IMG/VR virus record: IMGVR_UViG_3300030329_006263
Coordinates: 6,698 to 70,697 of that record
DNA length: 64,000 nt
Strand: one strand, 5' to 3'
DNA from: a virus
The translations under genes were made by a program, and so were the position numbers. Of this stretch, positions 1 through 64,000 are shown piece after piece. Numbering within the stretch: position 1 is the first letter of the stretch; every line of letters starts with the position of its first letter. The notes beneath the pieces were generated by a model, which was not told the origin of the DNA, made no database searches, and worked only from the letters and a program-made list of their open reading frames with translations.

Positions 1-114
1 AATTATTAGATTTAGTAGAATCGGACTCTTTTTAAATTTTTATTAAAAATTAGTGTTTATTATGTTAATATGATCTCAGGCCTTAGTATTATAACGTTAT
101 AAGGAGGTGTACAT

Positions 115-297
115 ATGGCTACAAATGCAGAAATCAAAAGAGAAGTTGAAGATCTTAAAAATCGTCTTGCAAGCTTACAATCCAGCAATTCTCGACTATT
201 TGATGAGATGGCAGCGCTCAAGAGCAACTATAGTAACTTAGTTGAAGACATGAATGCTCGTCTTGAGGTAGTACATAACAAAATTTTTCGTAAATAA
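115..297 (+). CDS. Small coiled-coil protein, unknown function
   Basis: This 60-residue protein is charged and helical, with a heptad-like spacing of Leu/Ile/Val from about residue 7 to 55, so a coiled coil is likely. The start is fixed by a strong Shine-Dalgarno sequence (AAGGAGG) ending about 8 bases before the ATG. The 114 bases upstream are very AT-rich; they could hold a promoter, but no clear -35/-10 pair stands out. I recognise no family. It is the first of a run of small genes on the same strand. Confidence 0.7.
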   Translation: MATNAEIKREVEDLKNRLASLQSSNSRLFDEMAALKSNYSNLVEDMNARLEVVHNKIFRK

Positions 298-370
298 AAA
301 AGAACCCTCAAGAATAAGAAAAATCATAGATACAATAAAAATGTTTCTATTAATAAAATAAGGAAAAATT

Positions 371-577
371 ATGCAACAACAACAAATGAGCATCGACTTA
401 AAACAAGCGGAAAATGTTGGATGCGAAGAGTGTGGCCATTTATATTTCACCCCCGTAGCGATGATGAAAAGGCTTTCTGCTCTTGTATCTCCAACCGGAC
501 AAGAACTTAAATTTCCAGTTCAATGCTTCCAATGTGTCGAATGTGGTCATGTTTTAGAGCCACCAACCCCTCAATAA
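371..577 (+). CDS. Small zinc-ribbon-like protein
   Basis: This 68-residue protein carries two Cys pairs, CEEC at about residues 18-21 and CVEC at about residues 55-58, each followed by Gly-His or Gly. That is the arrangement of a zinc ribbon or rubredoxin-like knuckle. Between them is a hydrophobic segment (LSALVSPTGQELKFPVQ) that would form the beta core. Small zinc-ribbon proteins of this size are common in marine T4-like phages, where their role is unknown. A weak AAGGAAAA sequence precedes the ATG. The metal site is inferred from spacing only. Confidence 0.7.
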   Translation: MQQQQMSIDLKQAENVGCEECGHLYFTPVAMMKRLSALVSPTGQELKFPVQCFQCVECGHVLEPPTPQ

Positions 578-635
578 AAAATTAATTAATTTTAATACGT
601 TAACGTTAAGTGTGGTGCGCTGGTCTATATATAAT

Positions 636-842
636 ATGCCTTCACCACGCTTTAACGTTGGCGATTTAGTCCAGTTTGATTCCTTTGGTCATACCATAGG
701 CATTGTAACTGATGTAAAAAACTCTCCTAGCTTTGATCCCCCTGAAAAAATAGCTGATGTATTGGTATATTGGTCTGATGGCATAGAATTCTGGTGTCTG
801 GACTTTTGTTTAGTGATTGTTTCGAAATATAAAACTAATTAA
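636..842 (+). CDS. Small SH3-like beta protein, unknown function
   Basis: The 68-residue product begins MPSPRFNVGDLVQF and alternates short beta-forming stretches with turns (GIVTDV, DVLVYWSDG). The pattern 'VGDLV...G.IGIVTDV...VLVYWSDG' is typical of small SH3-like barrel proteins found in many tailed phages. I chose the ATG at 636. In-frame GTG codons at 612 and 615 would add seven or eight residues, and neither choice has a convincing ribosome binding site. Function is unknown. Confidence 0.65.
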   Translation: MPSPRFNVGDLVQFDSFGHTIGIVTDVKNSPSFDPPEKIADVLVYWSDGIEFWCLDFCLVIVSKYKTN

Positions 843-850
843 TACTAGTG

Positions 851-1060
851 ATGAAACTTGATTTAAAAACAGCAATAATGATAAGCACTTTATTATTCAC
901 AGTGTCTGGCTTTTATTATACAACCATAAGTGATATTAATGTGCTATCATTAAAGATTCAAGCGCTTGAGAGCGAAAATCGCATGCAACAAAAAAGATTA
1001 GATTCACTAGATAAAAAAACAAACCGGTTGAATAAACAACTCAAGGATTTGAAAAAATGA
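851..1060 (+). CDS. Membrane-anchored coiled-coil protein (possible inner-membrane spanin)
   Basis: This 69-residue protein has an N-terminal hydrophobic segment (about residues 7-24) followed by a charged heptad-repeat region rich in Leu, Lys and Glu up to the C-terminus. A type II topology with a periplasmic coiled coil is expected. The gene overlaps the following outer-membrane-type lipoprotein gene by ATGA. A small anchored coiled coil next to a lipoprotein is the arrangement of two-component spanins (Rz/Rz1), which fuse inner and outer membranes at lysis. The partner here is longer than a usual Rz1, so this is only a possibility. A GTG at 848 is an alternative start. Confidence 0.65.
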   Translation: MKLDLKTAIMISTLLFTVSGFYYTTISDINVLSLKIQALESENRMQQKRLDSLDKKTNRLNKQLKDLKK

Positions 1061-1494
1061 AAAAATTATTATTAATGGCGCTCATGCTTTTGCTTGCATC
1101 GTGTGCTACAACAAGCGCTAAAAAATATTCCTATCTAACAATGGGTGAGGTTGAAGATAAGTGTAAACCAGATCAGTCGTGGAATATGAGTATACTGGGA
1201 CTGAGATCATATGTTGTTCTAAGTCAAGGTTGTCTGAGTTTTGAGAGGCTCTTTATTATACGAATGGATAACGAATCATACACAGAAGAGATTCGAAATT
1301 CCACCATAGAAGTGCTAAAAGCGCATTTTATACATTTTGTTGATAGTAGGGGCTATTTTGAAGACGTTGAGTTAGGGCCTGGAAAAGTAAAGTGGTATCT
1401 TAAAAGACTTAAAACAGAGATAGATAAAGGTGTTATTACTCACTTTTTTGACCTAACTTATAAGAAAGCAGATCCCCAAAAGGGACAAAAATAA
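1057..1494 (+). CDS. Putative lipoprotein (possible outer-membrane spanin partner)
   Basis: The 145-residue protein starts with a textbook lipoprotein signal: Lys-Lys, a run of Leu/Met/Ala, then the lipobox LASC with Cys at residue 16. The mature part has about 130 residues, with two further Cys residues (about 36 and 58) that could form a disulphide. The gene overlaps its upstream neighbour by four bases, implying translational coupling. No known domain is recognised. The mature chain is long for an o-spanin and is not proline-rich, so a different envelope function, such as superinfection exclusion, is equally possible. Confidence 0.75.
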   Translation: MKKLLLMALMLLLASCATTSAKKYSYLTMGEVEDKCKPDQSWNMSILGLRSYVVLSQGCLSFERLFIIRMDNESYTEEIRNSTIEVLKAHFIHFVDSRGYFEDVELGPGKVKWYLKRLKTEIDKGVITHFFDLTYKKADPQKGQK

Positions 1495-1518
1495 ATAAAA
1501 TTAAAGTGAGGATAAACA

Positions 1519-2139
1519 ATGAAACTACTATTTGAAAATTGGCGAGAATTCTTAAAAGAAGAAAATGAAATTGTGAAGACAAATAACGCGGTGGTTATTT
1601 TTTCTGATTGGGCGAAGGGTCATATTGAAAAGGGACACAAAGAGCCGGGAAAGGGTTCAATATTTGCAGACTTTGATCTTTCTTTGGTTAATTCTGCTCT
1701 AGAACAAATTGAAATAAATCCAAACAAAGCAGTATATACCATTAGTGTTCCAAGTGTCGGTTATAACCTAGTTCTTCCAGACAACGAGGCATCACAATTG
1801 GAAGGTGCTCAAAAAACAGAAGTAGAAAAGGAAGAAAGACAGGGACCAATCACAGTTAATGCATATACGACTTCTCAACCACTAGAGAGCTTTAAAACGG
1901 ATGAATTATCTGTTGTTATTAGACCAACAAGTGAATTACAATATGTTCCAGAGGATCTTCAACAAGATCCAGCGGTTACACAGGCGCTTGATCAAGGAAA
2001 TTTATATTCCGTTCTTTCTGCATGGCCAGGAAGAGGAGATGTACCACCGGCCTCTCAATGGGGCGATGATTGGGCTGTTATTATTCCAGATCGAGCTATA
2101 GAGAGCGATGGGGAAGTTGTCGATGAAACTCCTATTTGA
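1519..2139 (+). CDS. Leader-bearing protein (predicted capsid-targeted), unknown domain
   Basis: The first 14 residues are MKLLFENWREFLKE, the first copy of a leader shared by many proteins in the region. It ends in Leu-Lys-Glu, which matches the (L/I)-x-E consensus cut by T4-type prohead proteases, here after Glu14. The remaining 190 residues are acidic with short beta-like stretches (VYTISVP, NAVVIFS, DWAVIIPD), and I recognise no domain. The 3' end overlaps the next leader-bearing gene by 17 bases. A GAGG-type ribosome binding site precedes the ATG. Confidence 0.8.
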   Translation: MKLLFENWREFLKEENEIVKTNNAVVIFSDWAKGHIEKGHKEPGKGSIFADFDLSLVNSALEQIEINPNKAVYTISVPSVGYNLVLPDNEASQLEGAQKTEVEKEERQGPITVNAYTTSQPLESFKTDELSVVIRPTSELQYVPEDLQQDPAVTQALDQGNLYSVLSAWPGRGDVPPASQWGDDWAVIIPDRAIESDGEVVDETPI

Positions 2140-2557
2140 AAATTGGCGAGAATATTTGAAAGAAACTATAGAGAATCTTCTATGCCCTGCAGCAACTCAG
2201 GATCTGGAGCTTAATACTAGAAACAGAGACGCTGCAGTTCAAGCAGAGCACATTCAGTATGGACCTCTAAACGTTGATGAGCCTGGAGACTATTGGCAAA
2301 AAATTGCCGAGGCATGGAACACCTCAGAAAAGGCTGCGCAAAAGTCTTTGTGTGGTAATTGTGTCGCTTTTGATATTTCTCCTCGCATGAAAGATTGTAT
2401 GCCCGGAGAAACCTCAGACAAAGATGGGGAACTTGGATATTGTTGGATGCACCACTTTAAGTGTCATTCTGCTAGATCATGCAGAACGTGGGCCAAAGGT
2501 GGTCCGATCACTGAAGATATTAAATCTGCAGAATGGCAGGAAAAAAATGAACGATGA
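2123..2557 (+). CDS. Leader-bearing Cys-rich protein (predicted capsid-targeted)
   Basis: The product of 144 residues starts MKLLFENWREYLKE. I preferred the ATG at 2123 over an upstream in-frame ATG at 2108 because it puts the conserved leader at the N-terminus. The C-terminal half has a cluster of Cys and His: CGNC near residue 80, Cys near 95, then GYCWMHHFKCHSARSC and TWAKGG. Such a cluster suggests a zinc or iron-sulfur site; the GxCxxxxxKC pattern recalls small high-potential iron-sulfur-like domains of marine phages, but I cannot confirm that. The gene overlaps its neighbours on both sides (17 and 4 bases), so the cassette is translationally coupled. Confidence 0.8.
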   Translation: MKLLFENWREYLKETIENLLCPAATQDLELNTRNRDAAVQAEHIQYGPLNVDEPGDYWQKIAEAWNTSEKAAQKSLCGNCVAFDISPRMKDCMPGETSDKDGELGYCWMHHFKCHSARSCRTWAKGGPITEDIKSAEWQEKNER

Positions 2558-2808
2558 AACTCCTACTTGAAAAATGGCGAAAGATTATAAATGAAGAAGT
2601 TGTTGATTTTCCAAGTGAAATTACAGCCGTCGAGCGCTATGCTAATTATATAGAGTATATAAATTTAGCAATTGAACAAATAATCTCTCTAGAAGAGATT
2701 TTTGAGAGACAAGGTTCAACCACAGAAGATTTAGTTGAGATTAAAGAAAATCTTATACAGTTGCGAGATGACGAAACGCTAAAATACGATATGGAGGGTT
2801 ACGAATGA
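2554..2808 (+). CDS. Small leader-bearing protein (predicted capsid-targeted)
   Basis: The 84-residue product begins MKLLLEKWRKIINE, a diverged copy of the shared leader whose Ile-Asn-Glu ends exactly at residue 14. The rest is acidic and predicted to be helical (ERYANYIEYINLAIEQI). ATGA overlaps couple it to both neighbours. It could be a packaged internal protein resembling the small T4 internal proteins IPI-IPIII in size and layout, although no sequence relation to those is claimed. No enzyme motif is visible. Confidence 0.75.
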   Translation: MKLLLEKWRKIINEEVVDFPSEITAVERYANYIEYINLAIEQIISLEEIFERQGSTTEDLVEIKENLIQLRDDETLKYDMEGYE

Positions 2809-3446
2809 GATTACTATTTGAAAATTGGCGAAAATTCTTATTAACAGAAAAGCTAATGCTTAAGCCTGGGCCTGATGGGTGGGACAAGTATAAAGAATTA
2901 GTAGCAAAAGCTTATGATGAGGCTCCTATATTTGATGAGGGCGCCGTAGGCGCATTTGAAGCAATAGAGCCATTTGTGCATAAAATGTTTGATCGTATAA
3001 TTGGTTTTGGAATTGATATTGATTTTGTTGATGATAATCCTTATGAGAGTTCCGAAGAGATGTGTAGAGATGTGTCTGAAAACAAGATATTAAGAATATG
3101 GAAAGGAGGCACAGATCATCAAATATTTGACGCGAAAACAAATTTAAAATTACGGGCTGTGCATGATTATATGACACATTGTCAGGGTGGAACTAGTTTT
3201 GACCTGCAGGGCGAAATTGCCTCTTATAATCGGCATATGAAGACCGTTCCTCCTTCAGCAGCAGGAGCTTTATTTACAGAAGTTGTAGGTCAGGCAGCAT
3301 TTTTCCTTGATAGAGGATATTTCCCTCCACAAAAAATAGCTATTTTACCGGGGTTTGATTTTTTCAACGTTGGTGAAGTAGATCCAGAAATTACAGGATA
3401 TAAATTAGATGCAGAAAGGAAGGAACTAGTTAAAGTAGGAGAATAA
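2805..3446 (+). CDS. Leader-bearing protein (predicted capsid-targeted), conserved phage domain of unknown function
   Basis: The 213-residue product begins MRLLFENWRKFLLTE. The leader is one residue longer than its siblings, with Leu-Thr-Glu at residues 13-15. The body is a globular alpha/beta-looking domain with notable polar motifs: LRAVHDYMTHCQGG and FDLQGEIASYNRH, followed by an Ala-rich helix and a Pro-Gly loop. The His/Asp/Glu-rich motifs suggest an enzyme active site, but I do not recognise the family. It starts inside the preceding stop (ATGA). Confidence 0.8.
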   Translation: MRLLFENWRKFLLTEKLMLKPGPDGWDKYKELVAKAYDEAPIFDEGAVGAFEAIEPFVHKMFDRIIGFGIDIDFVDDNPYESSEEMCRDVSENKILRIWKGGTDHQIFDAKTNLKLRAVHDYMTHCQGGTSFDLQGEIASYNRHMKTVPPSAAGALFTEVVGQAAFFLDRGYFPPQKIAILPGFDFFNVGEVDPEITGYKLDAERKELVKVGE

Positions 3447-3451
3447 GAATA

Positions 3452-3661
3452 GTGAAACATCTTGAGGAAAACAATGAAACGTATATAAGCCACTTTTTGT
3501 TTGCTGGAAAGATTGGAATTACTTTAATGTTTCGTGGTGCTATTTTTTTATTGCATGCTGTTTTTCCAATATGCAAAATTCCTGCGCGGTTTAATCTTGA
3601 AAATACTGTCGACAAACTATATGATTGGTATGTACACACAATAAAGAGGAAAAGAAAATGA
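3452..3661 (+). CDS. Small membrane protein, DUF6356-like
   Basis: This 69-residue protein reads MKHLEENNETYISHFLFAGK and then carries a hydrophobic stretch with LHAVFP. The 'HLxENNxTYxxH...FRGxxFLLHAxFP' pattern matches a small membrane protein family found in marine phages and bacteria; I recall it as DUF6356. The start is a GTG preceded by GGAGA. It overlaps the next lipoprotein gene by four bases, so the two are probably co-translated. Function is unknown. Confidence 0.75.
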   Translation: MKHLEENNETYISHFLFAGKIGITLMFRGAIFLLHAVFPICKIPARFNLENTVDKLYDWYVHTIKRKRK

Positions 3662-4104
3662 GACGCTTAACTATAATAATGTTAAGTGTGTTTTTTATTG
3701 GGTGTGGGCCTCAATATGCAAAAGACCCGAATGCTAATGTATTAGTTACAATTCAATACGAAGATGGGCCTGAGAGAATTAGGCTCGACGATGATTGTAA
3801 GCCTCAGTTAGATTGTACAGGGAAATCAGAGGCAGAATGTGCTGTTGCACTATATCACGATTCTGAGCGTTTTGTGAAGGAAGGTGAAAAATTAATTGCT
3901 AAAAAGCTATACTTATCTGCAAGGGTTGAATTTATGCAAGCTCTCACAAGACTTTCTGAAGCGGAAATAAGAATTGAAAGAGCTAAGTTAAACAACTATG
4001 AAGATTATAAAATTGTTATGCAATTTAAATTAGACCATAAAGTAAAACAAAGAATCATGTTCTGTGAAAGGTTAATACGTTTTACTCAGTGGCAACAGGG
4101 ATAA
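3658..4104 (+). CDS. Putative lipoprotein
   Basis: The ATG at 3658 follows a purine-rich ribosome binding site (GAGGAAAAGAAA) and opens a signal peptide with lipobox FIGC, Cys at residue 15. An upstream in-frame ATG at 3625 is less likely because it would bury the signal. The mature part (about 133 residues) has four Cys near residues 43-73 and a long amphipathic helix-rich C-terminal half, perhaps TPR-like (LIAKKLYLSARVEFMQAL). No family is recognised. It is one of an unusual number of exported proteins encoded here. Confidence 0.75.
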   Translation: MRRLTIIMLSVFFIGCGPQYAKDPNANVLVTIQYEDGPERIRLDDDCKPQLDCTGKSEAECAVALYHDSERFVKEGEKLIAKKLYLSARVEFMQALTRLSEAEIRIERAKLNNYEDYKIVMQFKLDHKVKQRIMFCERLIRFTQWQQG

Positions 4105-4107
4105 AAA

Positions 4108-5052
4108 ATGAAATTATTATTTGAAAATTGGAGGAAATACTTGAAAGAGGAAGAAATTCTTTACGAGAGGATTAATTTACTCTCTAGTAATAAAAGATTT
4201 GTTAACGATACCTTAGAAGAAATTGCATCAGAAGATCCTAGACGCCAATTTCCACTTTCAGACGAAGAACTAGAAAAAATAAAAAGTGTTGCGGGCCTTG
4301 ATGGAGATCCAGATTTTTTAGGATCCGGCTCAAGAGGATCTGCATGGCAATTTGGTGATAAGGTTTTAAAAATCACAGCGGACAGTTCTGAAGCGCGTGC
4401 TGCTAATTTATTAATTGACAAAGAGCATCCAAATGTATATAAAATATTTTTAGTTGTGCAAAGAGACCCAAAGCACCTTGAAACGTTAAGGCATGCGCCA
4501 TATATTGTTGTTTATGAATTATTAGATTATCCAAACAACGCCATGGTAGATACTACAAATAATTTATATCACAAGCTTAAAACAAATAATATTTTTTATA
4601 ATTGGGATGAAAATTATTTAGAGAAAGCAAAAGGTTCGATGAGTGCTTTGTTGCAATATATTAACAAACATCCAGAATCTTTAGAACGCGAAGAGAAAAA
4701 AGGATCCGACATAAGACCTACTCTTGAAAATTTAGCTGCTCAGATTGGATTAGATAAACTTGAGACAAAATTATTAATCACTTTGTGGATTTTTAGCCGC
4801 GGTGCATACAACGATACTTTAGATAGCCCACTTAAAGCGTTGGAACATGTAAGAGAAATATTTGGAAGCGTTAAAACTAATTATTTAAACCAATTAGCTT
4901 TAGGTTTGACCTGGTTAAATAAGAATGGTATTAAATTTCCTGATTTAAAAACTTCCAATGTAATGGAAAAAGATGGTCAAATAGCTATCATTGACATTGG
5001 TTATTCACAGGTAAGAGAGAAGAAAAATATTCCAACGATTGGGGAACTATAA
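4108..5052 (+). CDS. Leader-bearing protein-kinase-like protein (predicted capsid-targeted)
   Basis: The 314-residue protein starts MKLLFENWRKYLKE, with predicted cleavage after Glu14. Behind the leader is a kinase-like fold: a glycine-rich loop LGSGSRGSAW (71-80), a candidate ATP-binding Lys in KVLKIT (85-90), then near the C-terminus DLKTSN (279-284), resembling the catalytic-loop D-x-K-x-x-N, and IIDIG (294-298), resembling DFG. All canonical anchors are present in order, so catalysis is plausible. T4-like and T7-like phages are known to use protein modification early in infection. Delivery with the DNA is inferred. A second kinase-like protein is encoded at 6767. Confidence 0.8.
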   Translation: MKLLFENWRKYLKEEEILYERINLLSSNKRFVNDTLEEIASEDPRRQFPLSDEELEKIKSVAGLDGDPDFLGSGSRGSAWQFGDKVLKITADSSEARAANLLIDKEHPNVYKIFLVVQRDPKHLETLRHAPYIVVYELLDYPNNAMVDTTNNLYHKLKTNNIFYNWDENYLEKAKGSMSALLQYINKHPESLEREEKKGSDIRPTLENLAAQIGLDKLETKLLITLWIFSRGAYNDTLDSPLKALEHVREIFGSVKTNYLNQLALGLTWLNKNGIKFPDLKTSNVMEKDGQIAIIDIGYSQVREKKNIPTIGEL

Positions 5053-5601
5053 ATGAAATTATTATTTGAAAATTGGCGACAGTATTTAACTGAAAATCAA
5101 GAAGAGAACAAGGCAACAAAATTTCCAGCAATTGTCACCTTCGATTTTGATGACACTTTGTCATTATCTCACTGGGGTGAAGAAGAAGATGATTGGGTCT
5201 ACGACGGGCCTCATCAAGAAATGATGGATATACTAATGGATTATCACAGGAAAGGCTCTAAAATATTTATTGTTACCTCAAGACACAAAGAACTTCAAGA
5301 CGAGGAGGGGAAATGGTTTAAACATCTTCCAAACACCAATCCCCCTAGAAAGTACTTTGAAGAATTCCAAATGCCAGTTTGGAAATTTGTTAAAAAACAT
5401 GGATTGCCAATTCAAGATGTCATATTTACTAACGGAGAGGTAAAAGCAAAAGCTGAAGATGGCTTAATTGAAATAGGTTCGGATGTACATCATGATGATG
5501 ATCCAGAGGAAATAAGAGCAGCTGAAGAGGCTGGAATTAAAGCTATTGTCTCCGATCCATATGGAGATTATAAAAGACTTGAAAAGGGTTTTGTAAAATG
5601 A
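5053..5601 (+). CDS. Leader-bearing HAD-superfamily hydrolase (predicted capsid-targeted)
   Basis: The 182-residue product starts MKLLFENWRQYLTE and then shows a HAD fold: motif I VTFDFDDTLS (nucleophile Asp-x-Asp), motif II IFIVTSRH (Thr/Ser), and an acidic motif IV near GSDVHHDDDPEE. HAD enzymes are usually phosphatases. Marine phages carry related 5'-nucleotidase or polynucleotide phosphatase-like members, but the substrate cannot be read here. The gene begins immediately after the preceding stop and overlaps the next by ATGA. Confidence 0.85.
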   Translation: MKLLFENWRQYLTENQEENKATKFPAIVTFDFDDTLSLSHWGEEEDDWVYDGPHQEMMDILMDYHRKGSKIFIVTSRHKELQDEEGKWFKHLPNTNPPRKYFEEFQMPVWKFVKKHGLPIQDVIFTNGEVKAKAEDGLIEIGSDVHHDDDPEEIRAAEEAGIKAIVSDPYGDYKRLEKGFVK

Positions 5602-6401
5602 AATGGAAAGATTATTTAGAGGAAAATATTGATCCGGATGACGTAGATATTAAAAATGTCGCGGTCAAAGATAATTTAGATCCTGTAATATGGGATGATC
5701 GATTAAATTTAAAGAATTATCTTGCGGAACATTTATATAAAATAGCCAAAGATTTTTTTAAAACATTGGATTTAGATTGGAACTTAGTTGAAGATGTAAC
5801 TCTAACTGGATCTCTAGCAAACTACAATTGGTCTAAATATTCTGATGTGGATTTACATTTGATCGTTGATTATGCAGAAGTAGATGAAAATGAAAAGCTT
5901 GTTAAAGATTTTTTCAGAAACGCTAGCGCAATGTGGAATCGTACTCATAAAATAACAGTGAAGGGTCATGATGTGGAATTGTATGTCCAGGACTCAAAAG
6001 AGCCACACCATTCAACAGGAGTGTATTCTATAAAGTATGATAGATGGAATAACACTCCAACAAAATATGATCCACAAATAGATAAAGAATCATTAAAGAA
6101 GAAGTCTGCAAAATGGATGAACGATATTGATGAGGTATATGAACTGCTTGCAGTAAAAGATTATAAAACCGCAAATGAACAATCTGAGCGTCTTATGAAA
6201 AAATTAAAAAAATATAGACAAGGTGGATTAGAAAAAGGTGGAGAGCATTCAATTGAAAATTTAGTTTTTAAAGTTCTAAGACGTAATGACTATTTACAGA
6301 GACTCTCTAATTTAAGAATTGTATCGTATGATAATATGATGACTGTCAATGGAGGAATAGGAAGTGAAATTATCAAAATCAGTCTTAATGAAACTAATTA
6401 A
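5598..6401 (+). CDS. Polymerase-beta-type nucleotidyltransferase with short leader
   Basis: The 267-residue product begins MKWKDYLEEN, a shortened form of the leader with Leu-Glu-Glu at residues 7-9. The signature of the polymerase-beta nucleotidyltransferase superfamily follows: VTLTGSLANYNWSKYSDVDL, with the Gly-Ser and the metal-binding Asp-x-Asp (SDVDLHLIVD), and a third acidic strand (HDVELYVQD). Members transfer nucleotides to RNA, proteins or small molecules. The same family is known from marine T4-like phages with unknown targets. The C-terminal half is a Lys/Glu-rich helical region. It overlaps the preceding gene by four bases. Confidence 0.85.
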   Translation: MKWKDYLEENIDPDDVDIKNVAVKDNLDPVIWDDRLNLKNYLAEHLYKIAKDFFKTLDLDWNLVEDVTLTGSLANYNWSKYSDVDLHLIVDYAEVDENEKLVKDFFRNASAMWNRTHKITVKGHDVELYVQDSKEPHHSTGVYSIKYDRWNNTPTKYDPQIDKESLKKKSAKWMNDIDEVYELLAVKDYKTANEQSERLMKKLKKYRQGGLEKGGEHSIENLVFKVLRRNDYLQRLSNLRIVSYDNMMTVNGGIGSEIIKISLNETN

Positions 6402-6510
6402 AGAAGAGCTTGCAACTCTTTATGAATGACCTGAAAATCCTTTGGGGTCTCCAGAGGAAAGTGTTGTTATGATTGCCGAAGATGAAGACGAAGACGAAGA
6501 AGAGGTATAA
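6364..6510 (+). pseudogene. Mini-ORF: leader peptide with in-frame TGA and acidic tail
   Basis: A GTG at 6364 lies about 8 bases after a strong GGAGG. It opens a 21-residue product MKLSKSVLMKLIKEELATLYE, which matches the class-2 leader seen at 9163 and 10272 (Leu8, Ile-Lys-Glu at 12-14). A TGA at 6427-6429 ends it. The same frame then continues for 26 codons to TAA at 6508, giving a Pro/Ser then Asp/Glu-rich tail. TGG in place of TGA would restore a 48-residue protein. It could be a recently broken gene, a readthrough gene, a sequencing error, or a free leader peptide. The start overlaps the preceding gene by 38 bases. Confidence 0.6.
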
Positions 6511-6512
6511 CT

Positions 6513-6767
6513 ATGTGTTTAGTTTGTATTGAATATGAAAAGGGCAAATTAAAAATTAATGAGGCCCTCAGAAACATAGAAGAAATGAAAGAAGTTGTTG
6601 GTCAAGAACATTATGATGAAACTATGGCATTTCTCACTCAAGAATTGTTAAAAGAACAATGGAGTGAATATGATTTCGGTCGTGACATCGAAGATAGTCT
6701 CTTTGAATATGATTTTCATAGTGGCGATGATGACGACCCATGGGAAGAAACAGGGTTCGGGGACTAA
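6513..6767 (+). CDS. Small acidic protein, conserved in marine phages
   Basis: The 84-residue protein starts MCLVCIEYEKGKLKINEALRN and ends in a very acidic stretch (SGDDDDPWEE). The N-terminal 'CLVC.EY.KGKLxxxEAxRN..EM' pattern is familiar from T4-like marine phages, but no function is known to me. The two N-terminal Cys could bind metal. The stop overlaps the next start as TAATG, so the two genes are translationally coupled. Confidence 0.75.
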   Translation: MCLVCIEYEKGKLKINEALRNIEEMKEVVGQEHYDETMAFLTQELLKEQWSEYDFGRDIEDSLFEYDFHSGDDDDPWEETGFGD

Positions 6768-8872
6768 TGAAGTTTTTTGAAGGTTGGAATCGGTTCTTAA
6801 ATGAGTCCGAAGATGTAGACGTTTATGCAAAAACCAAACTACAAAAGCCCAAAGGTCAGGAAATAGAAACTGATGAGTATGATGCGCCCTATGAATATGA
6901 TGATTCACCCGAAAAATCAGCAGAAACATATTTTGGCAAAAGTCCTGACAATCTTCCGTGCGTAAGAGATCTTAGAGATCAATCAAAAGATGTTTTTCCT
7001 CCAGATTTTTATAAATGTATGGAGGCTGCAGGCTATACTAAACTTGGAGCAGGCTCTTTTAGAGCAACTTTCGATGTTCCAGAAAATCCTGAGCTAGTTT
7101 TAAAGATTGTCGGCCCTGCAAATAGCTATCCAGAACAAATAAGAAGCAGAGAGATGAACAAAGAGGAGGCTAAAGCCTCTTATCAAACCGCGTCTGAATT
7201 AATTCCTAAAGTTTACAATAGTGCTAAAGATTATTTTTGGATTATATCCGAAAAAGTGACTCCAATAGAGGATTGGAAGGCGATGCAGGAGTTTTTCCCC
7301 ATATGGAAAGAGGAGCCTCTTGAAGAATTTCAATATTGGTTCCAAAAATTAATTGATTCTAGAACAATACCTAAAATTGCTGCGGAGCGAATAAATAAAC
7401 GAGCAGAATATACAGTAAGTTATGGCGACGGTGAAGAATTGGTCAACGATCCTCTCATATTAAACATTCGTGACCTTCTAGCACAATTTGATTTACCTGC
7501 ATGGGACATTAGACCACATAATGTTGGTTATGCTGTTAGAAATGGTCAAAAACAGTTTGTTATATTAGACCCAGGCTTTGAATTGGGGAAAGATGTCGGC
7601 ACTATTAAAGGCCAAGCTGTGGATCCAGGAAGGGGAATATCAGCTATCTTTGACGATGATAAGAAATATGTTAAGACCTGGAGTCCAGAAGCTCGTAAGA
7701 CCACAGTCGTAAAAGAGAATTTAAATAAAAATTGGCAACTTTTCTTAGAAAATGAAGAAAATGAAGAAAATGAAGAAAATGTAAAGGGTCCGGACGACTT
7801 TTTCTACGATATTTCGAAATCTCCGAACAAAATCACTATTAATGTGCTTGATATGGATAAAAACCCCGTTGATAGCAAGAAAAAAGACACAAAATCCTTT
7901 ATTTCAATGGAAAAACGCACAGATGTGCCAAATTGGGAAGTTTCCTGGTCATCTTCGCCCGAAAACAGCAAAGAAGTGGGCAAAACCATGTATTTAATGG
8001 CTCTAGAGCTAGCTGAAGAGGGATTAGCGCCCGATTCTTACGAAACTAGCCCAGATGCACTTAAAATTTGGCACATATTCATGAAAAACAATGAATTTGG
8101 GGTTGAAAAGCAGTTAAAAGACGGTCATGAGGGTCAAGATGAGTCAGATCCCTTCAATTTTGTGTTTTTTAAGCCAAAAAGTGGCATTTTAGGCCAATAT
8201 CAGCACCAAATTAACGAAAAAGAGGCAAAAAGTGACGAAAAAGCGGGTTTTGACCCCGAAAAAGAGGAAAAAGTCGAATATTTCGACCCAGAACAGTTTA
8301 ATTGGGAAGATTTAGACGATATTGACGAACTATATGAGCGCTTAACCAGAGATAATGACACAGATATGGTCTCAAAGGTGATTATTGCCGATGATAGCGG
8401 CAAAATATTGATTTTAAAGCGCTCAGATAAGGGAAATATGTGGGATTTGCCCGGAGGACACCTAAAAAAAGGTGAAAATCCGCTTGATGGGGCCCACAGA
8501 GAGACAAAAGAAGAGACAAATCTTGATATTTCGGATTTAAGTGCCTTAAATACGCATGAAAACGTTCATTTTTTCAAATGTGGAGCACCAAAAGGAGATA
8601 TATCACTCCAACCAGAGGAGCATACTGACTTTATGTGGGTAAATCCGAAGGAAATTGACCAATACGACATGAAAAACCACCAAAAAGAAGCTATTTTAGG
8701 TGCATTTGAGCCTTTAGAGGAACAAAATGAGCCATATCAGAGGTTTTCTAGGGGTACATACAAGAAATTTATAACAAAATTGGCCAAACAAGGCCCAAAT
8801 AAGTATAGTATAGGTGGGAAAATGAAAAAAGCAGCTGCAAAACACCTCAAAAGTGGCCCACCGGGAGGCTAA
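6767..8872 (+). CDS. Leader-kinase-acetyltransferase-like-NUDIX fusion protein (predicted capsid-targeted)
   Basis: The 701-residue product starts MKFFEGWNRFLNE, a leader with cleavage expected after Glu13. Residues about 91-275 look like a kinase fold: LGAGSFRA loop, VLKI Lys, catalytic-loop-like DIRPHN at 247-252, and LDPG at 267-270. Residues 317-330 (ENLNKNWQLFLENE) repeat the leader internally. Residues about 345-470 resemble a GNAT acetyltransferase (VGKTMYLMALELAEEGL, TSPDALKIW). Residues about 535-660 are a NUDIX hydrolase with a complete box from Gly564: G-x5-E-x7-RE-T-x-EE. A short Lys-rich tail ends the protein. The internal leader suggests fusion of two once separate genes. The start uses TAATG overlap; an ATG at 6740 would mask the leader. 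Confidence 0.85.
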   Translation: MKFFEGWNRFLNESEDVDVYAKTKLQKPKGQEIETDEYDAPYEYDDSPEKSAETYFGKSPDNLPCVRDLRDQSKDVFPPDFYKCMEAAGYTKLGAGSFRATFDVPENPELVLKIVGPANSYPEQIRSREMNKEEAKASYQTASELIPKVYNSAKDYFWIISEKVTPIEDWKAMQEFFPIWKEEPLEEFQYWFQKLIDSRTIPKIAAERINKRAEYTVSYGDGEELVNDPLILNIRDLLAQFDLPAWDIRPHNVGYAVRNGQKQFVILDPGFELGKDVGTIKGQAVDPGRGISAIFDDDKKYVKTWSPEARKTTVVKENLNKNWQLFLENEENEENEENVKGPDDFFYDISKSPNKITINVLDMDKNPVDSKKKDTKSFISMEKRTDVPNWEVSWSSSPENSKEVGKTMYLMALELAEEGLAPDSYETSPDALKIWHIFMKNNEFGVEKQLKDGHEGQDESDPFNFVFFKPKSGILGQYQHQINEKEAKSDEKAGFDPEKEEKVEYFDPEQFNWEDLDDIDELYERLTRDNDTDMVSKVIIADDSGKILILKRSDKGNMWDLPGGHLKKGENPLDGAHRETKEETNLDISDLSALNTHENVHFFKCGAPKGDISLQPEEHTDFMWVNPKEIDQYDMKNHQKEAILGAFEPLEEQNEPYQRFSRGTYKKFITKLAKQGPNKYSIGGKMKKAAAKHLKSGPPGG

Positions 8873-8904
8873 ACACTAGTTATTTAGGAGAGGAGAAGCT
8901 TAAA

Positions 8905-9108
8905 TTGCCATTTCTAACCGATATTCCCCCAGAATTGATCGATTTTTTGATTGAAAAAGAGAAAAAAGAGCAAGAAAAGGGCCATGAAATGCCTTTTTTA
9001 CAGCTTCCAGTGCCATATATGCCCGAAATTGAGGGCCAAAATAGCCAAAAAAACCCCCAAAATGACCAAAATGACGATAATCAAGGGGCTATAATTATAG
9101 ATTTATAG
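8905..9108 (+). CDS. Small Gln/Asn-rich hypothetical protein
   Basis: The frame opens with TTG at 8905, about 9 bases after AGGAGAGGAG, giving MPFLTDIPPELIDFLIEKEK and a tail rich in Asn, Gln and Asp. It has 67 residues, no recognisable domain, and probably a disordered C-terminus. The strong ribosome binding site argues it is translated despite the rare start codon. Confidence 0.6.
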   Translation: MPFLTDIPPELIDFLIEKEKKEQEKGHEMPFLQLPVPYMPEIEGQNSQKNPQNDQNDDNQGAIIIDL

Positions 9109-9130
9109 TGTGTGTTTTAAGAATTTTAAG

Positions 9131-9139
9131 ACTATTTAT
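9131..9139 (+). promoter_or_regulatory. ACTATTTAT element (candidate late promoter -10)
   Basis: ACTATTTAT at 9131-9139 lies 23 bases before the ATG of the 9163 gene, with AAGGAG at 9148-9153 in between. This spacing would give a short normal 5' untranslated region. Confidence 0.4.
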
Positions 9140-9162
9140 GAGGTAAAAAGGAGACATTTCAT

Positions 9163-10269
9163 ATGCGCGTCACAAAAACTGAACTTAAAAGGCTCATTAA
9201 GGAAGAATTAGAAGCAGTTTTAAAAGAAAAGGTGGGCGACGATCTCGACTCAGATCTGCAGCATGCGGAGCATTGGTATGAGCATTGGAAAAATATACAT
9301 AATAATACCAGTGATAAAAACGGCCAGATGTGGGATGACTCCAGAATGCAGATGCAGCACTATTTGGCACAAATTACAAATATTAAAGCCGCGAAGAAGG
9401 CCGCAGCTGCGAAGAAGAAAGCTGCCGCGAAGGAAGCGATGAAGGCTCGTCGACAAGATGCTCTATCAACCATGGACACGCCACAAGAGGCAATGGAATA
9501 TTGGTGTGGGAAAGATTGTCCTCCAGACACTCCAGTGCCGGAAGATTGGAAAGAGAGGACAAAGGCGGCACTATTGAAACAATTTTCTGGTGGCGACTGG
9601 AAAGAGGGCAAAGTTGAGGAGGGGGACATCGAAGTAGACTGGATGCCCGAACCTAATGATTGGGTTGGTTCTGGATATAGAGAAGTTGCTAGCGCAGTTA
9701 AAAACATTACTGGCTTAAAATCTCTAAAGGGGGGCTGGTGGAGAAAGCCGCTACCAGAAGGCAAATGTAATGATCCAGAATTTTGTTATACAGAAGGTCG
9801 TAGAGCGGGTAGAATGAAACGCAATCACCCTGTTCGAGTTGCATTCCGAAAATATTATAATGCAAGAAAAGGAAAGAAAAGAAAGCCAAAAAAAGAAGGC
9901 CCAATGAAATTTTATACAAAAGGTAATCAGGCTTCAGCTGGTGCAATTGAGGCAATTAAAAAAGGCGAAGAGGCAGTATTGGTGGTTGATGATAACCAAA
10001 AAGAAGTGAGTCGAATTAAAGACATTGATGAAGCCATTGGTATAGTAATGGGAAATATTAATGCTTCTGATGATAAAGGCGACAGAAAGGCGAGTCGAGC
10101 GGCTAGAAAAGAACTTAGAAGGCTTAAAGTCACGAAGCGCGCTCTAGCTAAAAAAGCAAATAAAAAAGCTGGCTTGGGAGATCTCTATAAAAGAGCAGGA
10201 AAGAGAAAACGCGTTCCCTCATCACAACTAACCAAAAAACAACAAAATTTACAAACCAAGGCTAAATAA
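9163..10269 (+). CDS. Leader-bearing basic protein with GGWWR/HPxRVA module (predicted capsid-targeted)
   Basis: The 368-residue protein begins MRVTKTELKRLIKEEL, a class-2 leader with Ile-Lys-Glu at 12-14. A Lys/Ala-rich helix follows (about residues 70-95). The middle holds NDWVGS...GGWWRKPLP...HPVRVAFRK followed by a Lys/Arg run (GKKRKPKK). The same module occurs near the C-terminus of the protein at 16755. The C-terminal third is again very basic. High charge suits an internal virion protein bound to DNA, as T4 internal proteins are. An AAGGAG site precedes the ATG, and an ACTATTTAT element lies at 9131. Confidence 0.8.
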   Translation: MRVTKTELKRLIKEELEAVLKEKVGDDLDSDLQHAEHWYEHWKNIHNNTSDKNGQMWDDSRMQMQHYLAQITNIKAAKKAAAAKKKAAAKEAMKARRQDALSTMDTPQEAMEYWCGKDCPPDTPVPEDWKERTKAALLKQFSGGDWKEGKVEEGDIEVDWMPEPNDWVGSGYREVASAVKNITGLKSLKGGWWRKPLPEGKCNDPEFCYTEGRRAGRMKRNHPVRVAFRKYYNARKGKKRKPKKEGPMKFYTKGNQASAGAIEAIKKGEEAVLVVDDNQKEVSRIKDIDEAIGIVMGNINASDDKGDRKASRAARKELRRLKVTKRALAKKANKKAGLGDLYKRAGKRKRVPSSQLTKKQQNLQTKAK

Positions 10270-10271
10270 CA

Positions 10272-10886
10272 GTGTTTATTACAAAAAATAAACTCCGCAC
10301 AATTATTCAAGAAGAATTGGAGAATGTTGTTGATGATTTACAAAACATTTGGAAAATGTTGGGGGCAAAAGACAAGGCTGCGTTTGCTAGTAACGTTAAA
10401 AAAGTAAAAAATACAATACAAAGAAAACGCACATCGTCTTCGCGCAACAAGTGCCCAGAAGGAGAAGAACAAGTAGGTACATTGGAAGGCGGCGAAGTTG
10501 TATGTTGGCCTATAGGTTGGGAACCTCCAGAACCAAAAAAATTAACACAAAGACAACTTAACATGCCCAGAACGAGTACAAAAAAAAGTAAAACAGTGGC
10601 ACACAAGCCTGCTCCTGAAGAATTGCCAATAAATATTGATGGGGATGAAGATTCAGCGCTTTGGACGGTTTTAACACACAAAGGACAAAACGCATCAAAA
10701 GAGGAAAACGCTAGAAATATTCAAATATTTAAAAAAGTATTCGGGGACGGAGATTATGATGAAGAAGATATTGCACTTGTTAATAAATTATTAGATTCTC
10801 CCGAATTCGCTTGGACAAAAAAAGCTAGATACAACCCAAGAAGAAAGTGGGCTGTAAAGATGCTGCGGCAGGGTGGAAAAAAATAA
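10272..10886 (+). CDS. Leader-bearing protein (predicted capsid-targeted), unknown domain
   Basis: The GTG at 10272, three bases after the previous stop, opens a 204-residue product MFITKNKLRTIIQEEL, a class-2 leader with Ile-Gln-Glu at 12-14. The middle is basic and Ser/Thr-rich with the pair CPEGEEQV...VVCWPIG. The C-terminal 60 residues are helical and end in NPRRKWAVKMLRQGGKK. No domain is recognised. The leader and charge suggest an internal capsid protein. Confidence 0.75.
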   Translation: MFITKNKLRTIIQEELENVVDDLQNIWKMLGAKDKAAFASNVKKVKNTIQRKRTSSSRNKCPEGEEQVGTLEGGEVVCWPIGWEPPEPKKLTQRQLNMPRTSTKKSKTVAHKPAPEELPINIDGDEDSALWTVLTHKGQNASKEENARNIQIFKKVFGDGDYDEEDIALVNKLLDSPEFAWTKKARYNPRRKWAVKMLRQGGKK

Positions 10887-10888
10887 AT

Positions 10889-11233
10889 ATGAAGCCAATT
10901 CTTGAAAATTTTAGAAAATATCTAAAAGAAATTAAAAATAGGTGGGAATTTGATGTCCTAGTGCGCTTAGATAAGGACGCAAACCTTTATGCAGATATTT
11001 TTGAGAAAATTCGCGCTATTCCTGGTGTAACAATTGTTAAAACCGAAGAAAAACAAAGAAATATTTCTCAAACTCAAAAAGCAGCTGTATTAGAGATTAA
11101 ATGTATTGTTGGTGATACTGGAATGGGGAACTATGCACTGTTTTTAAAGAAACAACTAGCCAAAATAAAAGATGAAGAAGGTGATAGAATTTTAGGCGTA
11201 CAATTCACTACACCTCCAGAAGATATATCATAA
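10889..11233 (+). CDS. Leader-bearing small alpha/beta protein (predicted capsid-targeted)
   Basis: The 114-residue product starts MKPILENFRKYLKE, a class-1 leader with Leu-Lys-Glu at 12-14. I chose the ATG at 10889 because it puts the leader at the N-terminus; an ATG at 10847 is inside the previous gene. The rest has a beta-alpha-beta pattern resembling a ferredoxin-like fold (WEFDVLVRLDK, helix, GVTIVKTEE, AVLEIKCIV), followed by a helix (YALFLKKQLAKI) and a last strand. Function is unknown. Confidence 0.8.
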   Translation: MKPILENFRKYLKEIKNRWEFDVLVRLDKDANLYADIFEKIRAIPGVTIVKTEEKQRNISQTQKAAVLEIKCIVGDTGMGNYALFLKKQLAKIKDEEGDRILGVQFTTPPEDIS

Positions 11234-11289
11234 AAATAAAAAACATTTGCTTTTTATTGTATTCTATTAATAGTTACTTATAGGAGGTA

Positions 11290-13422
11290 ATGTATGTGTC
11301 GTTATTACGACCTATAATCCCATTAGTATTATTAATAGCACTTTTATCAGCATGTGGTGATGATAAACAAGGGAATTCTTTACCTCAAAATAATATTACC
11401 TATCCAGATATAATTTCAGATACACAAGATACGAGTAACACAGAAGATGTCGAAGACACTAAAGAAATAGAAGAAGATACGTATTCTATTTGGACAGATC
11501 CGTGTGTTGAATGCGCATGGTATTTTTGTGCAAATTTAGATGTAATGTATCAAAAACAAATTTGTGTTAATAATTGCGAAGATCCAGCGACAGTAGTTTA
11601 TGAAAGTGAGTGCAAAGAGCACCTTGAATGTAATCCCGCTCAACAACTATTAGAAACAGCAATTCCATGTACAACAGAAGATGGATATCCAGGATTTAAA
11701 GACAAAATATGCAATAAAGGTCAAATACAATATACAAATTGTAAATCAGACTGTTCAGAAGAGGTGTGTGACCTCGTAGACAACGATTGCGATGGTGAGA
11801 TCGATGAAGGCGTTATAAACGCCTGTGGACAGTGTGGAGACGTTCCTGAAGAGGTTTGTGACTATATAGACAACGATTGTGATGGTGTAATTGACAATGG
11901 CGTTGCAAATGCATGTGGAGGCTGTGGAAAAGTACCAGAAGAAGTTTGTAATGGTATTGACGATGACTGCGATGGTGAAGTCGATGAGGGTCAATTAAAT
12001 GCGTGTGGAGAATGTGGTCCACTAGAAGATGAAATTTGCGATGGTATTGATAACGATTGTAATGGATTAATCGATGAAGACTTGGTGGGAGAATGTTCTA
12101 CAGACTGTGAAAAAAATCTACAATATTGTGTTGGTGGACAGTGGATATGTACTGCTAAACAACCTAAAGAAGAAATATGTAATGGTTTAGATGATGACTG
12201 TGATGGGAAAGCTGATGAAGGATTAGATTGCCTCTGTACAAAACAAGATATTGGCACTTTATTTAAATGTCAAGAAAGTCCTTTAGTTTGCGGAGCAGGA
12301 TATAAAACATGTGAATGTGCAGATCCAAGCGATCCAACATGTTCAGAGTTACAATTAACTGAATGTTTGGCAACTTGCCATTGGTTCCCAGAAACAGTTC
12401 CGGCTGGTTCAACTTGTGATAAATATCTTGGAGAAATTAAACCGGAAGAGTGTAATAACCATGATGATAACTGTAACCAACTAGTTGATGAAGATTTGTT
12501 TGCAAATTGTTATAGTGGCCCTCCGGAAACAATGCTAGTAGGTATATGTTTACCGGGGGTTATGACATGTTTAGAAGGATCGTGGGGAAATTATGATGAT
12601 AATAATGATTTTATTAAGAAGCTCTGCTTAGGTGAAGTAGTGCCACAACCTGAAGATATATGCAATGGTACAGATACAAACTGTGATGGTAAAATTGATG
12701 AAGATAAGGAATTAGAGCCAACAGACATTCTTTTTATTATTGATTTATCAGGCTCTATGCAAGAAGAAATTAATGCTGTCACAACTGCTTTAAATAAATT
12801 TGCAACTCACTATAGCGATTCCGATGTTATAAAATGGGGCCTCGTATTTACCGCATCAGCGACACCTCTTGGCGAGCGTGTTGTGCTAGCAACAGATTTA
12901 GTAGATTTTCAAACGTTTATGTCTATTTTTGAAAATTATGGATTCTCATTAATGGGTGGTGAAGAGCAAAACTACGATGCCATATATATGGCAATTCATA
13001 ATTTGATCGGACCACAGGATTTGCCATACGCGTTGTCTGATTTAGAGTGGAAAGGGCCTTACTCATGGTCAAATAGTCCCATAGATTCGTCACCTCCTAA
13101 AGATACTTGGAAAATAAGCTGGAGAAATGATGCAAAGCATGTGATAATTCTTTTTTCAGATGAAGAAGGGCAAACTTATCTAGAGCCAAAAATTACAGAA
13201 AATATTTTAGTCAATATGATTAATGCTGCTGATGAATTAGCTATATATGCCTTTACTCAAGATTGGCTGATAGATAGCGGAGCTTCAGACAATTATGTAG
13301 TTTTAACTCAAGCTGGAATGAAAGGTAAAGCCTATTACCTCACAATGAAGGCAATAGAGATGTACAACAATCTTCTTGAAATTCTTGATGAAACTGCTTG
13401 TGGCGGGAAAACGAATCCATGA
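11290..13422 (+). CDS. Lipoprotein with seven MopE-type Asp/Cys repeats and a von Willebrand A domain
   Basis: The 710-residue protein has a lipoprotein signal with lipobox LSAC (Cys22). From about residue 155 it carries seven copies of a MopE-like unit of the form EExCxxxDNDCDGxxDE. The Asp-rich loops probably bind calcium, and each unit has two Cys. Residues about 475-700 form a von Willebrand A domain with the metal-site motif DLSGS (TDILFIIDLSGSM), the usual start of such domains. Such repeats and domain pairs are typical of surface proteins in Myxococcota and relatives and unusual in phages, so host acquisition is likely. AGGAGG is very close to the ATG at 11290; a GTG at 11296 has better spacing and may be the true start. 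The next lipoprotein gene overlaps by ATGA. Confidence 0.85.
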   Translation: MYVSLLRPIIPLVLLIALLSACGDDKQGNSLPQNNITYPDIISDTQDTSNTEDVEDTKEIEEDTYSIWTDPCVECAWYFCANLDVMYQKQICVNNCEDPATVVYESECKEHLECNPAQQLLETAIPCTTEDGYPGFKDKICNKGQIQYTNCKSDCSEEVCDLVDNDCDGEIDEGVINACGQCGDVPEEVCDYIDNDCDGVIDNGVANACGGCGKVPEEVCNGIDDDCDGEVDEGQLNACGECGPLEDEICDGIDNDCNGLIDEDLVGECSTDCEKNLQYCVGGQWICTAKQPKEEICNGLDDDCDGKADEGLDCLCTKQDIGTLFKCQESPLVCGAGYKTCECADPSDPTCSELQLTECLATCHWFPETVPAGSTCDKYLGEIKPEECNNHDDNCNQLVDEDLFANCYSGPPETMLVGICLPGVMTCLEGSWGNYDDNNDFIKKLCLGEVVPQPEDICNGTDTNCDGKIDEDKELEPTDILFIIDLSGSMQEEINAVTTALNKFATHYSDSDVIKWGLVFTASATPLGERVVLATDLVDFQTFMSIFENYGFSLMGGEEQNYDAIYMAIHNLIGPQDLPYALSDLEWKGPYSWSNSPIDSSPPKDTWKISWRNDAKHVIILFSDEEGQTYLEPKITENILVNMINAADELAIYAFTQDWLIDSGASDNYVVLTQAGMKGKAYYLTMKAIEMYNNLLEILDETACGGKTNP

Positions 13423-13643
13423 GATACATCACCATCGCTAGTTTTTTAGTTGGTGTGATGATTTTAGGGTGTGAAATTGAAGATAAAATAGAAAAGGCTG
13501 CTGATAGATGTGAAGATAAAGTTGCAAAAGCATTAGAAAACATTGAAGATGCATGTTTAACTAAAGAAGAAATTATAGAGCTTCTCTACTCTCTTAGAGA
13601 TAATCCTAATACTGGTACTGATGGGGGAATATGTGATAATTGA
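13419..13643 (+). CDS. Small putative lipoprotein
   Basis: The ATG at 13419 overlaps the preceding stop (ATGA) and encodes 74 residues beginning MRYITIASFLVGVMILGC, a short signal with lipobox ILGC. The mature part is a charged helix with two further Cys (DRCED, DACLTK) and an Asn/Gly-rich end. Coupling to the MopE/von Willebrand A lipoprotein suggests the two act together at the cell surface, but no function is known. Confidence 0.7.
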   Translation: MRYITIASFLVGVMILGCEIEDKIEKAADRCEDKVAKALENIEDACLTKEEIIELLYSLRDNPNTGTDGGICDN

Positions 13644-13672
13644 TTGACAAACATGTTTATATTTGATATTAT
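13644..13672 (+). promoter_or_regulatory. Candidate sigma-70-type promoter giving a leaderless mRNA
   Basis: TTGACA at 13644-13649 is separated by exactly 17 bases from TATTAT at 13667-13672. A start site seven bases downstream of the -10 would fall on the A of the ATG at 13679, so the transcript of the membrane protein gene would be leaderless. No Shine-Dalgarno sequence precedes that ATG, which fits. Host RNA polymerase use is inferred. Confidence 0.6.
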
Positions 13673-13678
13673 ATTTAT

Positions 13679-13984
13679 ATGATAACTAATATTCTCAACA
13701 CTTTGTTAATTTTTTCTCTAGTAATTTTCAGTCTCTCTGACTGTGCTACAACAATGTACCTTGTATATGGAGAACATGCACGAGAAATTAATCCAATCCT
13801 AAAGCACGCTCTAGATATTGGCCCGTGGGCTTTTATTTTTGCAAAAATTGTTTTTACTACAATTTCTACTGTTATATTTTGGGCCTTGAAAGAGGAAAAA
13901 ATAACTACCCCACTATTATTATTGTTAAATTACATTTATTTAACAGAAGTGCTTTATCAATATAAAATAATTTGTAACATCTAA
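13679..13984 (+). CDS. DUF5658-like integral membrane protein
   Basis: The 101-residue protein has three predicted transmembrane segments (about 5-25, 50-70 and 75-95). The pattern 'SLSDCATTMYLVYGEHAREINPILK' matches the Asp-x-x-(T)-T and E-x-NP motifs of a family of small bacterial membrane proteins (DUF5658, by recollection). The function of that family is not known. No ribosome binding site is seen, and a consensus-like promoter ends six bases upstream. Confidence 0.7.
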   Translation: MITNILNTLLIFSLVIFSLSDCATTMYLVYGEHAREINPILKHALDIGPWAFIFAKIVFTTISTVIFWALKEEKITTPLLLLLNYIYLTEVLYQYKIICNI

Positions 13985-13993
13985 TATAAGCTA

Positions 13994-14002
13994 ACTATTT
14001 AT
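13994..14002 (+). promoter_or_regulatory. ACTATTTAT element (candidate late promoter -10)
   Basis: ACTATTTAT occurs 4 bases before the ATG of the 14007 gene and is part of a 12-mer, CTAACTATTTAT, repeated exactly before the 16755 gene (16738-16749). No ribosome binding site separates it from the ATG. If it is a -10 element, the mRNA would be leaderless. T4-like gp55 sigma recognises an AT-rich -10-only site, so this is a candidate. Confidence 0.4.
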
Positions 14003-14006
14003 ATGC

Positions 14007-15704
14007 ATGAAGCATTTATTTGAGAATTGGCGCCAATATGTTAACGAGGATGTTGTAGATTTAGCCTCTCGCCGCAAAAAATCCGAAAAAGAATTTGTTT
14101 TTACAGACGCAGAACTTAATAGCCTTAATGACGCAATTGCTAGAGTTATTGATGGCGCTAAAAAAGTTCTTGGCGCTGATGGTGAAACTCCATTCTTAAG
14201 TCCAGATTCATTAGAAAAAATTGAACTTGCACAACCAATGAGAATGGTCGCAGAGCAAACAGATGAAGAGCTTGGAATAACCCCATTTCAATCTTCACAA
14301 GCCTCTCCAGAACAAATGGCCCTTAGAAAACAATATTATGGACCAGAAGGAGAATTGACCAAAGGTGGACCTAAAGCAGTCAGAGGCTTAGAAAAAGGTT
14401 TAGGTCAAATGTCAGCAGAGGAATTTGAAGAAGCGGGATATGTTATTAAAGTTCCTCAAAGTGTTTTAAATGATTTTGGACAATTGGTTGAAAGCACAAA
14501 AGAAACCGCAGGTTTGTTTGAAGAAGCTAGAGATTGGTATCACAACATACGTGGATTGCTCGATAGAGAGACAGAGAACGACCGTGACAGCGCTTTATTA
14601 GGTCTTTTGATTGCTACCTACTCTCCACGCGCTAAGTTCGCTCTAAACCTCGCTGAAGCCGTCTTTATGTACAAAGCTGTACAAAGAGATGCACAGAATA
14701 ATCCAGAAGGCTTAAGACAATATCTAGAAACATTTCCTGGATCTGAAAAAAGAGAACCAGGATCTTTTAGGGGTTTTACGGGTGCGCACAAAGTACCAAA
14801 TTTCGCCCTTAATCTAGTTGCACCAAACTTAGCTGGTGAAAAAAGCGAGTTTGGAGATATTGTTTATAATGATCTCTATGAGTGGAATTCTACAATTGAT
14901 ACTTGGATGATAGACGCTTTTTATCCTTCGCTAAGAAAAGCATCAACAGCAAAAGAATGGGAAGGCATAAAAGGTAAATTAATGTCTAATGTAGTTTCTT
15001 ATCGATATATGGCTAGATTAGTTGCAAAAGAAGCAAAAAATTTAAATTTATTGCCACATGAACTTCAAGCTTTAATTTGGGTTGCATCTCAAATTAGACA
15101 AACCGGTGAAGCAGGTTTAGGAGTGACTACACAATTTGCTTTTGATCAAATTAGAGAAGCAATAACGAACATTGCTGAGATTAATAATGATCTGCGCGCC
15201 CTTAAAGATCTAGAAGAGAAAGATTGGCTAGGTACAATTATTAGTACAATTGATGTTGATGGTTTTGAAGAAGCAGCGAAATATCTTTTAGGAATTAAAG
15301 ATGAGAAAGGGAAAATAACTACTCCCGGAATTAGGAGTATTACTGCCAGTGGAAAGAAAGGCTCAATGTTTGACTATTTCCCTGCCCCAGAGAAAGTGGA
15401 AAAACCAAAAGGGCCCAAAAAGGCTAAAAAGGCTAGCGCTCCGAAAGAAAAAGTAATGAAGCCATATGAAAATCCTGAATATGGGGATTTAAATGCGCAC
15501 TATGTAATGAATAGTGTTATTCAGATGCCAACTGGTAAATTTAATAACCTATATGACTCCATAACTCTTTATTTGGATCCTGAATTTTCTACAGATAAAG
15601 CTGTAGAGCATATTTTAGGAAGGTTTGATCCCGAAGCGAAAGCTTCGAAAGATTATTTTAAAGAAAATAAAATAAGAGTATTTATCCGTAAACGTTTATT
15701 ATAG
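14007..15704 (+). CDS. Large leader-bearing protein (predicted capsid-targeted), unknown domain
   Basis: The 565-residue protein starts MKHLFENWRQYVNE, a class-1 leader with Val in place of Leu/Ile before x-Glu14. The central region (about 170-400) is helical and well conserved in feel: WYHNIRGLLD, LLGLLIATYSPRAKFALN, IDTWMIDAFYPSL and ALIWVASQIRQTGE. The last two resemble a motif I recall from a phage family of unknown function (perhaps DUF7178), though I am unsure. A Lys/Pro-rich linker near residue 470 separates a C-terminal domain ending in basic residues. The gene lacks a ribosome binding site and is preceded by the ACTATTTAT element. Confidence 0.8.
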   Translation: MKHLFENWRQYVNEDVVDLASRRKKSEKEFVFTDAELNSLNDAIARVIDGAKKVLGADGETPFLSPDSLEKIELAQPMRMVAEQTDEELGITPFQSSQASPEQMALRKQYYGPEGELTKGGPKAVRGLEKGLGQMSAEEFEEAGYVIKVPQSVLNDFGQLVESTKETAGLFEEARDWYHNIRGLLDRETENDRDSALLGLLIATYSPRAKFALNLAEAVFMYKAVQRDAQNNPEGLRQYLETFPGSEKREPGSFRGFTGAHKVPNFALNLVAPNLAGEKSEFGDIVYNDLYEWNSTIDTWMIDAFYPSLRKASTAKEWEGIKGKLMSNVVSYRYMARLVAKEAKNLNLLPHELQALIWVASQIRQTGEAGLGVTTQFAFDQIREAITNIAEINNDLRALKDLEEKDWLGTIISTIDVDGFEEAAKYLLGIKDEKGKITTPGIRSITASGKKGSMFDYFPAPEKVEKPKGPKKAKKASAPKEKVMKPYENPEYGDLNAHYVMNSVIQMPTGKFNNLYDSITLYLDPEFSTDKAVEHILGRFDPEAKASKDYFKENKIRVFIRKRLL

Positions 15705-15745
15705 AGTATGTTATTATGTAAGCATTAGATTTCTTTGGAGGGAAA

Positions 15746-16741
15746 ATGTTTGCAGATATTATTGTTGACTTACAATATGGAGATTGCGGAAAAGGAAAAG
15801 TAACACACGCTCTGTGTAAGAGGGGAAACTACACACATGTTATTAGATACAATGGGGGATGTAATGCTGGTCATACAATCTTCCACAATGGGCATAAGTT
15901 CGTTACTCACCATATCCCTGCAGGAGTTTTTTTCAATATTAAGTCCATTATTGGCTCTGGCTGTGTACTCAATGTTAGCCAGTTTTTTAAAGAAATAAAA
16001 GAATTAGAAGATGGTGGAATTAAGACAGAAGGTCTTATTTATGTTGCAAAAAATGCTCATATTATTACACAAGATCACCTTGATGAAGACGGGAAAGATA
16101 CAGCGATTGGGACAACTAAGAGAGGAAATGGACCAGCTTATCGCGATAAGTATGATAGAAAAGGCTTGAGAGCAAAAGACATTCCAGAACTTCGACCATA
16201 TTTAATTGATCTATATGAAGAACTTCATATAAAAAATAAAGACTCAATAGTATTATTTGAAGGCGCTCAAGGTTTTGGATTAGATATTGATTGGGGTGAT
16301 TATCCTTACGTAACTTCTTCCAATTGTATTTCCGCTGCAGCATGTATGAATGCAGTTCCTCCACGAAATATTCGTCATATTTGGGGGGTGGCTAAGGCAT
16401 ATGAAACATATGTTGGAGCAAAAGAGTTTCAACCAAAGGGCGAAATATTTAATAAAATCCAAGAAGTTGGTGAAGAATATGGAGCAACTACGGGCAGAAA
16501 ACGTCAAGTTAATTGGATGGATATAAATTTTTTAAAAAAAGCAATTCAAATAAATGGTGTAACACATTTAGTTTTTAATAAGATGGATGTATTAACAGAA
16601 ATAGAAAGTTGGTCATTGGTTGAAAATGACACGATGAAACGCTTTGATTCTGAAAAAGGCTTTACAGAATTTATTTTAAAATATCTCGTCCCCCAGAGAT
16701 TACATCAAGTTCATTTTTCCCGCCATAAAGATAAGATCTAA
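15746..16741 (+). CDS. Adenylosuccinate synthetase-family enzyme (short, archaeal PurA/PurZ type)
   Basis: The 331-residue protein shows the family motifs in order: LQYGDCGKGK (10-18) with the catalytic Asp13, GGCNAGHT (37-44), GTTKRGNGPAYRDKYDRKGL, VLFEGAQG, GATTGRKRQVNW and NKMDVL, the last being the guanine-recognition motif of GTP users. PurA joins IMP and Asp; phage PurZ uses dGMP and makes 2-aminoadenine DNA. Bacterial PurA is about 430 residues, whereas archaeal PurA and PurZ are about 340, so this belongs to the short branch. Retained Asp13 and the NKxD motif argue for PurA or a GTP-using PurZ0-like enzyme rather than classical PurZ. A GGAGGG site precedes the ATG. It has no leader, so it probably acts in the infected cell. 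Confidence 0.9.
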   Translation: MFADIIVDLQYGDCGKGKVTHALCKRGNYTHVIRYNGGCNAGHTIFHNGHKFVTHHIPAGVFFNIKSIIGSGCVLNVSQFFKEIKELEDGGIKTEGLIYVAKNAHIITQDHLDEDGKDTAIGTTKRGNGPAYRDKYDRKGLRAKDIPELRPYLIDLYEELHIKNKDSIVLFEGAQGFGLDIDWGDYPYVTSSNCISAAACMNAVPPRNIRHIWGVAKAYETYVGAKEFQPKGEIFNKIQEVGEEYGATTGRKRQVNWMDINFLKKAIQINGVTHLVFNKMDVLTEIESWSLVENDTMKRFDSEKGFTEFILKYLVPQRLHQVHFSRHKDKI

Positions 16742-16749
16742 CTATTTAT
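16741..16749 (+). promoter_or_regulatory. ACTATTTAT element (candidate late promoter -10)
   Basis: Second copy of the CTAACTATTTAT 12-mer, six bases before the ATG at 16755 and overlapping the stop of the purA-like gene. Again no Shine-Dalgarno sequence lies between element and start codon. Confidence 0.4.
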
Positions 16750-16754
16750 TGCGT

Positions 16755-19445
16755 ATGAATTACGTAATAAATAATAATACTTCTTACGACCTTCAAAAAT
16801 TAGAACAACTAGCAAGAGAATTTCTCCCCTTCGCTCAAAAAAGAATGGGGTTTAATAGACCTCCTGTAATTAATTTTGATTCGGATGAAGAAAACTCTTT
16901 AAACCCTCTAGGCAAAACTGGATATTATAGCCCTTCAGAAATGGCTATTACTATAATGGTCGACAACCGACATATTAAAGATATTTTAAGATCTTTATCT
17001 CATGAATTAGTACACCACAATCAAAACTGTCGTGGAGACTTTAATAGAGAATTTTCTACTAATCCTGGTTATGCTCAAAATAACGAATTTTTAAGAGGAA
17101 TGGAAGACGAGGCTTACAGAGAGGGAAACTTTTGTTTGCGAGATTGGGAAGATGGTATTAAATTGTCTGAAACAAAGAAGAATCAGCTTAATGAGACTAT
17201 TTATAAACGTACCTTCATAAAAGGAGAGGTTAGCATGTCAACAAAACAATGGAAAGACAAAGAACTAAACAGCTTATTAATGGAAAAATGGGGATACAAA
17301 CTCCCAGAAGCAGAAGAAAAATTAGAAGAAGATCTTCAACCTGCAATGAATCTTAGAGATTATAGTACTGCAGAAAAAGTTTTAGGCGAAAACGACGAAG
17401 AAGATTCCGACGAAGAAGTGACAGTAGAAGAAAGCACTAACCCTCTAAGCGTTGAAAATCGCACAAAAAACAATAAACCCGTCAAAGAATCAAAAAAAAA
17501 AAGTCTAAATAAAACAACGCTCTCCTATAGTGAAAAAATCCTACAAGAAAAATTAAACAATAGAGATCCATTCTTTCTCTTTAACAATTGGAAATCCAAT
17601 GAACCAAGTCTTTTAAAGGAATCTGGTGCTGTTGGAAAAGTTGCTAGCGAGGCTTTCGAGTGGGCCATGAAAAAGTCTGGAGGGGTTTCTGATATTGTTC
17701 CAGGTCTTGGGAAGGTTGGGAGAACCCAGTTGACGAAAGTGGACAATGCGCGAATTGATAAAATTGTTGGAGAAGGATTTGACGAGGCCCTAAAAAAAGG
17801 CAATTTAGATAAGATCAGAAATATGTGGGATAGCACTAAAAGACAATTGACTGATGATGCTCTAAAAAGTGGGGCTGGTAAAGAATTGGTAGATGACATT
17901 GTGGAGGCCTTGTCAAAAGATGCCAATGAAGTTTTTAAGAAAGCAGTAAAAACCGACGCATTTAAAGAGATAATGGCAAAAAGTATTGCCCAAAGGGCCG
18001 ATGATATCGCCACTAACAAAGAACTGTTTGAGGTGGCCGCAAACAAAATTAAAAAAAGCAATATTAAGCTCTCAAACTTAGATGAGGCAGATAGAATAGC
18101 AGCAATAAGAGGAAAACTGGGTGATGACGCGGCCGATGCCCTTGGGGACGATGGCTTAAAGGCACTTGCAAAATCTGCAGATGACGTTGCTGATGCTGCC
18201 GATGATGCTGCTAAGGCTGCCGATGATGCTGCTAAGGCTGCCGATGATGCTGCAGAAGAAGTTGGAGGGGCCGCTGGAAAAACAGATGAGATTGCAGATG
18301 CAGGGAAGGCGGCCCAAAAAGCCGCCGATGATATGATGGATCGCGCAATGAAGTCAGCGGACGAGGTTCTTAAAAAGGGTAGAGTAAGAGCAAGATTAGA
18401 TGAAAAAATTAAGGGTTGGGCAAAAGATACAGGAACCAGTAAAAAGAATTTACGTTGGAACACTGAAGAATTTTTAAAAGGAAATCCAGGTCTTCAAAGA
18501 ATTAAAGAACTTAATAAGTTTACAGATGATCAGTGGGATGAATTCATTGAACAATTAGCCAAAAAGGAAACAAGAGGAGTCATTACTCGGTTCAGACATA
18601 TTCTTAGCCAATGTAAGGGGCTTGCGAGAACTCCAGCATGCCTTACCGCTGCCAGCGTCTTGGGGGTGTTTGGTGTAGGTGCTACTGATACGTTAACGAG
18701 TGGTGAGGGAGATATTGGTGGAGGCTCTGGTGGAGGTTCTGGTGGAGGTTCTGGTGGAGGTTCTGGTGGAGGTTCTGGTGGAGGCGTTGCACCGACAGAA
18801 AAACAAAAACTAAATGACCTTTGGAGCAGGTGCCAACAATCTAGTGGATGGGACTCAGAAGCTTGTCGAATATATCTTAGAGCTAAAAGTAATTTTGACA
18901 ATAATATTGAAATAAGGGAACCATGGCCAAGTAGTGGATCTGATCGTCGGGCTGGTCGACCAACGCCGCGTGGCAAATTACCAAAAGCTGGAGATGCAGT
19001 ACCGGGAATTCCCGGTGAAGTCTGGCCACATAAAAATGAGTGGGTCGGCTGGAGTTCGATGAAAGTTATAAGAAGACTCAGAGAACTTGGATTTGAATAT
19101 GATAGTAGTAAAACTGCTGGTGGTTGGTGGAGAGCTTTACCTCGTATGCACCCTGCAAGAGTGGCATATAGAACGTTCTGGAAAAAGGGCGCGGGGGCAA
19201 GAAGAAGAAAGAAGAGAAGAGACCCTCAAGAGATTGCAGCAGAGATGGACTCCAGACCTGATGCATATTGGGCCTCCGGGAAGGCAAAACACATTGTACC
19301 AAGCGAGCTAAACCCCCGAGAAAGGGCGTTAGTTCAAAACTATACAGGAAAAACTTTCCCTGCAGGACAATCTGTAAGAAGAAGTGACTGGGCTGAAGAA
19401 TTGAAAGCTGCAAAAGCAGAACATAAGAGATTTAACCCCAAATAA
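16755..19445 (+). CDS. Zincin peptidase fused to a long modular protein with a Gly-Ser linker and basic GGWWR module
   Basis: The 896-residue product begins with a zinc peptidase: SHELVHH (HExxH at 83-87) and MEDEAYREG, supplying the third Glu (117 or 119). It closely resembles prohead-associated peptidase-like proteins of marine T4-like phages. At residue 161 an internal ATG (17235) has its own AAGGAG, so a second shorter product is likely. The later part holds an acidic stretch, a leader-like LFNNWK...LLKE near residue 276-290, Ala/Asp repeats (about 475-500), a hydrophobic segment, a GGGS linker (about 656-678) and a C-terminal GGWWRALP...HPARVAYR module plus Arg/Lys run, shared with the 9163 protein. 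I chose ATG 16755; a TTG at 16749 is in frame. Confidence 0.85.
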   Translation: MNYVINNNTSYDLQKLEQLAREFLPFAQKRMGFNRPPVINFDSDEENSLNPLGKTGYYSPSEMAITIMVDNRHIKDILRSLSHELVHHNQNCRGDFNREFSTNPGYAQNNEFLRGMEDEAYREGNFCLRDWEDGIKLSETKKNQLNETIYKRTFIKGEVSMSTKQWKDKELNSLLMEKWGYKLPEAEEKLEEDLQPAMNLRDYSTAEKVLGENDEEDSDEEVTVEESTNPLSVENRTKNNKPVKESKKKSLNKTTLSYSEKILQEKLNNRDPFFLFNNWKSNEPSLLKESGAVGKVASEAFEWAMKKSGGVSDIVPGLGKVGRTQLTKVDNARIDKIVGEGFDEALKKGNLDKIRNMWDSTKRQLTDDALKSGAGKELVDDIVEALSKDANEVFKKAVKTDAFKEIMAKSIAQRADDIATNKELFEVAANKIKKSNIKLSNLDEADRIAAIRGKLGDDAADALGDDGLKALAKSADDVADAADDAAKAADDAAKAADDAAEEVGGAAGKTDEIADAGKAAQKAADDMMDRAMKSADEVLKKGRVRARLDEKIKGWAKDTGTSKKNLRWNTEEFLKGNPGLQRIKELNKFTDDQWDEFIEQLAKKETRGVITRFRHILSQCKGLARTPACLTAASVLGVFGVGATDTLTSGEGDIGGGSGGGSGGGSGGGSGGGSGGGVAPTEKQKLNDLWSRCQQSSGWDSEACRIYLRAKSNFDNNIEIREPWPSSGSDRRAGRPTPRGKLPKAGDAVPGIPGEVWPHKNEWVGWSSMKVIRRLRELGFEYDSSKTAGGWWRALPRMHPARVAYRTFWKKGAGARRRKKRRDPQEIAAEMDSRPDAYWASGKAKHIVPSELNPRERALVQNYTGKTFPAGQSVRRSDWAEELKAAKAEHKRFNPK
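17235..19445 (+). CDS. Candidate internal translation start within the zincin fusion gene
   Basis: The ATG at 17235 is in frame with the 16755 gene and is preceded by AAGGAG with 8-base spacing (17221-17226). The product would start MSTKQWKDKELNSLLMEKWG and lack the peptidase. The site looks like the original ribosome binding site of a separate gene that has lost the upstream stop codon and become fused. Both products may be made. Confidence 0.5.
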   Translation: MSTKQWKDKELNSLLMEKWGYKLPEAEEKLEEDLQPAMNLRDYSTAEKVLGENDEEDSDEEVTVEESTNPLSVENRTKNNKPVKESKKKSLNKTTLSYSEKILQEKLNNRDPFFLFNNWKSNEPSLLKESGAVGKVASEAFEWAMKKSGGVSDIVPGLGKVGRTQLTKVDNARIDKIVGEGFDEALKKGNLDKIRNMWDSTKRQLTDDALKSGAGKELVDDIVEALSKDANEVFKKAVKTDAFKEIMAKSIAQRADDIATNKELFEVAANKIKKSNIKLSNLDEADRIAAIRGKLGDDAADALGDDGLKALAKSADDVADAADDAAKAADDAAKAADDAAEEVGGAAGKTDEIADAGKAAQKAADDMMDRAMKSADEVLKKGRVRARLDEKIKGWAKDTGTSKKNLRWNTEEFLKGNPGLQRIKELNKFTDDQWDEFIEQLAKKETRGVITRFRHILSQCKGLARTPACLTAASVLGVFGVGATDTLTSGEGDIGGGSGGGSGGGSGGGSGGGSGGGVAPTEKQKLNDLWSRCQQSSGWDSEACRIYLRAKSNFDNNIEIREPWPSSGSDRRAGRPTPRGKLPKAGDAVPGIPGEVWPHKNEWVGWSSMKVIRRLRELGFEYDSSKTAGGWWRALPRMHPARVAYRTFWKKGAGARRRKKRRDPQEIAAEMDSRPDAYWASGKAKHIVPSELNPRERALVQNYTGKTFPAGQSVRRSDWAEELKAAKAEHKRFNPK
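18195..18252 (+). repeat. In-frame tandem repeat encoding Ala-Asp-Asp-Ala-Ala-Lys
   Basis: A 21-base unit (GCTGCCGATGATGCTGCTAAG) is repeated almost exactly about two and a half times, encoding AADDAAK units. It probably forms a charged helix or coiled coil and is prone to length change. Confidence 0.8.
18718..18784 (+). repeat. In-frame tandem repeat encoding a (Gly-Gly-Gly-Ser)n linker
   Basis: A 12-base unit (GGTGGAGGTTCT) is repeated about five times with almost no variation, encoding Gly-Gly-Gly-Ser repeats. It joins a hydrophobic segment to the C-terminal basic module and looks like a natural flexible linker. Confidence 0.9.
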
Positions 19446-19457
19446 GGATAATAGACA

Positions 19458-20681
19458 ATGAAAAATTCCAAAGATCAACTAACGGAACAAGAGATAAAAA
19501 AAATAATCAAAGAAGTTCTTTTAGAAAATCCTGAATTGTTAGAAGAGTGGGGCATGCCGTCTTGGAAGGATGTTAAGCGCACCTTTAAAAGAGCACAAAA
19601 TGCGCCGCGATATTGGGCTGGAAGAGCCGCCAATAAAGTCTATGACTTGACTCAGGGCCCTGCGCCCGACTCAGTATTACAAAGAGGTGGTGGAAAGGTA
19701 GATATACCAGCGAGCAAAAAAGAACAAGAAGCTCGAAGAAAATATAAACTTGCGGACAAAAAATGCGCACAGACGGGCGATCCGAAAGATTGCGCAGAAG
19801 CGAAAAAGTTGTTAAAGAAAGCACACGCCATCGCTCAAGGCGATACGCGTAAAGGCGGGTTCGAGAGAACAGAATGGCACGGCAATTGGAAAGATATAGA
19901 CATTGCAGGTGGAAAGGGGATAGGATGGCGCACTAGTGGTGGGTTTACCTCAAAGGACAGATATAAGGACGAGACAGAAGACACGCTACAGACCGCTAAA
20001 GCTGCAACTGCAATTGCTGCACTTGGAGGCGCAGGGATGGTTGCTAAACTTGCCCCGGGCATGCTAGCAAAAGGGCCAACCGTTGGAAAGATAATGTCTA
20101 TTAATCCCATGCAACATGTATTTAGAAAAATGGGTATGAATGAAAAATTTGCATCTATTGCAACACTTTTGTTTGATGCTGGTATTGGATTTTCTGAACA
20201 GTGGTTTTGCGGATTGAACATTAAAGGAGTTAGAATATATGACGATATTTTAAAACATGTAGATCCAGTGCACTATCTTGCCATAATTCCATTGCAGAGG
20301 GCATGGCCTGGAGGCAACACAGGGCAATTATTCAGTAGAGATATAAAATTTGGCGGGAATGTACCAATTGACTGGACTAATGAAAAGCAAGTGAATTCAT
20401 TATATGACCATATCAATCAATCAATGATGAATGATGAAGATCGAGAAGCTGCTAGAAACCTCAGAGACGATATTACACAGAAAGTTGCACAGTTAAATCG
20501 CCTTGCACAAGAAGAAAATATGTGCCCAAAGGCTTATGAAAAATTGATGCAAATTAAAGGCGCGCAAGAAGAATTAGCAAAAATTATTGGAAAGAATATA
20601 GAAAAAGAGACAGAAAAAAATCAGAAAGATTTAGATAAAAGAAAAAATATTCTGAAAAGACTGAAGGGCAATAACCAATAA
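19458..20681 (+). CDS. Leader-bearing protein (predicted capsid-targeted), possibly membrane-active
   Basis: The 407-residue protein starts with a variant leader, LTEQEIKKIIKEVLLE, with Ile-Lys-Glu at 17-19. The N-terminal third is basic. Residues about 185-270 contain an Ala/Gly-rich hydrophobic region (AATAIAALGGAGMVAKLAPG) and further apolar stretches (IATLLFDAGIGFSEQWF), suggesting membrane contact. The C-terminal 80 residues are a charged coiled coil. A packaged protein that interacts with the host membrane during entry is one possible reading; no family is recognised. The ribosome binding site is AAGGAT. Confidence 0.75.
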   Translation: MKNSKDQLTEQEIKKIIKEVLLENPELLEEWGMPSWKDVKRTFKRAQNAPRYWAGRAANKVYDLTQGPAPDSVLQRGGGKVDIPASKKEQEARRKYKLADKKCAQTGDPKDCAEAKKLLKKAHAIAQGDTRKGGFERTEWHGNWKDIDIAGGKGIGWRTSGGFTSKDRYKDETEDTLQTAKAATAIAALGGAGMVAKLAPGMLAKGPTVGKIMSINPMQHVFRKMGMNEKFASIATLLFDAGIGFSEQWFCGLNIKGVRIYDDILKHVDPVHYLAIIPLQRAWPGGNTGQLFSRDIKFGGNVPIDWTNEKQVNSLYDHINQSMMNDEDREAARNLRDDITQKVAQLNRLAQEENMCPKAYEKLMQIKGAQEELAKIIGKNIEKETEKNQKDLDKRKNILKRLKGNNQ

Positions 20682-20690
20682 GAGGATAAA

Positions 20691-23474
20691 ATGGGCACAT
20701 CAGGACACATGCAACACCCTTTTGACATTCCAAGTGTCAAAACAGGACAAGACTTAATAAATTATTTCGAGAGAATTGTAGAACATCTTTCTGCAAATCC
20801 CGGAAGTGTTAAATTCGATGGCATTAATGTAAGCTTTAAATTAGTTGATGATGAATCCACTCCAACTGGAAAAGACTTCAGAATGGATCGTGGAACTTCC
20901 GCACCAGAATCAGTTATAGGAATGACGGCAGCAGATGCATATAAAAAGTGGCCTGAAGGTCATGGAATGCCCCCAGCAATAGATGAACTCTTAAAAATAT
21001 TTAATGAAGCGCTGCCACTAATTGAGCCAGAATTAAAAGCTTTAGGAATGTGGGATGATCCTACAAAATATTTCAATACCGAATATATGAAGAAGGGCAG
21101 AACAAACGTTGTTGAATACGGTGAAAAAATATTAGCTCTTCATGGTGTAAATCAGTTTTATGAAAAGAAAGCACAAGCCCATAGAATTAAAAAAGGCATT
21201 GGAATGGATCGCCCAGGTTTAGAAAGACCAATTGATCCAGAAACTGGAAAGCCAACAAAACATGGAAGCACAGAAGTTCCTTATGATAGCGGAGTTTTAC
21301 AATCTATTATTGAAAAAGTAAAACCAATTGCAGAACAACATGAAGTTAGTTTAGTTGGAGATGTATCAACTGAGATATCTGCAGAAGTTGATTTTTCTGA
21401 AACGTTAAGTAAGCCATTTACGATAAATATGACAGACACAGAAAGCGAAACTCACTCTTTAGGCGAGTGGCTTTCTTCTGCTGTTAATCCTTTTGATGCT
21501 AAAGTACAAAAGCGTGATGGTAAACAAGCATGGGCAATAAGTAAAGAGATTTATTTTGCTGTTTTAAATGGTGTTCCCCTCATGGAAATGTTGGAGACTC
21601 CAGAAGACGTTAAAACGGCCATTAACGGCGCTCTTTTCAATCATGCGACCCATGAGTTGGGTATGGACGTTAAACGCGCTTCAACAAGCTCTAAAGGCGG
21701 TTTAGAGGGTCATGAAGGTATTGTGATTAGAGGCATCGATGATAGACCTGTGAAAGTCACTGGAGATTTTATTGTAAAAGGCGCTGGTGGAGCAATAAAG
21801 GATAAAATTAAAGCCTCCAAAGAAAAAGAGACTCTTGCTGAAATTGCAGATGAGCCGATAGATTTAGAATTTGAGATAGGAGATAATTTCGAAGAAGAGC
21901 CTGTTGAAAGAAAAATGGTCGCAATTTATCCTGGTAGATTTCAGCCTATGGGAAGACATCATGCTGAAGTCTATAAAGCTTTGCTAAATGATGAAAGATT
22001 TGATGATGTTTTCATATCGACGTCAGATAAAGTTGAGATGCCGAAGTCTCCATTCAATTTTAAAGAAAAGCAAGAAATTGCTGCTGGGCATGATATAGAC
22101 CCATCTAAAATTGTACAAACTAAAAATCCCTACAATGCAGTTGAAATAACTAACAGTCTCGATCCTGAAACTGTTGTTGTTTATTTTGTGGGATGTAAAG
22201 ATATGGATGCTGATCCAAACGTTTGTGATGGTACAAAACCAAGATTCCCTAGAGAAAGCTTGGGAGGAATGACTAAAAAAGGCACACCAAGATATTTTAG
22301 AGCTTTTGAGGATGAAGAAGATTTTAAAGGAGTGAAAGATCATGCTTATATAGCTGTTGCTCCTCACATAGAAATTGAAATTCCAGAGCTTGGTGAGATG
22401 TCTGGTACGACAATAAGACAAGCGCTTCAAACAGCAGAGCCTGAAAAATTTGAAAGCATTATGGGATTCTATGATCCTGTTGTATATGATATGATTAAAT
22501 CAAAGTTAAACTCTGAGCAAGAAGAATTACAGGAGGTTTCCCAGTTGCCTCTGGGTATCTTTCTTGGGTTAATTGAAGAAGTATTAAATGAAGTTGATCC
22601 AGTTGCGATGTATGGAGCGAATATTGCTAATGTTCCGGAAGTAGCATATAAATCTTATGGCACCAAGCAAGAACTAAATGAGATATACAGTGAAGATTAT
22701 TCAGAAAAAGAATCTAGAGAAAATTTATTTGATGAACAATATCAAGAAGCTGTTGATGAAAGTGAATATAAACAAAAATATTATGATTTATTTATATCAC
22801 AGCAAGATGCTAAGAAAATGTTGGATACATTAAATAATTCCTTCCCCGATTGGAAAGATCAAGAAGTATTACCTAGTGAATTTGACGATATCGAAGAAAA
22901 ACTACATAAAGATGATTTGTGGAATGTTATCAAAGACACAAAATTATCAGATGGGGATATAACTTATAAAGAAATTTTGAATAAAAATGCTTTTGCCAAC
23001 GCAACTAGGGAAAATGCACGATGGATTCAAGGCCCTAGAGAAATGCTACAAGACGAAGAAAAGATATATGGTGGGCGTGATCGAAATGCTCAAACTTATC
23101 CTTCTGAAAAAAGGGCTGTCTGGGCATGGAGCGTCGAAGGAAGAGGAAATTATTTAGGCTTTTCTCCAAAAGATATGGTAAAGGCCTCCAAAAGATACAT
23201 TTATCCATATGCCAAATATTATATAAAATATTTTATGGAAGAATTATTTGAAGTTGTTGATGACACTATCAAAAATATGGATGCATATGCTAGCTTCCTA
23301 TCTGATATATGGCATAAAATGAGTGATACCCCAATTGAGCAAAAAGAAGATTTAGAGGAAATATCTGCCATGGGAGCAGGAGCAGTAGAAGGTGGTGGCA
23401 GAACAGATGAACAAGAGGGGTTAATTAGAGAGGTTGAAGACTATTTATATAAGCTATTAGGAGTCACAGAATGA
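20691..23474 (+). CDS. Ligase-like nucleotidyltransferase fused to a cytidylyltransferase (NMNAT-like)
   Basis: The 927-residue protein appears to hold two nucleotide-handling domains. The N-terminal one has VKFDG (Lys41), resembling the KxDG nucleophile motif of ATP-dependent ligases and capping enzymes, and a distant EGIVIRG (about 342) resembling motif IV. The second (about 405-610) is a cytidylyltransferase/NMNAT fold: YPGRFQPMGRHH near residue 413 and SGTTIR near 571. It could make or salvage NAD or transfer nucleotides; marine T4-like phages have related proteins. A C-terminal third contains a leader-like hydrophobic helix (LGIFLGLIEEVLNE) and unassigned sequence. The gene overlaps the next by ATGA and lies at the end of the leader-bearing cluster, although its own N-terminus is not a typical leader. 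Confidence 0.8.
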   Translation: MGTSGHMQHPFDIPSVKTGQDLINYFERIVEHLSANPGSVKFDGINVSFKLVDDESTPTGKDFRMDRGTSAPESVIGMTAADAYKKWPEGHGMPPAIDELLKIFNEALPLIEPELKALGMWDDPTKYFNTEYMKKGRTNVVEYGEKILALHGVNQFYEKKAQAHRIKKGIGMDRPGLERPIDPETGKPTKHGSTEVPYDSGVLQSIIEKVKPIAEQHEVSLVGDVSTEISAEVDFSETLSKPFTINMTDTESETHSLGEWLSSAVNPFDAKVQKRDGKQAWAISKEIYFAVLNGVPLMEMLETPEDVKTAINGALFNHATHELGMDVKRASTSSKGGLEGHEGIVIRGIDDRPVKVTGDFIVKGAGGAIKDKIKASKEKETLAEIADEPIDLEFEIGDNFEEEPVERKMVAIYPGRFQPMGRHHAEVYKALLNDERFDDVFISTSDKVEMPKSPFNFKEKQEIAAGHDIDPSKIVQTKNPYNAVEITNSLDPETVVVYFVGCKDMDADPNVCDGTKPRFPRESLGGMTKKGTPRYFRAFEDEEDFKGVKDHAYIAVAPHIEIEIPELGEMSGTTIRQALQTAEPEKFESIMGFYDPVVYDMIKSKLNSEQEELQEVSQLPLGIFLGLIEEVLNEVDPVAMYGANIANVPEVAYKSYGTKQELNEIYSEDYSEKESRENLFDEQYQEAVDESEYKQKYYDLFISQQDAKKMLDTLNNSFPDWKDQEVLPSEFDDIEEKLHKDDLWNVIKDTKLSDGDITYKEILNKNAFANATRENARWIQGPREMLQDEEKIYGGRDRNAQTYPSEKRAVWAWSVEGRGNYLGFSPKDMVKASKRYIYPYAKYYIKYFMEELFEVVDDTIKNMDAYASFLSDIWHKMSDTPIEQKEDLEEISAMGAGAVEGGGRTDEQEGLIREVEDYLYKLLGVTE

Positions 23475-24241
23475 ACCCACAAGAACAACAGTTAAGATTA
23501 TTAATCCGTGAAGGCATGCGTATTGTTAAAAATAAAAGAGATGCGCAGCTTTTAGAAGAGCAAAGATTGAGAAAAATTATTAGAGGCCTTATTTCTGAAG
23601 TATCTAAGAAAACTGCAGTTGCTGATAAAGTTGTTCATAAAAATACTGGTATAAATAAATTAGATGCACTTCTTAAACGCATCATTACTCAAATTGAAGA
23701 TGCATACACTAATTTGTCTTCTAGTGAAGAAGAGAGAAAATCATTTAGATACCACTTCTTAGTTAATTTTAAAAATCTGTTAGCTCCGGTCGATGCAAAT
23801 AGAGATGCACCTAATAGAGAAAAGATGGCACTAGCAGAACAAGATTTTAAAGTAGGTGTTGAACAGGATGATGTGACTAGCGAACCAGATCCAGATAAAT
23901 TTCTACCCTCAAGACCTCAAGATATTGAAGCAGCAAAGGCTGAAGAGGAGGAGGAAGGAAAAACGTTTGAAAAATTAGACTCTTCCGACCCTTATGTTAG
24001 ACAAGGCGCCGAAGCAGCAGAGACCGCTCTAAACGATGTAGAGACTCAAATTGTTAATTCATACGAGGGACTTATCGTACCAGAGGACGCAGCTGCATTC
24101 AAAGATTGGGGCTTAACTAATCTTAAATTGTACTTTGATATGTTTGAAGATGAAATGACTAGTGATGTTGGAGAGGAACCAGAAAGTCCTGATTATCCTG
24201 CTGGAGATGATACTTTAAAAGAAGTAATATATGATATATAA
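23471..24241 (+). CDS. Acidic helical protein with class-2-like leader
   Basis: The 256-residue product begins MNPQEQQLRLLIREG, placing Leu8 and Ile-Arg-Glu at 12-14 as in the other class-2 leaders. A second similar helix (LRKIIRGLISEV) follows at about 32-43. The centre is helical, and the C-terminal half is strongly acidic with Glu runs and DDVTSEPDPD-type stretches. It could be a packaged scaffold-type or internal protein. ATGA overlap with the preceding gene implies co-translation. Confidence 0.75.
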   Translation: MNPQEQQLRLLIREGMRIVKNKRDAQLLEEQRLRKIIRGLISEVSKKTAVADKVVHKNTGINKLDALLKRIITQIEDAYTNLSSSEEERKSFRYHFLVNFKNLLAPVDANRDAPNREKMALAEQDFKVGVEQDDVTSEPDPDKFLPSRPQDIEAAKAEEEEEGKTFEKLDSSDPYVRQGAEAAETALNDVETQIVNSYEGLIVPEDAAAFKDWGLTNLKLYFDMFEDEMTSDVGEEPESPDYPAGDDTLKEVIYDI

Positions 24242-24337
24242 TATATAAGTATTTTTTATTAATTAATTTATTAATATTATTAGTAAGTTATAATTAACTA
24301 TAAAAATATTATATCATATTCAATAATTAAATTTAAG

Positions 24338-24700
24338 ATGGCTTGGAAAAAGAAAAGAAGACTTTCTGGTAAAAACGCTCACTATAGCGTATCTAAAGTT
24401 TTAAGAAAAAAACAATTATCCTCAGAAGAATTTGAACTGATGTTGAATTCACTCTCCTTAGAAGATGTCATCGCACTCAAACTGGAATTATCTACAAAAC
24501 CATTTGGTGGAAAATGTTTTGGTATACCTATTTGGCATTCCACCAGAGAGATCGTACAAGATGCCATGTTAAAAATGGCCCTTTCTACCACTAGATCTAA
24601 AAGAGAAGGGGCAAGATTTTTAGGTTTACTTCCTAATGATTTCAGACATTTATTAAAAAAATATAATACAGAAAACTTTTTTGAAGAAAGCGATGAATAA
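24338..24700 (+). CDS. Small basic protein with Fis-like C-terminal helix-turn-helix
   Basis: The 120-residue protein begins MAWKKKRRLSGKNAHYS, is basic at the N-terminus, and carries near the end a segment resembling a Fis-type helix-turn-helix (ALSTTRSKREGARFLGLLPNDFRHLLKKY). Similar proteins occur in T4-like marine phages and are presumed DNA-binding. The 96 bases before it (24242-24337) are almost pure A/T with no obvious Shine-Dalgarno; that stretch may hold a promoter or act as a terminator region. Confidence 0.7.
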   Translation: MAWKKKRRLSGKNAHYSVSKVLRKKQLSSEEFELMLNSLSLEDVIALKLELSTKPFGGKCFGIPIWHSTREIVQDAMLKMALSTTRSKREGARFLGLLPNDFRHLLKKYNTENFFEESDE

Positions 24701-24703
24701 TTA

Positions 24704-24732
24704 TTGCATATTGTTGTAATATATAATATAAT
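24704..24732 (+). promoter_or_regulatory. Promoter of the tmRNA
   Basis: TTGCAT at 24704-24709, a 17-base spacer, and a perfect TATAAT at 24727-24732. Transcription would start near 24739, leaving a short 5' leader of about 12 bases for RNase P to remove from the tmRNA. Confidence 0.75.
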
Positions 24733-24750
24733 AATGCAGTACTTTGACAT

Positions 24751-25130
24751 GGGGGTGAAACGGTTTCGACAGAGAGTTGAGATATTGGCGTGCAAGACTG
24801 TGTAAGTAGCACAGTAAAAATACTTAAATTTTATAAATGCCAACGATAATGTTGAATTTGATTATGCACTAGCTGCTTAATCGGAAGTTTTTAGTAACTT
24901 TCTTAAGAAATACTAAACGTTTCCAGTTTTAAGAAAAACTGGTGGTACGCGTAGCGGGAATTAGATTATATAGGAAACTATATATTTTTTGGTAGCCAAC
25001 ACCTTAAGATTGGTAAATGGATACCCTGATTCGATCAGGTGGCTGATACTTGGGCGGTTAAGTGTCTATTCTTGTGAACGACGGCAATGTTAATGCTTTT
25101 TGGACTCGGGTTCGACTCCCGACACCTCCA
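24751..25130 (+). ncRNA. ssrA: Transfer-messenger RNA (tmRNA), one-piece, phage-encoded
   Basis: The 5' end GGGGGTGAAACGGTTTCGAC is the classic tmRNA start and pairs with CACCTCC at 25123-25129, followed by discriminator A. The T-arm GGGTTCGACTCCC is intact. The tag frame starts at GCC 24839 and reads ANDNVEFDYALAA, ending at TAA 24878-24880, like bacterial degradation tags that end in ALAA. Length is about 380 bases, normal for one-piece tmRNA. The 3' CCA is not encoded (ACTA follows), so it must be added by tRNA nucleotidyltransferase. tmRNA with SmpB rescues stalled ribosomes; no smpB is seen here, so host SmpB is presumed. Confidence 0.95.
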
Positions 25131-25151
25131 CTAAATTAAAAAGGAAATAAT

Positions 25152-25424
25152 ATGTCGACAGAAACAACTACTAAAACATGGAAAACAATTGCGCAATTTG
25201 ACACCTATAATCAAGCTGATGATTATAGAAATAATATCATGAGTGATCATGAGCTTGTAAAAGTCAAACGTGGCAAAGATACATATAGAGTTAAAATATG
25301 GAATCCCCCAGTTATAAAAGAAGAAACTAAAAAGGTTAAAAATAAATTCAAAAAAGGTGATAATAATAACCGGAGGAGAAAAAATGACAACAAAAAGATT
25401 CGCAATGGATCGGAACAACAATAA
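25152..25424 (+). CDS. Small basic protein, unknown function
   Basis: This 90-residue protein starts 21 bases after the tmRNA end with AAGGAA before the ATG. The first 55 residues alternate beta and alpha elements (WKTIAQFDTYNQADDYRNNI, KVKRGKDTYRVKIWNPP), resembling a SPOR-like or similar small fold. The last 30 are Lys/Asn/Arg-rich and probably disordered. It overlaps the next gene by about 40 bases. Placement right after the tmRNA is curious, but no link to trans-translation is shown. Confidence 0.65.
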   Translation: MSTETTTKTWKTIAQFDTYNQADDYRNNIMSDHELVKVKRGKDTYRVKIWNPPVIKEETKKVKNKFKKGDNNNRRRKNDNKKIRNGSEQQ

Positions 25425-25596
25425 ATTATTTATTGGAAGTACAGTCAAATACAAGTCAAATTTATTTTTAGTTGAAGATATAGATTATTTATCGTGGAAT
25501 ACAAACCAATACTTAACACTGTCTTCTGTAAAAAATAAAAACAAGAAATTACAATTTATTTCTCCAAATGAAGTGAGGGTTATTTATAAACTATGA
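25384..25596 (+). CDS. Small hypothetical protein
   Basis: The ATG at 25384 follows CCGGAGGAG with good spacing, so I prefer it to the upstream ATG at 25357. The 70-residue product (MTTKRFAMDRNNNKLFIG...) has SH3-like beta character (GSTVKYKSNLFLVEDI, LTLSSVKNK). It overlaps the following dehydrogenase gene by ATGA. Function is unknown. Confidence 0.65.
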   Translation: MTTKRFAMDRNNNKLFIGSTVKYKSNLFLVEDIDYLSWNTNQYLTLSSVKNKNKKLQFISPNEVRVIYKL

Positions 25597-26678
25597 AAAA
25601 GAATGTTTTAATAATTGGTACAGGTACAATTGGTGAGCCATTAATTGGTTTGTTAGCGGATCTCAAAGATGAGTTTAATATTAATGTATTTTTTCACAAA
25701 AGAACACCATTAGTAGATGAATATGCAAAAGTGGAAAGCTTATGTGATAGGGGAGCTAAATTAACCGTTGATCAAGAAAAGTGGAATGAATTTTTACAAC
25801 TCAGACATAAACCAAATTTTAATTTTGAGAGGGCGCTTAGTATTGCAAATGTGGTGATTGATTGTACTCCATCTGGAAACGATAATAAAGAAAGAAATTA
25901 TCTACCTATTGTTAAAGAAGAAGAGAATTTTGGTTGTGGAAAAAGAAAAAGAATATTTATTGCACAAGGAAGCGAAAAAGGTTTTGGACTGCCATATGCA
26001 TATGGAATTAACGATTCTGCTTTAGTTAGATCTACACCAAATTTTGTACAAGTTGTAAGTTGTAATACTCATAATATATGCAGTATATTAAAGAGTCTTT
26101 CTCCAGAATTAGATACAATTATTGATTCTGATTTCACTTGCATAAGAAGGGCGAATGATATTAGTCAAAATGGTAGTTTCATTGCTTCCCCGCAGGTTGG
26201 AGGCCATCCGGATAATACTTTTGGTACTCATCATGCTAGAGACGCATCGAGAGTCTTAGAAACAATGTATTATAATTTACCAATCTATTCAAGTGCTATG
26301 AAGATCAACTCACAATATATGCACACAATTAGATTTAATGTTACATTAGCTGGACATCATGATAAACAAAGCGTCGAGCATATGTTTAGAGAAAACCCAT
26401 TTATTGCGCTAACATACAAAAACCTAGCTAATAAAGTATTTTCTTTTGGTAGGGATCATGGATATTATGGAAGAATATTTAATCAGGCCGTGATATCACT
26501 ACCCTCTTTGGGGGTAACTAGTTTGGGTGGGACAACCAAAGTAACAGGCTTTTGTTTTACCCCTCAAGACGGAAACTCTTTATTAAGTAGTATTGCTGCA
26601 GCCTTATATGGATTGTATGGTAAAGACTATGAAGAAAAGATGAAAGTACTCAACAAACATCTTTTTTCGGAGATTTAG
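25593..26678 (+). CDS. Archaeal-type glyceraldehyde-3-phosphate dehydrogenase
   Basis: The 361-residue protein matches the archaeal (type II) GAPDH family: an N-terminal Rossmann start IIGTGTIGEPL, VVIDCTPSG (87-95), IFIAQGSEK, the catalytic motif VVSCNT with Cys157, a RRAND segment where the family has RRAADQ, THHARDASRVLE (family: SHHAKDVNSVI) and MHTIRFNVTL. These parallel archaeal GAPDH in order and spacing; bacterial GapA uses SCTTN and a different sequence. It would interconvert glyceraldehyde-3-phosphate and 1,3-bisphosphoglycerate with NAD(P). A GAPDH in a phage is very unusual and may redirect carbon flux during infection. The start overlaps the preceding stop. Confidence 0.85.
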   Translation: MKKNVLIIGTGTIGEPLIGLLADLKDEFNINVFFHKRTPLVDEYAKVESLCDRGAKLTVDQEKWNEFLQLRHKPNFNFERALSIANVVIDCTPSGNDNKERNYLPIVKEEENFGCGKRKRIFIAQGSEKGFGLPYAYGINDSALVRSTPNFVQVVSCNTHNICSILKSLSPELDTIIDSDFTCIRRANDISQNGSFIASPQVGGHPDNTFGTHHARDASRVLETMYYNLPIYSSAMKINSQYMHTIRFNVTLAGHHDKQSVEHMFRENPFIALTYKNLANKVFSFGRDHGYYGRIFNQAVISLPSLGVTSLGGTTKVTGFCFTPQDGNSLLSSIAAALYGLYGKDYEEKMKVLNKHLFSEI

Positions 26679-26679
26679 G

Positions 26680-27006
26680 GTGAAGTATTCATATGATTAC
26701 ATATGTGAACCACGAAGAATAACAATACAAGCTAAAAGTACGCCTCACAATAGTAAAGGAATTACTATTACTTTTTTTGTCGATGATAAAGAAGCACATA
26801 CAATATATTCACAACTTAGCACTTACTCTCCCACACAAAGCGATATTAGTGAACATGTTGCCAAATATTGCAGCAGAATAAAGAGATTAACAGAAGAGAA
26901 AATTCAAAATGAGTGCGATGAAGATAATATCATGCGTATGCTTTATGTTAAAAGGTTCTTAACAAAGGTTCAAAAGAAATCTGGTACAACTATATGGAAA
27001 CTATAA
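26680..27006 (+). CDS. Hypothetical protein
   Basis: The GTG at 26680 follows GGAGATTTAG and directly abuts the dehydrogenase stop. The 108-residue product has an N-terminal beta region (YICEPRRITIQAKST, GITITFFVDD) and a helical C-terminal half with the Cys residues KYCSRIKRL and NECDED. No domain is recognised. It overlaps the convergent serine protease gene by a few bases; no hairpin terminator is visible between them. Confidence 0.65.
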   Translation: MKYSYDYICEPRRITIQAKSTPHNSKGITITFFVDDKEAHTIYSQLSTYSPTQSDISEHVAKYCSRIKRLTEEKIQNECDEDNIMRMLYVKRFLTKVQKKSGTTIWKL

Positions 27007-27753
27007 ATCAGAGTACTTCTTTATACCTTCTCTTATAAATTTACTTAAAACTTTAAATCGTGGACCTAATGTTACTGTTGGAAATCTTATATGTAAAGAG
27101 TGAATTATCCCAACCAATTCAAAATTGTTATTCAGCACCATTGATCCTGATGAACCACCAGCAGCTGGAATAGAATACATTGCACACCCATGAAAAGAAA
27201 CACCATTATAGCGACCTTCCAAAATGGGCACCATACCTTCATTAAATATACCTGCAGGGGCAGCAATATTAAAAAGCTTTGCGCCTGGAAGTGGTTTATT
27301 GAGGGCTAATTTTACGGGAGGTTTTTTTAAGTTTTCTGCATAAAGCATGCATATATCATTTTGCCTTAAACTGTCTCTTTTTACTATTTTTGCTTCAAAT
27401 TCCTCTCCAGTTAGTGTTGTTAAAATTAATTTTTGTTTTGTTCTGGGGCTTGATGGCCTACAGACATGATCTGCTGTTATAACTAAGCTTCCATTTACAG
27501 TATTATAGACTACGAATGCGGATCCGCTCGATGCTCCACCGCTATTAATAATAACACACTCTTCCTTTTCATCGGTTGTGTAGCAGTATTCATAATACTC
27601 TTTTGCTAAAATGTGTAGAAATGAATCTCTTGGTAAATATTTTACAGTCCTTTCTGTATTATAGTTGTAGCCTATGGGTGTAGAATTAATACTAAGTGAG
27701 CATGTGGACATCATTAGCGAAATCATAAACAATGATATTATTTTTAATTTCAT
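27001..27753 (-). CDS. Exported trypsin-like serine protease (putative lipoprotein)
   Basis: The 250-residue protein has a signal peptide with lipobox-like MSTC (Cys18). A chymotrypsin-fold catalytic triad follows: His96 in VITADHVC, Asp133 in QNDICML, and Ser202 in AAGGSSGSMV. A typical last strand, FELVGIIHSL, follows the Ser. Such lipoprotein or periplasmic proteases are of DegP/trypsin type but lack PDZ domains here. It could process host envelope proteins or block other phages. The gene runs against almost all others and is translationally coupled (ATGA, 27750-27753) to its upstream partner. Confidence 0.85.
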   Translation of the reverse strand: MKLKIISLFMISLMMSTCSLSINSTPIGYNYNTERTVKYLPRDSFLHILAKEYYEYCYTTDEKEECVIINSGGASSGSAFVVYNTVNGSLVITADHVCRPSSPRTKQKLILTTLTGEEFEAKIVKRDSLRQNDICMLYAENLKKPPVKLALNKPLPGAKLFNIAAPAGIFNEGMVPILEGRYNGVSFHGCAMYSIPAAGGSSGSMVLNNNFELVGIIHSLHIRFPTVTLGPRFKVLSKFIREGIKKYSDL

Positions 27754-28220
27754 TTTTTGTTCTCCACTTCTTTTAGTCTTAATCTATACTCTACGACAGT
27801 TTTTTTATCAACTATCTTTTCTTTGTATTCCGCTAAGACTTTATATCCAGTAATTGTTAGCCTCGCTAGTGTATTTTCTGCATTATGCACTGTTCTTCCG
27901 GACACTACATCCACAATAAAGCCTATTGCGCTATTCACTAGTCTGGCTCTGTCATCTTTTTTAAAATCTTTTAGTTTATATGATTTATCTTCTTTGTGTT
28001 TATTCTCCATCCAAACAATTGTTTCTGCGACTAATGGTAGGAATGTTTTATTTGTTTTTTTGTCTTGCTGTTCGGTTATTTCGTATAATAAGCCTTTAAT
28101 TGTTGCTAAGTGATCATCTTTTAGCTTAAAACATTCATTCTCGCAATATACAATCTCTGCTTTGGAAGTTGTTGAAAAAACTAAGGAAAGTAAGATAGCC
28201 ATCAATGCTGATGTTCTCAT
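27750..28220 (-). CDS. Exported protein, partner of the serine protease
   Basis: The 156-residue protein has a clear cleavable signal peptide, MRTSALMAILLSLVFSTTSKA, then a mature region with a CENEC pair and long charged helices ending in a Lys/Glu-rich tail. On the reverse strand a GGAGG lies about 8 bases before the ATG. No domain is recognised. The two-gene reverse-strand unit resembles a moron: an autonomous cargo operon expressed separately from lytic genes. The partner could be substrate, chaperone or regulator of the protease. Confidence 0.75.
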   Translation of the reverse strand: MRTSALMAILLSLVFSTTSKAEIVYCENECFKLKDDHLATIKGLLYEITEQQDKKTNKTFLPLVAETIVWMENKHKEDKSYKLKDFKKDDRARLVNSAIGFIVDVVSGRTVHNAENTLARLTITGYKVLAEYKEKIVDKKTVVEYRLRLKEVENKK

Positions 28221-28296
28221 GTTTTTAAAACCTCCATTAATAACTATGAATCAGGATAACAAAACAGAAGTTCTTTTTCATATTAACTTGGTAAGG

Positions 28297-28305
28297 ACTA
28301 TTTAT
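28297..28305 (+). promoter_or_regulatory. ACTATTTAT element (candidate late promoter -10)
   Basis: ACTATTTAT lies 29 bases before the ATG of the phoH-like gene, in the divergent region between it and the reverse-strand exported-protein pair. The same 9-mer is found before the 9163, 14007 and 16755 genes. Confidence 0.4.
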
Positions 28306-28334
28306 TATGTGTGTAATAAGAGAATCGGAGTTAC

Positions 28335-29645
28335 ATGGCAAAAAAAACTTATATACTAGATACTAGTGTTTATCTAACAGATGCAAATGCATTAACATCT
28401 TTCCAAAACAATGATATTGTTATTCCATTTAAAGTTTTGGAAGAGGTGGACAATCATAAAAAAAGACAAGACGGCGTTGGAACAAACGCTAGAAGCTTTA
28501 TACGAAAGCTAGACTCTTTACGCGATAAGGGCTCACTTCATACGGGCGTTCGAATAGAGAAGGGCAAGGGAATACTTTTTGTAAAGTCTCCCGAAACGAG
28601 CCCATTAGATATGACCGTTGCTGATAATGAAATCATTGTCACCGCTCTTGAAGAAAAAAATAATAATCCTAAGAGAAAAGTAATTGTTGTGTCGAGAGAC
28701 ATAAATATGAGAGTTAAATGTGATGCTCTCGGCTTGATGACAGAGGATTACATTGTTGGGCAGGTTGTAAAAGATACACAGCAGCTTTATGGTGGATTCA
28801 AAACACATTTAGTGGACGATCAAATAATCGATCAATTCTACGCCGGAGAAAAAATATATTTAGAAAAAGAAGATATCACACTCTTTCCAAATCATTATAT
28901 TCTGCTTGTCTCTAGTTCAAATGATAAAAAGACTGCATTAGCAAGGTTTTATGATTATTCTAAACCTCTTAAAAGAATTAACGGAGAATTTAAAAAAGGA
29001 GTTTGGGGAGTTAAGCCAAGAAACAAAGAGCAAAACTTCTCTTTAGACTTACTAATGGATCCAGATGTACAAATTGTTACATTAGTGGGCAAAGCTGGAA
29101 GTGGAAAAACTCTTTTGGCAATTGCCGCAGGATTGGCTCAAGTGGTTGAAAACGATAAAATAACGCAATACAAGAGGCTCATAGTATCTAGACCAATTCA
29201 GCCATTAGGAAAGGACATTGGATATCTTCCAGGTACGATGGAAGAGAAGATGACACCATGGCTAGCACCAATTCAAGACAACTTACGACACTTAATGGGC
29301 AACGACAAAGAAACCCTCAGAATGTATACACAGCAGGGCACAATAGAGATCGAAGCACTAACATATATAAGAGGTCGCTCCATATCAAATGCTTTTATTA
29401 TAATTGATGAGGCTCAGAACTTGACAGCACATGAATTAAAGACTATAATTACAAGAGTAGGAGAAAACACAAAAGTGGTTTTAACCGGAGATATTGATCA
29501 GATCGATAATGTATATGTTGATGAAACATCGAATGGATTAGCATATGCTGTAGAAAAATTTAAAGTTCATGATGTCTCTGGCCACGTCACTCTAGTAAAA
29601 GGCGAGCGATCAAAGGTCGCAACACTAGCAGCAAAAATTCTTTAA
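28335..29645 (+). CDS. phoH: PIN domain-PhoH-like ATPase
   Basis: The 436-residue protein is a PhoH2-type fusion. An N-terminal PIN nuclease domain opens with YILDTSVYLTDANAL, with acidic residues further on (MTVADNEIIVTAL, VVSRDINMRVKC). A C-terminal PhoH ATPase has Walker A VGKAGSGKT near residue 248 and Walker B AFIIIDEAQNL near 354. PhoH2 proteins of bacteria are reported RNA helicase/RNases; phoH is widespread in marine phages and is used as a marker gene there. The gene is divergent from the exported-protein pair and starts a new + strand unit. Confidence 0.9.
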   Translation: MAKKTYILDTSVYLTDANALTSFQNNDIVIPFKVLEEVDNHKKRQDGVGTNARSFIRKLDSLRDKGSLHTGVRIEKGKGILFVKSPETSPLDMTVADNEIIVTALEEKNNNPKRKVIVVSRDINMRVKCDALGLMTEDYIVGQVVKDTQQLYGGFKTHLVDDQIIDQFYAGEKIYLEKEDITLFPNHYILLVSSSNDKKTALARFYDYSKPLKRINGEFKKGVWGVKPRNKEQNFSLDLLMDPDVQIVTLVGKAGSGKTLLAIAAGLAQVVENDKITQYKRLIVSRPIQPLGKDIGYLPGTMEEKMTPWLAPIQDNLRHLMGNDKETLRMYTQQGTIEIEALTYIRGRSISNAFIIIDEAQNLTAHELKTIITRVGENTKVVLTGDIDQIDNVYVDETSNGLAYAVEKFKVHDVSGHVTLVKGERSKVATLAAKIL

Positions 29646-29652
29646 AAAAATA

Positions 29653-29681
29653 TTGACAAATAAAATATAATAGTATATTAT
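29653..29681 (+). promoter_or_regulatory. Possible sigma-70-type promoter
   Basis: TTGACA at 29653-29658 with TATTAT 17 bases later at 29676-29681, the same pair and spacing as at 13644. A TATAAT at 29666-29671 overlaps the spacer and confuses the assignment. The ribosome binding site AAAAGGAG follows at once, so the true start site is uncertain. Confidence 0.4.
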
Positions 29682-29699
29682 TGAAAAGGAGAATATAAT

Positions 29700-30104
29700 A
29701 TGAGTATTAATTTATTCAAAATTTTAAGCAACGTAAAGGAGAATGCCACTAGATATTGTCTAGGGTTAATTTTTCTTGTTTTTGGGTTGAACGGGTTTTT
29801 TAACTTTTTTTCAACATCAACACCACCGCAAGATGCACATGCATTTTTGGGTGGCTTGGCCGCAGCGCCGTATTTCTTTCCCCTTCTGAAAGGCTTAGAG
29901 GCGCTCTGCGGCTTAGGTTTATTGTTGGGTCGACATGTCAAGCTAGCCCTCGTTGCGTTGGCACCAATTGTCGTTAATGTGGTGTTATTTCATGCATTTT
30001 TTGATCTAAGTGTTAATTCTGTAGTTGTACCTGCAGTTGTAGTATTGCTTTATGTACAACTTCTATGGAAGCACAAAGAAGATCTAAAGGTATTGGTGGA
30101 CTAA
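29700..30104 (+). CDS. DoxX-like integral membrane protein
   Basis: The 134-residue protein has four hydrophobic helices. Its opening, RYCLGLIFLVFGLNGFFNFF, and the later FPLLKGLEALCGLGLLLGR match the DoxX family pattern (R..LGxxFxxxGxxKF and a second-helix E). DoxX proteins are small membrane proteins linked to redox and sulfur chemistry, with poorly known activity. The gene looks more GC-rich than its neighbours in its central part, consistent with acquisition from a host. It has its own promoter-like sequence and strong AAAAGGAG site. Confidence 0.8.
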   Translation: MSINLFKILSNVKENATRYCLGLIFLVFGLNGFFNFFSTSTPPQDAHAFLGGLAAAPYFFPLLKGLEALCGLGLLLGRHVKLALVALAPIVVNVVLFHAFFDLSVNSVVVPAVVVLLYVQLLWKHKEDLKVLVD

Positions 30105-30105
30105 T

Positions 30106-30369
30106 ATGGACATTAATGATAATCCCGATCTTCTTAAACCAGTGGAAAAGTCTAATGAGCTAAAAGAGTGGCTAGTTGATTATGTTGGAAATACAGTTGA
30201 TCCTGAAAATGGAGAAGTTAACGTAGAAATGATTATAAAAGTGGTTGCGGAACAGTTTCCAGAATTCCTTTTAGCTGTCGCTGAAGAAAATTTTATTCGA
30301 GGCTATCAGCAAGCGATATATGATTTTGATGAAGGAGAAAAGCTAATGAAAAAGGATGGCATTATTTAG
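30106..30369 (+). CDS. Small acidic protein conserved in T4-like marine phages
   Basis: This 87-residue acidic, helical protein contains NGEVNVEMIIKVVAEQFPEFLLAVAEENFIRGYQQA. The EFLxxVAEENxxRGYxQA segment is familiar from marine myoviruses, but no function is known to me. It sits between the DoxX-like and zincin genes with one-base gaps, suggesting an operon. Confidence 0.7.
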   Translation: MDINDNPDLLKPVEKSNELKEWLVDYVGNTVDPENGEVNVEMIIKVVAEQFPEFLLAVAEENFIRGYQQAIYDFDEGEKLMKKDGII

Positions 30370-31062
30370 ATGAGAGATTACATTATTGAAAGTAGTAATC
30401 AAGCAAAAAGAAATAGTCGAGAACGACATATTTATGGGGATAAGCTGGTCTTCTTAAAGGACCAGCTTCCCTATAATTTTGATCTTCAACATGTTTTAGA
30501 TACAATTGAGGAGCTTATTCCTAAAAGTTTTTTCGAAAATATCGATGCGATATACGTAGGAAACTTTAGAGATCTAGATAGTGGCGATACACCTTTTAAT
30601 GCAAAATATAAAGATGGTGCCTTATATATAACAAACAATCAAGAAAATGAGAATGATATGGTAGATGATATTATTCATGAAGTTGCTCACGCTGTTGAAG
30701 AACGTTATAATGAAGCCATCTATTCTGATAATGAATTAAAAAGAGAATTTCTTTCGAAACGAAAATTTCTTTATGATATTCTAGAACAAGAAGGATATGA
30801 ACCAGATCCAGCCAAATTTAATGATACTGAATATAATAAATATTTTGATTATTATTTATACAACATCGTTGAATATCCGACTTTAGAGAGTTTCATCGTT
30901 GGTTTATTTTATTCTCCGTATGCTGTAACAAGCATTAACGAGTACTTTGCTAATGGTTTTGAGAATTATTTTCTTAGAGATGTGAACTATTTAAAGAGTA
31001 TAAGTCCTGTATTATATAATAAAATTAATAATATAGTAGAAGATTTAGAATATGAAAATTAA
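30370..31062 (+). CDS. Zincin-like metallopeptidase
   Basis: The 230-residue protein contains IIHEVAHAVEE (HExxH, His103/Glu104/His107) and, further on, NEYFANGFENYF, whose Glu is a candidate third zinc ligand, as in gluzincins of the anthrax lethal factor/Mop type. No signal peptide is present. Marine phages carry related peptidases of unknown target. A perfect 9-base inverted repeat (30442-30468) lies within its 5' coding part. Confidence 0.75.
   Translation: MRDYIIESSNQAKRNSRERHIYGDKLVFLKDQLPYNFDLQHVLDTIEELIPKSFFENIDAIYVGNFRDLDSGDTPFNAKYKDGALYITNNQENENDMVDDIIHEVAHAVEERYNEAIYSDNELKREFLSKRKFLYDILEQEGYEPDPAKFNDTEYNKYFDYYLYNIVEYPTLESFIVGLFYSPYAVTSINEYFANGFENYFLRDVNYLKSISPVLYNKINNIVEDLEYEN
30442..30468. 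repeat. Perfect 9-bp inverted repeat inside the zincin gene
   Basis: AAGCTGGTC (30442-30450) and GACCAGCTT (30460-30468) are exact reverse complements separated by 9 bases. The hairpin is strong for this AT-rich DNA but is not followed by a T-run, so it is not a clear terminator. Confidence 0.6.
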
Positions 31063-31073
31063 GGAGAAACAAA

Positions 31074-31448
31074 GTGCAAATTAAATTTTTAGATGATACA
31101 ACTGTTACAGTCACAGTAAAACTAGCTTGGGAAGATAAACGCCCTGCAAATCCTGTAGTTGTGAGAAAAGAATCTGTTGTTGCTGATTTTTCTGCAGAAA
31201 ATCCCTTATATATCGTTAAAGATATCAAAGGCCCCAGTAAAATTTGTAATTTTAGAAGAGAGGAAGATTCTCGCGGGGAGTGGACTTTAAGAGTTGAAAA
31301 GAAAAGAAAAACAACAGCTAAGAAAACAACAGCTAAGAAAACAACAGCAACAGCTAAGAAAACAACAGCAACGGCTAAGAAAACAACAGCTAAAAAGGCT
31401 GCTATAGCTAAACCCGTATCCGCAGAAGCTAACAAGAAAGAGGTATAG
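31074..31448 (+). CDS. Protein with histone H1-like (Lys/Thr/Ala) C-terminal repeats
   Basis: The GTG at 31074 follows AAGGAGAAA. The 124-residue protein has a beta-rich N-terminal domain (about 1-75). The tail is built of AKKTT and ATAKKTT repeats (about 78-115), like the DNA-binding tails of histone H1 and bacterial HU/HctB-like proteins. A role in nucleic acid binding or condensation is likely. It sits just before the nuclease gene, one base after its stop. Confidence 0.75.
   Translation: MQIKFLDDTTVTVTVKLAWEDKRPANPVVVRKESVVADFSAENPLYIVKDIKGPSKICNFRREEDSRGEWTLRVEKKRKTTAKKTTAKKTTATAKKTTATAKKTTAKKAAIAKPVSAEANKKEV
31300..31400 (+). repeat. In-frame tandem repeats encoding AKKTT units
   Basis: Short units of the form ACAGCTAAGAAAACA are repeated about five to six times with small insertions (an extra ACAGCA). 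They encode the Lys/Thr/Ala tail of the 31074 protein and probably vary in copy number. Confidence 0.75.
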
Positions 31449-32225
31449 ATGCCACACATTTCCTTTTCAGAATTAAAAATATGGAATGATTGCCCTTGGA
31501 AACACAAATTAGTCTATTTGGATAAGATTGCTGGCTTTAAAGGAAATGAACATACCGCTTTTGGTACTGCAATGCACTCCACGTGTGAACAATTGGTGGA
31601 AAATAATATCTCTAATGCAAAGGACTATTTTCAAAAAGAGTTCCTAAAAGAATTAAAAAATCTACCAGAAGACTTAGAACTAAATAAAAAATTAGTTAGT
31701 GATATGCGCACTCAAGGGGTAACGTTGGTTGATCACGTGCTTCCTGCAATAAAAGAATATTTTGGCAAATATACTCTTGTTTCTGTTGAAGAAAAACTGT
31801 TCGAACCAATTGAAGATTTTGAAGGATACAACTTTAAAGGATTTGTGGATTTAGTTGTTAAAACTTCGGATGGAAAGAGTCATATTATAGATTGGAAAAC
31901 CTGTTCTTGGGGATGGGACACCAGAAGAAAATCTGAAAAAATGACAACTTACCAATTAACACTCTATAAACACTTCTTTGGATTAAAACACAATATAGAT
32001 CCTAAAAACCTAGAGACTCATTTTGCGCTTTTGAAAAGAACTGCAAAGAAAAATAATGTTGAATTTTTTAGAGTTACAAGTGGAAATAAAAAAACTGAAA
32101 ATGCACTTAAATTATTGAATAAAGCCCTCTATAATGTAGATAATAAGAAGCATATTAAAAATCGCCTTTCTTGCCATGGCAAATTTGGCGCATGCGAATT
32201 TTATAATACACAACATTGTAGATAA
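31449..32225 (+). CDS. PD-(D/E)XK exonuclease with probable iron-sulfur staple (Cas4/AddB-like)
   Basis: The 258-residue protein starts HISFSELKIWNDCPWKHKL, like RecB/Cas4-family nucleases. It has FGTAMHS, GFVDLV and IIDWKT, the last giving the catalytic D-x-K. Cys15 plus three C-terminal Cys (242, 249, 257) are spaced like the four ligands of the [4Fe-4S] cluster in Cas4 and AddB. Related exonucleases occur in T4-like marine phages and probably act in recombination or DNA end processing. No cas genes or CRISPR array are present. Confidence 0.85.
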   Translation: MPHISFSELKIWNDCPWKHKLVYLDKIAGFKGNEHTAFGTAMHSTCEQLVENNISNAKDYFQKEFLKELKNLPEDLELNKKLVSDMRTQGVTLVDHVLPAIKEYFGKYTLVSVEEKLFEPIEDFEGYNFKGFVDLVVKTSDGKSHIIDWKTCSWGWDTRRKSEKMTTYQLTLYKHFFGLKHNIDPKNLETHFALLKRTAKKNNVEFFRVTSGNKKTENALKLLNKALYNVDNKKHIKNRLSCHGKFGACEFYNTQHCR

Positions 32226-32234
32226 GGGGAAACC

Positions 32235-33503
32235 TTGGAAAATCAAAAGAAGATCAAAGTCCTAACACTTAGTGACATGCCTTTTGCTCCATCCGGAGTG
32301 GGAACACAAACAAAATATATGATTGAGGCTATGCTAAAAACTGGAAAATATAAATTTTTTAGTTTAGGCGGTGCAATAAAACATGAAAACTACCAGCCAA
32401 TAAAAACTGAAGAATGGGGTGACGATTGGATCACGATGCCAGTTAAAGGCTATGGAAATCCTGATTTAATTCGTTCTATTATTAGACAAGAGAAACCTGA
32501 TATTCTTTGGTTTATGACTGATCCTAGATTTTGGGGATGGTTGTGGGAAATGGAAAACGAGATTAGACCATTAATACCTATGGTTTACTACCATGTTTGG
32601 GATAACAAACCCTATCCCACATATAATAAAAAATGGTATGATTCTAATGATTTTATTGCATGCATTTCTAAAGTGACGCATGATGTTGTAAAAAATGTCA
32701 CTCCAGATGTTAAGTCTATTTATTTACCGCACGCAGTTGATTCTAAAGTGTTTACAAAGCATGACGAAGAAGATGTTATAGAGTTTACCAAAAGTTCTTT
32801 TGGTGATAAATATGATGAGAATAAATTTATCTTTTTCTGGAACAATAGGAATGCAAGAAGAAAACAAAGTGGAAGTTTATTGTTTTGGTTTAAGACGTTC
32901 TTGGATAAAGTTGGGCACGATAAAGCTACTTTAATAATGCATACCGAAGTGCACGACCCTCATGGCCAAGATCTAGAGGCTATAGTCGAGAATTTGGGCT
33001 TGACAAACAAAGAAGTGCTTTTTTCACGCACTAAAGTCGACCCTACAGTATTATCATTAATGTATAATATGGCAGACTGTACAATTAACATTTCTGATGC
33101 TGAAGGTTTTGGATTAGCAACTTTAGAATCTCTATCATGCGAAACTCCAATTCTTGTAAATATGACCGGTGGCTTACAAGAACAAGTGACAGACGGAAAA
33201 GAATGGTTTGGAGTTGGCTTAGAACCAACGTCAAAAGCTATTATAGGTTCACAAGAAATTCCATTTATTTATGAAGATCGCTTATCTGAGGAAGCTGTTG
33301 TTGGTGCAATGTTAAAAATATATAACATGACAAAAGAAGAGAGAAAAGAGCTAGGAAGAAAGGGCAGAGAGCATGTCATGAAAAATTATAATTTTGAAAA
33401 CTTCTGTGAATCATGGGATAAAACACTTACGATGATACATGAAGAGATGGGCTCGTGGGGCAACAGGCGAGGATATAAAACTTGGGAGTTGAAGGAATTA
33501 TAA
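32235..33503 (+). CDS. Glycosyltransferase, GT-B fold (family 4-like)
   Basis: The start is a TTG at 32235 preceded by AAGGGGA. The 422-residue protein begins KIKVLTLSDMPFAPSGVGTQ, the glycine-rich acceptor loop of GT4 enzymes. It ends with the donor-site pattern NISDAEGFGLATLESLSCETPILV (E-x7-E), followed by VTDGKEWFGV. It transfers a sugar from a nucleotide-sugar donor; the acceptor is unknown. It opens the large glycan cluster, and its stop overlaps the next start (TAATG). Confidence 0.85.
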   Translation: MENQKKIKVLTLSDMPFAPSGVGTQTKYMIEAMLKTGKYKFFSLGGAIKHENYQPIKTEEWGDDWITMPVKGYGNPDLIRSIIRQEKPDILWFMTDPRFWGWLWEMENEIRPLIPMVYYHVWDNKPYPTYNKKWYDSNDFIACISKVTHDVVKNVTPDVKSIYLPHAVDSKVFTKHDEEDVIEFTKSSFGDKYDENKFIFFWNNRNARRKQSGSLLFWFKTFLDKVGHDKATLIMHTEVHDPHGQDLEAIVENLGLTNKEVLFSRTKVDPTVLSLMYNMADCTINISDAEGFGLATLESLSCETPILVNMTGGLQEQVTDGKEWFGVGLEPTSKAIIGSQEIPFIYEDRLSEEAVVGAMLKIYNMTKEERKELGRKGREHVMKNYNFENFCESWDKTLTMIHEEMGSWGNRRGYKTWELKEL

Positions 33504-34762
33504 TGAAGAAAAAAGTAATAGTCAGGGGACCAGTTTTAACGCGGTCAGGTTATGGCGAACATGCAAGATTTGTTTTGAGATCTTTGAGACAAGTAGAAGA
33601 TCAGTTAGATATTTATATTCACCCTGTTCCATGGGGAAAAACCGGATGGATTTATGAGGACAATGAAGAAAGAAGGTGGTTTGACGATTTAATTAAAAAA
33701 ACTGCAATCTACCAAAATCAATCTCAAGGAAAACCTCATTTTGATATGAGCATACAAGTGACAATACCTAATGAGTGGCAAAAGATGGCCCCTGTCAACA
33801 TTGGCGTAACTGCAGGTATTGAAACTAATAGAGTGGCTCCTGTGTGGCTTGAGAAGGCCAACATGATGGATAAGGTTATAACTATCTCTGAACACTCAAA
33901 ATATTCTTTTATGAATACAGTTTATGAAGGAATTGATAAACATACAGGCCTAAAAGCAGTACTGAAATGCCGCAAGGAGATTGAAATTGTACATTACCCA
34001 GTTAAAAACTTCGAAGAAGTTGATCTAAATTTAAATTTAAGCACTGATTTTAATTTTTTAGCGGTTGCTCAATGGGGCCCAAGAAAAAATTTAGAGAATA
34101 CTATTAAATGGTTTGTTGAAGAATTTATCGACAACCCAAATGTTGGACTAGTAGTCAAAGCCTTTATGCAAGGCAACTCTATTAGAGATAGGCATGAATT
34201 AACAAAAAGATTTACAAATTTTTTAAAGCAGTATGAAAATAGAAAATGCAAGATTTATCTTCTCCATGGAGACATGAAAGATCAAGAAATGCACTCTCTT
34301 TATAAACACCCCAAGATTAAAGCGCTGGTTTCTTTGACTCACGGTGAAGGCTTTGGTTTACCCCTTTTTGAGGCTGCTTATTCTGGACTTCCAGTACTGG
34401 CTCCTGAGTGGAGTGGTCACATAGATTTTCTTTGTGCACCAAAAAAGAATAAAAAAACTGGTAACGAAAAACTTAAGCCTCATTTTGCTAGAATTGACTA
34501 CGATTTATCTCCTATTCCAGAACATGCAGTTTGGGAGGGAGTTTTAGAAAAGGGATCTTTATGGTGCTATCCAAAACAAGGTTCATATAAAATGAAGCTT
34601 CGAGAGGTTTATAAAGAGTATGGCAGATTTAAGAAGCAAGCAAAAGACCTACAGAAGTGGGTGGCAGAAAATTTTGAAGAGAAAAAACAATATGAGAAGT
34701 TTTTCTCTTTTATAAATCCTGGGGGTGAGAGTGACGTCTCAAGCGACATTATTATATTATAA
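33503..34762 (+). CDS. Glycosyltransferase, GT-B fold (family 4-like)
   Basis: This 419-residue protein has VIVRGPVLTRSGYGEHAR at the N-terminus and LVSLTHGEGFGLPLFEAAYS in the donor site (E-x7-E), a clear second GT4 enzyme. I used the ATG at 33503, which overlaps the preceding stop, instead of the upstream ATG at 33482 inside the neighbour. It probably adds the next sugar in the same chain. The C-terminus overlaps the following gene by about 30 bases. Confidence 0.85.
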   Translation: MKKKVIVRGPVLTRSGYGEHARFVLRSLRQVEDQLDIYIHPVPWGKTGWIYEDNEERRWFDDLIKKTAIYQNQSQGKPHFDMSIQVTIPNEWQKMAPVNIGVTAGIETNRVAPVWLEKANMMDKVITISEHSKYSFMNTVYEGIDKHTGLKAVLKCRKEIEIVHYPVKNFEEVDLNLNLSTDFNFLAVAQWGPRKNLENTIKWFVEEFIDNPNVGLVVKAFMQGNSIRDRHELTKRFTNFLKQYENRKCKIYLLHGDMKDQEMHSLYKHPKIKALVSLTHGEGFGLPLFEAAYSGLPVLAPEWSGHIDFLCAPKKNKKTGNEKLKPHFARIDYDLSPIPEHAVWEGVLEKGSLWCYPKQGSYKMKLREVYKEYGRFKKQAKDLQKWVAENFEEKKQYEKFFSFINPGGESDVSSDIIIL

Positions 34763-35801
34763 TTGCAACTTGTTTGAAAATGAAGATTTTGTTATAACAA
34801 ATAAATTTTTTGTCGAACAAGAAGAATTATTATGTAAAAATTACACACCAACAGAATCTGTTTTTAAAAAAATATCTGTTAAATATAGCTGTGAATGGAT
34901 TCAGAGCGACATGTGGGATGTTAATTTATCGGCGGTTTTAATACCTATTAAAGATAATAAAGAATTAATAAAATTTACTATTTCCAATTTGAAAGAAAAC
35001 GATATACATAAAAATTCTAATATTATAATAATTGACGACCGGTCCGAAGAAAATATTAAATCAATTGCCCTTGAAAATAACTTATCGTATTTAAGAGTTG
35101 ATAATGACAAAGGATTTAATTTTTCTATGTTAAATAACATAGCAGCAAAAATTTGTTATGAACTTGGCGTTAAAGATATTATTCTTTGGAACTCTGATCT
35201 GTGGTGTGTTAAGAAAGAATGGTTTTTGTTGCTTTTAGAGAAGCATAGAAATGAGCACTCCACAATATCTGGATCAAAACTAGTTTACCCTCCTTCTGAA
35301 ATGTCTTTAAATGAAGAAGAAGATACAGAAAACATCAGATCGTTCTTCCCTAACATGATTAATGGCAGATGGAGGGAAACAATACAATTTGGTGGATCTG
35401 GGTGGTTCACCATGGAGCCACGCACAAGTCCGGTATCCATTTCTCCAATACATTGTTTTAGATTTTGTGATATCACAGACAATAGAGTTAATTGTGATAA
35501 AGGAGAAAGTTTTGTGACAGGAGCTTTACAAGTTATAGATTTAAAATGGTTTATAGATGCGGGCGGCTTAAATCCAAGTTTATCAAAAAATTTTCAAGAC
35601 GTTGATATATGCTTAAAGGCCATAAAAAACAATAAGAAGATATTTTATTTTGGAAAAAACATGTATTTTTATCACGATGAATCAGCCTCTTTAGCCAAGG
35701 GGGGCAAACATGATGATCAGCTTTTTTCTGATCATGTTTTATTTGGTAAGATATGGAATAAACATATATACAAATTAGTTTTGGGTATTGATAAATTTTA
35801 G
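34731..35801 (+). CDS. Glycosyltransferase, GT-A fold (family 2-like)
   Basis: The 356-residue product opens at a GTG (34731; another at 34725) with TSQATLLYYNCNLFENEDF. The GT2 core follows: AVLIPIKDNKELIKFTISNL, NIIIIDDRSEE, a DxD-like pocket around ILWNSDLW, and later a predicted catalytic region with QDVDICLKA. It overlaps the preceding glycosyltransferase. The sugar and acceptor are not readable. Confidence 0.8.
   Translation: MTSQATLLYYNCNLFENEDFVITNKFFVEQEELLCKNYTPTESVFKKISVKYSCEWIQSDMWDVNLSAVLIPIKDNKELIKFTISNLKENDIHKNSNIIIIDDRSEENIKSIALENNLSYLRVDNDKGFNFSMLNNIAAKICYELGVKDIILWNSDLWCVKKEWFLLLLEKHRNEHSTISGSKLVYPPSEMSLNEEEDTENIRSFFPNMINGRWRETIQFGGSGWFTMEPRTSPVSISPIHCFRFCDITDNRVNCDKGESFVTGALQVIDLKWFIDAGGLNPSLSKNFQDVDICLKAIKNNKKIFYFGKNMYFYHDESASLAKGGKHDDQLFSDHVLFGKIWNKHIYKLVLGIDKF
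35713..35735. repeat. 8-bp inverted repeat with T-rich loop near the end of the GT2 gene
   Basis: ATGATCAG (35713-35720) and CTGATCAT (35728-35735) are exact reverse complements around a T-rich 7-base loop. The hairpin is followed by GTTTT but lies inside the coding frame, so it may only weakly attenuate transcription. Confidence 0.5.
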
Positions 35802-35867
35802 TTTTATAATAAAAAAGAAAAGAAAAAAGTTGTGGAATGGGAATATTGCTGGGATAATTTTTTAATT

Positions 35868-36404
35868 ATGGATTTGTCACATTATAAGCTTTTTAAATTA
35901 AATAAATTTTTTGATCATCGTGGTTATTTCTTCGAAAATTTTTCAAAGAATCTTTACGAAGTCTTTAAAGAGGAGAATATTTCTTTTGTACAAGACAACA
36001 CCTCCTTCTCCAAAAAAGGAACTATTCGTGGACTACATTATCAGTGGGACGACCCAATGGGTAAATTAATTCAAGTACTCAAGGGAGAGATAGTTGATTA
36101 TATAGTGGACATTAGAGCAAATTCCTCTCAATTTGGCAAAGTTTATGACTTTAGATTAACAGAAGAAGACGAATATATACTCTGGGTACCTCCTGGCTAT
36201 GCACACGGTTTTGAGGCAAAAAAAGATTCCATTGTTCAATATAAATGCTCATCTTTCTATAATCCATATGGCGAAGGGGGGATTAACTTCTTTGATAAAG
36301 ATTTAAACATTTCAAGAAAAGGTGATAAAATAATACCAATAATGTCGGAAAAAGATACAAAAGCGCAAACGTTTGCTGAATACAAATCAAATCCGAAGTT
36401 TTAA
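35868..36404 (+). CDS. rmlC: dTDP-4-dehydrorhamnose 3,5-epimerase-like protein
   Basis: The 178-residue product contains the RmlC signature: FFDHRGYFFENF, FVQDNTSFSKKGTIRGLHYQ with the catalytic His, and WVPPGYAHGF. It epimerises dTDP-4-keto-6-deoxyglucose at C3 and C5. Length matches the family (about 180). The ATG at 35868 gives a typical N-terminus; a GTG at 35832 would add 12 residues. It is followed by the matching dehydratase and reductase-like genes. Confidence 0.85.
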   Translation: MDLSHYKLFKLNKFFDHRGYFFENFSKNLYEVFKEENISFVQDNTSFSKKGTIRGLHYQWDDPMGKLIQVLKGEIVDYIVDIRANSSQFGKVYDFRLTEEDEYILWVPPGYAHGFEAKKDSIVQYKCSSFYNPYGEGGINFFDKDLNISRKGDKIIPIMSEKDTKAQTFAEYKSNPKF

Positions 36405-36424
36405 TTTATCTTATCGAGGTCTTA

Positions 36425-37312
36425 ATGAAAATTCTTGTTACAGGTGGTCGCGGCTTTATTGGAAGCCACTTTGTTGAAATGGCTTTAGAAAAAGGTCACA
36501 CTGTCATAGATTATGACAAAATGGGTTACGCCTCAAATAAACATTTACCTTGGGACAATCACGAGAGATATTCTTTTGAAAAAGTTGATATATCAGAAGT
36601 GGAGTATATTCCATCCTGTGATATCATTGTAAACTTTGCCGCAGAAAGTCACGTAGACAATTCTATCAAAAGTTCCGAGGTTTTTGTTAAAAGTAATATT
36701 CTTGGGGTTTATAACCTTCTTGAACTTGTTAAAGGTAAACCCTCCTATGACCGTCCTTTGTTTTTTCATATTAGTACTGATGAGGTTTATGGAGATACTT
36801 TAGATGGCTCTTTCACTGAAAAGGATATTTTAAAGCCATCAAACCCCTATTCAGCAACAAAAGCCTCTGCAGAGATGTTAGTTTTGTCTTATGCAAGAAC
36901 TTATGATATCGAATACATGATTACTAGAAGTAGCAACAACTATGGTGAAAGGCAATTCGAAGAAAAACTAATTCCCAAATGTATCTCTTCTATCCAAAGT
37001 GGCAAATCAATTCCAATTCATGGCGATGGTAGCTATGTTAGAGATTGGACTTATGTTAGAGATAATGTAAGCGCTATTTTTGCTCTTATTGAAAGTGGAT
37101 GCAAAAATGATATTTTCAATATTGCAGCGGAAAATCATATGACCAACTTACAAGTCGCAGAGCAAGTGATTGATTGGCTTGGTGAAGGTAAATATGAGTT
37201 TGTTGAAAATCGTTGGGGCCAAGACCTTCGCTATTCAGTTTCATCTGCAAAGTTGAGAGAGAAAACAGGATGGAAACCTGTTTATGAGAGCGGCCTACAC
37301 AAGTGGTTTTAA
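36425..37312 (+). CDS. rmlB: NAD-dependent sugar-nucleotide dehydratase/epimerase (RmlB-like)
   Basis: The 295-residue protein has the extended short-chain dehydrogenase pattern: GGRGFIGSHF, VNFAAESHVDNSI, STDEVYGDT (with the Asp-Glu typical of dTDP-glucose 4,6-dehydratase), and NPYSATKASAE (Tyr-x3-Lys). It removes water from dTDP-glucose. It is about 40-50 residues shorter than usual RmlB at the C-terminus. No RmlA (glucose-1-phosphate thymidylyltransferase) is found nearby, so the host must supply dTDP-glucose. Confidence 0.85.
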   Translation: MKILVTGGRGFIGSHFVEMALEKGHTVIDYDKMGYASNKHLPWDNHERYSFEKVDISEVEYIPSCDIIVNFAAESHVDNSIKSSEVFVKSNILGVYNLLELVKGKPSYDRPLFFHISTDEVYGDTLDGSFTEKDILKPSNPYSATKASAEMLVLSYARTYDIEYMITRSSNNYGERQFEEKLIPKCISSIQSGKSIPIHGDGSYVRDWTYVRDNVSAIFALIESGCKNDIFNIAAENHMTNLQVAEQVIDWLGEGKYEFVENRWGQDLRYSVSSAKLREKTGWKPVYESGLHKWF

Positions 37313-38004
37313 AAGATAAAAGTTTTTTTATCACTGGCGGCAGTGGAACTCTTGGCAGGGAATTACAAGAAGTCCTCACAGAAAGAAATCTTCCCTTTAA
37401 AGCACCATCTTCAAGAGAGTGTGATATATTAGATAAAGATAGGCTTGAATCATTTATCAACAATTTCGAGGAGGTGGTACATTGTGCCGCAGCCACAAAT
37501 GTCAGAGAAATAGAAAAAAATCCCAACAATGCATATAAAACAAATGTAATTGGTACAATAAACGTTATAGAGGTTTGCAAAAAACTCAATAAAAAATTAA
37601 TTTTTATTTCAACTGATTATGTATTTGATGGCAATAAAGGCAATTATTCTATTAATGATTTAATAAACCCTTTAAGTAAATACGCCAAAACAAAAGCCGC
37701 CGCCGAACTCTTGGTTAGAACTTATGACAACTCTCTCGTCATCAGAACTAGTTTTTTTGGACATTATTTTCCATATGAAAAGGCCTTCACTGATCAATGG
37801 AGTTCAAAAGATTATGTTGATATAATAGCGCCAAAAATAGTTGATACTATTATGTTAAATGAACTTGGCATTGCACACGTTGGTTCTCGCAGAAGAAGTA
37901 TATTTGAAATTGCTAGCGAAAGAAACGAACTTGTTAAACCGGCTGAGAGAATAGAGGTGAATATTTTAATTCCAAGAGATACAAGTTTAAATTGTAAAAA
38001 GTAA
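37303..38004 (+). CDS. rmlD: dTDP-4-dehydrorhamnose reductase-like protein (RmlD-like)
   Basis: The GTG at 37303 overlaps the preceding gene by 10 bases. The 233-residue product shows FFITGGSGTLGRELQE, VVHCAAATNVREIE, FISTDYVFDGNKG and LSKYAKTKAAAE. This is the RmlD pattern (STDYVFDG and Tyr-x3-Lys), which reduces the 4-keto sugar to dTDP-L-rhamnose. It is shorter than typical RmlD (about 290), so the final substrate specificity may differ. Confidence 0.8.
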   Translation: MVLKDKSFFITGGSGTLGRELQEVLTERNLPFKAPSSRECDILDKDRLESFINNFEEVVHCAAATNVREIEKNPNNAYKTNVIGTINVIEVCKKLNKKLIFISTDYVFDGNKGNYSINDLINPLSKYAKTKAAAELLVRTYDNSLVIRTSFFGHYFPYEKAFTDQWSSKDYVDIIAPKIVDTIMLNELGIAHVGSRRRSIFEIASERNELVKPAERIEVNILIPRDTSLNCKK

Positions 38005-38008
38005 AACG

Positions 38009-38653
38009 ATGAATATGAAAAAAACAACAATTTTAATACCCGCTAGAAGAAACTCAAAAGGTCTTCCATTTAAGAATAGAAAACTGTTCCACTTCACTTT
38101 GAATTCAATTCCAGAAACTTATCTTGATAATGTTTTAGTATCTACTGATGATGAATGGATCATCCAAGAGTGTGAAAATAATAATATAAAATATCACATA
38201 AGAAAATCTGAAACCTCTGGTGATCTTGCAAGCACTAAATTTGTTATAGAGGAAATGATTGAACAATTGAGAGAAAGAGTAATTATGCTTTATCTGACCT
38301 ATCCGGAAAGAACTTGGAAAAACGTTTTAGATTGCTTATCTTTCTATGAAGAGAATAATGGCAGAAGTCTATTGTGCAAAAAACAATTAAAAACATCGCC
38401 TTTCCTTATGATGTATGATTATGGGATTAAAGGAAAGCAAATAATAGAACACGACCTCTACAGACGCCAGGATTACCCAGAATGCTTTGAAATAAGCCAT
38501 TTTATTAGCATTTTTAGTAAAAAAGAACTAAAGAATTTGAATAATAACTTGTATAATAAAGATACTATTTTTTATTCAATTAACGATGTTGTTGATATTG
38601 ACCTAATTCAAGATCTAGATGAGTATAATAAAAAAAACAAAAATAATCGCTGA
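38009..38653 (+). CDS. Acylneuraminate/Kdo cytidylyltransferase-like protein (NeuA-like)
   Basis: The 214-residue protein begins TTILIPARRNSKGLPFKNRK, the nucleotide-binding motif of CMP-sialic acid and CMP-Kdo synthetases (IPARxxSKGxPxKN). Later VLVSTDDEWII and an Ile-Asp-Leu-rich C-terminus fit. It would activate a nonulosonic acid with CTP. Its partner NeuB-like synthase is encoded immediately downstream, with overlapping reading frames. Confidence 0.8.
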   Translation: MNMKKTTILIPARRNSKGLPFKNRKLFHFTLNSIPETYLDNVLVSTDDEWIIQECENNNIKYHIRKSETSGDLASTKFVIEEMIEQLRERVIMLYLTYPERTWKNVLDCLSFYEENNGRSLLCKKQLKTSPFLMMYDYGIKGKQIIEHDLYRRQDYPECFEISHFISIFSKKELKNLNNNLYNKDTIFYSINDVVDIDLIQDLDEYNKKNKNNR

Positions 38654-39449
38654 AATAGGCATCAATCACAATGGTGATACAGAATTAGCAAAACGATTAA
38701 TCGACGCTGCGATATTATCAGGATGTGATTATGCTAAATTTCAAAAGCGAACCCCAGACATTTGCGTACCAGAAGCGCAAAAGAATAAACTAAGAGAAAC
38801 GCCATGGGGAAAAATTAAATACATAGATTACAAAAAAAAGATAGAATTTGAGAAACAAGAATATGATGAGTTGTTTGATTACGTCAAAGACAAACCAATT
38901 GAGATTTTCTCATCAGTTTGGGATAAACCATCTGTCGATTTTATGAAAAACTATGGTGGCCCTATGAAGATAGGATCTGCGCTCATTACTGATTTGGAGC
39001 TTTGTAAACATGCAAGAAACAACACCGATCTTCTGATTATAAGCACAGGTATGAGTACCGAAAAAGAGATAGAAGACTGTATTAATGCTTGTAATCCAGA
39101 TGTCGTAATGCATACAAACTCAACTTATCCGACACCGGTCGAAGAAATCAATTTAAGTTACATCAATTGGCTTCAAAACAAATGGACAAATAAGGAGATT
39201 GGATATTCTGGACATGAGTATGGTCTAGTTACAACCTTTGCGTCCGTGGCCATGGGATGTACTTGGGTTGAAAGACATTTGACATTAGATAGGACAATGT
39301 GGGGATCTGATCACCTAGCCTCTGTTGAGCCACAAGGTTTTATGAAACTTGTTAAAGGTATCAGAGACATAGAAAAGTCTATGGGGCAGAGTGGACCTAG
39401 AGTTTGCCGCGGCAGCGAATTAAGCAAGCGAGAAAGTTTGAGAAAATGA
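38619..39449 (+). CDS. neuB: Nonulosonic acid synthase (NeuB-like), lacking the SAF domain
   Basis: The 276-residue protein shows IIAEIGINHNGD, SGCDYAKFQKRTPD and YSGHEYGLVTTFASVAMGC, followed by ERHLTLDRTMWGSDHLAS. These are the TIM-barrel motifs of N-acetylneuraminate/legionaminate synthases, which condense phosphoenolpyruvate with an amino sugar. Family members are about 340-350 residues and end in an antifreeze-like SAF domain, which is absent. It overlaps neuA-like by 35 bases. Confidence 0.85.
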   Translation: MSIIKKTKIIAEIGINHNGDTELAKRLIDAAILSGCDYAKFQKRTPDICVPEAQKNKLRETPWGKIKYIDYKKKIEFEKQEYDELFDYVKDKPIEIFSSVWDKPSVDFMKNYGGPMKIGSALITDLELCKHARNNTDLLIISTGMSTEKEIEDCINACNPDVVMHTNSTYPTPVEEINLSYINWLQNKWTNKEIGYSGHEYGLVTTFASVAMGCTWVERHLTLDRTMWGSDHLASVEPQGFMKLVKGIRDIEKSMGQSGPRVCRGSELSKRESLRK

Positions 39450-40105
39450 ACTTAGAGTTAAAAGAAAACGGGTTCATAGTAATCCCAGGCGTATTTCAGT
39501 CCGAGCAAATTAAAGAAATGAGATCTTTATGCTATCAGTACTTTAGTGACGGGGGCGGCTTTAAAAATGCTGGTGGACACGCAAAGCCGGATTGGATTAA
39601 AGAATCTAATTTAAAAAAAGTACTTGACCTTTATCAAGTTGAAAACATAAGAAATATTATAACTGAAAATGTTGGCGAAGAAGTTCATTTTATAGGACAC
39701 AACGATCTTCATTTAAATAGAAGTGTAGGGTGGCACAAGGATCGTTTAAACGGCGAAACTAGAAAATTTGAAGTCAACTCACCATGGGAAAAAGTAGATG
39801 GTGAAACAATGAAGATTTATAAAGTTAATTTATATCTTCAGGATCATAGTAACAACAACGATGGCTTTACAGTAAGGGTTGGTAGCCACTCATCTCCAAA
39901 TATGAATGAAGGCCATATCAAACAGATTTATCCAAATCTTGGAGATATTATCCTATTCGACCAGAGAATTACACATATGGCTAAATGGTCTGGTGGTTAT
40001 AATCGCTTTTTAATTTGTATGGGGTTCGGTGTTAAAAACTGTTTTTTTGAACAGTTCAAAAAAGGAACAGAGTTCAGACAAAATAAACAAAATGGAATTT
40101 TATAA
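39446..40105 (+). CDS. Phytanoyl-CoA dioxygenase-like oxygenase (PhyH family)
   Basis: The ATG at 39446 overlaps the preceding stop. The 219-residue protein resembles non-heme iron/2-oxoglutarate oxygenases: GFIVIPGVFQSEQI at the N-terminus, GWHKDRL (His-x-Asp iron ligands), and DQRITHMAKWSGGYNR (second His and the Arg that binds 2-oxoglutarate). In this cluster it probably hydroxylates or modifies a sugar or lipid moiety. Confidence 0.8.
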   Translation: MNLELKENGFIVIPGVFQSEQIKEMRSLCYQYFSDGGGFKNAGGHAKPDWIKESNLKKVLDLYQVENIRNIITENVGEEVHFIGHNDLHLNRSVGWHKDRLNGETRKFEVNSPWEKVDGETMKIYKVNLYLQDHSNNNDGFTVRVGSHSSPNMNEGHIKQIYPNLGDIILFDQRITHMAKWSGGYNRFLICMGFGVKNCFFEQFKKGTEFRQNKQNGIL

Positions 40106-41104
40106 ATGAAGAAGGCTTTGCACATATATGCAGTGAATGGAAAAGCAAATTCTGGTGATTTTTTTCTGGGACCGGCAACAAAATTTAGATTTGAAAAGAT
40201 AGTAGGAGAATCTATTACTTGGTCAAATTTTGACGTAAGGATCAAAGTCACGGAAAAGGAAATTTCACATTTTAATAAATTTGATTACATTGTCCTCGGC
40301 GGTGGAGGCTTATTTTTACCAGACACAAATCCAAATATGACTTCATGTTGGCAATGGGCATGCCCCGCCGAAATTATGAAGAAAATAACTACAGAAGTCC
40401 ACATAGTCAGTGTTGGGTGGAACCATTTTTATGGTCAAGATATCACAATGCCAGATAGAGGCAGCAACAAAAGCAACCCTAAAAGATTACAAATTTTCAA
40501 AAATAACATAGAAACTTTACTACAAATTAGCCAAAGTTTTACTATGAGACATAAAGGTGATGTTGAAGAGTTGAAGAAGATAATCGACCCAGAATTACAT
40601 GATAAAGTTCAATTTGCTTTTTGTCCTGTTGTGGAGTTCATTGAGTCTAAATACAAAAAAGATTTTAAATCTGGAGAGTTAATCGCTTTTGAAATAAAAG
40701 ATGATAGACCAAATAGGCGTTATTATAAGAAAAGTAGAAAGGAATTTTACTTAGAATTACTTCAGTTTATAAAGCATTTAATTGATTCTGGAGAGAAAAT
40801 AGCTGTAATGTCTCACGACGGCAGTGCTTCTTTCGCAAGGTTTTTACAGAGTCAGAAAATTCCATTTGCTTATTTAAATAATACAGTTGCCAATCAGGAT
40901 AAAATAATAGAAAATTATTCAAAGGTTAAAAAACTGTTCTGCACGGCCGGTCACAGTCAGATGACTGCTTATGCTTTAGGGTTGAATTTCTATAGTTTGA
41001 TAACTCATGATAAATTAAAGTTTTTTCTTGAAGATAATAATATGCTGTTGGAGAATAATTTTTGCTTAGTAAATGAGCAAAAATTAACTGAAAAATATAA
41101 ATGA
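40106..41104 (+). CDS. Polysaccharide pyruvyl transferase-like protein
   Basis: The 332-residue protein has NGKANSGDFFLGPATK, YIVLGGGGLFLP and TAGHSQMTAYALGLNFYSL, in order. These match the polysaccharide pyruvyl transferase family (NxGD, GGGG and a late GxR/H-like motif), which add ketal-linked pyruvate to surface sugars. The next gene starts four bases before its end. Confidence 0.75.
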   Translation: MKKALHIYAVNGKANSGDFFLGPATKFRFEKIVGESITWSNFDVRIKVTEKEISHFNKFDYIVLGGGGLFLPDTNPNMTSCWQWACPAEIMKKITTEVHIVSVGWNHFYGQDITMPDRGSNKSNPKRLQIFKNNIETLLQISQSFTMRHKGDVEELKKIIDPELHDKVQFAFCPVVEFIESKYKKDFKSGELIAFEIKDDRPNRRYYKKSRKEFYLELLQFIKHLIDSGEKIAVMSHDGSASFARFLQSQKIPFAYLNNTVANQDKIIENYSKVKKLFCTAGHSQMTAYALGLNFYSLITHDKLKFFLEDNNMLLENNFCLVNEQKLTEKYK

Positions 41105-42135
41105 TAAATTACGTTCAAAATAAAAGAATTGATTCCGATTTGTTTTCTAAGTTTCTATTTGACAGCCACAAGACAAATCAATTTACGAATAATGGTCCTG
41201 CTAAATTTATTTTAGAGAAGAAGCTAGAAGAGATTCTAGAAATAGATGACGATAGGGCTGTTTTATGTACAACCAATGGGACGCTAGCATGGCATGCCAT
41301 TTATCTTTTTTTGCGGAAACAAAATCATGAATATAGAATGGTTACGCCATCTTTTACTTTTCCTTCTTGTGCTAGCACTCTTAATAAAATTAAAATCTTA
41401 GATATTGATGAAAAAACATACACTTTGCCACTAACAGAAAAAAATTTGATTGAAAATGATGTTTTTGTTATTACAAATTTATTTGGAACTTATCCAAAGA
41501 ATCTTGAAGATTGGATTGGTTCTTGTAAAAAAATGAACAAAGTTTTAATCTTTGATAACGCCTCTTCTCCCATGACAAAGGTTGATGGTGTTAATATATG
41601 TAACTTTGGTGATTTTTCTTTTGGTTCGCTACATCATACAAAATTTTTAGGATTTGGTGAAGGGGGTTTTATTGTTCTAAAAAAGGATCTCTATCAAGAG
41701 TTTGAAAAAATTCTTGGTTTTGGGTTTTCAAAAACCGCTATAAAAAGAAAATATGATAAGTTTAGTTCAAATTTAAAAATGTCTGATATCTCTGCCGCAG
41801 CAATATTACAACATATTGAAAGATACAAAATTGAAGATTATAAACGAGTTCAAAGTCGACTTGTTAAGGGTGTTGAAAATTTAAACAATGTCGAGATTTT
41901 TAATTTTTCCGAAGGTGTCGTTTATGGAAACTTACCTATAATTTATAATGACAAGTTTGATATTGATTTTTTCAGGATTAATGGTGTTGAGGCACAAAAA
42001 TACTACTATCCCTTGAGAGAGCATAAGAATTCTTTAAACCTTTTTGATAGAATGATAAACATTCCACTACATTCAGATCTGAATGAGTGTCAGATTGATA
42101 AAATTGTAAATCTGGTTAAGAGATCAATAAAATGA
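41101..42135 (+). CDS. DegT/DnrJ/EryC1-type aminotransferase
   Basis: The 344-residue protein has the sugar aminotransferase pattern: FTNNGPAKFILEKKLEE, CTTNGTLAWHAIYL, VTPSFTFPSCASTL and LIFDNASSP. HHTKFLGFGEGGF carries the pyridoxal-phosphate Lys (about 181). These enzymes convert 3- or 4-keto dTDP-sugars to amino sugars. It probably acts on the product of the RmlB-like dehydratase. It overlaps both neighbours by four bases. Confidence 0.85.
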   Translation: MINYVQNKRIDSDLFSKFLFDSHKTNQFTNNGPAKFILEKKLEEILEIDDDRAVLCTTNGTLAWHAIYLFLRKQNHEYRMVTPSFTFPSCASTLNKIKILDIDEKTYTLPLTEKNLIENDVFVITNLFGTYPKNLEDWIGSCKKMNKVLIFDNASSPMTKVDGVNICNFGDFSFGSLHHTKFLGFGEGGFIVLKKDLYQEFEKILGFGFSKTAIKRKYDKFSSNLKMSDISAAAILQHIERYKIEDYKRVQSRLVKGVENLNNVEIFNFSEGVVYGNLPIIYNDKFDIDFFRINGVEAQKYYYPLREHKNSLNLFDRMINIPLHSDLNECQIDKIVNLVKRSIK

Positions 42136-42797
42136 AAACAATTGCCGTATGTCAGCCTTATTTTGCGCCACACCTTGCCTACTTTCAGTTAATAAACGCT
42201 GTTGATGTTTTTGTTTCATATGATGATGTTAATTATATCACTAGAGGGTGGATAAACAGAAACAAATTAACTATAAACAAGAAAGAGAAGATATTTACGA
42301 TTCCTGTCAAAAAACAAAGCTCGTTTAGTAAAATTAATCAAATTGAAGTAGATTGGGAAAATAGAGAAATAAATAAATTATTAAAAACTGTAAATATGTC
42401 ATATAGTAAAAGCAAGTATAGAGAACAGATTTTTAATTTATTGGAAGAGATATTTTATGAAAAACCAAGATTTATATCTGATCTTTCTCTTAAATCACTA
42501 AAGGTATTTTCTGATTACTTAGAGATACAAACTTGCTTTAAAGTTTCGTCTCATGAGAATTATGTGAAGACGGGAGACAGAGTTAAAAACTTGATAAATA
42601 TATGCCATGCAGAAAAAGCTAGCAGCTATATAAATTCAATAGGTGGGACAAGTTTATACAGAAAAGAAGAATTTGCTGAACATGGGTTGAATCTAGGATT
42701 TCTGAGTGGTTTGAGCGGCCTGTCGATAATTGATGTCTGTATGAATAACAGTATCGAAGAAATAAAAAAACAACTTCAACAATACACATTGGTCTAA
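42132..42797 (+). CDS. WbqC-like protein
   Basis: The 221-residue protein starts TIAVCQPYFAPHLAYFQLIN and continues VFVSYDDVNYITRGWINRNK, the hallmark of the WbqC family found in O-antigen gene clusters. A later GGTSLYRKEEFAEHG segment also fits. The biochemical role is not settled; it is often near aminotransferases. ATGA coupling with the preceding gene supports co-expression. Confidence 0.85.
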   Translation: MKTIAVCQPYFAPHLAYFQLINAVDVFVSYDDVNYITRGWINRNKLTINKKEKIFTIPVKKQSSFSKINQIEVDWENREINKLLKTVNMSYSKSKYREQIFNLLEEIFYEKPRFISDLSLKSLKVFSDYLEIQTCFKVSSHENYVKTGDRVKNLINICHAEKASSYINSIGGTSLYRKEEFAEHGLNLGFLSGLSGLSIIDVCMNNSIEEIKKQLQQYTLV

Positions 42798-42799
42798 AA

Positions 42800-43561
42800 A
42801 TGAAAAAATATATTCGCCCTTTGGATATGAAAAACTTAAAAGAAAACGATTTGATTCAAAAAGTCAAAAGCGCTTGGGGAGATTGTTATACAATCTATTA
42901 TATTTTTAACGTTTCTAAAGAAATAGATTGGGTTTTGATGTACGAAAATCTTGCTAGCACTCTTGGAGAGATAAGAACTTGCCACCCAGTAAACAACAAG
43001 GAAACAAAGTTTTCAAAATCAAGAGATATAAAATATGAAGCGGGGGTAAATCATTATTTTGCTTCTAACATTAGACAACCTTTGCATAATGATTATGCAT
43101 ATTATGAAAGTAGCCAAGCCCCAGATTGGTTAATGTTGTATTGTCTTGAGAAACCAGACTTTGGCGGCAAGACACACATTCTGTCTCTCAAAACTTTAGT
43201 TAAAATTTTGAATAGTTATAACCCTGAGTTGCTAGAAAAAATAAAGATTGATGTCACTTGGAAATACAACGGACAAGATGGAGATAAGATTCATAAAAAG
43301 CCCATCTACAATGGTCAGTTCATAAATTGGAATTACTGGCAAATAAATCACAATCTAAATGATAAAGCTGTTGTGGAAGTTAAAGAAGAGTTCTTTAGTT
43401 TTCTTGAAAATGTTATAGTTGGAGGTTCAATGTATGATCACTCAGTAGATTGGGCTGAAGGTGATTGTATTATTTTTAATGATAAGGTGAATTTACACTG
43501 CAGAGACGCATTTTTGGGCAACAGATGGTTAAAAGATCATGCCTTTTTTGGCCAAACATAA
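42800..43561 (+). CDS. TauD/2-oxoglutarate oxygenase-like protein
   Basis: The 253-residue protein carries QPLHNDYAYYE (His-x-Asp) and, at the C-terminus, LHCRDAFLGNRWL (His and Arg), the iron/2-oxoglutarate ligands of the TauD family. LEKPDFGGKTHI in between also fits. It probably modifies a sugar intermediate, like the PhyH-like enzyme nearby. The start directly follows the WbqC-like gene. Confidence 0.7.
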   Translation: MKKYIRPLDMKNLKENDLIQKVKSAWGDCYTIYYIFNVSKEIDWVLMYENLASTLGEIRTCHPVNNKETKFSKSRDIKYEAGVNHYFASNIRQPLHNDYAYYESSQAPDWLMLYCLEKPDFGGKTHILSLKTLVKILNSYNPELLEKIKIDVTWKYNGQDGDKIHKKPIYNGQFINWNYWQINHNLNDKAVVEVKEEFFSFLENVIVGGSMYDHSVDWAEGDCIIFNDKVNLHCRDAFLGNRWLKDHAFFGQT

Positions 43562-43582
43562 ATGAATAAGGAATTTTAAATT

Positions 43583-44293
43583 ATGAAAATAGATAAAAAT
43601 GGACTCAAACGGACATTTGAAATTAGTGTAAATACCTCTAAAGCGATGTTGGGAAGTGATGATCCTAATTTTAAAAGAATACATCATAATAACCATCATG
43701 TTCTTTTGTATATAAAAGATTATATTATGAAAGATAAATGCAAATCTTATTTTGAAATAGGGACACATTTTGGACATAGCTTATGTAGCCTTTTGCAAAG
43801 CAAGTACAAAAGTAAATTTGTTAGTTGTGACTTGTTCCTTAAGGGCTATTCAATTGCCAATGATTGTAAAGTGGAAAATGTTGAATCACTAGCTATAAAC
43901 AATTCAAAACAATTTAATAAAAACGACTATGAATGCATTATTTTAAAAGGTAATTCTCACTCACCAGAAATGTTAAATAGAGTCTCTGCAGAGTTTCCCA
44001 ATGGTATAGATCTGTTATTTATAGATGGAGACCATAGAAAAAAACCAGTTATAGCAGATTTTGAAATGTATTTTCCTCTTGTCAACTCAGGAGGATATGT
44101 TGTTTTTGATGATTATTTGCCATTCGAATGGAATGGTAGAAAAAGAGAATGCCCTATCGCAATAGATTATCTTGTAGAAAAAAATAAAGATAAACTAGAA
44201 ATTATTGGATTGATAGATGATATTGTTGGGTGTAATAAATTGAAGGGGCTTTCCGAGACAAAAAATTGTGACTTTATTGTGAGAAAAAAATGA
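43583..44293 (+). CDS. Class I SAM-dependent methyltransferase-like protein
   Basis: The 236-residue protein has CKSYFEIGTHFGHSLCSLL (glycine-rich SAM site), FVSCDLF, DLLFIDGDHRKK and GGYVVFDDY, typical of Methyltransf_24-like enzymes. It probably O-methylates a sugar. The ribosome binding site is AAGGAA. It overlaps the following gene by four bases. Confidence 0.8.
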   Translation: MKIDKNGLKRTFEISVNTSKAMLGSDDPNFKRIHHNNHHVLLYIKDYIMKDKCKSYFEIGTHFGHSLCSLLQSKYKSKFVSCDLFLKGYSIANDCKVENVESLAINNSKQFNKNDYECIILKGNSHSPEMLNRVSAEFPNGIDLLFIDGDHRKKPVIADFEMYFPLVNSGGYVVFDDYLPFEWNGRKRECPIAIDYLVEKNKDKLEIIGLIDDIVGCNKLKGLSETKNCDFIVRKK

Positions 44294-45162
44294 TAAATAT
44301 TATAATTCCATGTACACCGAACTATGAAAACAAGAGAATAATAAACACTGTATCAAAAAAAATTGATATAGTGTCCCAATTTATAATCCTTTGTAATTCA
44401 ATTAAAAAAAATTGGAACTTTGATTATAAAATAAATTTATTTTACAATAAAAAATATTCTTTTAGTGATAATGATTTAAGTAGAATTACTAAATTGGATA
44501 TTGATGTTTATCCTATCACTCCAGATTATAAAAAAACCCCCTATATGGTTAGGTGTAACGCCTTGTGCGAAAATCTTAAAAATAAAGGTACTCATAGATT
44601 ACTCTTAGATTGTGATACTATAGCCTTAAGTAATCCAAGATTCAATTTAAATTGCGACTGGCAAGCCATGTTTGCTGGTTCTGTAATCGACAGCGCTTTT
44701 TATAATCGCATAAATACAAGATATAACTATAATTTAGATTTAAAAAATAAAATAAAAGGCAAGTTATTTCAAAAATATATTGAGGATGTTGAGAACAAAA
44801 AAAAATATAAATATAAAAACTTTTTTCCACATTTCAACGCAGGTGCTATTTTATTGAAAGAAGAGTTGTGTGCACACTTCAAAGAGCTTGTAGTCCCATC
44901 TTATGAGATATCTAACGACCTCGCCCTTCCAGAAAACATTAGACACATAGGCGTTCAGTATGCCGCTTCTTTCGCTTTGATGAAGATTTCTAACAATTGG
45001 GAGCCTTTTGAGCCCGGATTTAATTATTTAGTAAAATCTTACGATGCTGATGAATTTGGAAAAGATAAAATTCAACTTTTACACTATTGTGGCACTGGGG
45101 GTTATAAAGTGGCTTATAAATACTTTAAAGAACAAATTGATTGTTTGACTAAAATTTTATAA
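44290..45162 (+). CDS. Probable GT-A-like glycosyltransferase
   Basis: The 290-residue protein begins INIIIPCTPNYENKR and contains HRLLLDCDTIAL, a DxD-like metal motif, followed by a DWQAMFAGS segment and HFNAGAILLKEEL. This fits GT8-like retaining glycosyltransferases, but the family is not certain. A 12-bp hairpin (44345-44374) lies close after the start codon. Confidence 0.65.
   Translation: MINIIIPCTPNYENKRIINTVSKKIDIVSQFIILCNSIKKNWNFDYKINLFYNKKYSFSDNDLSRITKLDIDVYPITPDYKKTPYMVRCNALCENLKNKGTHRLLLDCDTIALSNPRFNLNCDWQAMFAGSVIDSAFYNRINTRYNYNLDLKNKIKGKLFQKYIEDVENKKKYKYKNFFPHFNAGAILLKEELCAHFKELVVPSYEISNDLALPENIRHIGVQYAASFALMKISNNWEPFEPGFNYLVKSYDADEFGKDKIQLLHYCGTGGYKVAYKYFKEQIDCLTKIL
44345..44374. 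repeat. 12-bp inverted repeat near the start of the GT-A-like gene
   Basis: ACACTGTATCAA (44345-44356) pairs with TTGATATAGTGT (44363-44374) with one G-U, around an A6 loop. It lies about 55 bases into the gene and could affect translation or mRNA stability. Confidence 0.6.
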
Positions 45163-45188
45163 TTATTTTTATAAAAAGGGGAATTGAT

Positions 45189-45830
45189 ATGGGTGAATAT
45201 AACAACATTATAAGAAAAGCCAAAGTTGGTGGTTACTATACAAGAACCACATTGGTTTACGATGTTCATTTGGGGTGGTTAATGAGTTATGTCGCAAATC
45301 GTGGAAAAATCAAGATGATAGAGTGTGGCGTAGCAAGGGGTGGATGTTTAGCATTGTGTCATTACGCTAATCCAGAAATGGAAATTTTTGGTCTTGATTC
45401 ATGGGAGCCGATGCCCAATATAACAGACAGGGATGATGCTAAAAAATGCCAGCCATGGGTGGGCACCAAGACTAGTGGAAAAATAGAAGATGTGCAAAAA
45501 TCATATGATTTATTGGGCGCTTCATCTAAAAATTTAACTTTAATAAAAGGCTGGATAAAAGATACAATACCAAAAAATTTAGATCTTTTTGAGAATCTAG
45601 ATATTCTCAGAATAGATACTGATTTTTACGAATCAATTATTTTTACTTTACAAGCACTTTATCCAAAAGTTAAGTCTGGGGGTTTAATCATACTTGATGA
45701 TTGGCATTTTAATCCAAAAGGCGTCCAAGGGGCAGTTAATGATTTTTTTCAATCAAACAACATAAACCCTGCAATCAACAAACACCACACTGATAAAAAA
45801 GTCGGTCCAGCTTGGTTTTATAAAGGATAA
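45189..45830 (+). CDS. TylF/macrocin-type O-methyltransferase
   Basis: The 213-residue protein matches TylF-like methyltransferases: MIECGVARGGCLALC (SAM binding), FGLDSWEPMP, LTLIKGWIKDTIP, LRIDTDFYES and GGLIILDDW (metal-binding Asp pair). It transfers a methyl group to a sugar hydroxyl. AAAAGGGG precedes the ATG. Confidence 0.85.
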   Translation: MGEYNNIIRKAKVGGYYTRTTLVYDVHLGWLMSYVANRGKIKMIECGVARGGCLALCHYANPEMEIFGLDSWEPMPNITDRDDAKKCQPWVGTKTSGKIEDVQKSYDLLGASSKNLTLIKGWIKDTIPKNLDLFENLDILRIDTDFYESIIFTLQALYPKVKSGGLIILDDWHFNPKGVQGAVNDFFQSNNINPAINKHHTDKKVGPAWFYKG

Positions 45831-45836
45831 AGATAT

Positions 45837-46136
45837 ATGATTATTTATGTTGATATTGATGAAACCATTTGTAAATCACCTCCGACCATGGATTATTCCT
45901 TGGCAGTGCCAATTCCCTCTAGAATAGAAAAGATTAACAAACTCTATGACGAAGGAAATACAATAGTTTATTGGACAGCAAGAGGTACCGGATCTGGAAT
46001 CGACTGGAGAGAAATAACTGAAAAACAATTTCAAGCATGGGGAGTTAAATACCACGAGCTTATCCTTAAGAAGCCTATTTATGACCTGTTTATAGATGAT
46101 AAAAACATTAACTCTGAGAGGTTTTTTGATGAATAA
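45837..46136 (+). CDS. Small HAD-like hydrolase
   Basis: The 99-residue protein starts IIYVDIDETICKSPP (HAD motif I Asp-x-Asp) and has YWTARGTGSGIDW (motif II) and DLFIDDKNI (motif IV). It matches the short capsule-associated HAD proteins found in polysaccharide loci. It overlaps the next gene by eight bases. Confidence 0.8.
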   Translation: MIIYVDIDETICKSPPTMDYSLAVPIPSRIEKINKLYDEGNTIVYWTARGTGSGIDWREITEKQFQAWGVKYHELILKKPIYDLFIDDKNINSERFFDE

Positions 46137-46827
46137 TATTACAGAATTTAAAAACAAACACAAAGGACAAGATATTTGGGTTATAGCTGCTGGGCCAACC
46201 ATGAACTATATTGAGCCATCATTCTTTGAGAATAAAATAACAGTAGGTCTCAACAGGGTTAGTATTAAGTTTGATTGTGATTATCTAGTTGCAAAAGACG
46301 GTAGAGGATTTGATCTCGTTAAAGAAATAATTTCTAATAAAACAAAATTAATATTTTCTAAACACGAGAGTGGCAACCCTCACCAAAATCTTAATAAGTA
46401 CGATGGCGAATGCTGGTTTTTTGACCATCCAGCAAAACCAGAAGAAAAGCCTGATCTATCCTGTATAAAAGAGGGTGGAGATAGAATAGTTGTAAGTTAT
46501 TCTACAATAACTAGCGCAGTGCACTTAGCGGCTTATATGGGGGCATCAAATATTATTTTATGTGGGCACGATTGTGGAACTATTGATGGAAACTCAACCA
46601 TTGATGGATATTATGACAAAATTAAACCTCATCACGGAACAGATGCGGCGTATGTTTCTTGGCTGTCTCAAATAGAAAATCACACAACTATCGTCTCTCT
46701 AGCTTTAAAACAATTTTATGGTTGTAATATTCATTCTTTAAATCCTTTCATAAATTTTAATCTTGAAGGTCACAAATATATTCCAAGTAATACATCGCAC
46801 ATTTTACAAAGAAACTTAACTAAATAA
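46129..46827 (+). CDS. DUF115/MAF-like protein (6-hydroxymethylpterin pyrophosphokinase-like fold)
   Basis: I used the ATG at 46129, behind GAGAGG. The 232-residue product contains DIWVIAAGPTMNYIEPSFF, TVGLNRV and YMGASNIILCGHDCGT, patterns shared with DUF115 and Campylobacter MAF-type proteins. Those are linked to flagellin glycosylation with nonulosonic acids, which fits the NeuA/NeuB genes upstream. It is the last gene of the glycan cluster. Confidence 0.7.
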   Translation: MNNITEFKNKHKGQDIWVIAAGPTMNYIEPSFFENKITVGLNRVSIKFDCDYLVAKDGRGFDLVKEIISNKTKLIFSKHESGNPHQNLNKYDGECWFFDHPAKPEEKPDLSCIKEGGDRIVVSYSTITSAVHLAAYMGASNIILCGHDCGTIDGNSTIDGYYDKIKPHHGTDAAYVSWLSQIENHTTIVSLALKQFYGCNIHSLNPFINFNLEGHKYIPSNTSHILQRNLTK

Positions 46828-46837
46828 TTTTAATTAT

Positions 46838-46875
46838 TTGCATGAAGATGTTATAATCTAAGATGTTATAATCTA
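46838..46875 (+). promoter_or_regulatory. Tandem 15-bp repeat, each copy with TATAAT
   Basis: AGATGTTATAATCTA occurs twice, head to tail (46846-46860 and 46861-46875). Each copy holds a perfect TATAAT. Preceded by TTGCAT at 46838. Spacing to the first TATAAT is 8 and to the second 23 bases, so neither makes a canonical -35/-10 pair. It lies upstream of the gene at 46911. Confidence 0.5.
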
Positions 46876-46910
46876 AAAAATCTATAAAACATATTTTAAG
46901 GAGAATAAAT

Positions 46911-47186
46911 ATGACTGAGCTACAACACACAAATTTATCAAAACAAGCTGTTGGTGCCGTAATGATGGCACTACAAAAGAGCTTGATGGAACAATCTGAT
47001 ATTGTCCCAGTTTTAGAGAGCTTTAAAATGACAAGCTCGCCCGAAGGATTAGTGGTATTAAACCCACCAATTGTTAAATTTAATGACGAGTTTGAAGAAA
47101 ATTTACAACAAAGTCTTGAATTTGATGTAGTTGGTGAACAACCTTCAGAGACACGCGTTGATCCATTCCAGACAAGAAAAGATTAA
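46911..47186 (+). CDS. Small protein conserved in marine T4-like phages
   Basis: The 91-residue protein is preceded by AAGGAG. It contains GAVMMALQKSLMEQSDIVPVL and GLVVLNPPIV, a pattern familiar from marine myoviruses, where it lies near the late sigma gene. The middle helix is amphipathic and the tail acidic. Function is unknown. A tandem TATAAT repeat lies upstream and may drive this unit. Confidence 0.7.
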   Translation: MTELQHTNLSKQAVGAVMMALQKSLMEQSDIVPVLESFKMTSSPEGLVVLNPPIVKFNDEFEENLQQSLEFDVVGEQPSETRVDPFQTRKD

Positions 47187-47188
47187 AC

Positions 47189-47440
47189 ATGCCCATATAT
47201 CTATATGCATGTGACGATTGTTATGGCGAATGGAAAGAAAGCCATAGCATGACCGAAGAAGTAGAAGAATGCCAATGGTGTGAGTCTAAAAACATTTATA
47301 GAAAGCCTAGTTTGTTTTGCAATCTTTCAAAACAGAAAGAAAATAGAAAACAAAAAGTTGGCTCACACGTTAAAGAATTTATCAAAGATTCTAAAGACGC
47401 ACTTAAAGAACATAAGAAGGAACTAGAAGAAGCAAGATGA
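47189..47440 (+). CDS. FmdB-like zinc-ribbon protein
   Basis: The 83-residue protein starts MPIYLYACDDCYGEWKES, with CDDC and then CQWCESK. This is the FmdB/putative regulatory zinc-ribbon pattern (PIYxYxCxxC...C..C), followed by a charged helical tail. Similar proteins are common in T4-like marine phages. It overlaps the next gene by four bases. Confidence 0.8.
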   Translation: MPIYLYACDDCYGEWKESHSMTEEVEECQWCESKNIYRKPSLFCNLSKQKENRKQKVGSHVKEFIKDSKDALKEHKKELEEAR

Positions 47441-47733
47441 TTGAAATATTGTTAGCAGTATCTATTGTTATAATCATAATGTTAGTTTGGTATATAGTAC
47501 AATTGCTTAGGCGATTTCTTAATATATCAGAAGAACTAGAGGGGTTATTTGTTAGCTTAGAAGAATACTCACAGCATGTTGACATTGTTTACAATCTAGA
47601 AAGATTTTATGGAGATACAACCTTAGAAAATCTCCTAAGACATTCGCAAAACCTCTCCGAAAGAGCAAAGAATTTTAGGGCCACTTATGATGTTAATTAT
47701 ACAGAAGAGGAATACGACGAGGAAAATGAATAG
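47437..47733 (+). CDS. Small membrane-anchored protein
   Basis: The 98-residue protein has an N-terminal transmembrane segment (IEILLAVSIVIIIMLVWYIVQLL) followed by a soluble helical, acidic part. Similar proteins are found next to the late sigma gene in marine T4-like phages. ATGA coupling to the zinc-ribbon gene. No function known. Confidence 0.7.
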   Translation: MIEILLAVSIVIIIMLVWYIVQLLRRFLNISEELEGLFVSLEEYSQHVDIVYNLERFYGDTTLENLLRHSQNLSERAKNFRATYDVNYTEEEYDEENE

Positions 47734-47736
47734 TTT

Positions 47737-48426
47737 ATGGCCCGAAAAAGAAAAAATCAATACTTTACCAAAGTACACGAACAAGCAATATTAGATTATT
47801 GTCTAACCAACGATCCAAAAACAAGAAATGAATTATATAACACTCTCATTGGACCAGCCTTTAACGAGATGGTTGATAAGATAGTTTATACGTATAAATT
47901 TACCAATCTGCCTAATATAGATTACTTAAAAGAAGATTGCAAAAATTGGCTTGTAACCATATTAGATAAATATGATGCGAACAGAGGATCAAAAGCATTT
48001 TCTTATTTTAGTGTTATAACTAAGAATTGGTTTATTCATAAGGTCAAAAAAACATCACAGCAATATAGGCGCGAAGTATTAATTGAAAAATATTGTATTT
48101 CTAACGACGAAGATATTAATAACAATCACCCTCTAGTCATCTATAACACATCGATGCAAGATGCAATTAAAAAAGAATTTTGGGGATTTTTCAAAGAACA
48201 TGTTGATGTGTGGGAAACACAAGCCACTAGACCAAATGATAAGAAAGTTATACAGGCTGTTAAGATCCTTTTTGAAGAGTCCGAAAATATAGAAATTTTT
48301 AATAAGAAGGCTATTTACCTATATATAAGGGAAATTACTGGCTTGAATACAAAGCAAGTTGTAAGTTCTTTAAACAAGATAAGAGTTAAATATAGGGATT
48401 TTAAAAAGAAATGGGACGACGAATAG
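47737..48426 (+). CDS. Late transcription sigma factor, T4 gp55-like
   Basis: The 229-residue protein resembles T4 gp55: FTKVHEQAILDYCLTNDPKTRNELYNTLIGPAFNEMVDKI near the N-terminus, TYKF, and a sigma region 2-like helix KAFSYFSVITKNWFIHKVKK. gp55 replaces sigma-70 and directs RNA polymerase to -10-only late promoters, usually with gp33 and a sliding clamp. The C-terminal ~80 residues are helical and basic. It lies just upstream of the structural genes it would switch on. Confidence 0.85.
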   Translation: MARKRKNQYFTKVHEQAILDYCLTNDPKTRNELYNTLIGPAFNEMVDKIVYTYKFTNLPNIDYLKEDCKNWLVTILDKYDANRGSKAFSYFSVITKNWFIHKVKKTSQQYRREVLIEKYCISNDEDINNNHPLVIYNTSMQDAIKKEFWGFFKEHVDVWETQATRPNDKKVIQAVKILFEESENIEIFNKKAIYLYIREITGLNTKQVVSSLNKIRVKYRDFKKKWDDE

Positions 48427-48716
48427 AAGATGTTAATGATTATATTGAAGAATCAATAAAAAATATTAGAGATGATCGATCTGTAACAAGCACCCTCTTA
48501 ACTGATCTCTTACTAGAGATGAAAAAGACTTCAGATCTTGAAAACCACAGACAATTAGGCCTTATCGCCTCCAAATACGTTGAAACACTTCAGCGCTCTA
48601 ATGAGCAGTTAGTTAAAATTACTGCAATATTAAACAAGAGACAAGATAATTCGGTAGAGTTAAATGATGAAGACAAAGAAGAACTCTTCAACTTAATACA
48701 AGGTGGAGAAAAATAA
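48411..48716 (+). CDS. Small helical protein (possible late-transcription or packaging accessory)
   Basis: The 101-residue helical protein (NDYIEESIKNIRDD, KYVETLQRSNEQLVKI) overlaps the gp55-like gene by 16 bases, so it is co-translated. It has no obvious domain. By position and size it could be a gp33-like coactivator, and by its C-terminal 'KYVETLQRSNEQLVKI' it could instead be a small terminase-like helix bundle. Neither is established. Confidence 0.65.
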   Translation: MGRRIEDVNDYIEESIKNIRDDRSVTSTLLTDLLLEMKKTSDLENHRQLGLIASKYVETLQRSNEQLVKITAILNKRQDNSVELNDEDKEELFNLIQGGEK

Positions 48717-48719
48717 CGA

Positions 48720-51700
48720 ATGGGATATGATGTTCTAAACCTTCCACCAGGATATCTTAATGAATTTGATGTGGATGATGTGGATCAAGAGAGCATTGAT
48801 TTTCAATCAGAGTCTCCCCAGTCTATACTTCAGCGTATAAAAGATAAAGTTTTTAGCACTAATAAATTTAAAAATTCCCATTCATTGATAGGAATATTGT
48901 TGAGGGCAGATAATAAATATTCAGGTCCAGATTGTACGGCACAAGATCTTGCAATACAAGGTACACTCAAACCGGGTAAAAAAAAATATAGACTAGACAC
49001 TTATAAAATTAGGGTACCTGAACTACACTTTATGCTAGCAGTGCCGAGAAATCTTAAAAAACCAGACAAAAATGATAAACTTATTATTGATTCTTACCCA
49101 ACGATACAAGCAATTGATACTAGAGTGCAGAAATTTGGAGTAAGCCCTGGCGACTTAGTGAGAGTTGTATTTGGAAATGCTGGTTCTATGACAAGAATAT
49201 ATTATGCAGGACCATTAGATCCCGGTAATGTTGGAATTACAGCTAGGCAATATAAAGATTGTGTTGACCCTTGTATAAAAAAATATCGTGGTGGTGGCTC
49301 AACTGGTGATTGTATTGGAAAAAATATAAATTTAGCTGCTCTTGATAAAGCTACGCCGCTAGCTACAGGCCAAGGCCATACCAAAGACGAAATCATTAAC
49401 GAAAGCGGATCTTCTTGGCTTGAAGAAATTTTGAAGGATAATGCAAACGCTTTCCCTGGTTTAAAATATATTTCTAAATTTTCAGGAAATGGACACGATG
49501 ACAATGTTGAGATGAAAGATGGTGTGGGGAGAAATACATTTATTTTTATGCCTAAAGGTGTCGATCCCAAACAAAATTTAGAAATAATATACTTTTTTCA
49601 TGATAATAATAAATTTTCACCAAATTCAGACACCGAGTGGAAAAAGATGGGCACCACGTTCACAAAGATGGTGAAAAAGGATAAAAAATTCAATGGTGGA
49701 AGGCGAAACATTATTTTTGTTGTCCCTGAGATGCTGTGGTCTGCTGAAAAAATGTCCAAACCGGGAATTGGTTATAAAAGAATTCAAAGTCAGTCCTCCG
49801 CATATAGGGGCGAAAAATTGGCAAGATATAAAGATCGCCATTGTCATGCATGGGGCCTTAAACAGCCCGTCTGGGCCGATAACCACAAACTCTTTGTAGG
49901 GGGATACGAAGGTAAAGAACCAAAAGGTAAAGGAGACTTTAAACAGTTCGTCACTGAGGTTAATAAAGTACTAAAAGAAAAATTCAATGTTGATCAAGCT
50001 AAAGTACAAAAAATTACTTTAGCTGCTGAACGTTATGGAGGCGCCGCAATATCAAATCTCGCCCGAAACGGTCTATTAGGTAGTAGTGGCCCACTTGGAG
50101 ACAAATTAGGAAAAATACAATTATTTCATGCTGATTATAGCGGCCATGAAAATAATCATTATCATGATAACGATTTATTAGATATTGTTAGCAATGTTAA
50201 TACAAAAAACGTAGAAATTGAGGTACATCTATCATCTGACGGAACTAATCTTGCATCTGAACTACCAAGAAAAGCTTTTGCTGCATTTTTAGGCAAAATA
50301 TCTTCTCTAACTCAAGAATGGATATCAGACAATAGTGAAAATTTATCTGATACATCTAAAGCGGTAATAGATTTGCTTGATGAATATAAAGGCCAATTAA
50401 ATTTCATAGGTAAACCAACAACACAAAATGTTCAAAGTCTCAAAGAACAATATAACGCTGGCCGTGAATTTATTAAGTCTAATAAAAATCGCACATTAAG
50501 ACTTTCAGGCCCATGGGCATTTGTTATTTTTAGGGGAGTAGCTGCCAAACCTAGCATCGATTGGATATCCTGGTTGGAAGATACAAATGTTCCGACTGCA
50601 ATTGCATCTAGCGAAATTACAAAAGAAAAGAAAAACGTTATAGTTCTTGAAAACTCAAAATTTACCGATCAGGACAAAAAAGCTTTTTCAAAATTTAAGG
50701 GGAAAGTATTATTATATAACTCCAAGTGGGGCGCCGACGATACAGCTCAATTAAAAGGAAAAACAGCTATTGTAGTACCACAAGGCGCCAATTTATCGGA
50801 ACCGTATGAATTAATATTTTATTTTCACGGCATCACCAAAGGAAAGCCGTCTCCAACAAATTGGCGTTCACATGCAGACGGTTTTCACACCGCAATCCAA
50901 GCACAACTGAATAAAATGGTTACTGTTCAAAAAAGAAATGTAGTGTATGTAACCACACAACATAATGCCCATACTGAGATGAAAGCAGAAAAAGCAACAT
51001 TTGGAAAAGAAAACCAACATTCCCAAGACTTTAAAACCTTCCTTAAGGATGTAGTAGAAAAAATAAAAGGTAAAGATAATGTGAGTCCACAAGAAGGCTT
51101 AGGGGGCTCCGCAAACCCTGAATTTATAACTCTTAAATCATTTTCGGGAGGATATTACCCAGTTAGGGCAATTGTTAGCGCCATGACAAACAATAAAATT
51201 GCTGGCCACACACTTCAAAGAATAGACTATTTTGATTCGTTATATGGTCCTAAAGCATATAAGGATGTTTTTGAGAAAATATTCGTTGATCAAAAAAGCT
51301 CTTTCAACCCAGGCGTCGATTTTGAAATGCAAGTATATGCTCACGATACTAGCACAACCGCTGATCCGAACGCAGGAAAGGGAACATGGCAATATGTAAA
51401 GCAATTTTATAAGAAAGATGGCTGCGGTAAATTTAATGGTTGTGCTGAGATAAAGGATGGAGAGGTAGAGGCTAAACTATCAAAACTTGATGGCTTATAT
51501 TTGGAACAACAAAAAAGTAATCACAAGTACGGAATAGTCAACAAGTTTGCAGCAAAGTCACTCTTAGACGCATCAAAAACACCCAAATTTAACCCAATTA
51601 AACCCAAAAGTGCTGCAGAAACGATAAAAGCAGCTGATATTCCTGTTGCTTATGATGAGGAAGGCAATGCCTTCAACCATAAAGGTGAACAATTATCCGA

Positions 51701-52757
51701 CTCTTTTGATCTGGAAAAACCTCAATTAAAGTGTGATAAAGGGCAACTTGACAAGCACAGGCCAAAAACAAAGCCCCCCACAAAAGATGAAGATTGTAGA
51801 AAAAAATGTAAAGAAGAGTTAACAACTGGCGCCACAGGCACAACGCCCAAGGAAACGAAAGGTGATGTTAATTGTGAAACAAATCCTCTAGGGTTGCTAG
51901 ACTATGGAAGAAAGAGCGATTTTAATAAGGGCTTAAAAATAACTGCAGCCACGACCCCCAAAAGTTGGGGTAAACCAATAATTGGAAGATTTATAAAAAA
52001 TGTTCTAGAAAACGAAATTTGGACTAGTTTAAACGAGCAAAACGCCCAATATCCACAAAAAGATGGAAAGACATTACAATGGATTATTAGAGATATATCA
52101 CCAAAATGGGCCAACGGCATTGATATGATACGTGGACATGGATCACATAGAGAGGGAATTGATTTTGACATGAATTTGCCTGTCGACTGGGTGAATTCAA
52201 AACCAGGAACAAAACAGCCCAAGAGATTTCAGGAACATACCGTCAAGGGCGATATTCGTGTAGATTATGATAAATGTATTGCTATGGCGCTATTAACCAT
52301 CAAACAGCCCGGAATGGCAAATTCAATGTGTTTATGCGGAGTTAAATCTGTAGAAGGCAAACAAACGCCGCAATGGTATTTTAAAAAATATATTTTACGA
52401 AGATGTGATGAGATTATTAACGGAGTTTATGACCAATCTATAGAAAGCGGAGGTAGTGGAATGTTACGAGAACCTAATCCAGCATTTAAGAGCTTGTTTT
52501 CAGGATTCAATGAGACAACAAAGAAAAAGATTAATAGTTTTTTCCTTTCTGAGCCTAATCACGAGGATCATTTCCACTTCAGGCTTGGCACTAAAACAGG
52601 GAGTCACCAGAAAAAATGGCCCGATAAAGCACTAGAACAACTTAAGAACAATGGCTGCGACTATAAAGGGCCACACCCTAAATCTAGGCTGAAGTGGCGA
52701 GAGTACGTCGCGCAGCATGGTTATGAGAAACAATCATCATTTAAAAGTAAAAAATAA
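48720..52757 (+). CDS. Baseplate hub-like protein with duplicated alpha/beta hydrolase-like module and MepA-type endopeptidase
   Basis: The 1345-residue protein begins with a gp5-like OB region (about 80-165: GDLVRVVFGN). Two related modules follow, about 270-560 and 680-960, each with a strand-His pattern (IIYFFHDNN; LIFYFHG). The second contains SFSGGYYP, like a hydrolase nucleophile elbow (Ser809); the first is degenerate there. A Lys/Thr/Pro linker near 1030-1060 leads to a MepA (penicillin-insensitive murein endopeptidase) domain: GHGSHREGIDFD (zinc ligands His1143 and Asp1150) and HEDHFHFRLG (His1286). It probably opens peptidoglycan during injection, with the extra modules adding cell-surface binding or hydrolysis. 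GGAGA precedes the ATG. Confidence 0.85.
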   Translation: MGYDVLNLPPGYLNEFDVDDVDQESIDFQSESPQSILQRIKDKVFSTNKFKNSHSLIGILLRADNKYSGPDCTAQDLAIQGTLKPGKKKYRLDTYKIRVPELHFMLAVPRNLKKPDKNDKLIIDSYPTIQAIDTRVQKFGVSPGDLVRVVFGNAGSMTRIYYAGPLDPGNVGITARQYKDCVDPCIKKYRGGGSTGDCIGKNINLAALDKATPLATGQGHTKDEIINESGSSWLEEILKDNANAFPGLKYISKFSGNGHDDNVEMKDGVGRNTFIFMPKGVDPKQNLEIIYFFHDNNKFSPNSDTEWKKMGTTFTKMVKKDKKFNGGRRNIIFVVPEMLWSAEKMSKPGIGYKRIQSQSSAYRGEKLARYKDRHCHAWGLKQPVWADNHKLFVGGYEGKEPKGKGDFKQFVTEVNKVLKEKFNVDQAKVQKITLAAERYGGAAISNLARNGLLGSSGPLGDKLGKIQLFHADYSGHENNHYHDNDLLDIVSNVNTKNVEIEVHLSSDGTNLASELPRKAFAAFLGKISSLTQEWISDNSENLSDTSKAVIDLLDEYKGQLNFIGKPTTQNVQSLKEQYNAGREFIKSNKNRTLRLSGPWAFVIFRGVAAKPSIDWISWLEDTNVPTAIASSEITKEKKNVIVLENSKFTDQDKKAFSKFKGKVLLYNSKWGADDTAQLKGKTAIVVPQGANLSEPYELIFYFHGITKGKPSPTNWRSHADGFHTAIQAQLNKMVTVQKRNVVYVTTQHNAHTEMKAEKATFGKENQHSQDFKTFLKDVVEKIKGKDNVSPQEGLGGSANPEFITLKSFSGGYYPVRAIVSAMTNNKIAGHTLQRIDYFDSLYGPKAYKDVFEKIFVDQKSSFNPGVDFEMQVYAHDTSTTADPNAGKGTWQYVKQFYKKDGCGKFNGCAEIKDGEVEAKLSKLDGLYLEQQKSNHKYGIVNKFAAKSLLDASKTPKFNPIKPKSAAETIKAADIPVAYDEEGNAFNHKGEQLSDSFDLEKPQLKCDKGQLDKHRPKTKPPTKDEDCRKKCKEELTTGATGTTPKETKGDVNCETNPLGLLDYGRKSDFNKGLKITAATTPKSWGKPIIGRFIKNVLENEIWTSLNEQNAQYPQKDGKTLQWIIRDISPKWANGIDMIRGHGSHREGIDFDMNLPVDWVNSKPGTKQPKRFQEHTVKGDIRVDYDKCIAMALLTIKQPGMANSMCLCGVKSVEGKQTPQWYFKKYILRRCDEIINGVYDQSIESGGSGMLREPNPAFKSLFSGFNETTKKKINSFFLSEPNHEDHFHFRLGTKTGSHQKKWPDKALEQLKNNGCDYKGPHPKSRLKWREYVAQHGYEKQSSFKSKK

Positions 52758-52779
52758 TAATGGTATAAGGAGATTATAG

Positions 52780-53775
52780 ATGAGAGGACCACTTAGAAAT
52801 CCTAAATTGGCTGGAGAAACAAAGGGCAGAAATTACGATAAAGATGAGTTGGTATATCACATGGGTATCGACGGCGATCCAAATTATTATTATACTCCTG
52901 AATTAAATAAGCCACCATTTGGAGAGGTAAATCTGGAAGGAGTTTACGGCTCTGGTGTCCGTACTGGACCCGATAGAATGAATGAGCGAACTGATCCCTC
53001 TACTGGCGAACAGTCTCAATTTGGCGGCGGCTTTGGCGCCGTTGGCGCATATGGTTGCTCCGCGGTGGATATATATGCAGGATTGGCATCTCACCACACA
53101 GCGAGAGGAAAAGTACCAGAGACCCCAGTTAATCCAAGTTCAGAAAAAGACGCTGCCAGGGTTTATGTTTCTCAAATGTGTGATGTAGATGATATGTTTG
53201 GTTTTCCAGATGGAAATCTCGGAAATATAAAATCAAAATCTGCAGTGGTTGCCAAGGCAGATCAAATACGAATAGAAGGTAGAGAAGGTGTTAAAATTGT
53301 TTCAGGGGTTGACATTAAAAACTCTAAAGACGAATATATTAGATCGGTACCGCCTATTAATCTGATTGCAGGTGGAAATGTTGGAGAGGATAAAATGCAC
53401 CCAATCCCAAAGGGCAACAATTTGCTTACAGCGCTAGATGATATTGTCGACAATATTAATGAATTGAGTGCTATTTTAGATAATTTTTTAATGTTTCAGC
53501 ATAAGTTTAATACTGCATTGATGTCCCACAAGCATCCTTCTCCGACTGCTATAGGCATCTCACAAGCCGCGGTAGGCACCCCTACTGCTCTGTGCGGAGG
53601 TCAGACGCTAATATCTATGGATTGCGCCGCAGCCGGTTTCAATGCGCTTGTTAGCGGCTTGTCATGCAAGAAGGATTTAATGCTGCACACAATGCGAAAC
53701 CAAGGAGTGAAGGTCAGTAGACTTGCTAGATATAGCAACAAATTTATTAATAGTAGAAGCGTTTATACAAGTTAA
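52780..53775 (+). CDS. Probable baseplate/tail structural protein
   Basis: The 331-residue protein is Gly/Pro-rich at the N-terminus. It has a beta-repeat-like segment around 160-175 (KSAVVAKADQIRIEGREGVKIVSG split by turns), resembling spike or gp5-beta type repeats. The C-terminus has several Cys (LCGG, DCAAA, LSCKK). Position between hub and wedge genes supports a baseplate role. Preceded by AAGGAG. Confidence 0.6.
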   Translation: MRGPLRNPKLAGETKGRNYDKDELVYHMGIDGDPNYYYTPELNKPPFGEVNLEGVYGSGVRTGPDRMNERTDPSTGEQSQFGGGFGAVGAYGCSAVDIYAGLASHHTARGKVPETPVNPSSEKDAARVYVSQMCDVDDMFGFPDGNLGNIKSKSAVVAKADQIRIEGREGVKIVSGVDIKNSKDEYIRSVPPINLIAGGNVGEDKMHPIPKGNNLLTALDDIVDNINELSAILDNFLMFQHKFNTALMSHKHPSPTAIGISQAAVGTPTALCGGQTLISMDCAAAGFNALVSGLSCKKDLMLHTMRNQGVKVSRLARYSNKFINSRSVYTS

Positions 53776-53792
53776 AAAGAAAGAGGCTTAAA

Positions 53793-56700
53793 ATGGCAAT
53801 TGGCAAATTAGAAAAAGAAATTGAAAAAATATGGAATAGATTAAAAGACGAACCAGAAAAAGGCTGGGTTAAATCTGAAAAGAAATATTTTCAAGACAAG
53901 GCTGCAGAAACAATCTACAATCCAGATTTAGCTACTTTTACAGCCAGCAGTCTCGATATAATAGATAAAAATTGGCCAAAGGAAGGTTGGCCAACTCAGG
54001 TGAGTAAATTAAAAAGCTATTATGGAATAGGCCCTTCTGTGTCAAAAAGCACGCGTGGCACCAATGCAAACGAAAATAGAAATATGGGAGAAAAGCAACA
54101 TTGGTGGGAAAAAACTAATGCACACATATCAGAAGATAATAAATATTATGTAGTACCAGTATTATTTAAAAACATTACTAGTAATAAACACTTAATTGAT
54201 TACAAAGGTCCCGATGGAAAATATAAAATTGGCTCTCCATCGGAAGAAGGAACGCTACTACACAAAGAAACAGAATTTAGTGATTTGTGTAAAAAAGTGG
54301 CGCTTAAAAAATTAAAAAAAGATTTACACAAAGCAATGTCCAATAAACAAATTGAAGATTGGTACAAACAATATGCAATAATACCATCTGACATTAATGT
54401 GCCAAGATCTGTCAACCCTCAAACAAATCAGCCCGATATAGTTACAATAACAAATTCTTGGCGAATCGTCCCTAGAAAGCCGGAATATCAAAACTTATTT
54501 GTTAAAGTTTTATTTGATAAGGGCTGGGTAGATTCACTGCCCCCTGAAGTCGACCCAACCATAGATTATGCAAATACAAATAGAGAAGTGTTGATATTAT
54601 TAAAAGATTTAAAACAATATCTTACAAATATGACAACCATCTTATATCATTTTGACACACAGATGCACAATGCATGGATAGAGAACGGCGTAGAAAGCTC
54701 TTTCCAAGGAAAATGTGTTAGTGAACAAATTGGTAAAATATATGGCATATTAAGTGACCTTATGGTTAAAAATGGAAAAGCACCTTTAGAGCCGGTATTT
54801 GTTTCAAAGAGCTTGGACATGTCTGAAAACGGTGCCTTTCAATTTGGCTTTACAAAAGATTACGATCTCCAATATATAGCTTTTAGTGATGTTGCGGATT
54901 GTCTTTGCGAAGAAGATGTGAACATGAATGCATATGCCCTTAGAGAAGGCCTCTTAGAAATGAAGATGGCTGGCCCATTTGCAAACAGAACAGTTAATAA
55001 TTTTATTCATAAATTACCAGATATTAATAGAAGATATTCAAAATATATAAAAGGTGTCGACAAAGTAAATAATGATTTGTTTGGAACGCAACAATCATAT
55101 CTTAAGTTTATTAACACATATGTTTATCCAACGCCTGAAACAAGCTTTCAAGGCGCTGGCGAGGCAACAAATTTTGAAAAAATGTGGCTTGGTACAATGG
55201 CTACGTTTGATGAGTTAAAAAATCCACTTTGGAAAGATGCCCTTTTTACTGGAAAATATGTAAAAGATCCCCTTCAGCTTATGAGCCCAGAGGTTAAAAA
55301 CATGATTGTTGGTGCGTCAAATGCCACATATATAACCACTGGCGATTCTGTAATGATGAAGGCACTAACGGATGATTTAAAATCAATAACGGCTTTATAT
55401 GATAAATTGCTGCATAAAATACCGATATCCGAACTTTTAAAAGTGGCCGGAAAAATGATTTTTCAATGTCTAGGTCCAGACGTCAAACGAAAAATATGTA
55501 AGGTAATATTAAAGACCATTCCCATAGGTGAATTAAGGATGGTTCTTTATCCGTGCCTTCGAAATGTTGAAAATGGAGATCTTGCAATTGCAAAATTAGA
55601 AGAAATGGTCACAGGTCGCACCGGAGAAGTTTACAAGATCGCATCATCTAGATATCCAGATAAATTCCCTGCCAATGCTGATCAATGGACACAAGCCCAA
55701 GCGCTAGCATCCATGACTTCAATGTATTGTTCTGATCCCTATATGCAAAAAAAGCTTGGAAGATCTCCCGACGACTTTAATGATGAGTTGGCTGCTTGGG
55801 CTGATACCGAAGCTACAGATGCCATTTGCAGCTGCGTGATACAACTATATGGGCCTATTGGTGAAATATTAGAGCAAGCGCAAGAGGTCGCAGACGATGT
55901 TATTGATGGGATGATGTCTTCTTCTAAGAAAAAGGCATATAATCTAGAAAGAGAAGCAACTTTAGCTATAGATAGAATGTTGAATCCCATTAAACGTTAT
56001 TTAGATGGCGGTAATATGATGAAAGATCTTGCTGATGCGTTTGTAAAGGGCCTTCAAGACATGGCTATGTCTCTTGTTTATGCAACTGTCATGGTGCTAA
56101 TAAAATATGTTAAGGATCAAGTACTTGGTAGCTTAACTAGAGATTTGTGTAATTCTCCAAACGGTTCTCCTTTTGGATTTACAGGCCCAGGCGATTGGCT
56201 GAGAAACTCTACAATCTATAAAGATAAGGATCAACAGCAAGTTTGGGATGTTATGAAGAATTTTGAGGCAAAACATTTTTTCAATGCTGATATTCAAGGC
56301 GCCTTTGACACTAGCCGTTGGGACAAACTATCTTTTGCGTTTTCACCAAGCGAGTTTAAAAGAATGTTTGCAAATCCTTGCGCAGACACATCTTTTACTA
56401 AAGAACTTGAAATTGTTTCTGATATTTTCACACCAGACAAAACTAAAGCGGAAATGGAAGAAAACTTTCCAGGAGAATCAGTTGATGCAATTGCTGCACA
56501 AGTTGGTTACGATCCAACAAGAAAAAATCAATTTTACAATCATGACGGTACAACAGTCAATTTAGAGGGACTCATTACTACAAACCAAGCACGCGATTTT
56601 ATGGTTGAGGTTGGCTCCCATATTGATCCAAACATAATTGAGGATGCACAAGCACAATATCATCAGTATTCTAATGCATGGGCTGAATTGTGCTTGCCGG

Positions 56701-59700
56701 GAATTCCGGAAGAATTGTCAAAAACGATTGACCCAGAAGATATTAAGAAGATAATACTTTCAGATGAAGAAGATTTAGGAAAAGATTTTGAAAAAATTAT
56801 GGCACTCCTAGAGCCCGAGATGATGAAAAATAAATATCCTCCTTTATTTTGTGGCCCCTGCGCACCAAATCAAGTTGGAATGAAGCCGATAATGGATAGC
56901 CAAACTCACCCATCACAACTGTTTATGCATCAGAGATTAAATGATCATACATATCAAATAATTGATGATGTTTTTAATAACAATTTATCTGCTTACAAGC
57001 CAATCATTAATGAAGTTGGAGATATGGGAATTATTAATACTTTGATTAGTAAAATTCCATCTAATGAAGAAATAGATCCAAAACAAGCAGCTAGTAAATA
57101 TGGTGAATTTTTTGGTGATATGCTTCAATCTGTAGGAACTGACCCTAAATATCAAAACACTCCCAACAAAAGCGTTGCAGAAAAACTTAAAAACACTATA
57201 TCAAAAATTACAGCTGATAATAACTTTTTAGGACAGATATACACTTATAATCCCGATAAAGGTATTGCTGTTTTTAATTATGATATACCTAACTCCTCTA
57301 TTGAATTATTCCTAGTTATCAATCTTTCTAATGAGTCTTATAATTTTAGAGGCGACGTTACTATTACGCCCCCGCAGATTAAACTTATTTCTTATAACGC
57401 TGGGATGAAAGAATATTCGTTCCCTCATGATGATGCTCCCATGGAAGATTATAATGAGGATGATGTTGGATTTGAGCTTTTCGATTATTGGACCGAGAAT
57501 CCTTCCGGAAATCAAAGTGAAATAGTGCCAACTATGATGGCTAAGGGGCTGCTTGAGGGAACATCCCAGTCTATTTTTAATGCCGTATATCCACTTGCTG
57601 TGAGTTTAATGTTGGAAACGGTTTGGAATAATACGACACATAATGAATTGTTTTTATCTAAAAACTTCAATGCGATGCCACTGACTAACGAAGAAGTTAA
57701 AAGCAAGTGCGCTGAGACTAGCATTACGCCCTTATTAGACCCAGAAGGAACTAAGCAGGATATAGATGATATGCGAAAAGTTTTGGAGTGTGTCACCAGC
57801 ATGTTTGCTAAACCTGATGCTCTTCAAATTGCTAATTTATTTGGCCTGTATAAATCATTAATAAAGGTTTGTGTTACTGAAGAAATTCTTAAAGTATTTT
57901 TTATGTACTCTTTTGCAAAGTTAAGTGACATCATTGAAAGTGATCATTATATGCGATTGTTGGTAGATAATGTTAAAAATTCAGTTGAGAGTGTAATGGC
58001 TTCAGGCTTTGAGGAGCTTAAAGAATATTGTTCTAAGTTAGTTAATGCTAGGTTAAAATTGGTAGATGAGAGCGAGCTAGAAAACAAAACAGAACAAGAG
58101 AAAGCAGAGTTCTTAAGAACTAAAGATCCTGATGAAAGCTTGAATATGATTATCACAGAATGTGCACTAGAAGTAGATAAATTATTCGATACTAGAGTAA
58201 AAGATCATATTAATGATGAGTGGAAGAATTTGTTTATGAGTTTGGATGACATCGATAGCAAAGATCCTCAATCTTACCTCAAAAATAACCTTTTTCAGTA
58301 TGCTATTAATCCGCGAATGATGATGGATAGCAAATATCCTGCTAGAAAATACATTTATTCTAATGGCAACGGCCCAGCCACACTTGGATATCAACTAGAA
58401 TCTGGAAAGCTGCCATCATTTGAATTGGCCTCTGATAATTTGGACGCCTATCATTACGGGTATCCTGAACAAATATATCGCCCACTTCCAGTTAATACAT
58501 TCGGCGGCCTATATTTTGAGCCATATGTACGAATGACTTCAAAACTCGAAATCAATGATTATCAAGCGCACCCTGCAGGGTCAGGCGAAAATGTTCCTAA
58601 AGATAACATGCTTACCATATGGCAAGACGGGGAAGCAGTTCAAGTTGTGGAAAAAGTTAGTTCTATATTATCAGAGAGCGAACAGGCATATTTTAAAATA
58701 TTTTGGTCCCGCTTTAAATCAGCATATGCTCATTGGGATAAAGCAACATTTCGAGACACACTGGATACCAATATTAAAGAAGCGTCGTCCCACAGTGGTG
58801 AAAGGGAGGTGTTTGATAATTTAAATTCTAATGGTCAAACTAAAGATCTTTGGCTTCGCAATACTGATGTTGGTTCTAATCAGCAAGATCCAAATGCTAG
58901 TTGGCCGCGCGGCGCCGGAACTGCGTTTTATCAAACAAAACATGGCATTGGCGACACAGAAACTGTAAAACACATACATCAATTTCTTGGATCACTTATA
59001 GATAAAATAGATGCTGAAATGCACGATCATAACGTTTTGGTTTTCTGGCGAGCGGACGACACTAGATCAACTTTCTTGGAATTTTTTGACCTGTTTTTTT
59101 CTGTTTGCAATATTCTTGGTACGCCATACGATGTAGCACCAGACGACGAATCTAAGGCCCATGGTTTGAAAAATTCTATGAAGGCTTATATTGATCAAAG
59201 ATCTATTTTTACAAATATTGTAAGTTCTTATAAATTTAATCATCCTTCTCCGGACACTACAAATTCATACGCAGGGAAAGGAACATTTGGTTACGCGAAC
59301 ATCACAGGAGATGAAGGCTGGGCAGATGCATATTATTATTGGCAACATTATCCATACGGAGTGATTCCAAGCGCAAGAATACATTTTTTGAATAGAGGCG
59401 TTATTAATTTCAACACTTTTTATAAATCTTATTGGGGCCTAGCTAATAATTTTGAAAAAATGAAAAAGAACAATGCTACGCTTTCAAATGCGCGTGGAAC
59501 AGATGATTACCAAAGTATATCAACAATTGACTTATTTGCCAATTCTAAAAATACGATATTTGGGATTGGCGACACAATAGATGCTGGCGTAGATATTCCG
59601 ACATGGGAAAGCATATCCGATAGCGCAAAAGCCGAATGGCTTAAAAAGTATGAAGAAACAGGCAACGAAGAATATGCATTTAAAGCACAAGATGGCTACG

Positions 59701-61247
59701 GTTATTGGAAAGGTTCAGATTTTCTCAATAACTCAAATGTCAATTCTAAAGAGTTTATGATCTCCATACAAGATTTTTTGGTTAAGCACAAATTTCCAGA
59801 CATGGAACTCCCGGATCTTTCACCCGACAACCCCAACGCCGTCATCACAGGGTCCTGGAAAAATATGCTTATTGATAATGCGCTATCAAAGAATGCCAAA
59901 CAAATTTGTTCTTTTTACAATTGGCTTAGATCGATTTTTATTGAATCTCCTTTTGATGAATGGTTTGATTTTAATCTTGGTATGAGGCTTAATTTGGTAA
60001 TACCATATGAAGACAACACCAATTTGAAAGATTATGTGTCTCAATATATTAAAAATAACATTGATTCGCTAACTGGCTTCGACAATCTTCCTGATGAACT
60101 TAAAGAAGTCGCAAAAAATGATAGAAATTATAATCTAGATAAAGTTTTTCTCCTCTCCCAACCGAAACCCGGTTCGCCCATTGAAGATATTTCTGGAATT
60201 CGTTGGCTGTGTTTGCCACTGGAAGTGGTTGAATATAACTTAAGAGATTATTGGCAAGAAATACATGAAAAATATGGCGTCAGCGAAATCGGCAAAACTC
60301 GACCAGGACACATAATAGCTTCGAAAATTAAAGAGGCTGAGAAAAAAACGAATGGTAAATATGACTCTACTGTTCCAGATAGTCCATGGCACATAATTAT
60401 GAAAAATATTGTAGAGTTGGGCTTCGGAAATATTCAGGATCCTGGAGTTGGGTATAAATATGATTTCTGCCGCGGCGGCGATAAAGGTCTAGAGGTTGCT
60501 GGGGCCTTACAACAGAATTTTTTCAAAAATGTGCATGCACCTATGAAAATAAACACTTCTTTCATGTCACCTCATAAAACGACTGAAAAATATTATGTAT
60601 CAGATGTAGATGAGTCTAACATTATGCGCCCAACTTTATGGTCTGCCTGTAGATTAATTCAAACTGCATTAGCACAAGGTCTACGTACAGGCGCCACAAG
60701 CTCTGAGCCAAACCCAATAAGAAAAGAAGTGCTTGATAGATTAAAATTTGAATTACTCAATAAGGTAATAAAGGATAATAATAAATATTTAAATGAACTG
60801 TTACCAGTTGAGGAGGCTGTTTTTACAACAGCAATGGTGTATCGCTATTCTATTGTAAGCGCATATCCGTCGCTCCAAGACTTGTTTTTGCCAACAAAAA
60901 AATTAATTAATTCTTTTATTGTTCAAATGTTAAAGACAATAGAAGGAGACTACACATATGTTAATGAAGTACTTGAGGGCATGGACTCTCAGGAAAAATT
61001 AAATACAAGTTCTCCATCACCAGATTCTATTGCTAAAATATTTTTTGAATTAATAGTTCAAATGGCTGCAAACACTGTCGATCCTACTTGGAAGACTCCT
61101 TGGTTTATGCCGGGACCATTAACTCCAATTGGCGCCATCGCAAAAGGTATTTCTATGGATTGGGGTAAAGATGGAAAAAAAGAAGAAAAGGAAACACTTG
61201 CAGGTGATGAGTGTGAAGATAAAGAGGCAGCAGAAACAGAAGCTTAG
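53793..61247 (+). CDS. Giant structural protein (2484 residues), unrecognised, baseplate-associated
   Basis: This is by far the largest gene of the window. It has no signal peptide and no run of transmembrane helices. Sequence is a mix of helices and loops with many aromatic and Asp/Asn residues. Helical zones near 560-660 and 745-790 (MSLVYATVMVLIKYVKDQ) are the most hydrophobic. A Lys/Glu tail ends in GDECEDKEAAETEA. Lying between hub and gp25-like wedge genes it is likely a baseplate or tail-tip protein, perhaps a fusion of several T4 wedge proteins, but I see no motif proving that. Confidence 0.7.
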   Translation: MAIGKLEKEIEKIWNRLKDEPEKGWVKSEKKYFQDKAAETIYNPDLATFTASSLDIIDKNWPKEGWPTQVSKLKSYYGIGPSVSKSTRGTNANENRNMGEKQHWWEKTNAHISEDNKYYVVPVLFKNITSNKHLIDYKGPDGKYKIGSPSEEGTLLHKETEFSDLCKKVALKKLKKDLHKAMSNKQIEDWYKQYAIIPSDINVPRSVNPQTNQPDIVTITNSWRIVPRKPEYQNLFVKVLFDKGWVDSLPPEVDPTIDYANTNREVLILLKDLKQYLTNMTTILYHFDTQMHNAWIENGVESSFQGKCVSEQIGKIYGILSDLMVKNGKAPLEPVFVSKSLDMSENGAFQFGFTKDYDLQYIAFSDVADCLCEEDVNMNAYALREGLLEMKMAGPFANRTVNNFIHKLPDINRRYSKYIKGVDKVNNDLFGTQQSYLKFINTYVYPTPETSFQGAGEATNFEKMWLGTMATFDELKNPLWKDALFTGKYVKDPLQLMSPEVKNMIVGASNATYITTGDSVMMKALTDDLKSITALYDKLLHKIPISELLKVAGKMIFQCLGPDVKRKICKVILKTIPIGELRMVLYPCLRNVENGDLAIAKLEEMVTGRTGEVYKIASSRYPDKFPANADQWTQAQALASMTSMYCSDPYMQKKLGRSPDDFNDELAAWADTEATDAICSCVIQLYGPIGEILEQAQEVADDVIDGMMSSSKKKAYNLEREATLAIDRMLNPIKRYLDGGNMMKDLADAFVKGLQDMAMSLVYATVMVLIKYVKDQVLGSLTRDLCNSPNGSPFGFTGPGDWLRNSTIYKDKDQQQVWDVMKNFEAKHFFNADIQGAFDTSRWDKLSFAFSPSEFKRMFANPCADTSFTKELEIVSDIFTPDKTKAEMEENFPGESVDAIAAQVGYDPTRKNQFYNHDGTTVNLEGLITTNQARDFMVEVGSHIDPNIIEDAQAQYHQYSNAWAELCLPGIPEELSKTIDPEDIKKIILSDEEDLGKDFEKIMALLEPEMMKNKYPPLFCGPCAPNQVGMKPIMDSQTHPSQLFMHQRLNDHTYQIIDDVFNNNLSAYKPIINEVGDMGIINTLISKIPSNEEIDPKQAASKYGEFFGDMLQSVGTDPKYQNTPNKSVAEKLKNTISKITADNNFLGQIYTYNPDKGIAVFNYDIPNSSIELFLVINLSNESYNFRGDVTITPPQIKLISYNAGMKEYSFPHDDAPMEDYNEDDVGFELFDYWTENPSGNQSEIVPTMMAKGLLEGTSQSIFNAVYPLAVSLMLETVWNNTTHNELFLSKNFNAMPLTNEEVKSKCAETSITPLLDPEGTKQDIDDMRKVLECVTSMFAKPDALQIANLFGLYKSLIKVCVTEEILKVFFMYSFAKLSDIIESDHYMRLLVDNVKNSVESVMASGFEELKEYCSKLVNARLKLVDESELENKTEQEKAEFLRTKDPDESLNMIITECALEVDKLFDTRVKDHINDEWKNLFMSLDDIDSKDPQSYLKNNLFQYAINPRMMMDSKYPARKYIYSNGNGPATLGYQLESGKLPSFELASDNLDAYHYGYPEQIYRPLPVNTFGGLYFEPYVRMTSKLEINDYQAHPAGSGENVPKDNMLTIWQDGEAVQVVEKVSSILSESEQAYFKIFWSRFKSAYAHWDKATFRDTLDTNIKEASSHSGEREVFDNLNSNGQTKDLWLRNTDVGSNQQDPNASWPRGAGTAFYQTKHGIGDTETVKHIHQFLGSLIDKIDAEMHDHNVLVFWRADDTRSTFLEFFDLFFSVCNILGTPYDVAPDDESKAHGLKNSMKAYIDQRSIFTNIVSSYKFNHPSPDTTNSYAGKGTFGYANITGDEGWADAYYYWQHYPYGVIPSARIHFLNRGVINFNTFYKSYWGLANNFEKMKKNNATLSNARGTDDYQSISTIDLFANSKNTIFGIGDTIDAGVDIPTWESISDSAKAEWLKKYEETGNEEYAFKAQDGYGYWKGSDFLNNSNVNSKEFMISIQDFLVKHKFPDMELPDLSPDNPNAVITGSWKNMLIDNALSKNAKQICSFYNWLRSIFIESPFDEWFDFNLGMRLNLVIPYEDNTNLKDYVSQYIKNNIDSLTGFDNLPDELKEVAKNDRNYNLDKVFLLSQPKPGSPIEDISGIRWLCLPLEVVEYNLRDYWQEIHEKYGVSEIGKTRPGHIIASKIKEAEKKTNGKYDSTVPDSPWHIIMKNIVELGFGNIQDPGVGYKYDFCRGGDKGLEVAGALQQNFFKNVHAPMKINTSFMSPHKTTEKYYVSDVDESNIMRPTLWSACRLIQTALAQGLRTGATSSEPNPIRKEVLDRLKFELLNKVIKDNNKYLNELLPVEEAVFTTAMVYRYSIVSAYPSLQDLFLPTKKLINSFIVQMLKTIEGDYTYVNEVLEGMDSQEKLNTSSPSPDSIAKIFFELIVQMAANTVDPTWKTPWFMPGPLTPIGAIAKGISMDWGKDGKKEEKETLAGDECEDKEAAETEA

Positions 61248-61323
61248 AAATATATTAATGAGGGTGGAGATTTTATAATAAAAATATATTTTTTATTCTA
61301 ATTACATAAAAGGAGATTCAAAT

Positions 61324-61722
61324 ATGGCAACCGGTTATGCTCCAAAATTGCCCCTACAATATGATGAAATAGACGGCTTCTATAAAATGAACAAAACAGT
61401 GGGTGATGTTATTAAGCAAAATATTAAGATGGTTGTTTTAACATCTCCTGGTGAAAGGATGATGAACCCAGAGTTTGGAGTGGGATTGCGCAATTACTTA
61501 TTTAACCCAGAGGCATCAGATGTTTTCGTAAATTTAAAAGATAGGATCAACCAACAATTAGAAAAGTATGTTCCTTATGCGAGAATAATAAACATACAAA
61601 GAATAAGTTTGCAAGATATTCCAGGGGAACCAGACCCAACAAATTCAATGGGAGTACAGCTAATATATACAGTGCCAAATGCAGGGATAAGTGATTCGCT
61701 TACTATTACTTTTAAGAATTAA
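61324..61722 (+). CDS. gp25-like baseplate wedge protein
   Basis: The 132-residue protein has the GPW/gp25 signature: VVLTSPGERMMNPEFGVGLRNYLF with the RxxxPxFG core, then a domain ending IYTVPNAGISDSLTITF. gp25 connects the inner tail tube/sheath to the wedge. It is preceded by AAGGAG and a 76-base very AT-rich spacer. Confidence 0.9.
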   Translation: MATGYAPKLPLQYDEIDGFYKMNKTVGDVIKQNIKMVVLTSPGERMMNPEFGVGLRNYLFNPEASDVFVNLKDRINQQLEKYVPYARIINIQRISLQDIPGEPDPTNSMGVQLIYTVPNAGISDSLTITFKN

Positions 61723-61759
61723 ATTATCTACTTATTTATAAAGAGGATTTGTTAAAAAT

Positions 61760-63556
61760 ATGGCAACAAAAAAACCAGCAATAAATTATACAAATAGGGA
61801 TTTTCAATCAATACGGGCTGATCTAGAATCTTATGTTAGGAGATATTATCCGGACAATTATAGGGATTTTACCGAAGCATCTTTCGGGGCAATGATGCTG
61901 GACACAGTTGCTTACGTTGGAGATATGTTGTCTTTTTATACCGATTACCAAGCAAATGAATCTTTTCTAGATACAGCAATTGAATATGACAATGTATTAA
62001 AATTAAGTCGCCAGATGGGTTATAGATATAGTCCTTATCCATCTTCTTTCGGCGTATGTGATTTTTATATCACAGTCCCTGTAGAAGCTGGCTCACAGTC
62101 TCCAGATGAAAATTATATGCCCATACTTCGAAAGGGTTCAACCTTTCTTTCATCCGGTGGTTCTGTTTTTTCACTCTTAGAAGATGTGAATTTCGCACTT
62201 AGTGAAAATCCAATAGTTGTGGCAAATCAAGATGTGGATACGGGCAATCCCTCTACATATGCCGTCCGCGCTGCAGGCCAAGTTGTTTCTGGGGAGTTGG
62301 CAGTACAAGAAGTACAGGTATCGTCATATACTCCATTTTTAAGAATAGGGCTCGTTGGCGAAAATATAAGTGAAGTAGTATCAGTATTTGATGATAAAGG
62401 AAATCAATATTTCGAGGTAGATTACTTAAGTCAAGATGTTTTATACGTTTCTGTTATAAATAGAAACTCTAATAATAGTACAGTACCTTATATTCTTAAA
62501 CCTGTGTCTGTTTCCCGTCGCTTTAGAGTTGATTCAACGCCTGACGGCCTTTATTTACAGTTTGGCCAAGGAAGCGAAGAAACTCCTGTTGAAGTGAAAG
62601 ATCCATCAGAAGTAATATTACAATTGCACGGTAAAGACCACGTTTCAGACACTTCATTTGACCCTTCAATTTTAAATCAAACTGATAATTTAGGTGTAGC
62701 TCCGTCAAACACAACCTTGACGATCATTTATAGAATAAACAGGGAAGAAAATGTAAATGCAGCTGCACAAACAATAACGAGAATTGGTACTGTAGACTTT
62801 TCCTTTCCAGCAGACCAGCAAGGCCAATTAAGTGAAACAAAGATTGACGACGTTACAACTAGTTTGGCTGTATTAAATGAAGATCCTATTATTGGCGATG
62901 TGGGTGTTATAAGCACTGATGAAATTAAAGAGCGCGCCCGAGCCAATTTTGCATCTCAATATAGAGCAGTTACCAAACAAGACTACATAGGCATTGCTTA
63001 TAATATGCCGTCAAAATATGGGAAATTTAAAAGAGTCGCTTTGGAATTAGATTCAGACTCTTATAATCAGAGAAATTTAAATTATTATGTCATATCAGAG
63101 GACATTGATGGATTTTTAGCTACTTCAAACAACACTCTTAAAAACAATTTAAAAACGTGGATAAATCAATATAAGATGATAAATGATACGATTGATGTTT
63201 TGGATGCTAAGATATGTAATGTTGGCATAGAATATAAAATTGTTCCATTTCCTGGTACAAACAAATATGATCTTCTTGTTGAGGCGAATACAACTTTAAG
63301 AGATGCCTTCACTAAAGATTTTTATATCGGGGAACCAATAATAGTTACTGATATATACCAAATATTAAAATCGGTACCTAATTTGTTAGATGTTGTTGAT
63401 GTTCAATTAACTGTAAAATCTGGTGCAAATTATGCCGACTCTCCAATATCTATAGGAGACGCACTTTCTGCAGATGGAAGATTTTTATTCCCCCCTTCAG
63501 ATACTATTTTTGAATTTAAGTATCCAGATTTAGATATTGGAGGCACGATACAGTAA
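61760..63556 (+). CDS. gp6/J-like baseplate wedge protein
   Basis: The 598-residue protein begins INYTNRDFQSIRADLESYVRRY and has LDTVAYVGDMLSFYTDYQANESFLDTA, the typical gp6/GpJ N-terminal pattern. Central beta region, then IKERARANFASQYRAVTKQDYIGIAYNMPSKYG, a strongly conserved J motif, and a C-terminal domain. gp6 forms the wedge ring with gp53 and gp25. AAAGAGGA precedes the ATG. Its stop overlaps the next start (TAATG). Confidence 0.9.
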   Translation: MATKKPAINYTNRDFQSIRADLESYVRRYYPDNYRDFTEASFGAMMLDTVAYVGDMLSFYTDYQANESFLDTAIEYDNVLKLSRQMGYRYSPYPSSFGVCDFYITVPVEAGSQSPDENYMPILRKGSTFLSSGGSVFSLLEDVNFALSENPIVVANQDVDTGNPSTYAVRAAGQVVSGELAVQEVQVSSYTPFLRIGLVGENISEVVSVFDDKGNQYFEVDYLSQDVLYVSVINRNSNNSTVPYILKPVSVSRRFRVDSTPDGLYLQFGQGSEETPVEVKDPSEVILQLHGKDHVSDTSFDPSILNQTDNLGVAPSNTTLTIIYRINREENVNAAAQTITRIGTVDFSFPADQQGQLSETKIDDVTTSLAVLNEDPIIGDVGVISTDEIKERARANFASQYRAVTKQDYIGIAYNMPSKYGKFKRVALELDSDSYNQRNLNYYVISEDIDGFLATSNNTLKNNLKTWINQYKMINDTIDVLDAKICNVGIEYKIVPFPGTNKYDLLVEANTTLRDAFTKDFYIGEPIIVTDIYQILKSVPNLLDVVDVQLTVKSGANYADSPISIGDALSADGRFLFPPSDTIFEFKYPDLDIGGTIQ

Positions 63557-64000
63557 TGGCGATTAAAAGATACTTTGCAGACGCAGACAATACAATAACC
63601 AACGCATATAAAGCCAATTTAACCGAACGTGGTGTTAGTGGAAATATGGGGCAATCTGATATTTTGGAAACTTTTTCCATTTATGCTCAAGCATCAACAG
63701 CATCATCTGAATTCTCAAGAATATTAATTAAGTTTCCAGCAACTGGGTCAACGTCTGAATATATGTCATATGATAGAGAGCAGGGAAACATTCCTGCTTC
63801 TGGAAGTGTTTCATTTTATTTAAGAATGTTTAATGCTAGACACTCTCAAACAACTCCTAAGAATTTCGACTTAATTGTTTCTGCTGTGTCACAATCATGG
63901 TCTGAAGGTGATGGCCTAGACATGGAAAACTATTCAGACGAGGATGAATCTAACTGGATATCAGCAGTTGCATCTAGTAGTGCAGGAGCAGGCACCTGGA
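63556..64000 (+). CDS. Partial structural protein (continues beyond the window)
   Basis: The ATG at 63556 overlaps the preceding stop. The first 148 residues, starting MAIKRYFADADNTITNAYKA, include TERGVSGNMGQSDILETFSIYAQ and a beta-rich region (ILIKFPATGS, VSFYLRMFNA). A similar N-terminal pattern is seen in marine T4-like baseplate or tail proteins, probably DNRLRE-type. The 3' end is cut by the window edge. Confidence 0.7.
   Translation, partial: MAIKRYFADADNTITNAYKANLTERGVSGNMGQSDILETFSIYAQASTASSEFSRILIKFPATGSTSEYMSYDREQGNIPASGSVSFYLRMFNARHSQTTPKNFDLIVSAVSQSWSEGDGLDMENYSDEDESNWISAVASSSAGAGTW

Follow-up and report, generated by a model that had tools for sequence, protein, structure and literature searches.

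The DNA analysed here, called the window, is a stretch of 64,000 bases (bases 6698-70697) within the 82,980-base linear viral record IMGVR_UViG_3300030329_006263. The record is T4-like, with gp25-like and gp6-like baseplate genes inside the window; the T4-like head genes gp21 and gp23 are found in relatives of this phage. N-termini were checked by translating both strands of the window plus its flanks. Ten open reading frames (1519, 2123, 2554, 2805, 4108, 5053, 5598, 6767, 10889, and 14007) translate to starts of the MKLLFENWRxYLxE kind (type 1), exactly as the original prediction had proposed. It had also placed a second leader (type 2) at five starts. This is present at 9163 and 10272, in degenerate form at 23471 and in a longer form at 19458, while the ORF at 6364 has only 21 codons. 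In the following list, a slash marks the predicted cut.

1519-2139, plus strand: type-1 leader MKLLFENWREFLKE/E, then a 192-aa uncharacterised body
2123-2557, plus strand: type-1 leader MKLLFENWREYLKE/T, then a Cys-containing uncharacterised body
2554-2808, plus strand: type-1 leader MKLLLEKWRKIINE/E, small uncharacterised body
2805-3446, plus strand: type-1 leader with a shifted site, MRLLFENWRKFLLTE/K; phrog_3170-like body
4108-5052, plus strand: type-1 leader MKLLFENWRKYLKE/E; protein-kinase-like body (Pkinase, sub-threshold)
5053-5601, plus strand: type-1 leader MKLLFENWRQYLTE/N; HAD/PNKP-phosphatase-like body
5598-6401, plus strand: short leader of T4 length, MKWKDYLEE; nucleotidyltransferase-like body
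6364-6429, plus strand: 21-codon ORF VKLSKSVLMKLIKEELATLYE*, a type-2 leader and then a stop
6767-8872, plus strand: type-1 leader MKFFEGWNRFLNE/S; fusion of a kinase-like part, an internal degenerate leader NWQLFLEN, a GNAT-like part, and NUDIX
9163-10269, plus strand: type-2 leader MRVTKTELKRLIKE/ELEAVLKE/K; Lys-rich uncharacterised body
10272-10886, plus strand: type-2 leader MFITKNKLRTIIQE/E, GTG start; uncharacterised body
10889-11233, plus strand: type-1 leader MKPILENFRKYLKE/I; small uncharacterised body
14007-15704, plus strand: type-1 leader MKHLFENWRQYVNE/D; DUF7178-like body
19458-20681, plus strand: longer type-2-like leader, ...LTEQEIKKIIKE/VLLENPELLEE; uncharacterised body
23471-24241, plus strand: degenerate type-2 leader with a second copy, QQLRLLIRE/G ... 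QRLRKIIRGLISE/V; uncharacterised acidic body

Because the leader at 6364 runs straight into a stop codon, this ORF is probably the relic of a leader gene. The ORFs at 2123 and 6767 have alternative in-frame starts 15 and 27 bases upstream, respectively, and in both the start at the leader fits better. A hand count agrees with the prediction that 11 of the 15 starts have an [LIV]-x-E tripeptide whose Glu is residue 14; in the others, the site ends at residue 9 in 5598, 13 in 6767, 15 in 2805, and 19 in 19458. Upstream of the window there are at least four more leaders of type 2 (L001 2485, 2757, 3306, and 5453). The ORF at 3306 has a second, internal copy, and there is a possible additional leader near 4595. 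Homologues of the 2123 body bear the same leader type at ten or more other loci. The 14007 protein is 83% identical in the relative G001 (185,564 bases), and its body is about 30% identical to a counterpart in Microcystis phage Mel-JY01. Across nine orthologues of 14007, leader residues M1, L4-E6, W8, R9, and E14 are invariant.

Other genes of the window deserve mention. An adenylosuccinate synthetase (15746-16741; PF00709, E 1.6e-85) that has no leader lies among the leader genes and could be of the PurZ kind (2-aminoadenine DNA). The 710-aa lipoprotein-like protein at 11290-13422 carries repeated MopE copper-binding motifs (PF11617, E 5.5e-23), and its C-terminal part looks VWA-like by eye, which is unusual in a phage. 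Immediately past the leader region there is a complete tmRNA gene (24751-25131; Rfam RF00023, 112 bits; tag ANDNVEFDYALAA). By eye, the gene at 25593-26678 resembles an archaeal-type (type II) GAPDH (MKKNVLIIGTGTIGEPLIGLL), with no Pfam match at 0.01; a similar gene is found in G001 at 9715. A trypsin-like protease gene (PF13365) with a signal-like start lies on the minus strand at 27001-27753, and G001 has a minus-strand gene of similar size at the equivalent place. A large sugar/glycan cluster (32235-46827) contains glycosyltransferase-like genes, epimerases, and NeuB (38619-39449, E 1.6e-63); its gene content is unlike that of G001.

Distribution and anatomy of the leaders

Could such starts arise by chance? 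Real and shuffled N-termini were scanned for a motif that resembles a capsid-targeting sequence (CTS), [YWFLIVM]xx[YWFLIVM][LIV]xE with its last residue at 9-20. It was found in 17 genes of the window record against 2.5 +/- 1.5 in the shuffles, and in 22 against 5.0 and 13 against 1.8 genes of relatives. The same scan gave no excess in T7 or SPO1, and it recovered four T4 genes that we take to be those of IPII, IPIII, gp61.1, and gp24. A simple gene caller was used that misplaces some gene starts, so leader-gene counts per genome are approximate. In a six-frame scan of the record, both strict leader patterns were confined to ORF starts on the plus strand.

A degenerate nucleotide pattern encoding the start MKLLFENW matched at least 120 stretches in viral contigs and none in 84,980 prokaryote genomes; the occurrence of the same N-terminus in cellular proteins, which would have counted against the prediction, was thus not seen for type 1. 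The type-2 pattern, run on viral contigs, matched 72 stretches. Among the matches listed, 318 of type 1 lay at ORF starts and 13 were internal, nearly all of the latter by chance; the loci had been picked with ATG-initial patterns, which favours starts, although the looser pattern used for counting needs no ATG. The register was identical in 299 of these 318. The matches to type 2 comprised 247 at starts and nine internal ones, some of them true second copies. A tblastn search of named phages with the bare leaders found nothing at E<=10, although queries of 21-22 residues make this a weak test, and the 9163 and 4108 proteins likewise had no matches there.

Shared starts of other kinds were also seen. 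In Mel-JY01 (60276-62718; L015 10276-12718), three paralogues have a common leader-like start, MIKLxSLxxEIISDRVWH, which is possibly another type of tag or plain paralogy. A tiny-gene array in G001 (163611-167018), with starts M[QK]xGDLVK or similar, represents a paralogous family of its own in these phages.

From the matches listed, 231 non-redundant type-1 leaders and 187 others were compiled. Type 1 has W8 in 95%, Y/F11 in 96%, L/I/V12 in 94%, and E14 in 85%, positions 1-12 being partly demanded by the search and E14 being free. Conservation collapses directly past E14: residues 12 and 14 carry 2.62 and 2.45 bits of information, but residues 15 and 16 carry 0.55 and 0.21. An [LIVM]xE site ends at residues 14-18 in 212 of 221 type-1 leaders listed, whereas shuffling of residues 13-40 gives about 50 (maximum 65). 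Leaders that are one residue longer re-register the site (e.g., YLLTE in WRQYLLTE). In type 2, a second site ends at residues 20-22 in 70 of 182 leaders against 5 in shuffles (maximum 11); type 2 is therefore a tandem with a period of 8. The residue past the predicted cut is often E, G, or D and not mainly A, whereas T4 cut sites have A next.

Injected head proteins that are processed by a prohead protease are also known from other phages, namely the ejection proteins of phiKZ and SPN3US and Dar of P1, the latter with an anti-restriction role. Their propeptides are longer and the protease specificities differ from those expected of the leaders here. We know of no common 14-residue tag among them.

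Prohead protease and gp23 in relatives

Does this lineage encode a protease that could cut the leaders? The prediction had called for a gp21-type protease elsewhere in the genome, the lack of which would have told against it. No Peptidase_S77 protease was found on the window's own 83-kb record, which is an incomplete fragment, but of 19 long viral records with leaders, 18 have both Peptidase_S77 and Gp23 and the nineteenth has neither. Since the record itself shows none, the protease of the window phage is postulated from these relatives. The S77 protease of G001 matches T4 gp21 of known structure. All 16 gp23 sequences, found by pattern, have a predicted site [LV]L[RK]E/[ASV] at residues 59-60; the counterpart in T4 gp23 is FLTE/A. 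In six of the head modules inspected (G009, G011, G017, G018, G019, and G023), leader genes directly adjoin gp21.

Another conserved gene adjoining gp21 (L022 17026-17466, equivalent to G001 97026-97466, and homologues) starts with MKK[ST][DE]LKK[IV]LKPLVKQC..EVLLEEG. This start is type-2-like, and the gene may encode a core protein ancestral to the type-2 leader.

Bodies behind the leaders

The statement that unrelated domains lie behind the leaders holds well beyond the window. At the loci listed, BLASTP separates the bodies into about 300 families, 197 of them single, although remote homology would merge some. Four families bear both leader types, so that the two types interchange on homologous bodies: bodies that are 58% identical have type 1 in L228 and type 2 in L250, and a 73%-identical stretch is preceded by type 1 in L120 and type 2 in G003. 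Similarly, two homologous bodies in Flavobacterium phage immuto have different CTS-like starts; this cultured phage has similar leaders on its genes at 109856 and 111184. Most bodies have no informative family match. Those that are recognised include NUDIX, CCA-adding/polyA polymerase, 2H phosphoesterase, guanylate kinase, HD, RNase T, kinase, GNAT, ADP-ribosyltransferase (ART-PolyVal), NT5C/HAD, and AAA_33. The expectation of basic proteins among the cargo proved mostly wrong. The bodies are mainly acidic (median pI 5.0/5.2; pI >8 in 89 of 414), unlike the T4 internal proteins, which are basic (pI 9.6-9.7). Basicity is, however, a trait of those T4 proteins and not of the tag.

The kinase-like, GNAT-like, and NUDIX modules of the 6767 fusion occur as separate leader genes in relatives. 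The internal leader of such fusions is NWQLFLEN, with N where E14 is expected. In T4, a leader with Asp at the corresponding position blocks processing and keeps targeting (PMC9026906). Given this effect in T4 and the change of the internal E14 to N, the 6767 fusion may be packaged unsplit, to judge from a few related proteins.

Leader genes tend to be patchier across relatives than other genes. In G002, 1 of 14 leader genes is present as compared with 34 of 78 other genes (p = 0.014); the difference in G001, 5 of 14 against 43 of 78, is not significant. T4 late-promoter motifs (TATAAATA-type) were not enriched upstream of leader genes or of other genes of the group.

T4 internal proteins, cyanophage virions, and the role of the leaders

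The closest parallel is found in T4, where IPI-IPIII (CTS MKTYQEFIAE/A) and Alt carry the same short N-terminal tag on unrelated bodies encoded at variable accessory loci. In the IPIII leader, residues 4 and 7 target the protein, and residues 8 and 10 direct processing (PMC9026906). The IP leader by itself brings foreign proteins into the head (PMC9026906, PMC3012670). Ip1-3 are similar in the leader only and are injected inhibitors of restriction enzymes (PMC12373910). The T4 residues Y4, F7, I8, and E10 map one-to-one onto W/L8, Y/F/I11, L/I12, and E14 of the leaders described here; in both there is an aromatic or hydrophobic residue at i and i+3, [L/I] at i+4, and E, the cut site, at i+6. 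The 5598 protein and G001 175962 (MNKWKKFLDE) even have leaders of near-T4 length. As in T4, a gp21-family protease and gp23 are encoded, here seen in relatives. There are also differences. The T4 tag has ten residues, whereas here there are two types, usually of 14 or 22 residues and of other sequences, and type 2 is without a direct experimental counterpart. T4 has few tagged genes, as opposed to roughly 15-20 per phage. Many of the mostly acidic bodies are recognisable enzymes, and the tandem-site and polyprotein forms are unlike T4.

Are proteins with such starts found in virions? Table 3 of a study on cyanophage S-CREM2 lists virion proteins with coordinates, as determined by mass spectrometry (PMC10665884). 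When the listed genes are translated, the SAM hydrolase starts with MKDFDSFLEE, the kinase with MKRFDAFLTE, and the cytidylyltransferase with MKNFSSFLTE; two hypothetical proteins start with MKDLHSFLTE and MQTFSMFFSE, and a Cas9-like protein has FASFMAE/A at residues 19-25. Among the annotated genes in the first 150 kb, a strict T4-type start goes with virion detection in that table in 5 of 5 cases, as compared with 43 of 200 genes (p = 4e-4). With a broader motif the count is 5 of 7 (p = 0.006), which is the safer figure because the strict form was set after the hits had been seen. The authors caution that abundant proteins may co-purify with virions.

Virion enzymes listed for the marine cyanomyoviruses S-CREM2, S-SM1, and S-SCSM1 (SAM hydrolase, kinase, and cytidylyltransferase/NMNAT) thus have, in S-CREM2, a tag of the T4 type MKxFxxFLxE. 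In P-SSM2, T4-GC190 starts with MKSFSQFLTE, and its orthologue is among the proteins reported from S-SM1 virions (PMC3037559). One body family is common to the window phage and S-CREM2: the 5598 protein is 33% identical over 215 aa to ORF156, which is listed as virion-detected (PMC10665884) and has a weak leader, MKKLISE. BLAST does not support homology of 4108, 6767, or 20691 to the S-CREM2 virion kinase or cytidylyltransferase, so this parallel is one of type only. In the available portions of the cyanophage virion papers, the authors do not link packaging to a leader. Our searches found no virion proteomics for the window phage or for phages with these exact leaders, and no report in the literature searched ties such leaders to marine T4-like phages, which is not proof of absence.

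How might the leaders act? By analogy with T4, the N-terminal helix would be bound by the prohead core during head assembly, and the attached protein would be drawn inside. A gp21-family prohead protease would then cut after the Glu of [L/I/V]-x-E, at residue 14 in type 1 and at 14 and/or 22 in type 2, and so release the cargo inside the head. From there the enzymes would be ejected into the host with the DNA, where they would probably counter defences or seize the cell at once.

An alternative is that the leaders are uncut tags for docking to some other structure of the phage or the host (membrane, ribosome, RNA polymerase, or tail) and that the proteins act in the cytoplasm late in infection. 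The leader is plausibly an amphipathic helix, and the AlphaFold model of 14007 (mean pLDDT 50) has a helix at residues 2-20 at low confidence. However, conservation that stops exactly at an [LI]xE protease site, the presence of gp21 and gp23 in nearly all the long records, the like site in gp23, and the coincidence of strict T4-type leaders with detection in the S-CREM2 table make docking improbable. A second alternative, that these are scaffold proteins which build the prohead core and, once cleaved, are discarded, with no delivery of enzymes, would account for the type-2-like start of the gene beside gp21; T4 core proteins, too, are cut at LxE (PMC9026906). Yet about 300 unrelated and often enzymatic bodies at the loci listed (NUDIX, CCA-adding, 2H, guanylate kinase, GNAT, ADP-ribosyltransferase, kinase, and HAD) are ill-suited to a scaffold, as is patchy occurrence to an essential part, and this explanation is very unlikely. 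An effect at the level of DNA (a recombination hotspot, a translation enhancer, or a mobile 5' cassette) is scarcely credible and the nucleic-acid cassette is rejected: the same-codon rate of leaders within genomes slightly exceeds expectation (0.52-0.67 against 0.45-0.52), but synonymous sites are near saturation while the residues are kept, and two unrelated DNA sequences give tags with the same residue spacing. Leader codons are barely more shared than codon usage predicts, and thus it is the protein sequence that is under selection.

The leaders are therefore very probably capsid-targeting and cleavage tags of the T4 type, borne by a large accessory set of internal proteins; that the enzymes are active when injected is likely, if somewhat less so. 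The proposed T4-type leader cut by a gp21-like protease after (L/I)xE is supported by nearly every sequence test tried: the spacing, the conservation cliff, the protease and gp23 of relatives, the gp23 site, the swapping of leaders, the lack of cellular matches, and the S-CREM2 virion table. The claim of novelty holds in part. A common leader that targets proteins to the head has its precedent in T4; new here are the existence of two leader types, the scale, and a cargo of enzymes.

The window phage and its IMG/VR relatives probably pack a changeable kit of enzymes in the head and inject it with the DNA. On balance, we lean towards a wider picture of an uncultured T4-like lineage with two interchangeable tags for entry into the head, one of them a two-site tandem. 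Each virion would be loaded with some 15-20 different proteins, drawn from hundreds of cargo families that the lineage has in common. Part of this cargo would consist of fused multi-enzyme chains, kept intact by an internal tag that lacks the cut residue, and the head would be a general container for enzyme delivery.

If this is true, a pattern of 14-22 residues would predict, from sequence alone, which of the numerous uncharacterised proteins in T4-like phages accompany the DNA into the cell. The published but unexplained kinases, cytidylyltransferases, and SAM hydrolase of cyanophage virions would be united under one mechanism, and phage heads could be loaded with proteins by means of new natural tags. 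Hundreds of anonymous genes would become candidates for proteins of host takeover in the first minutes of infection, or of anti-defence.
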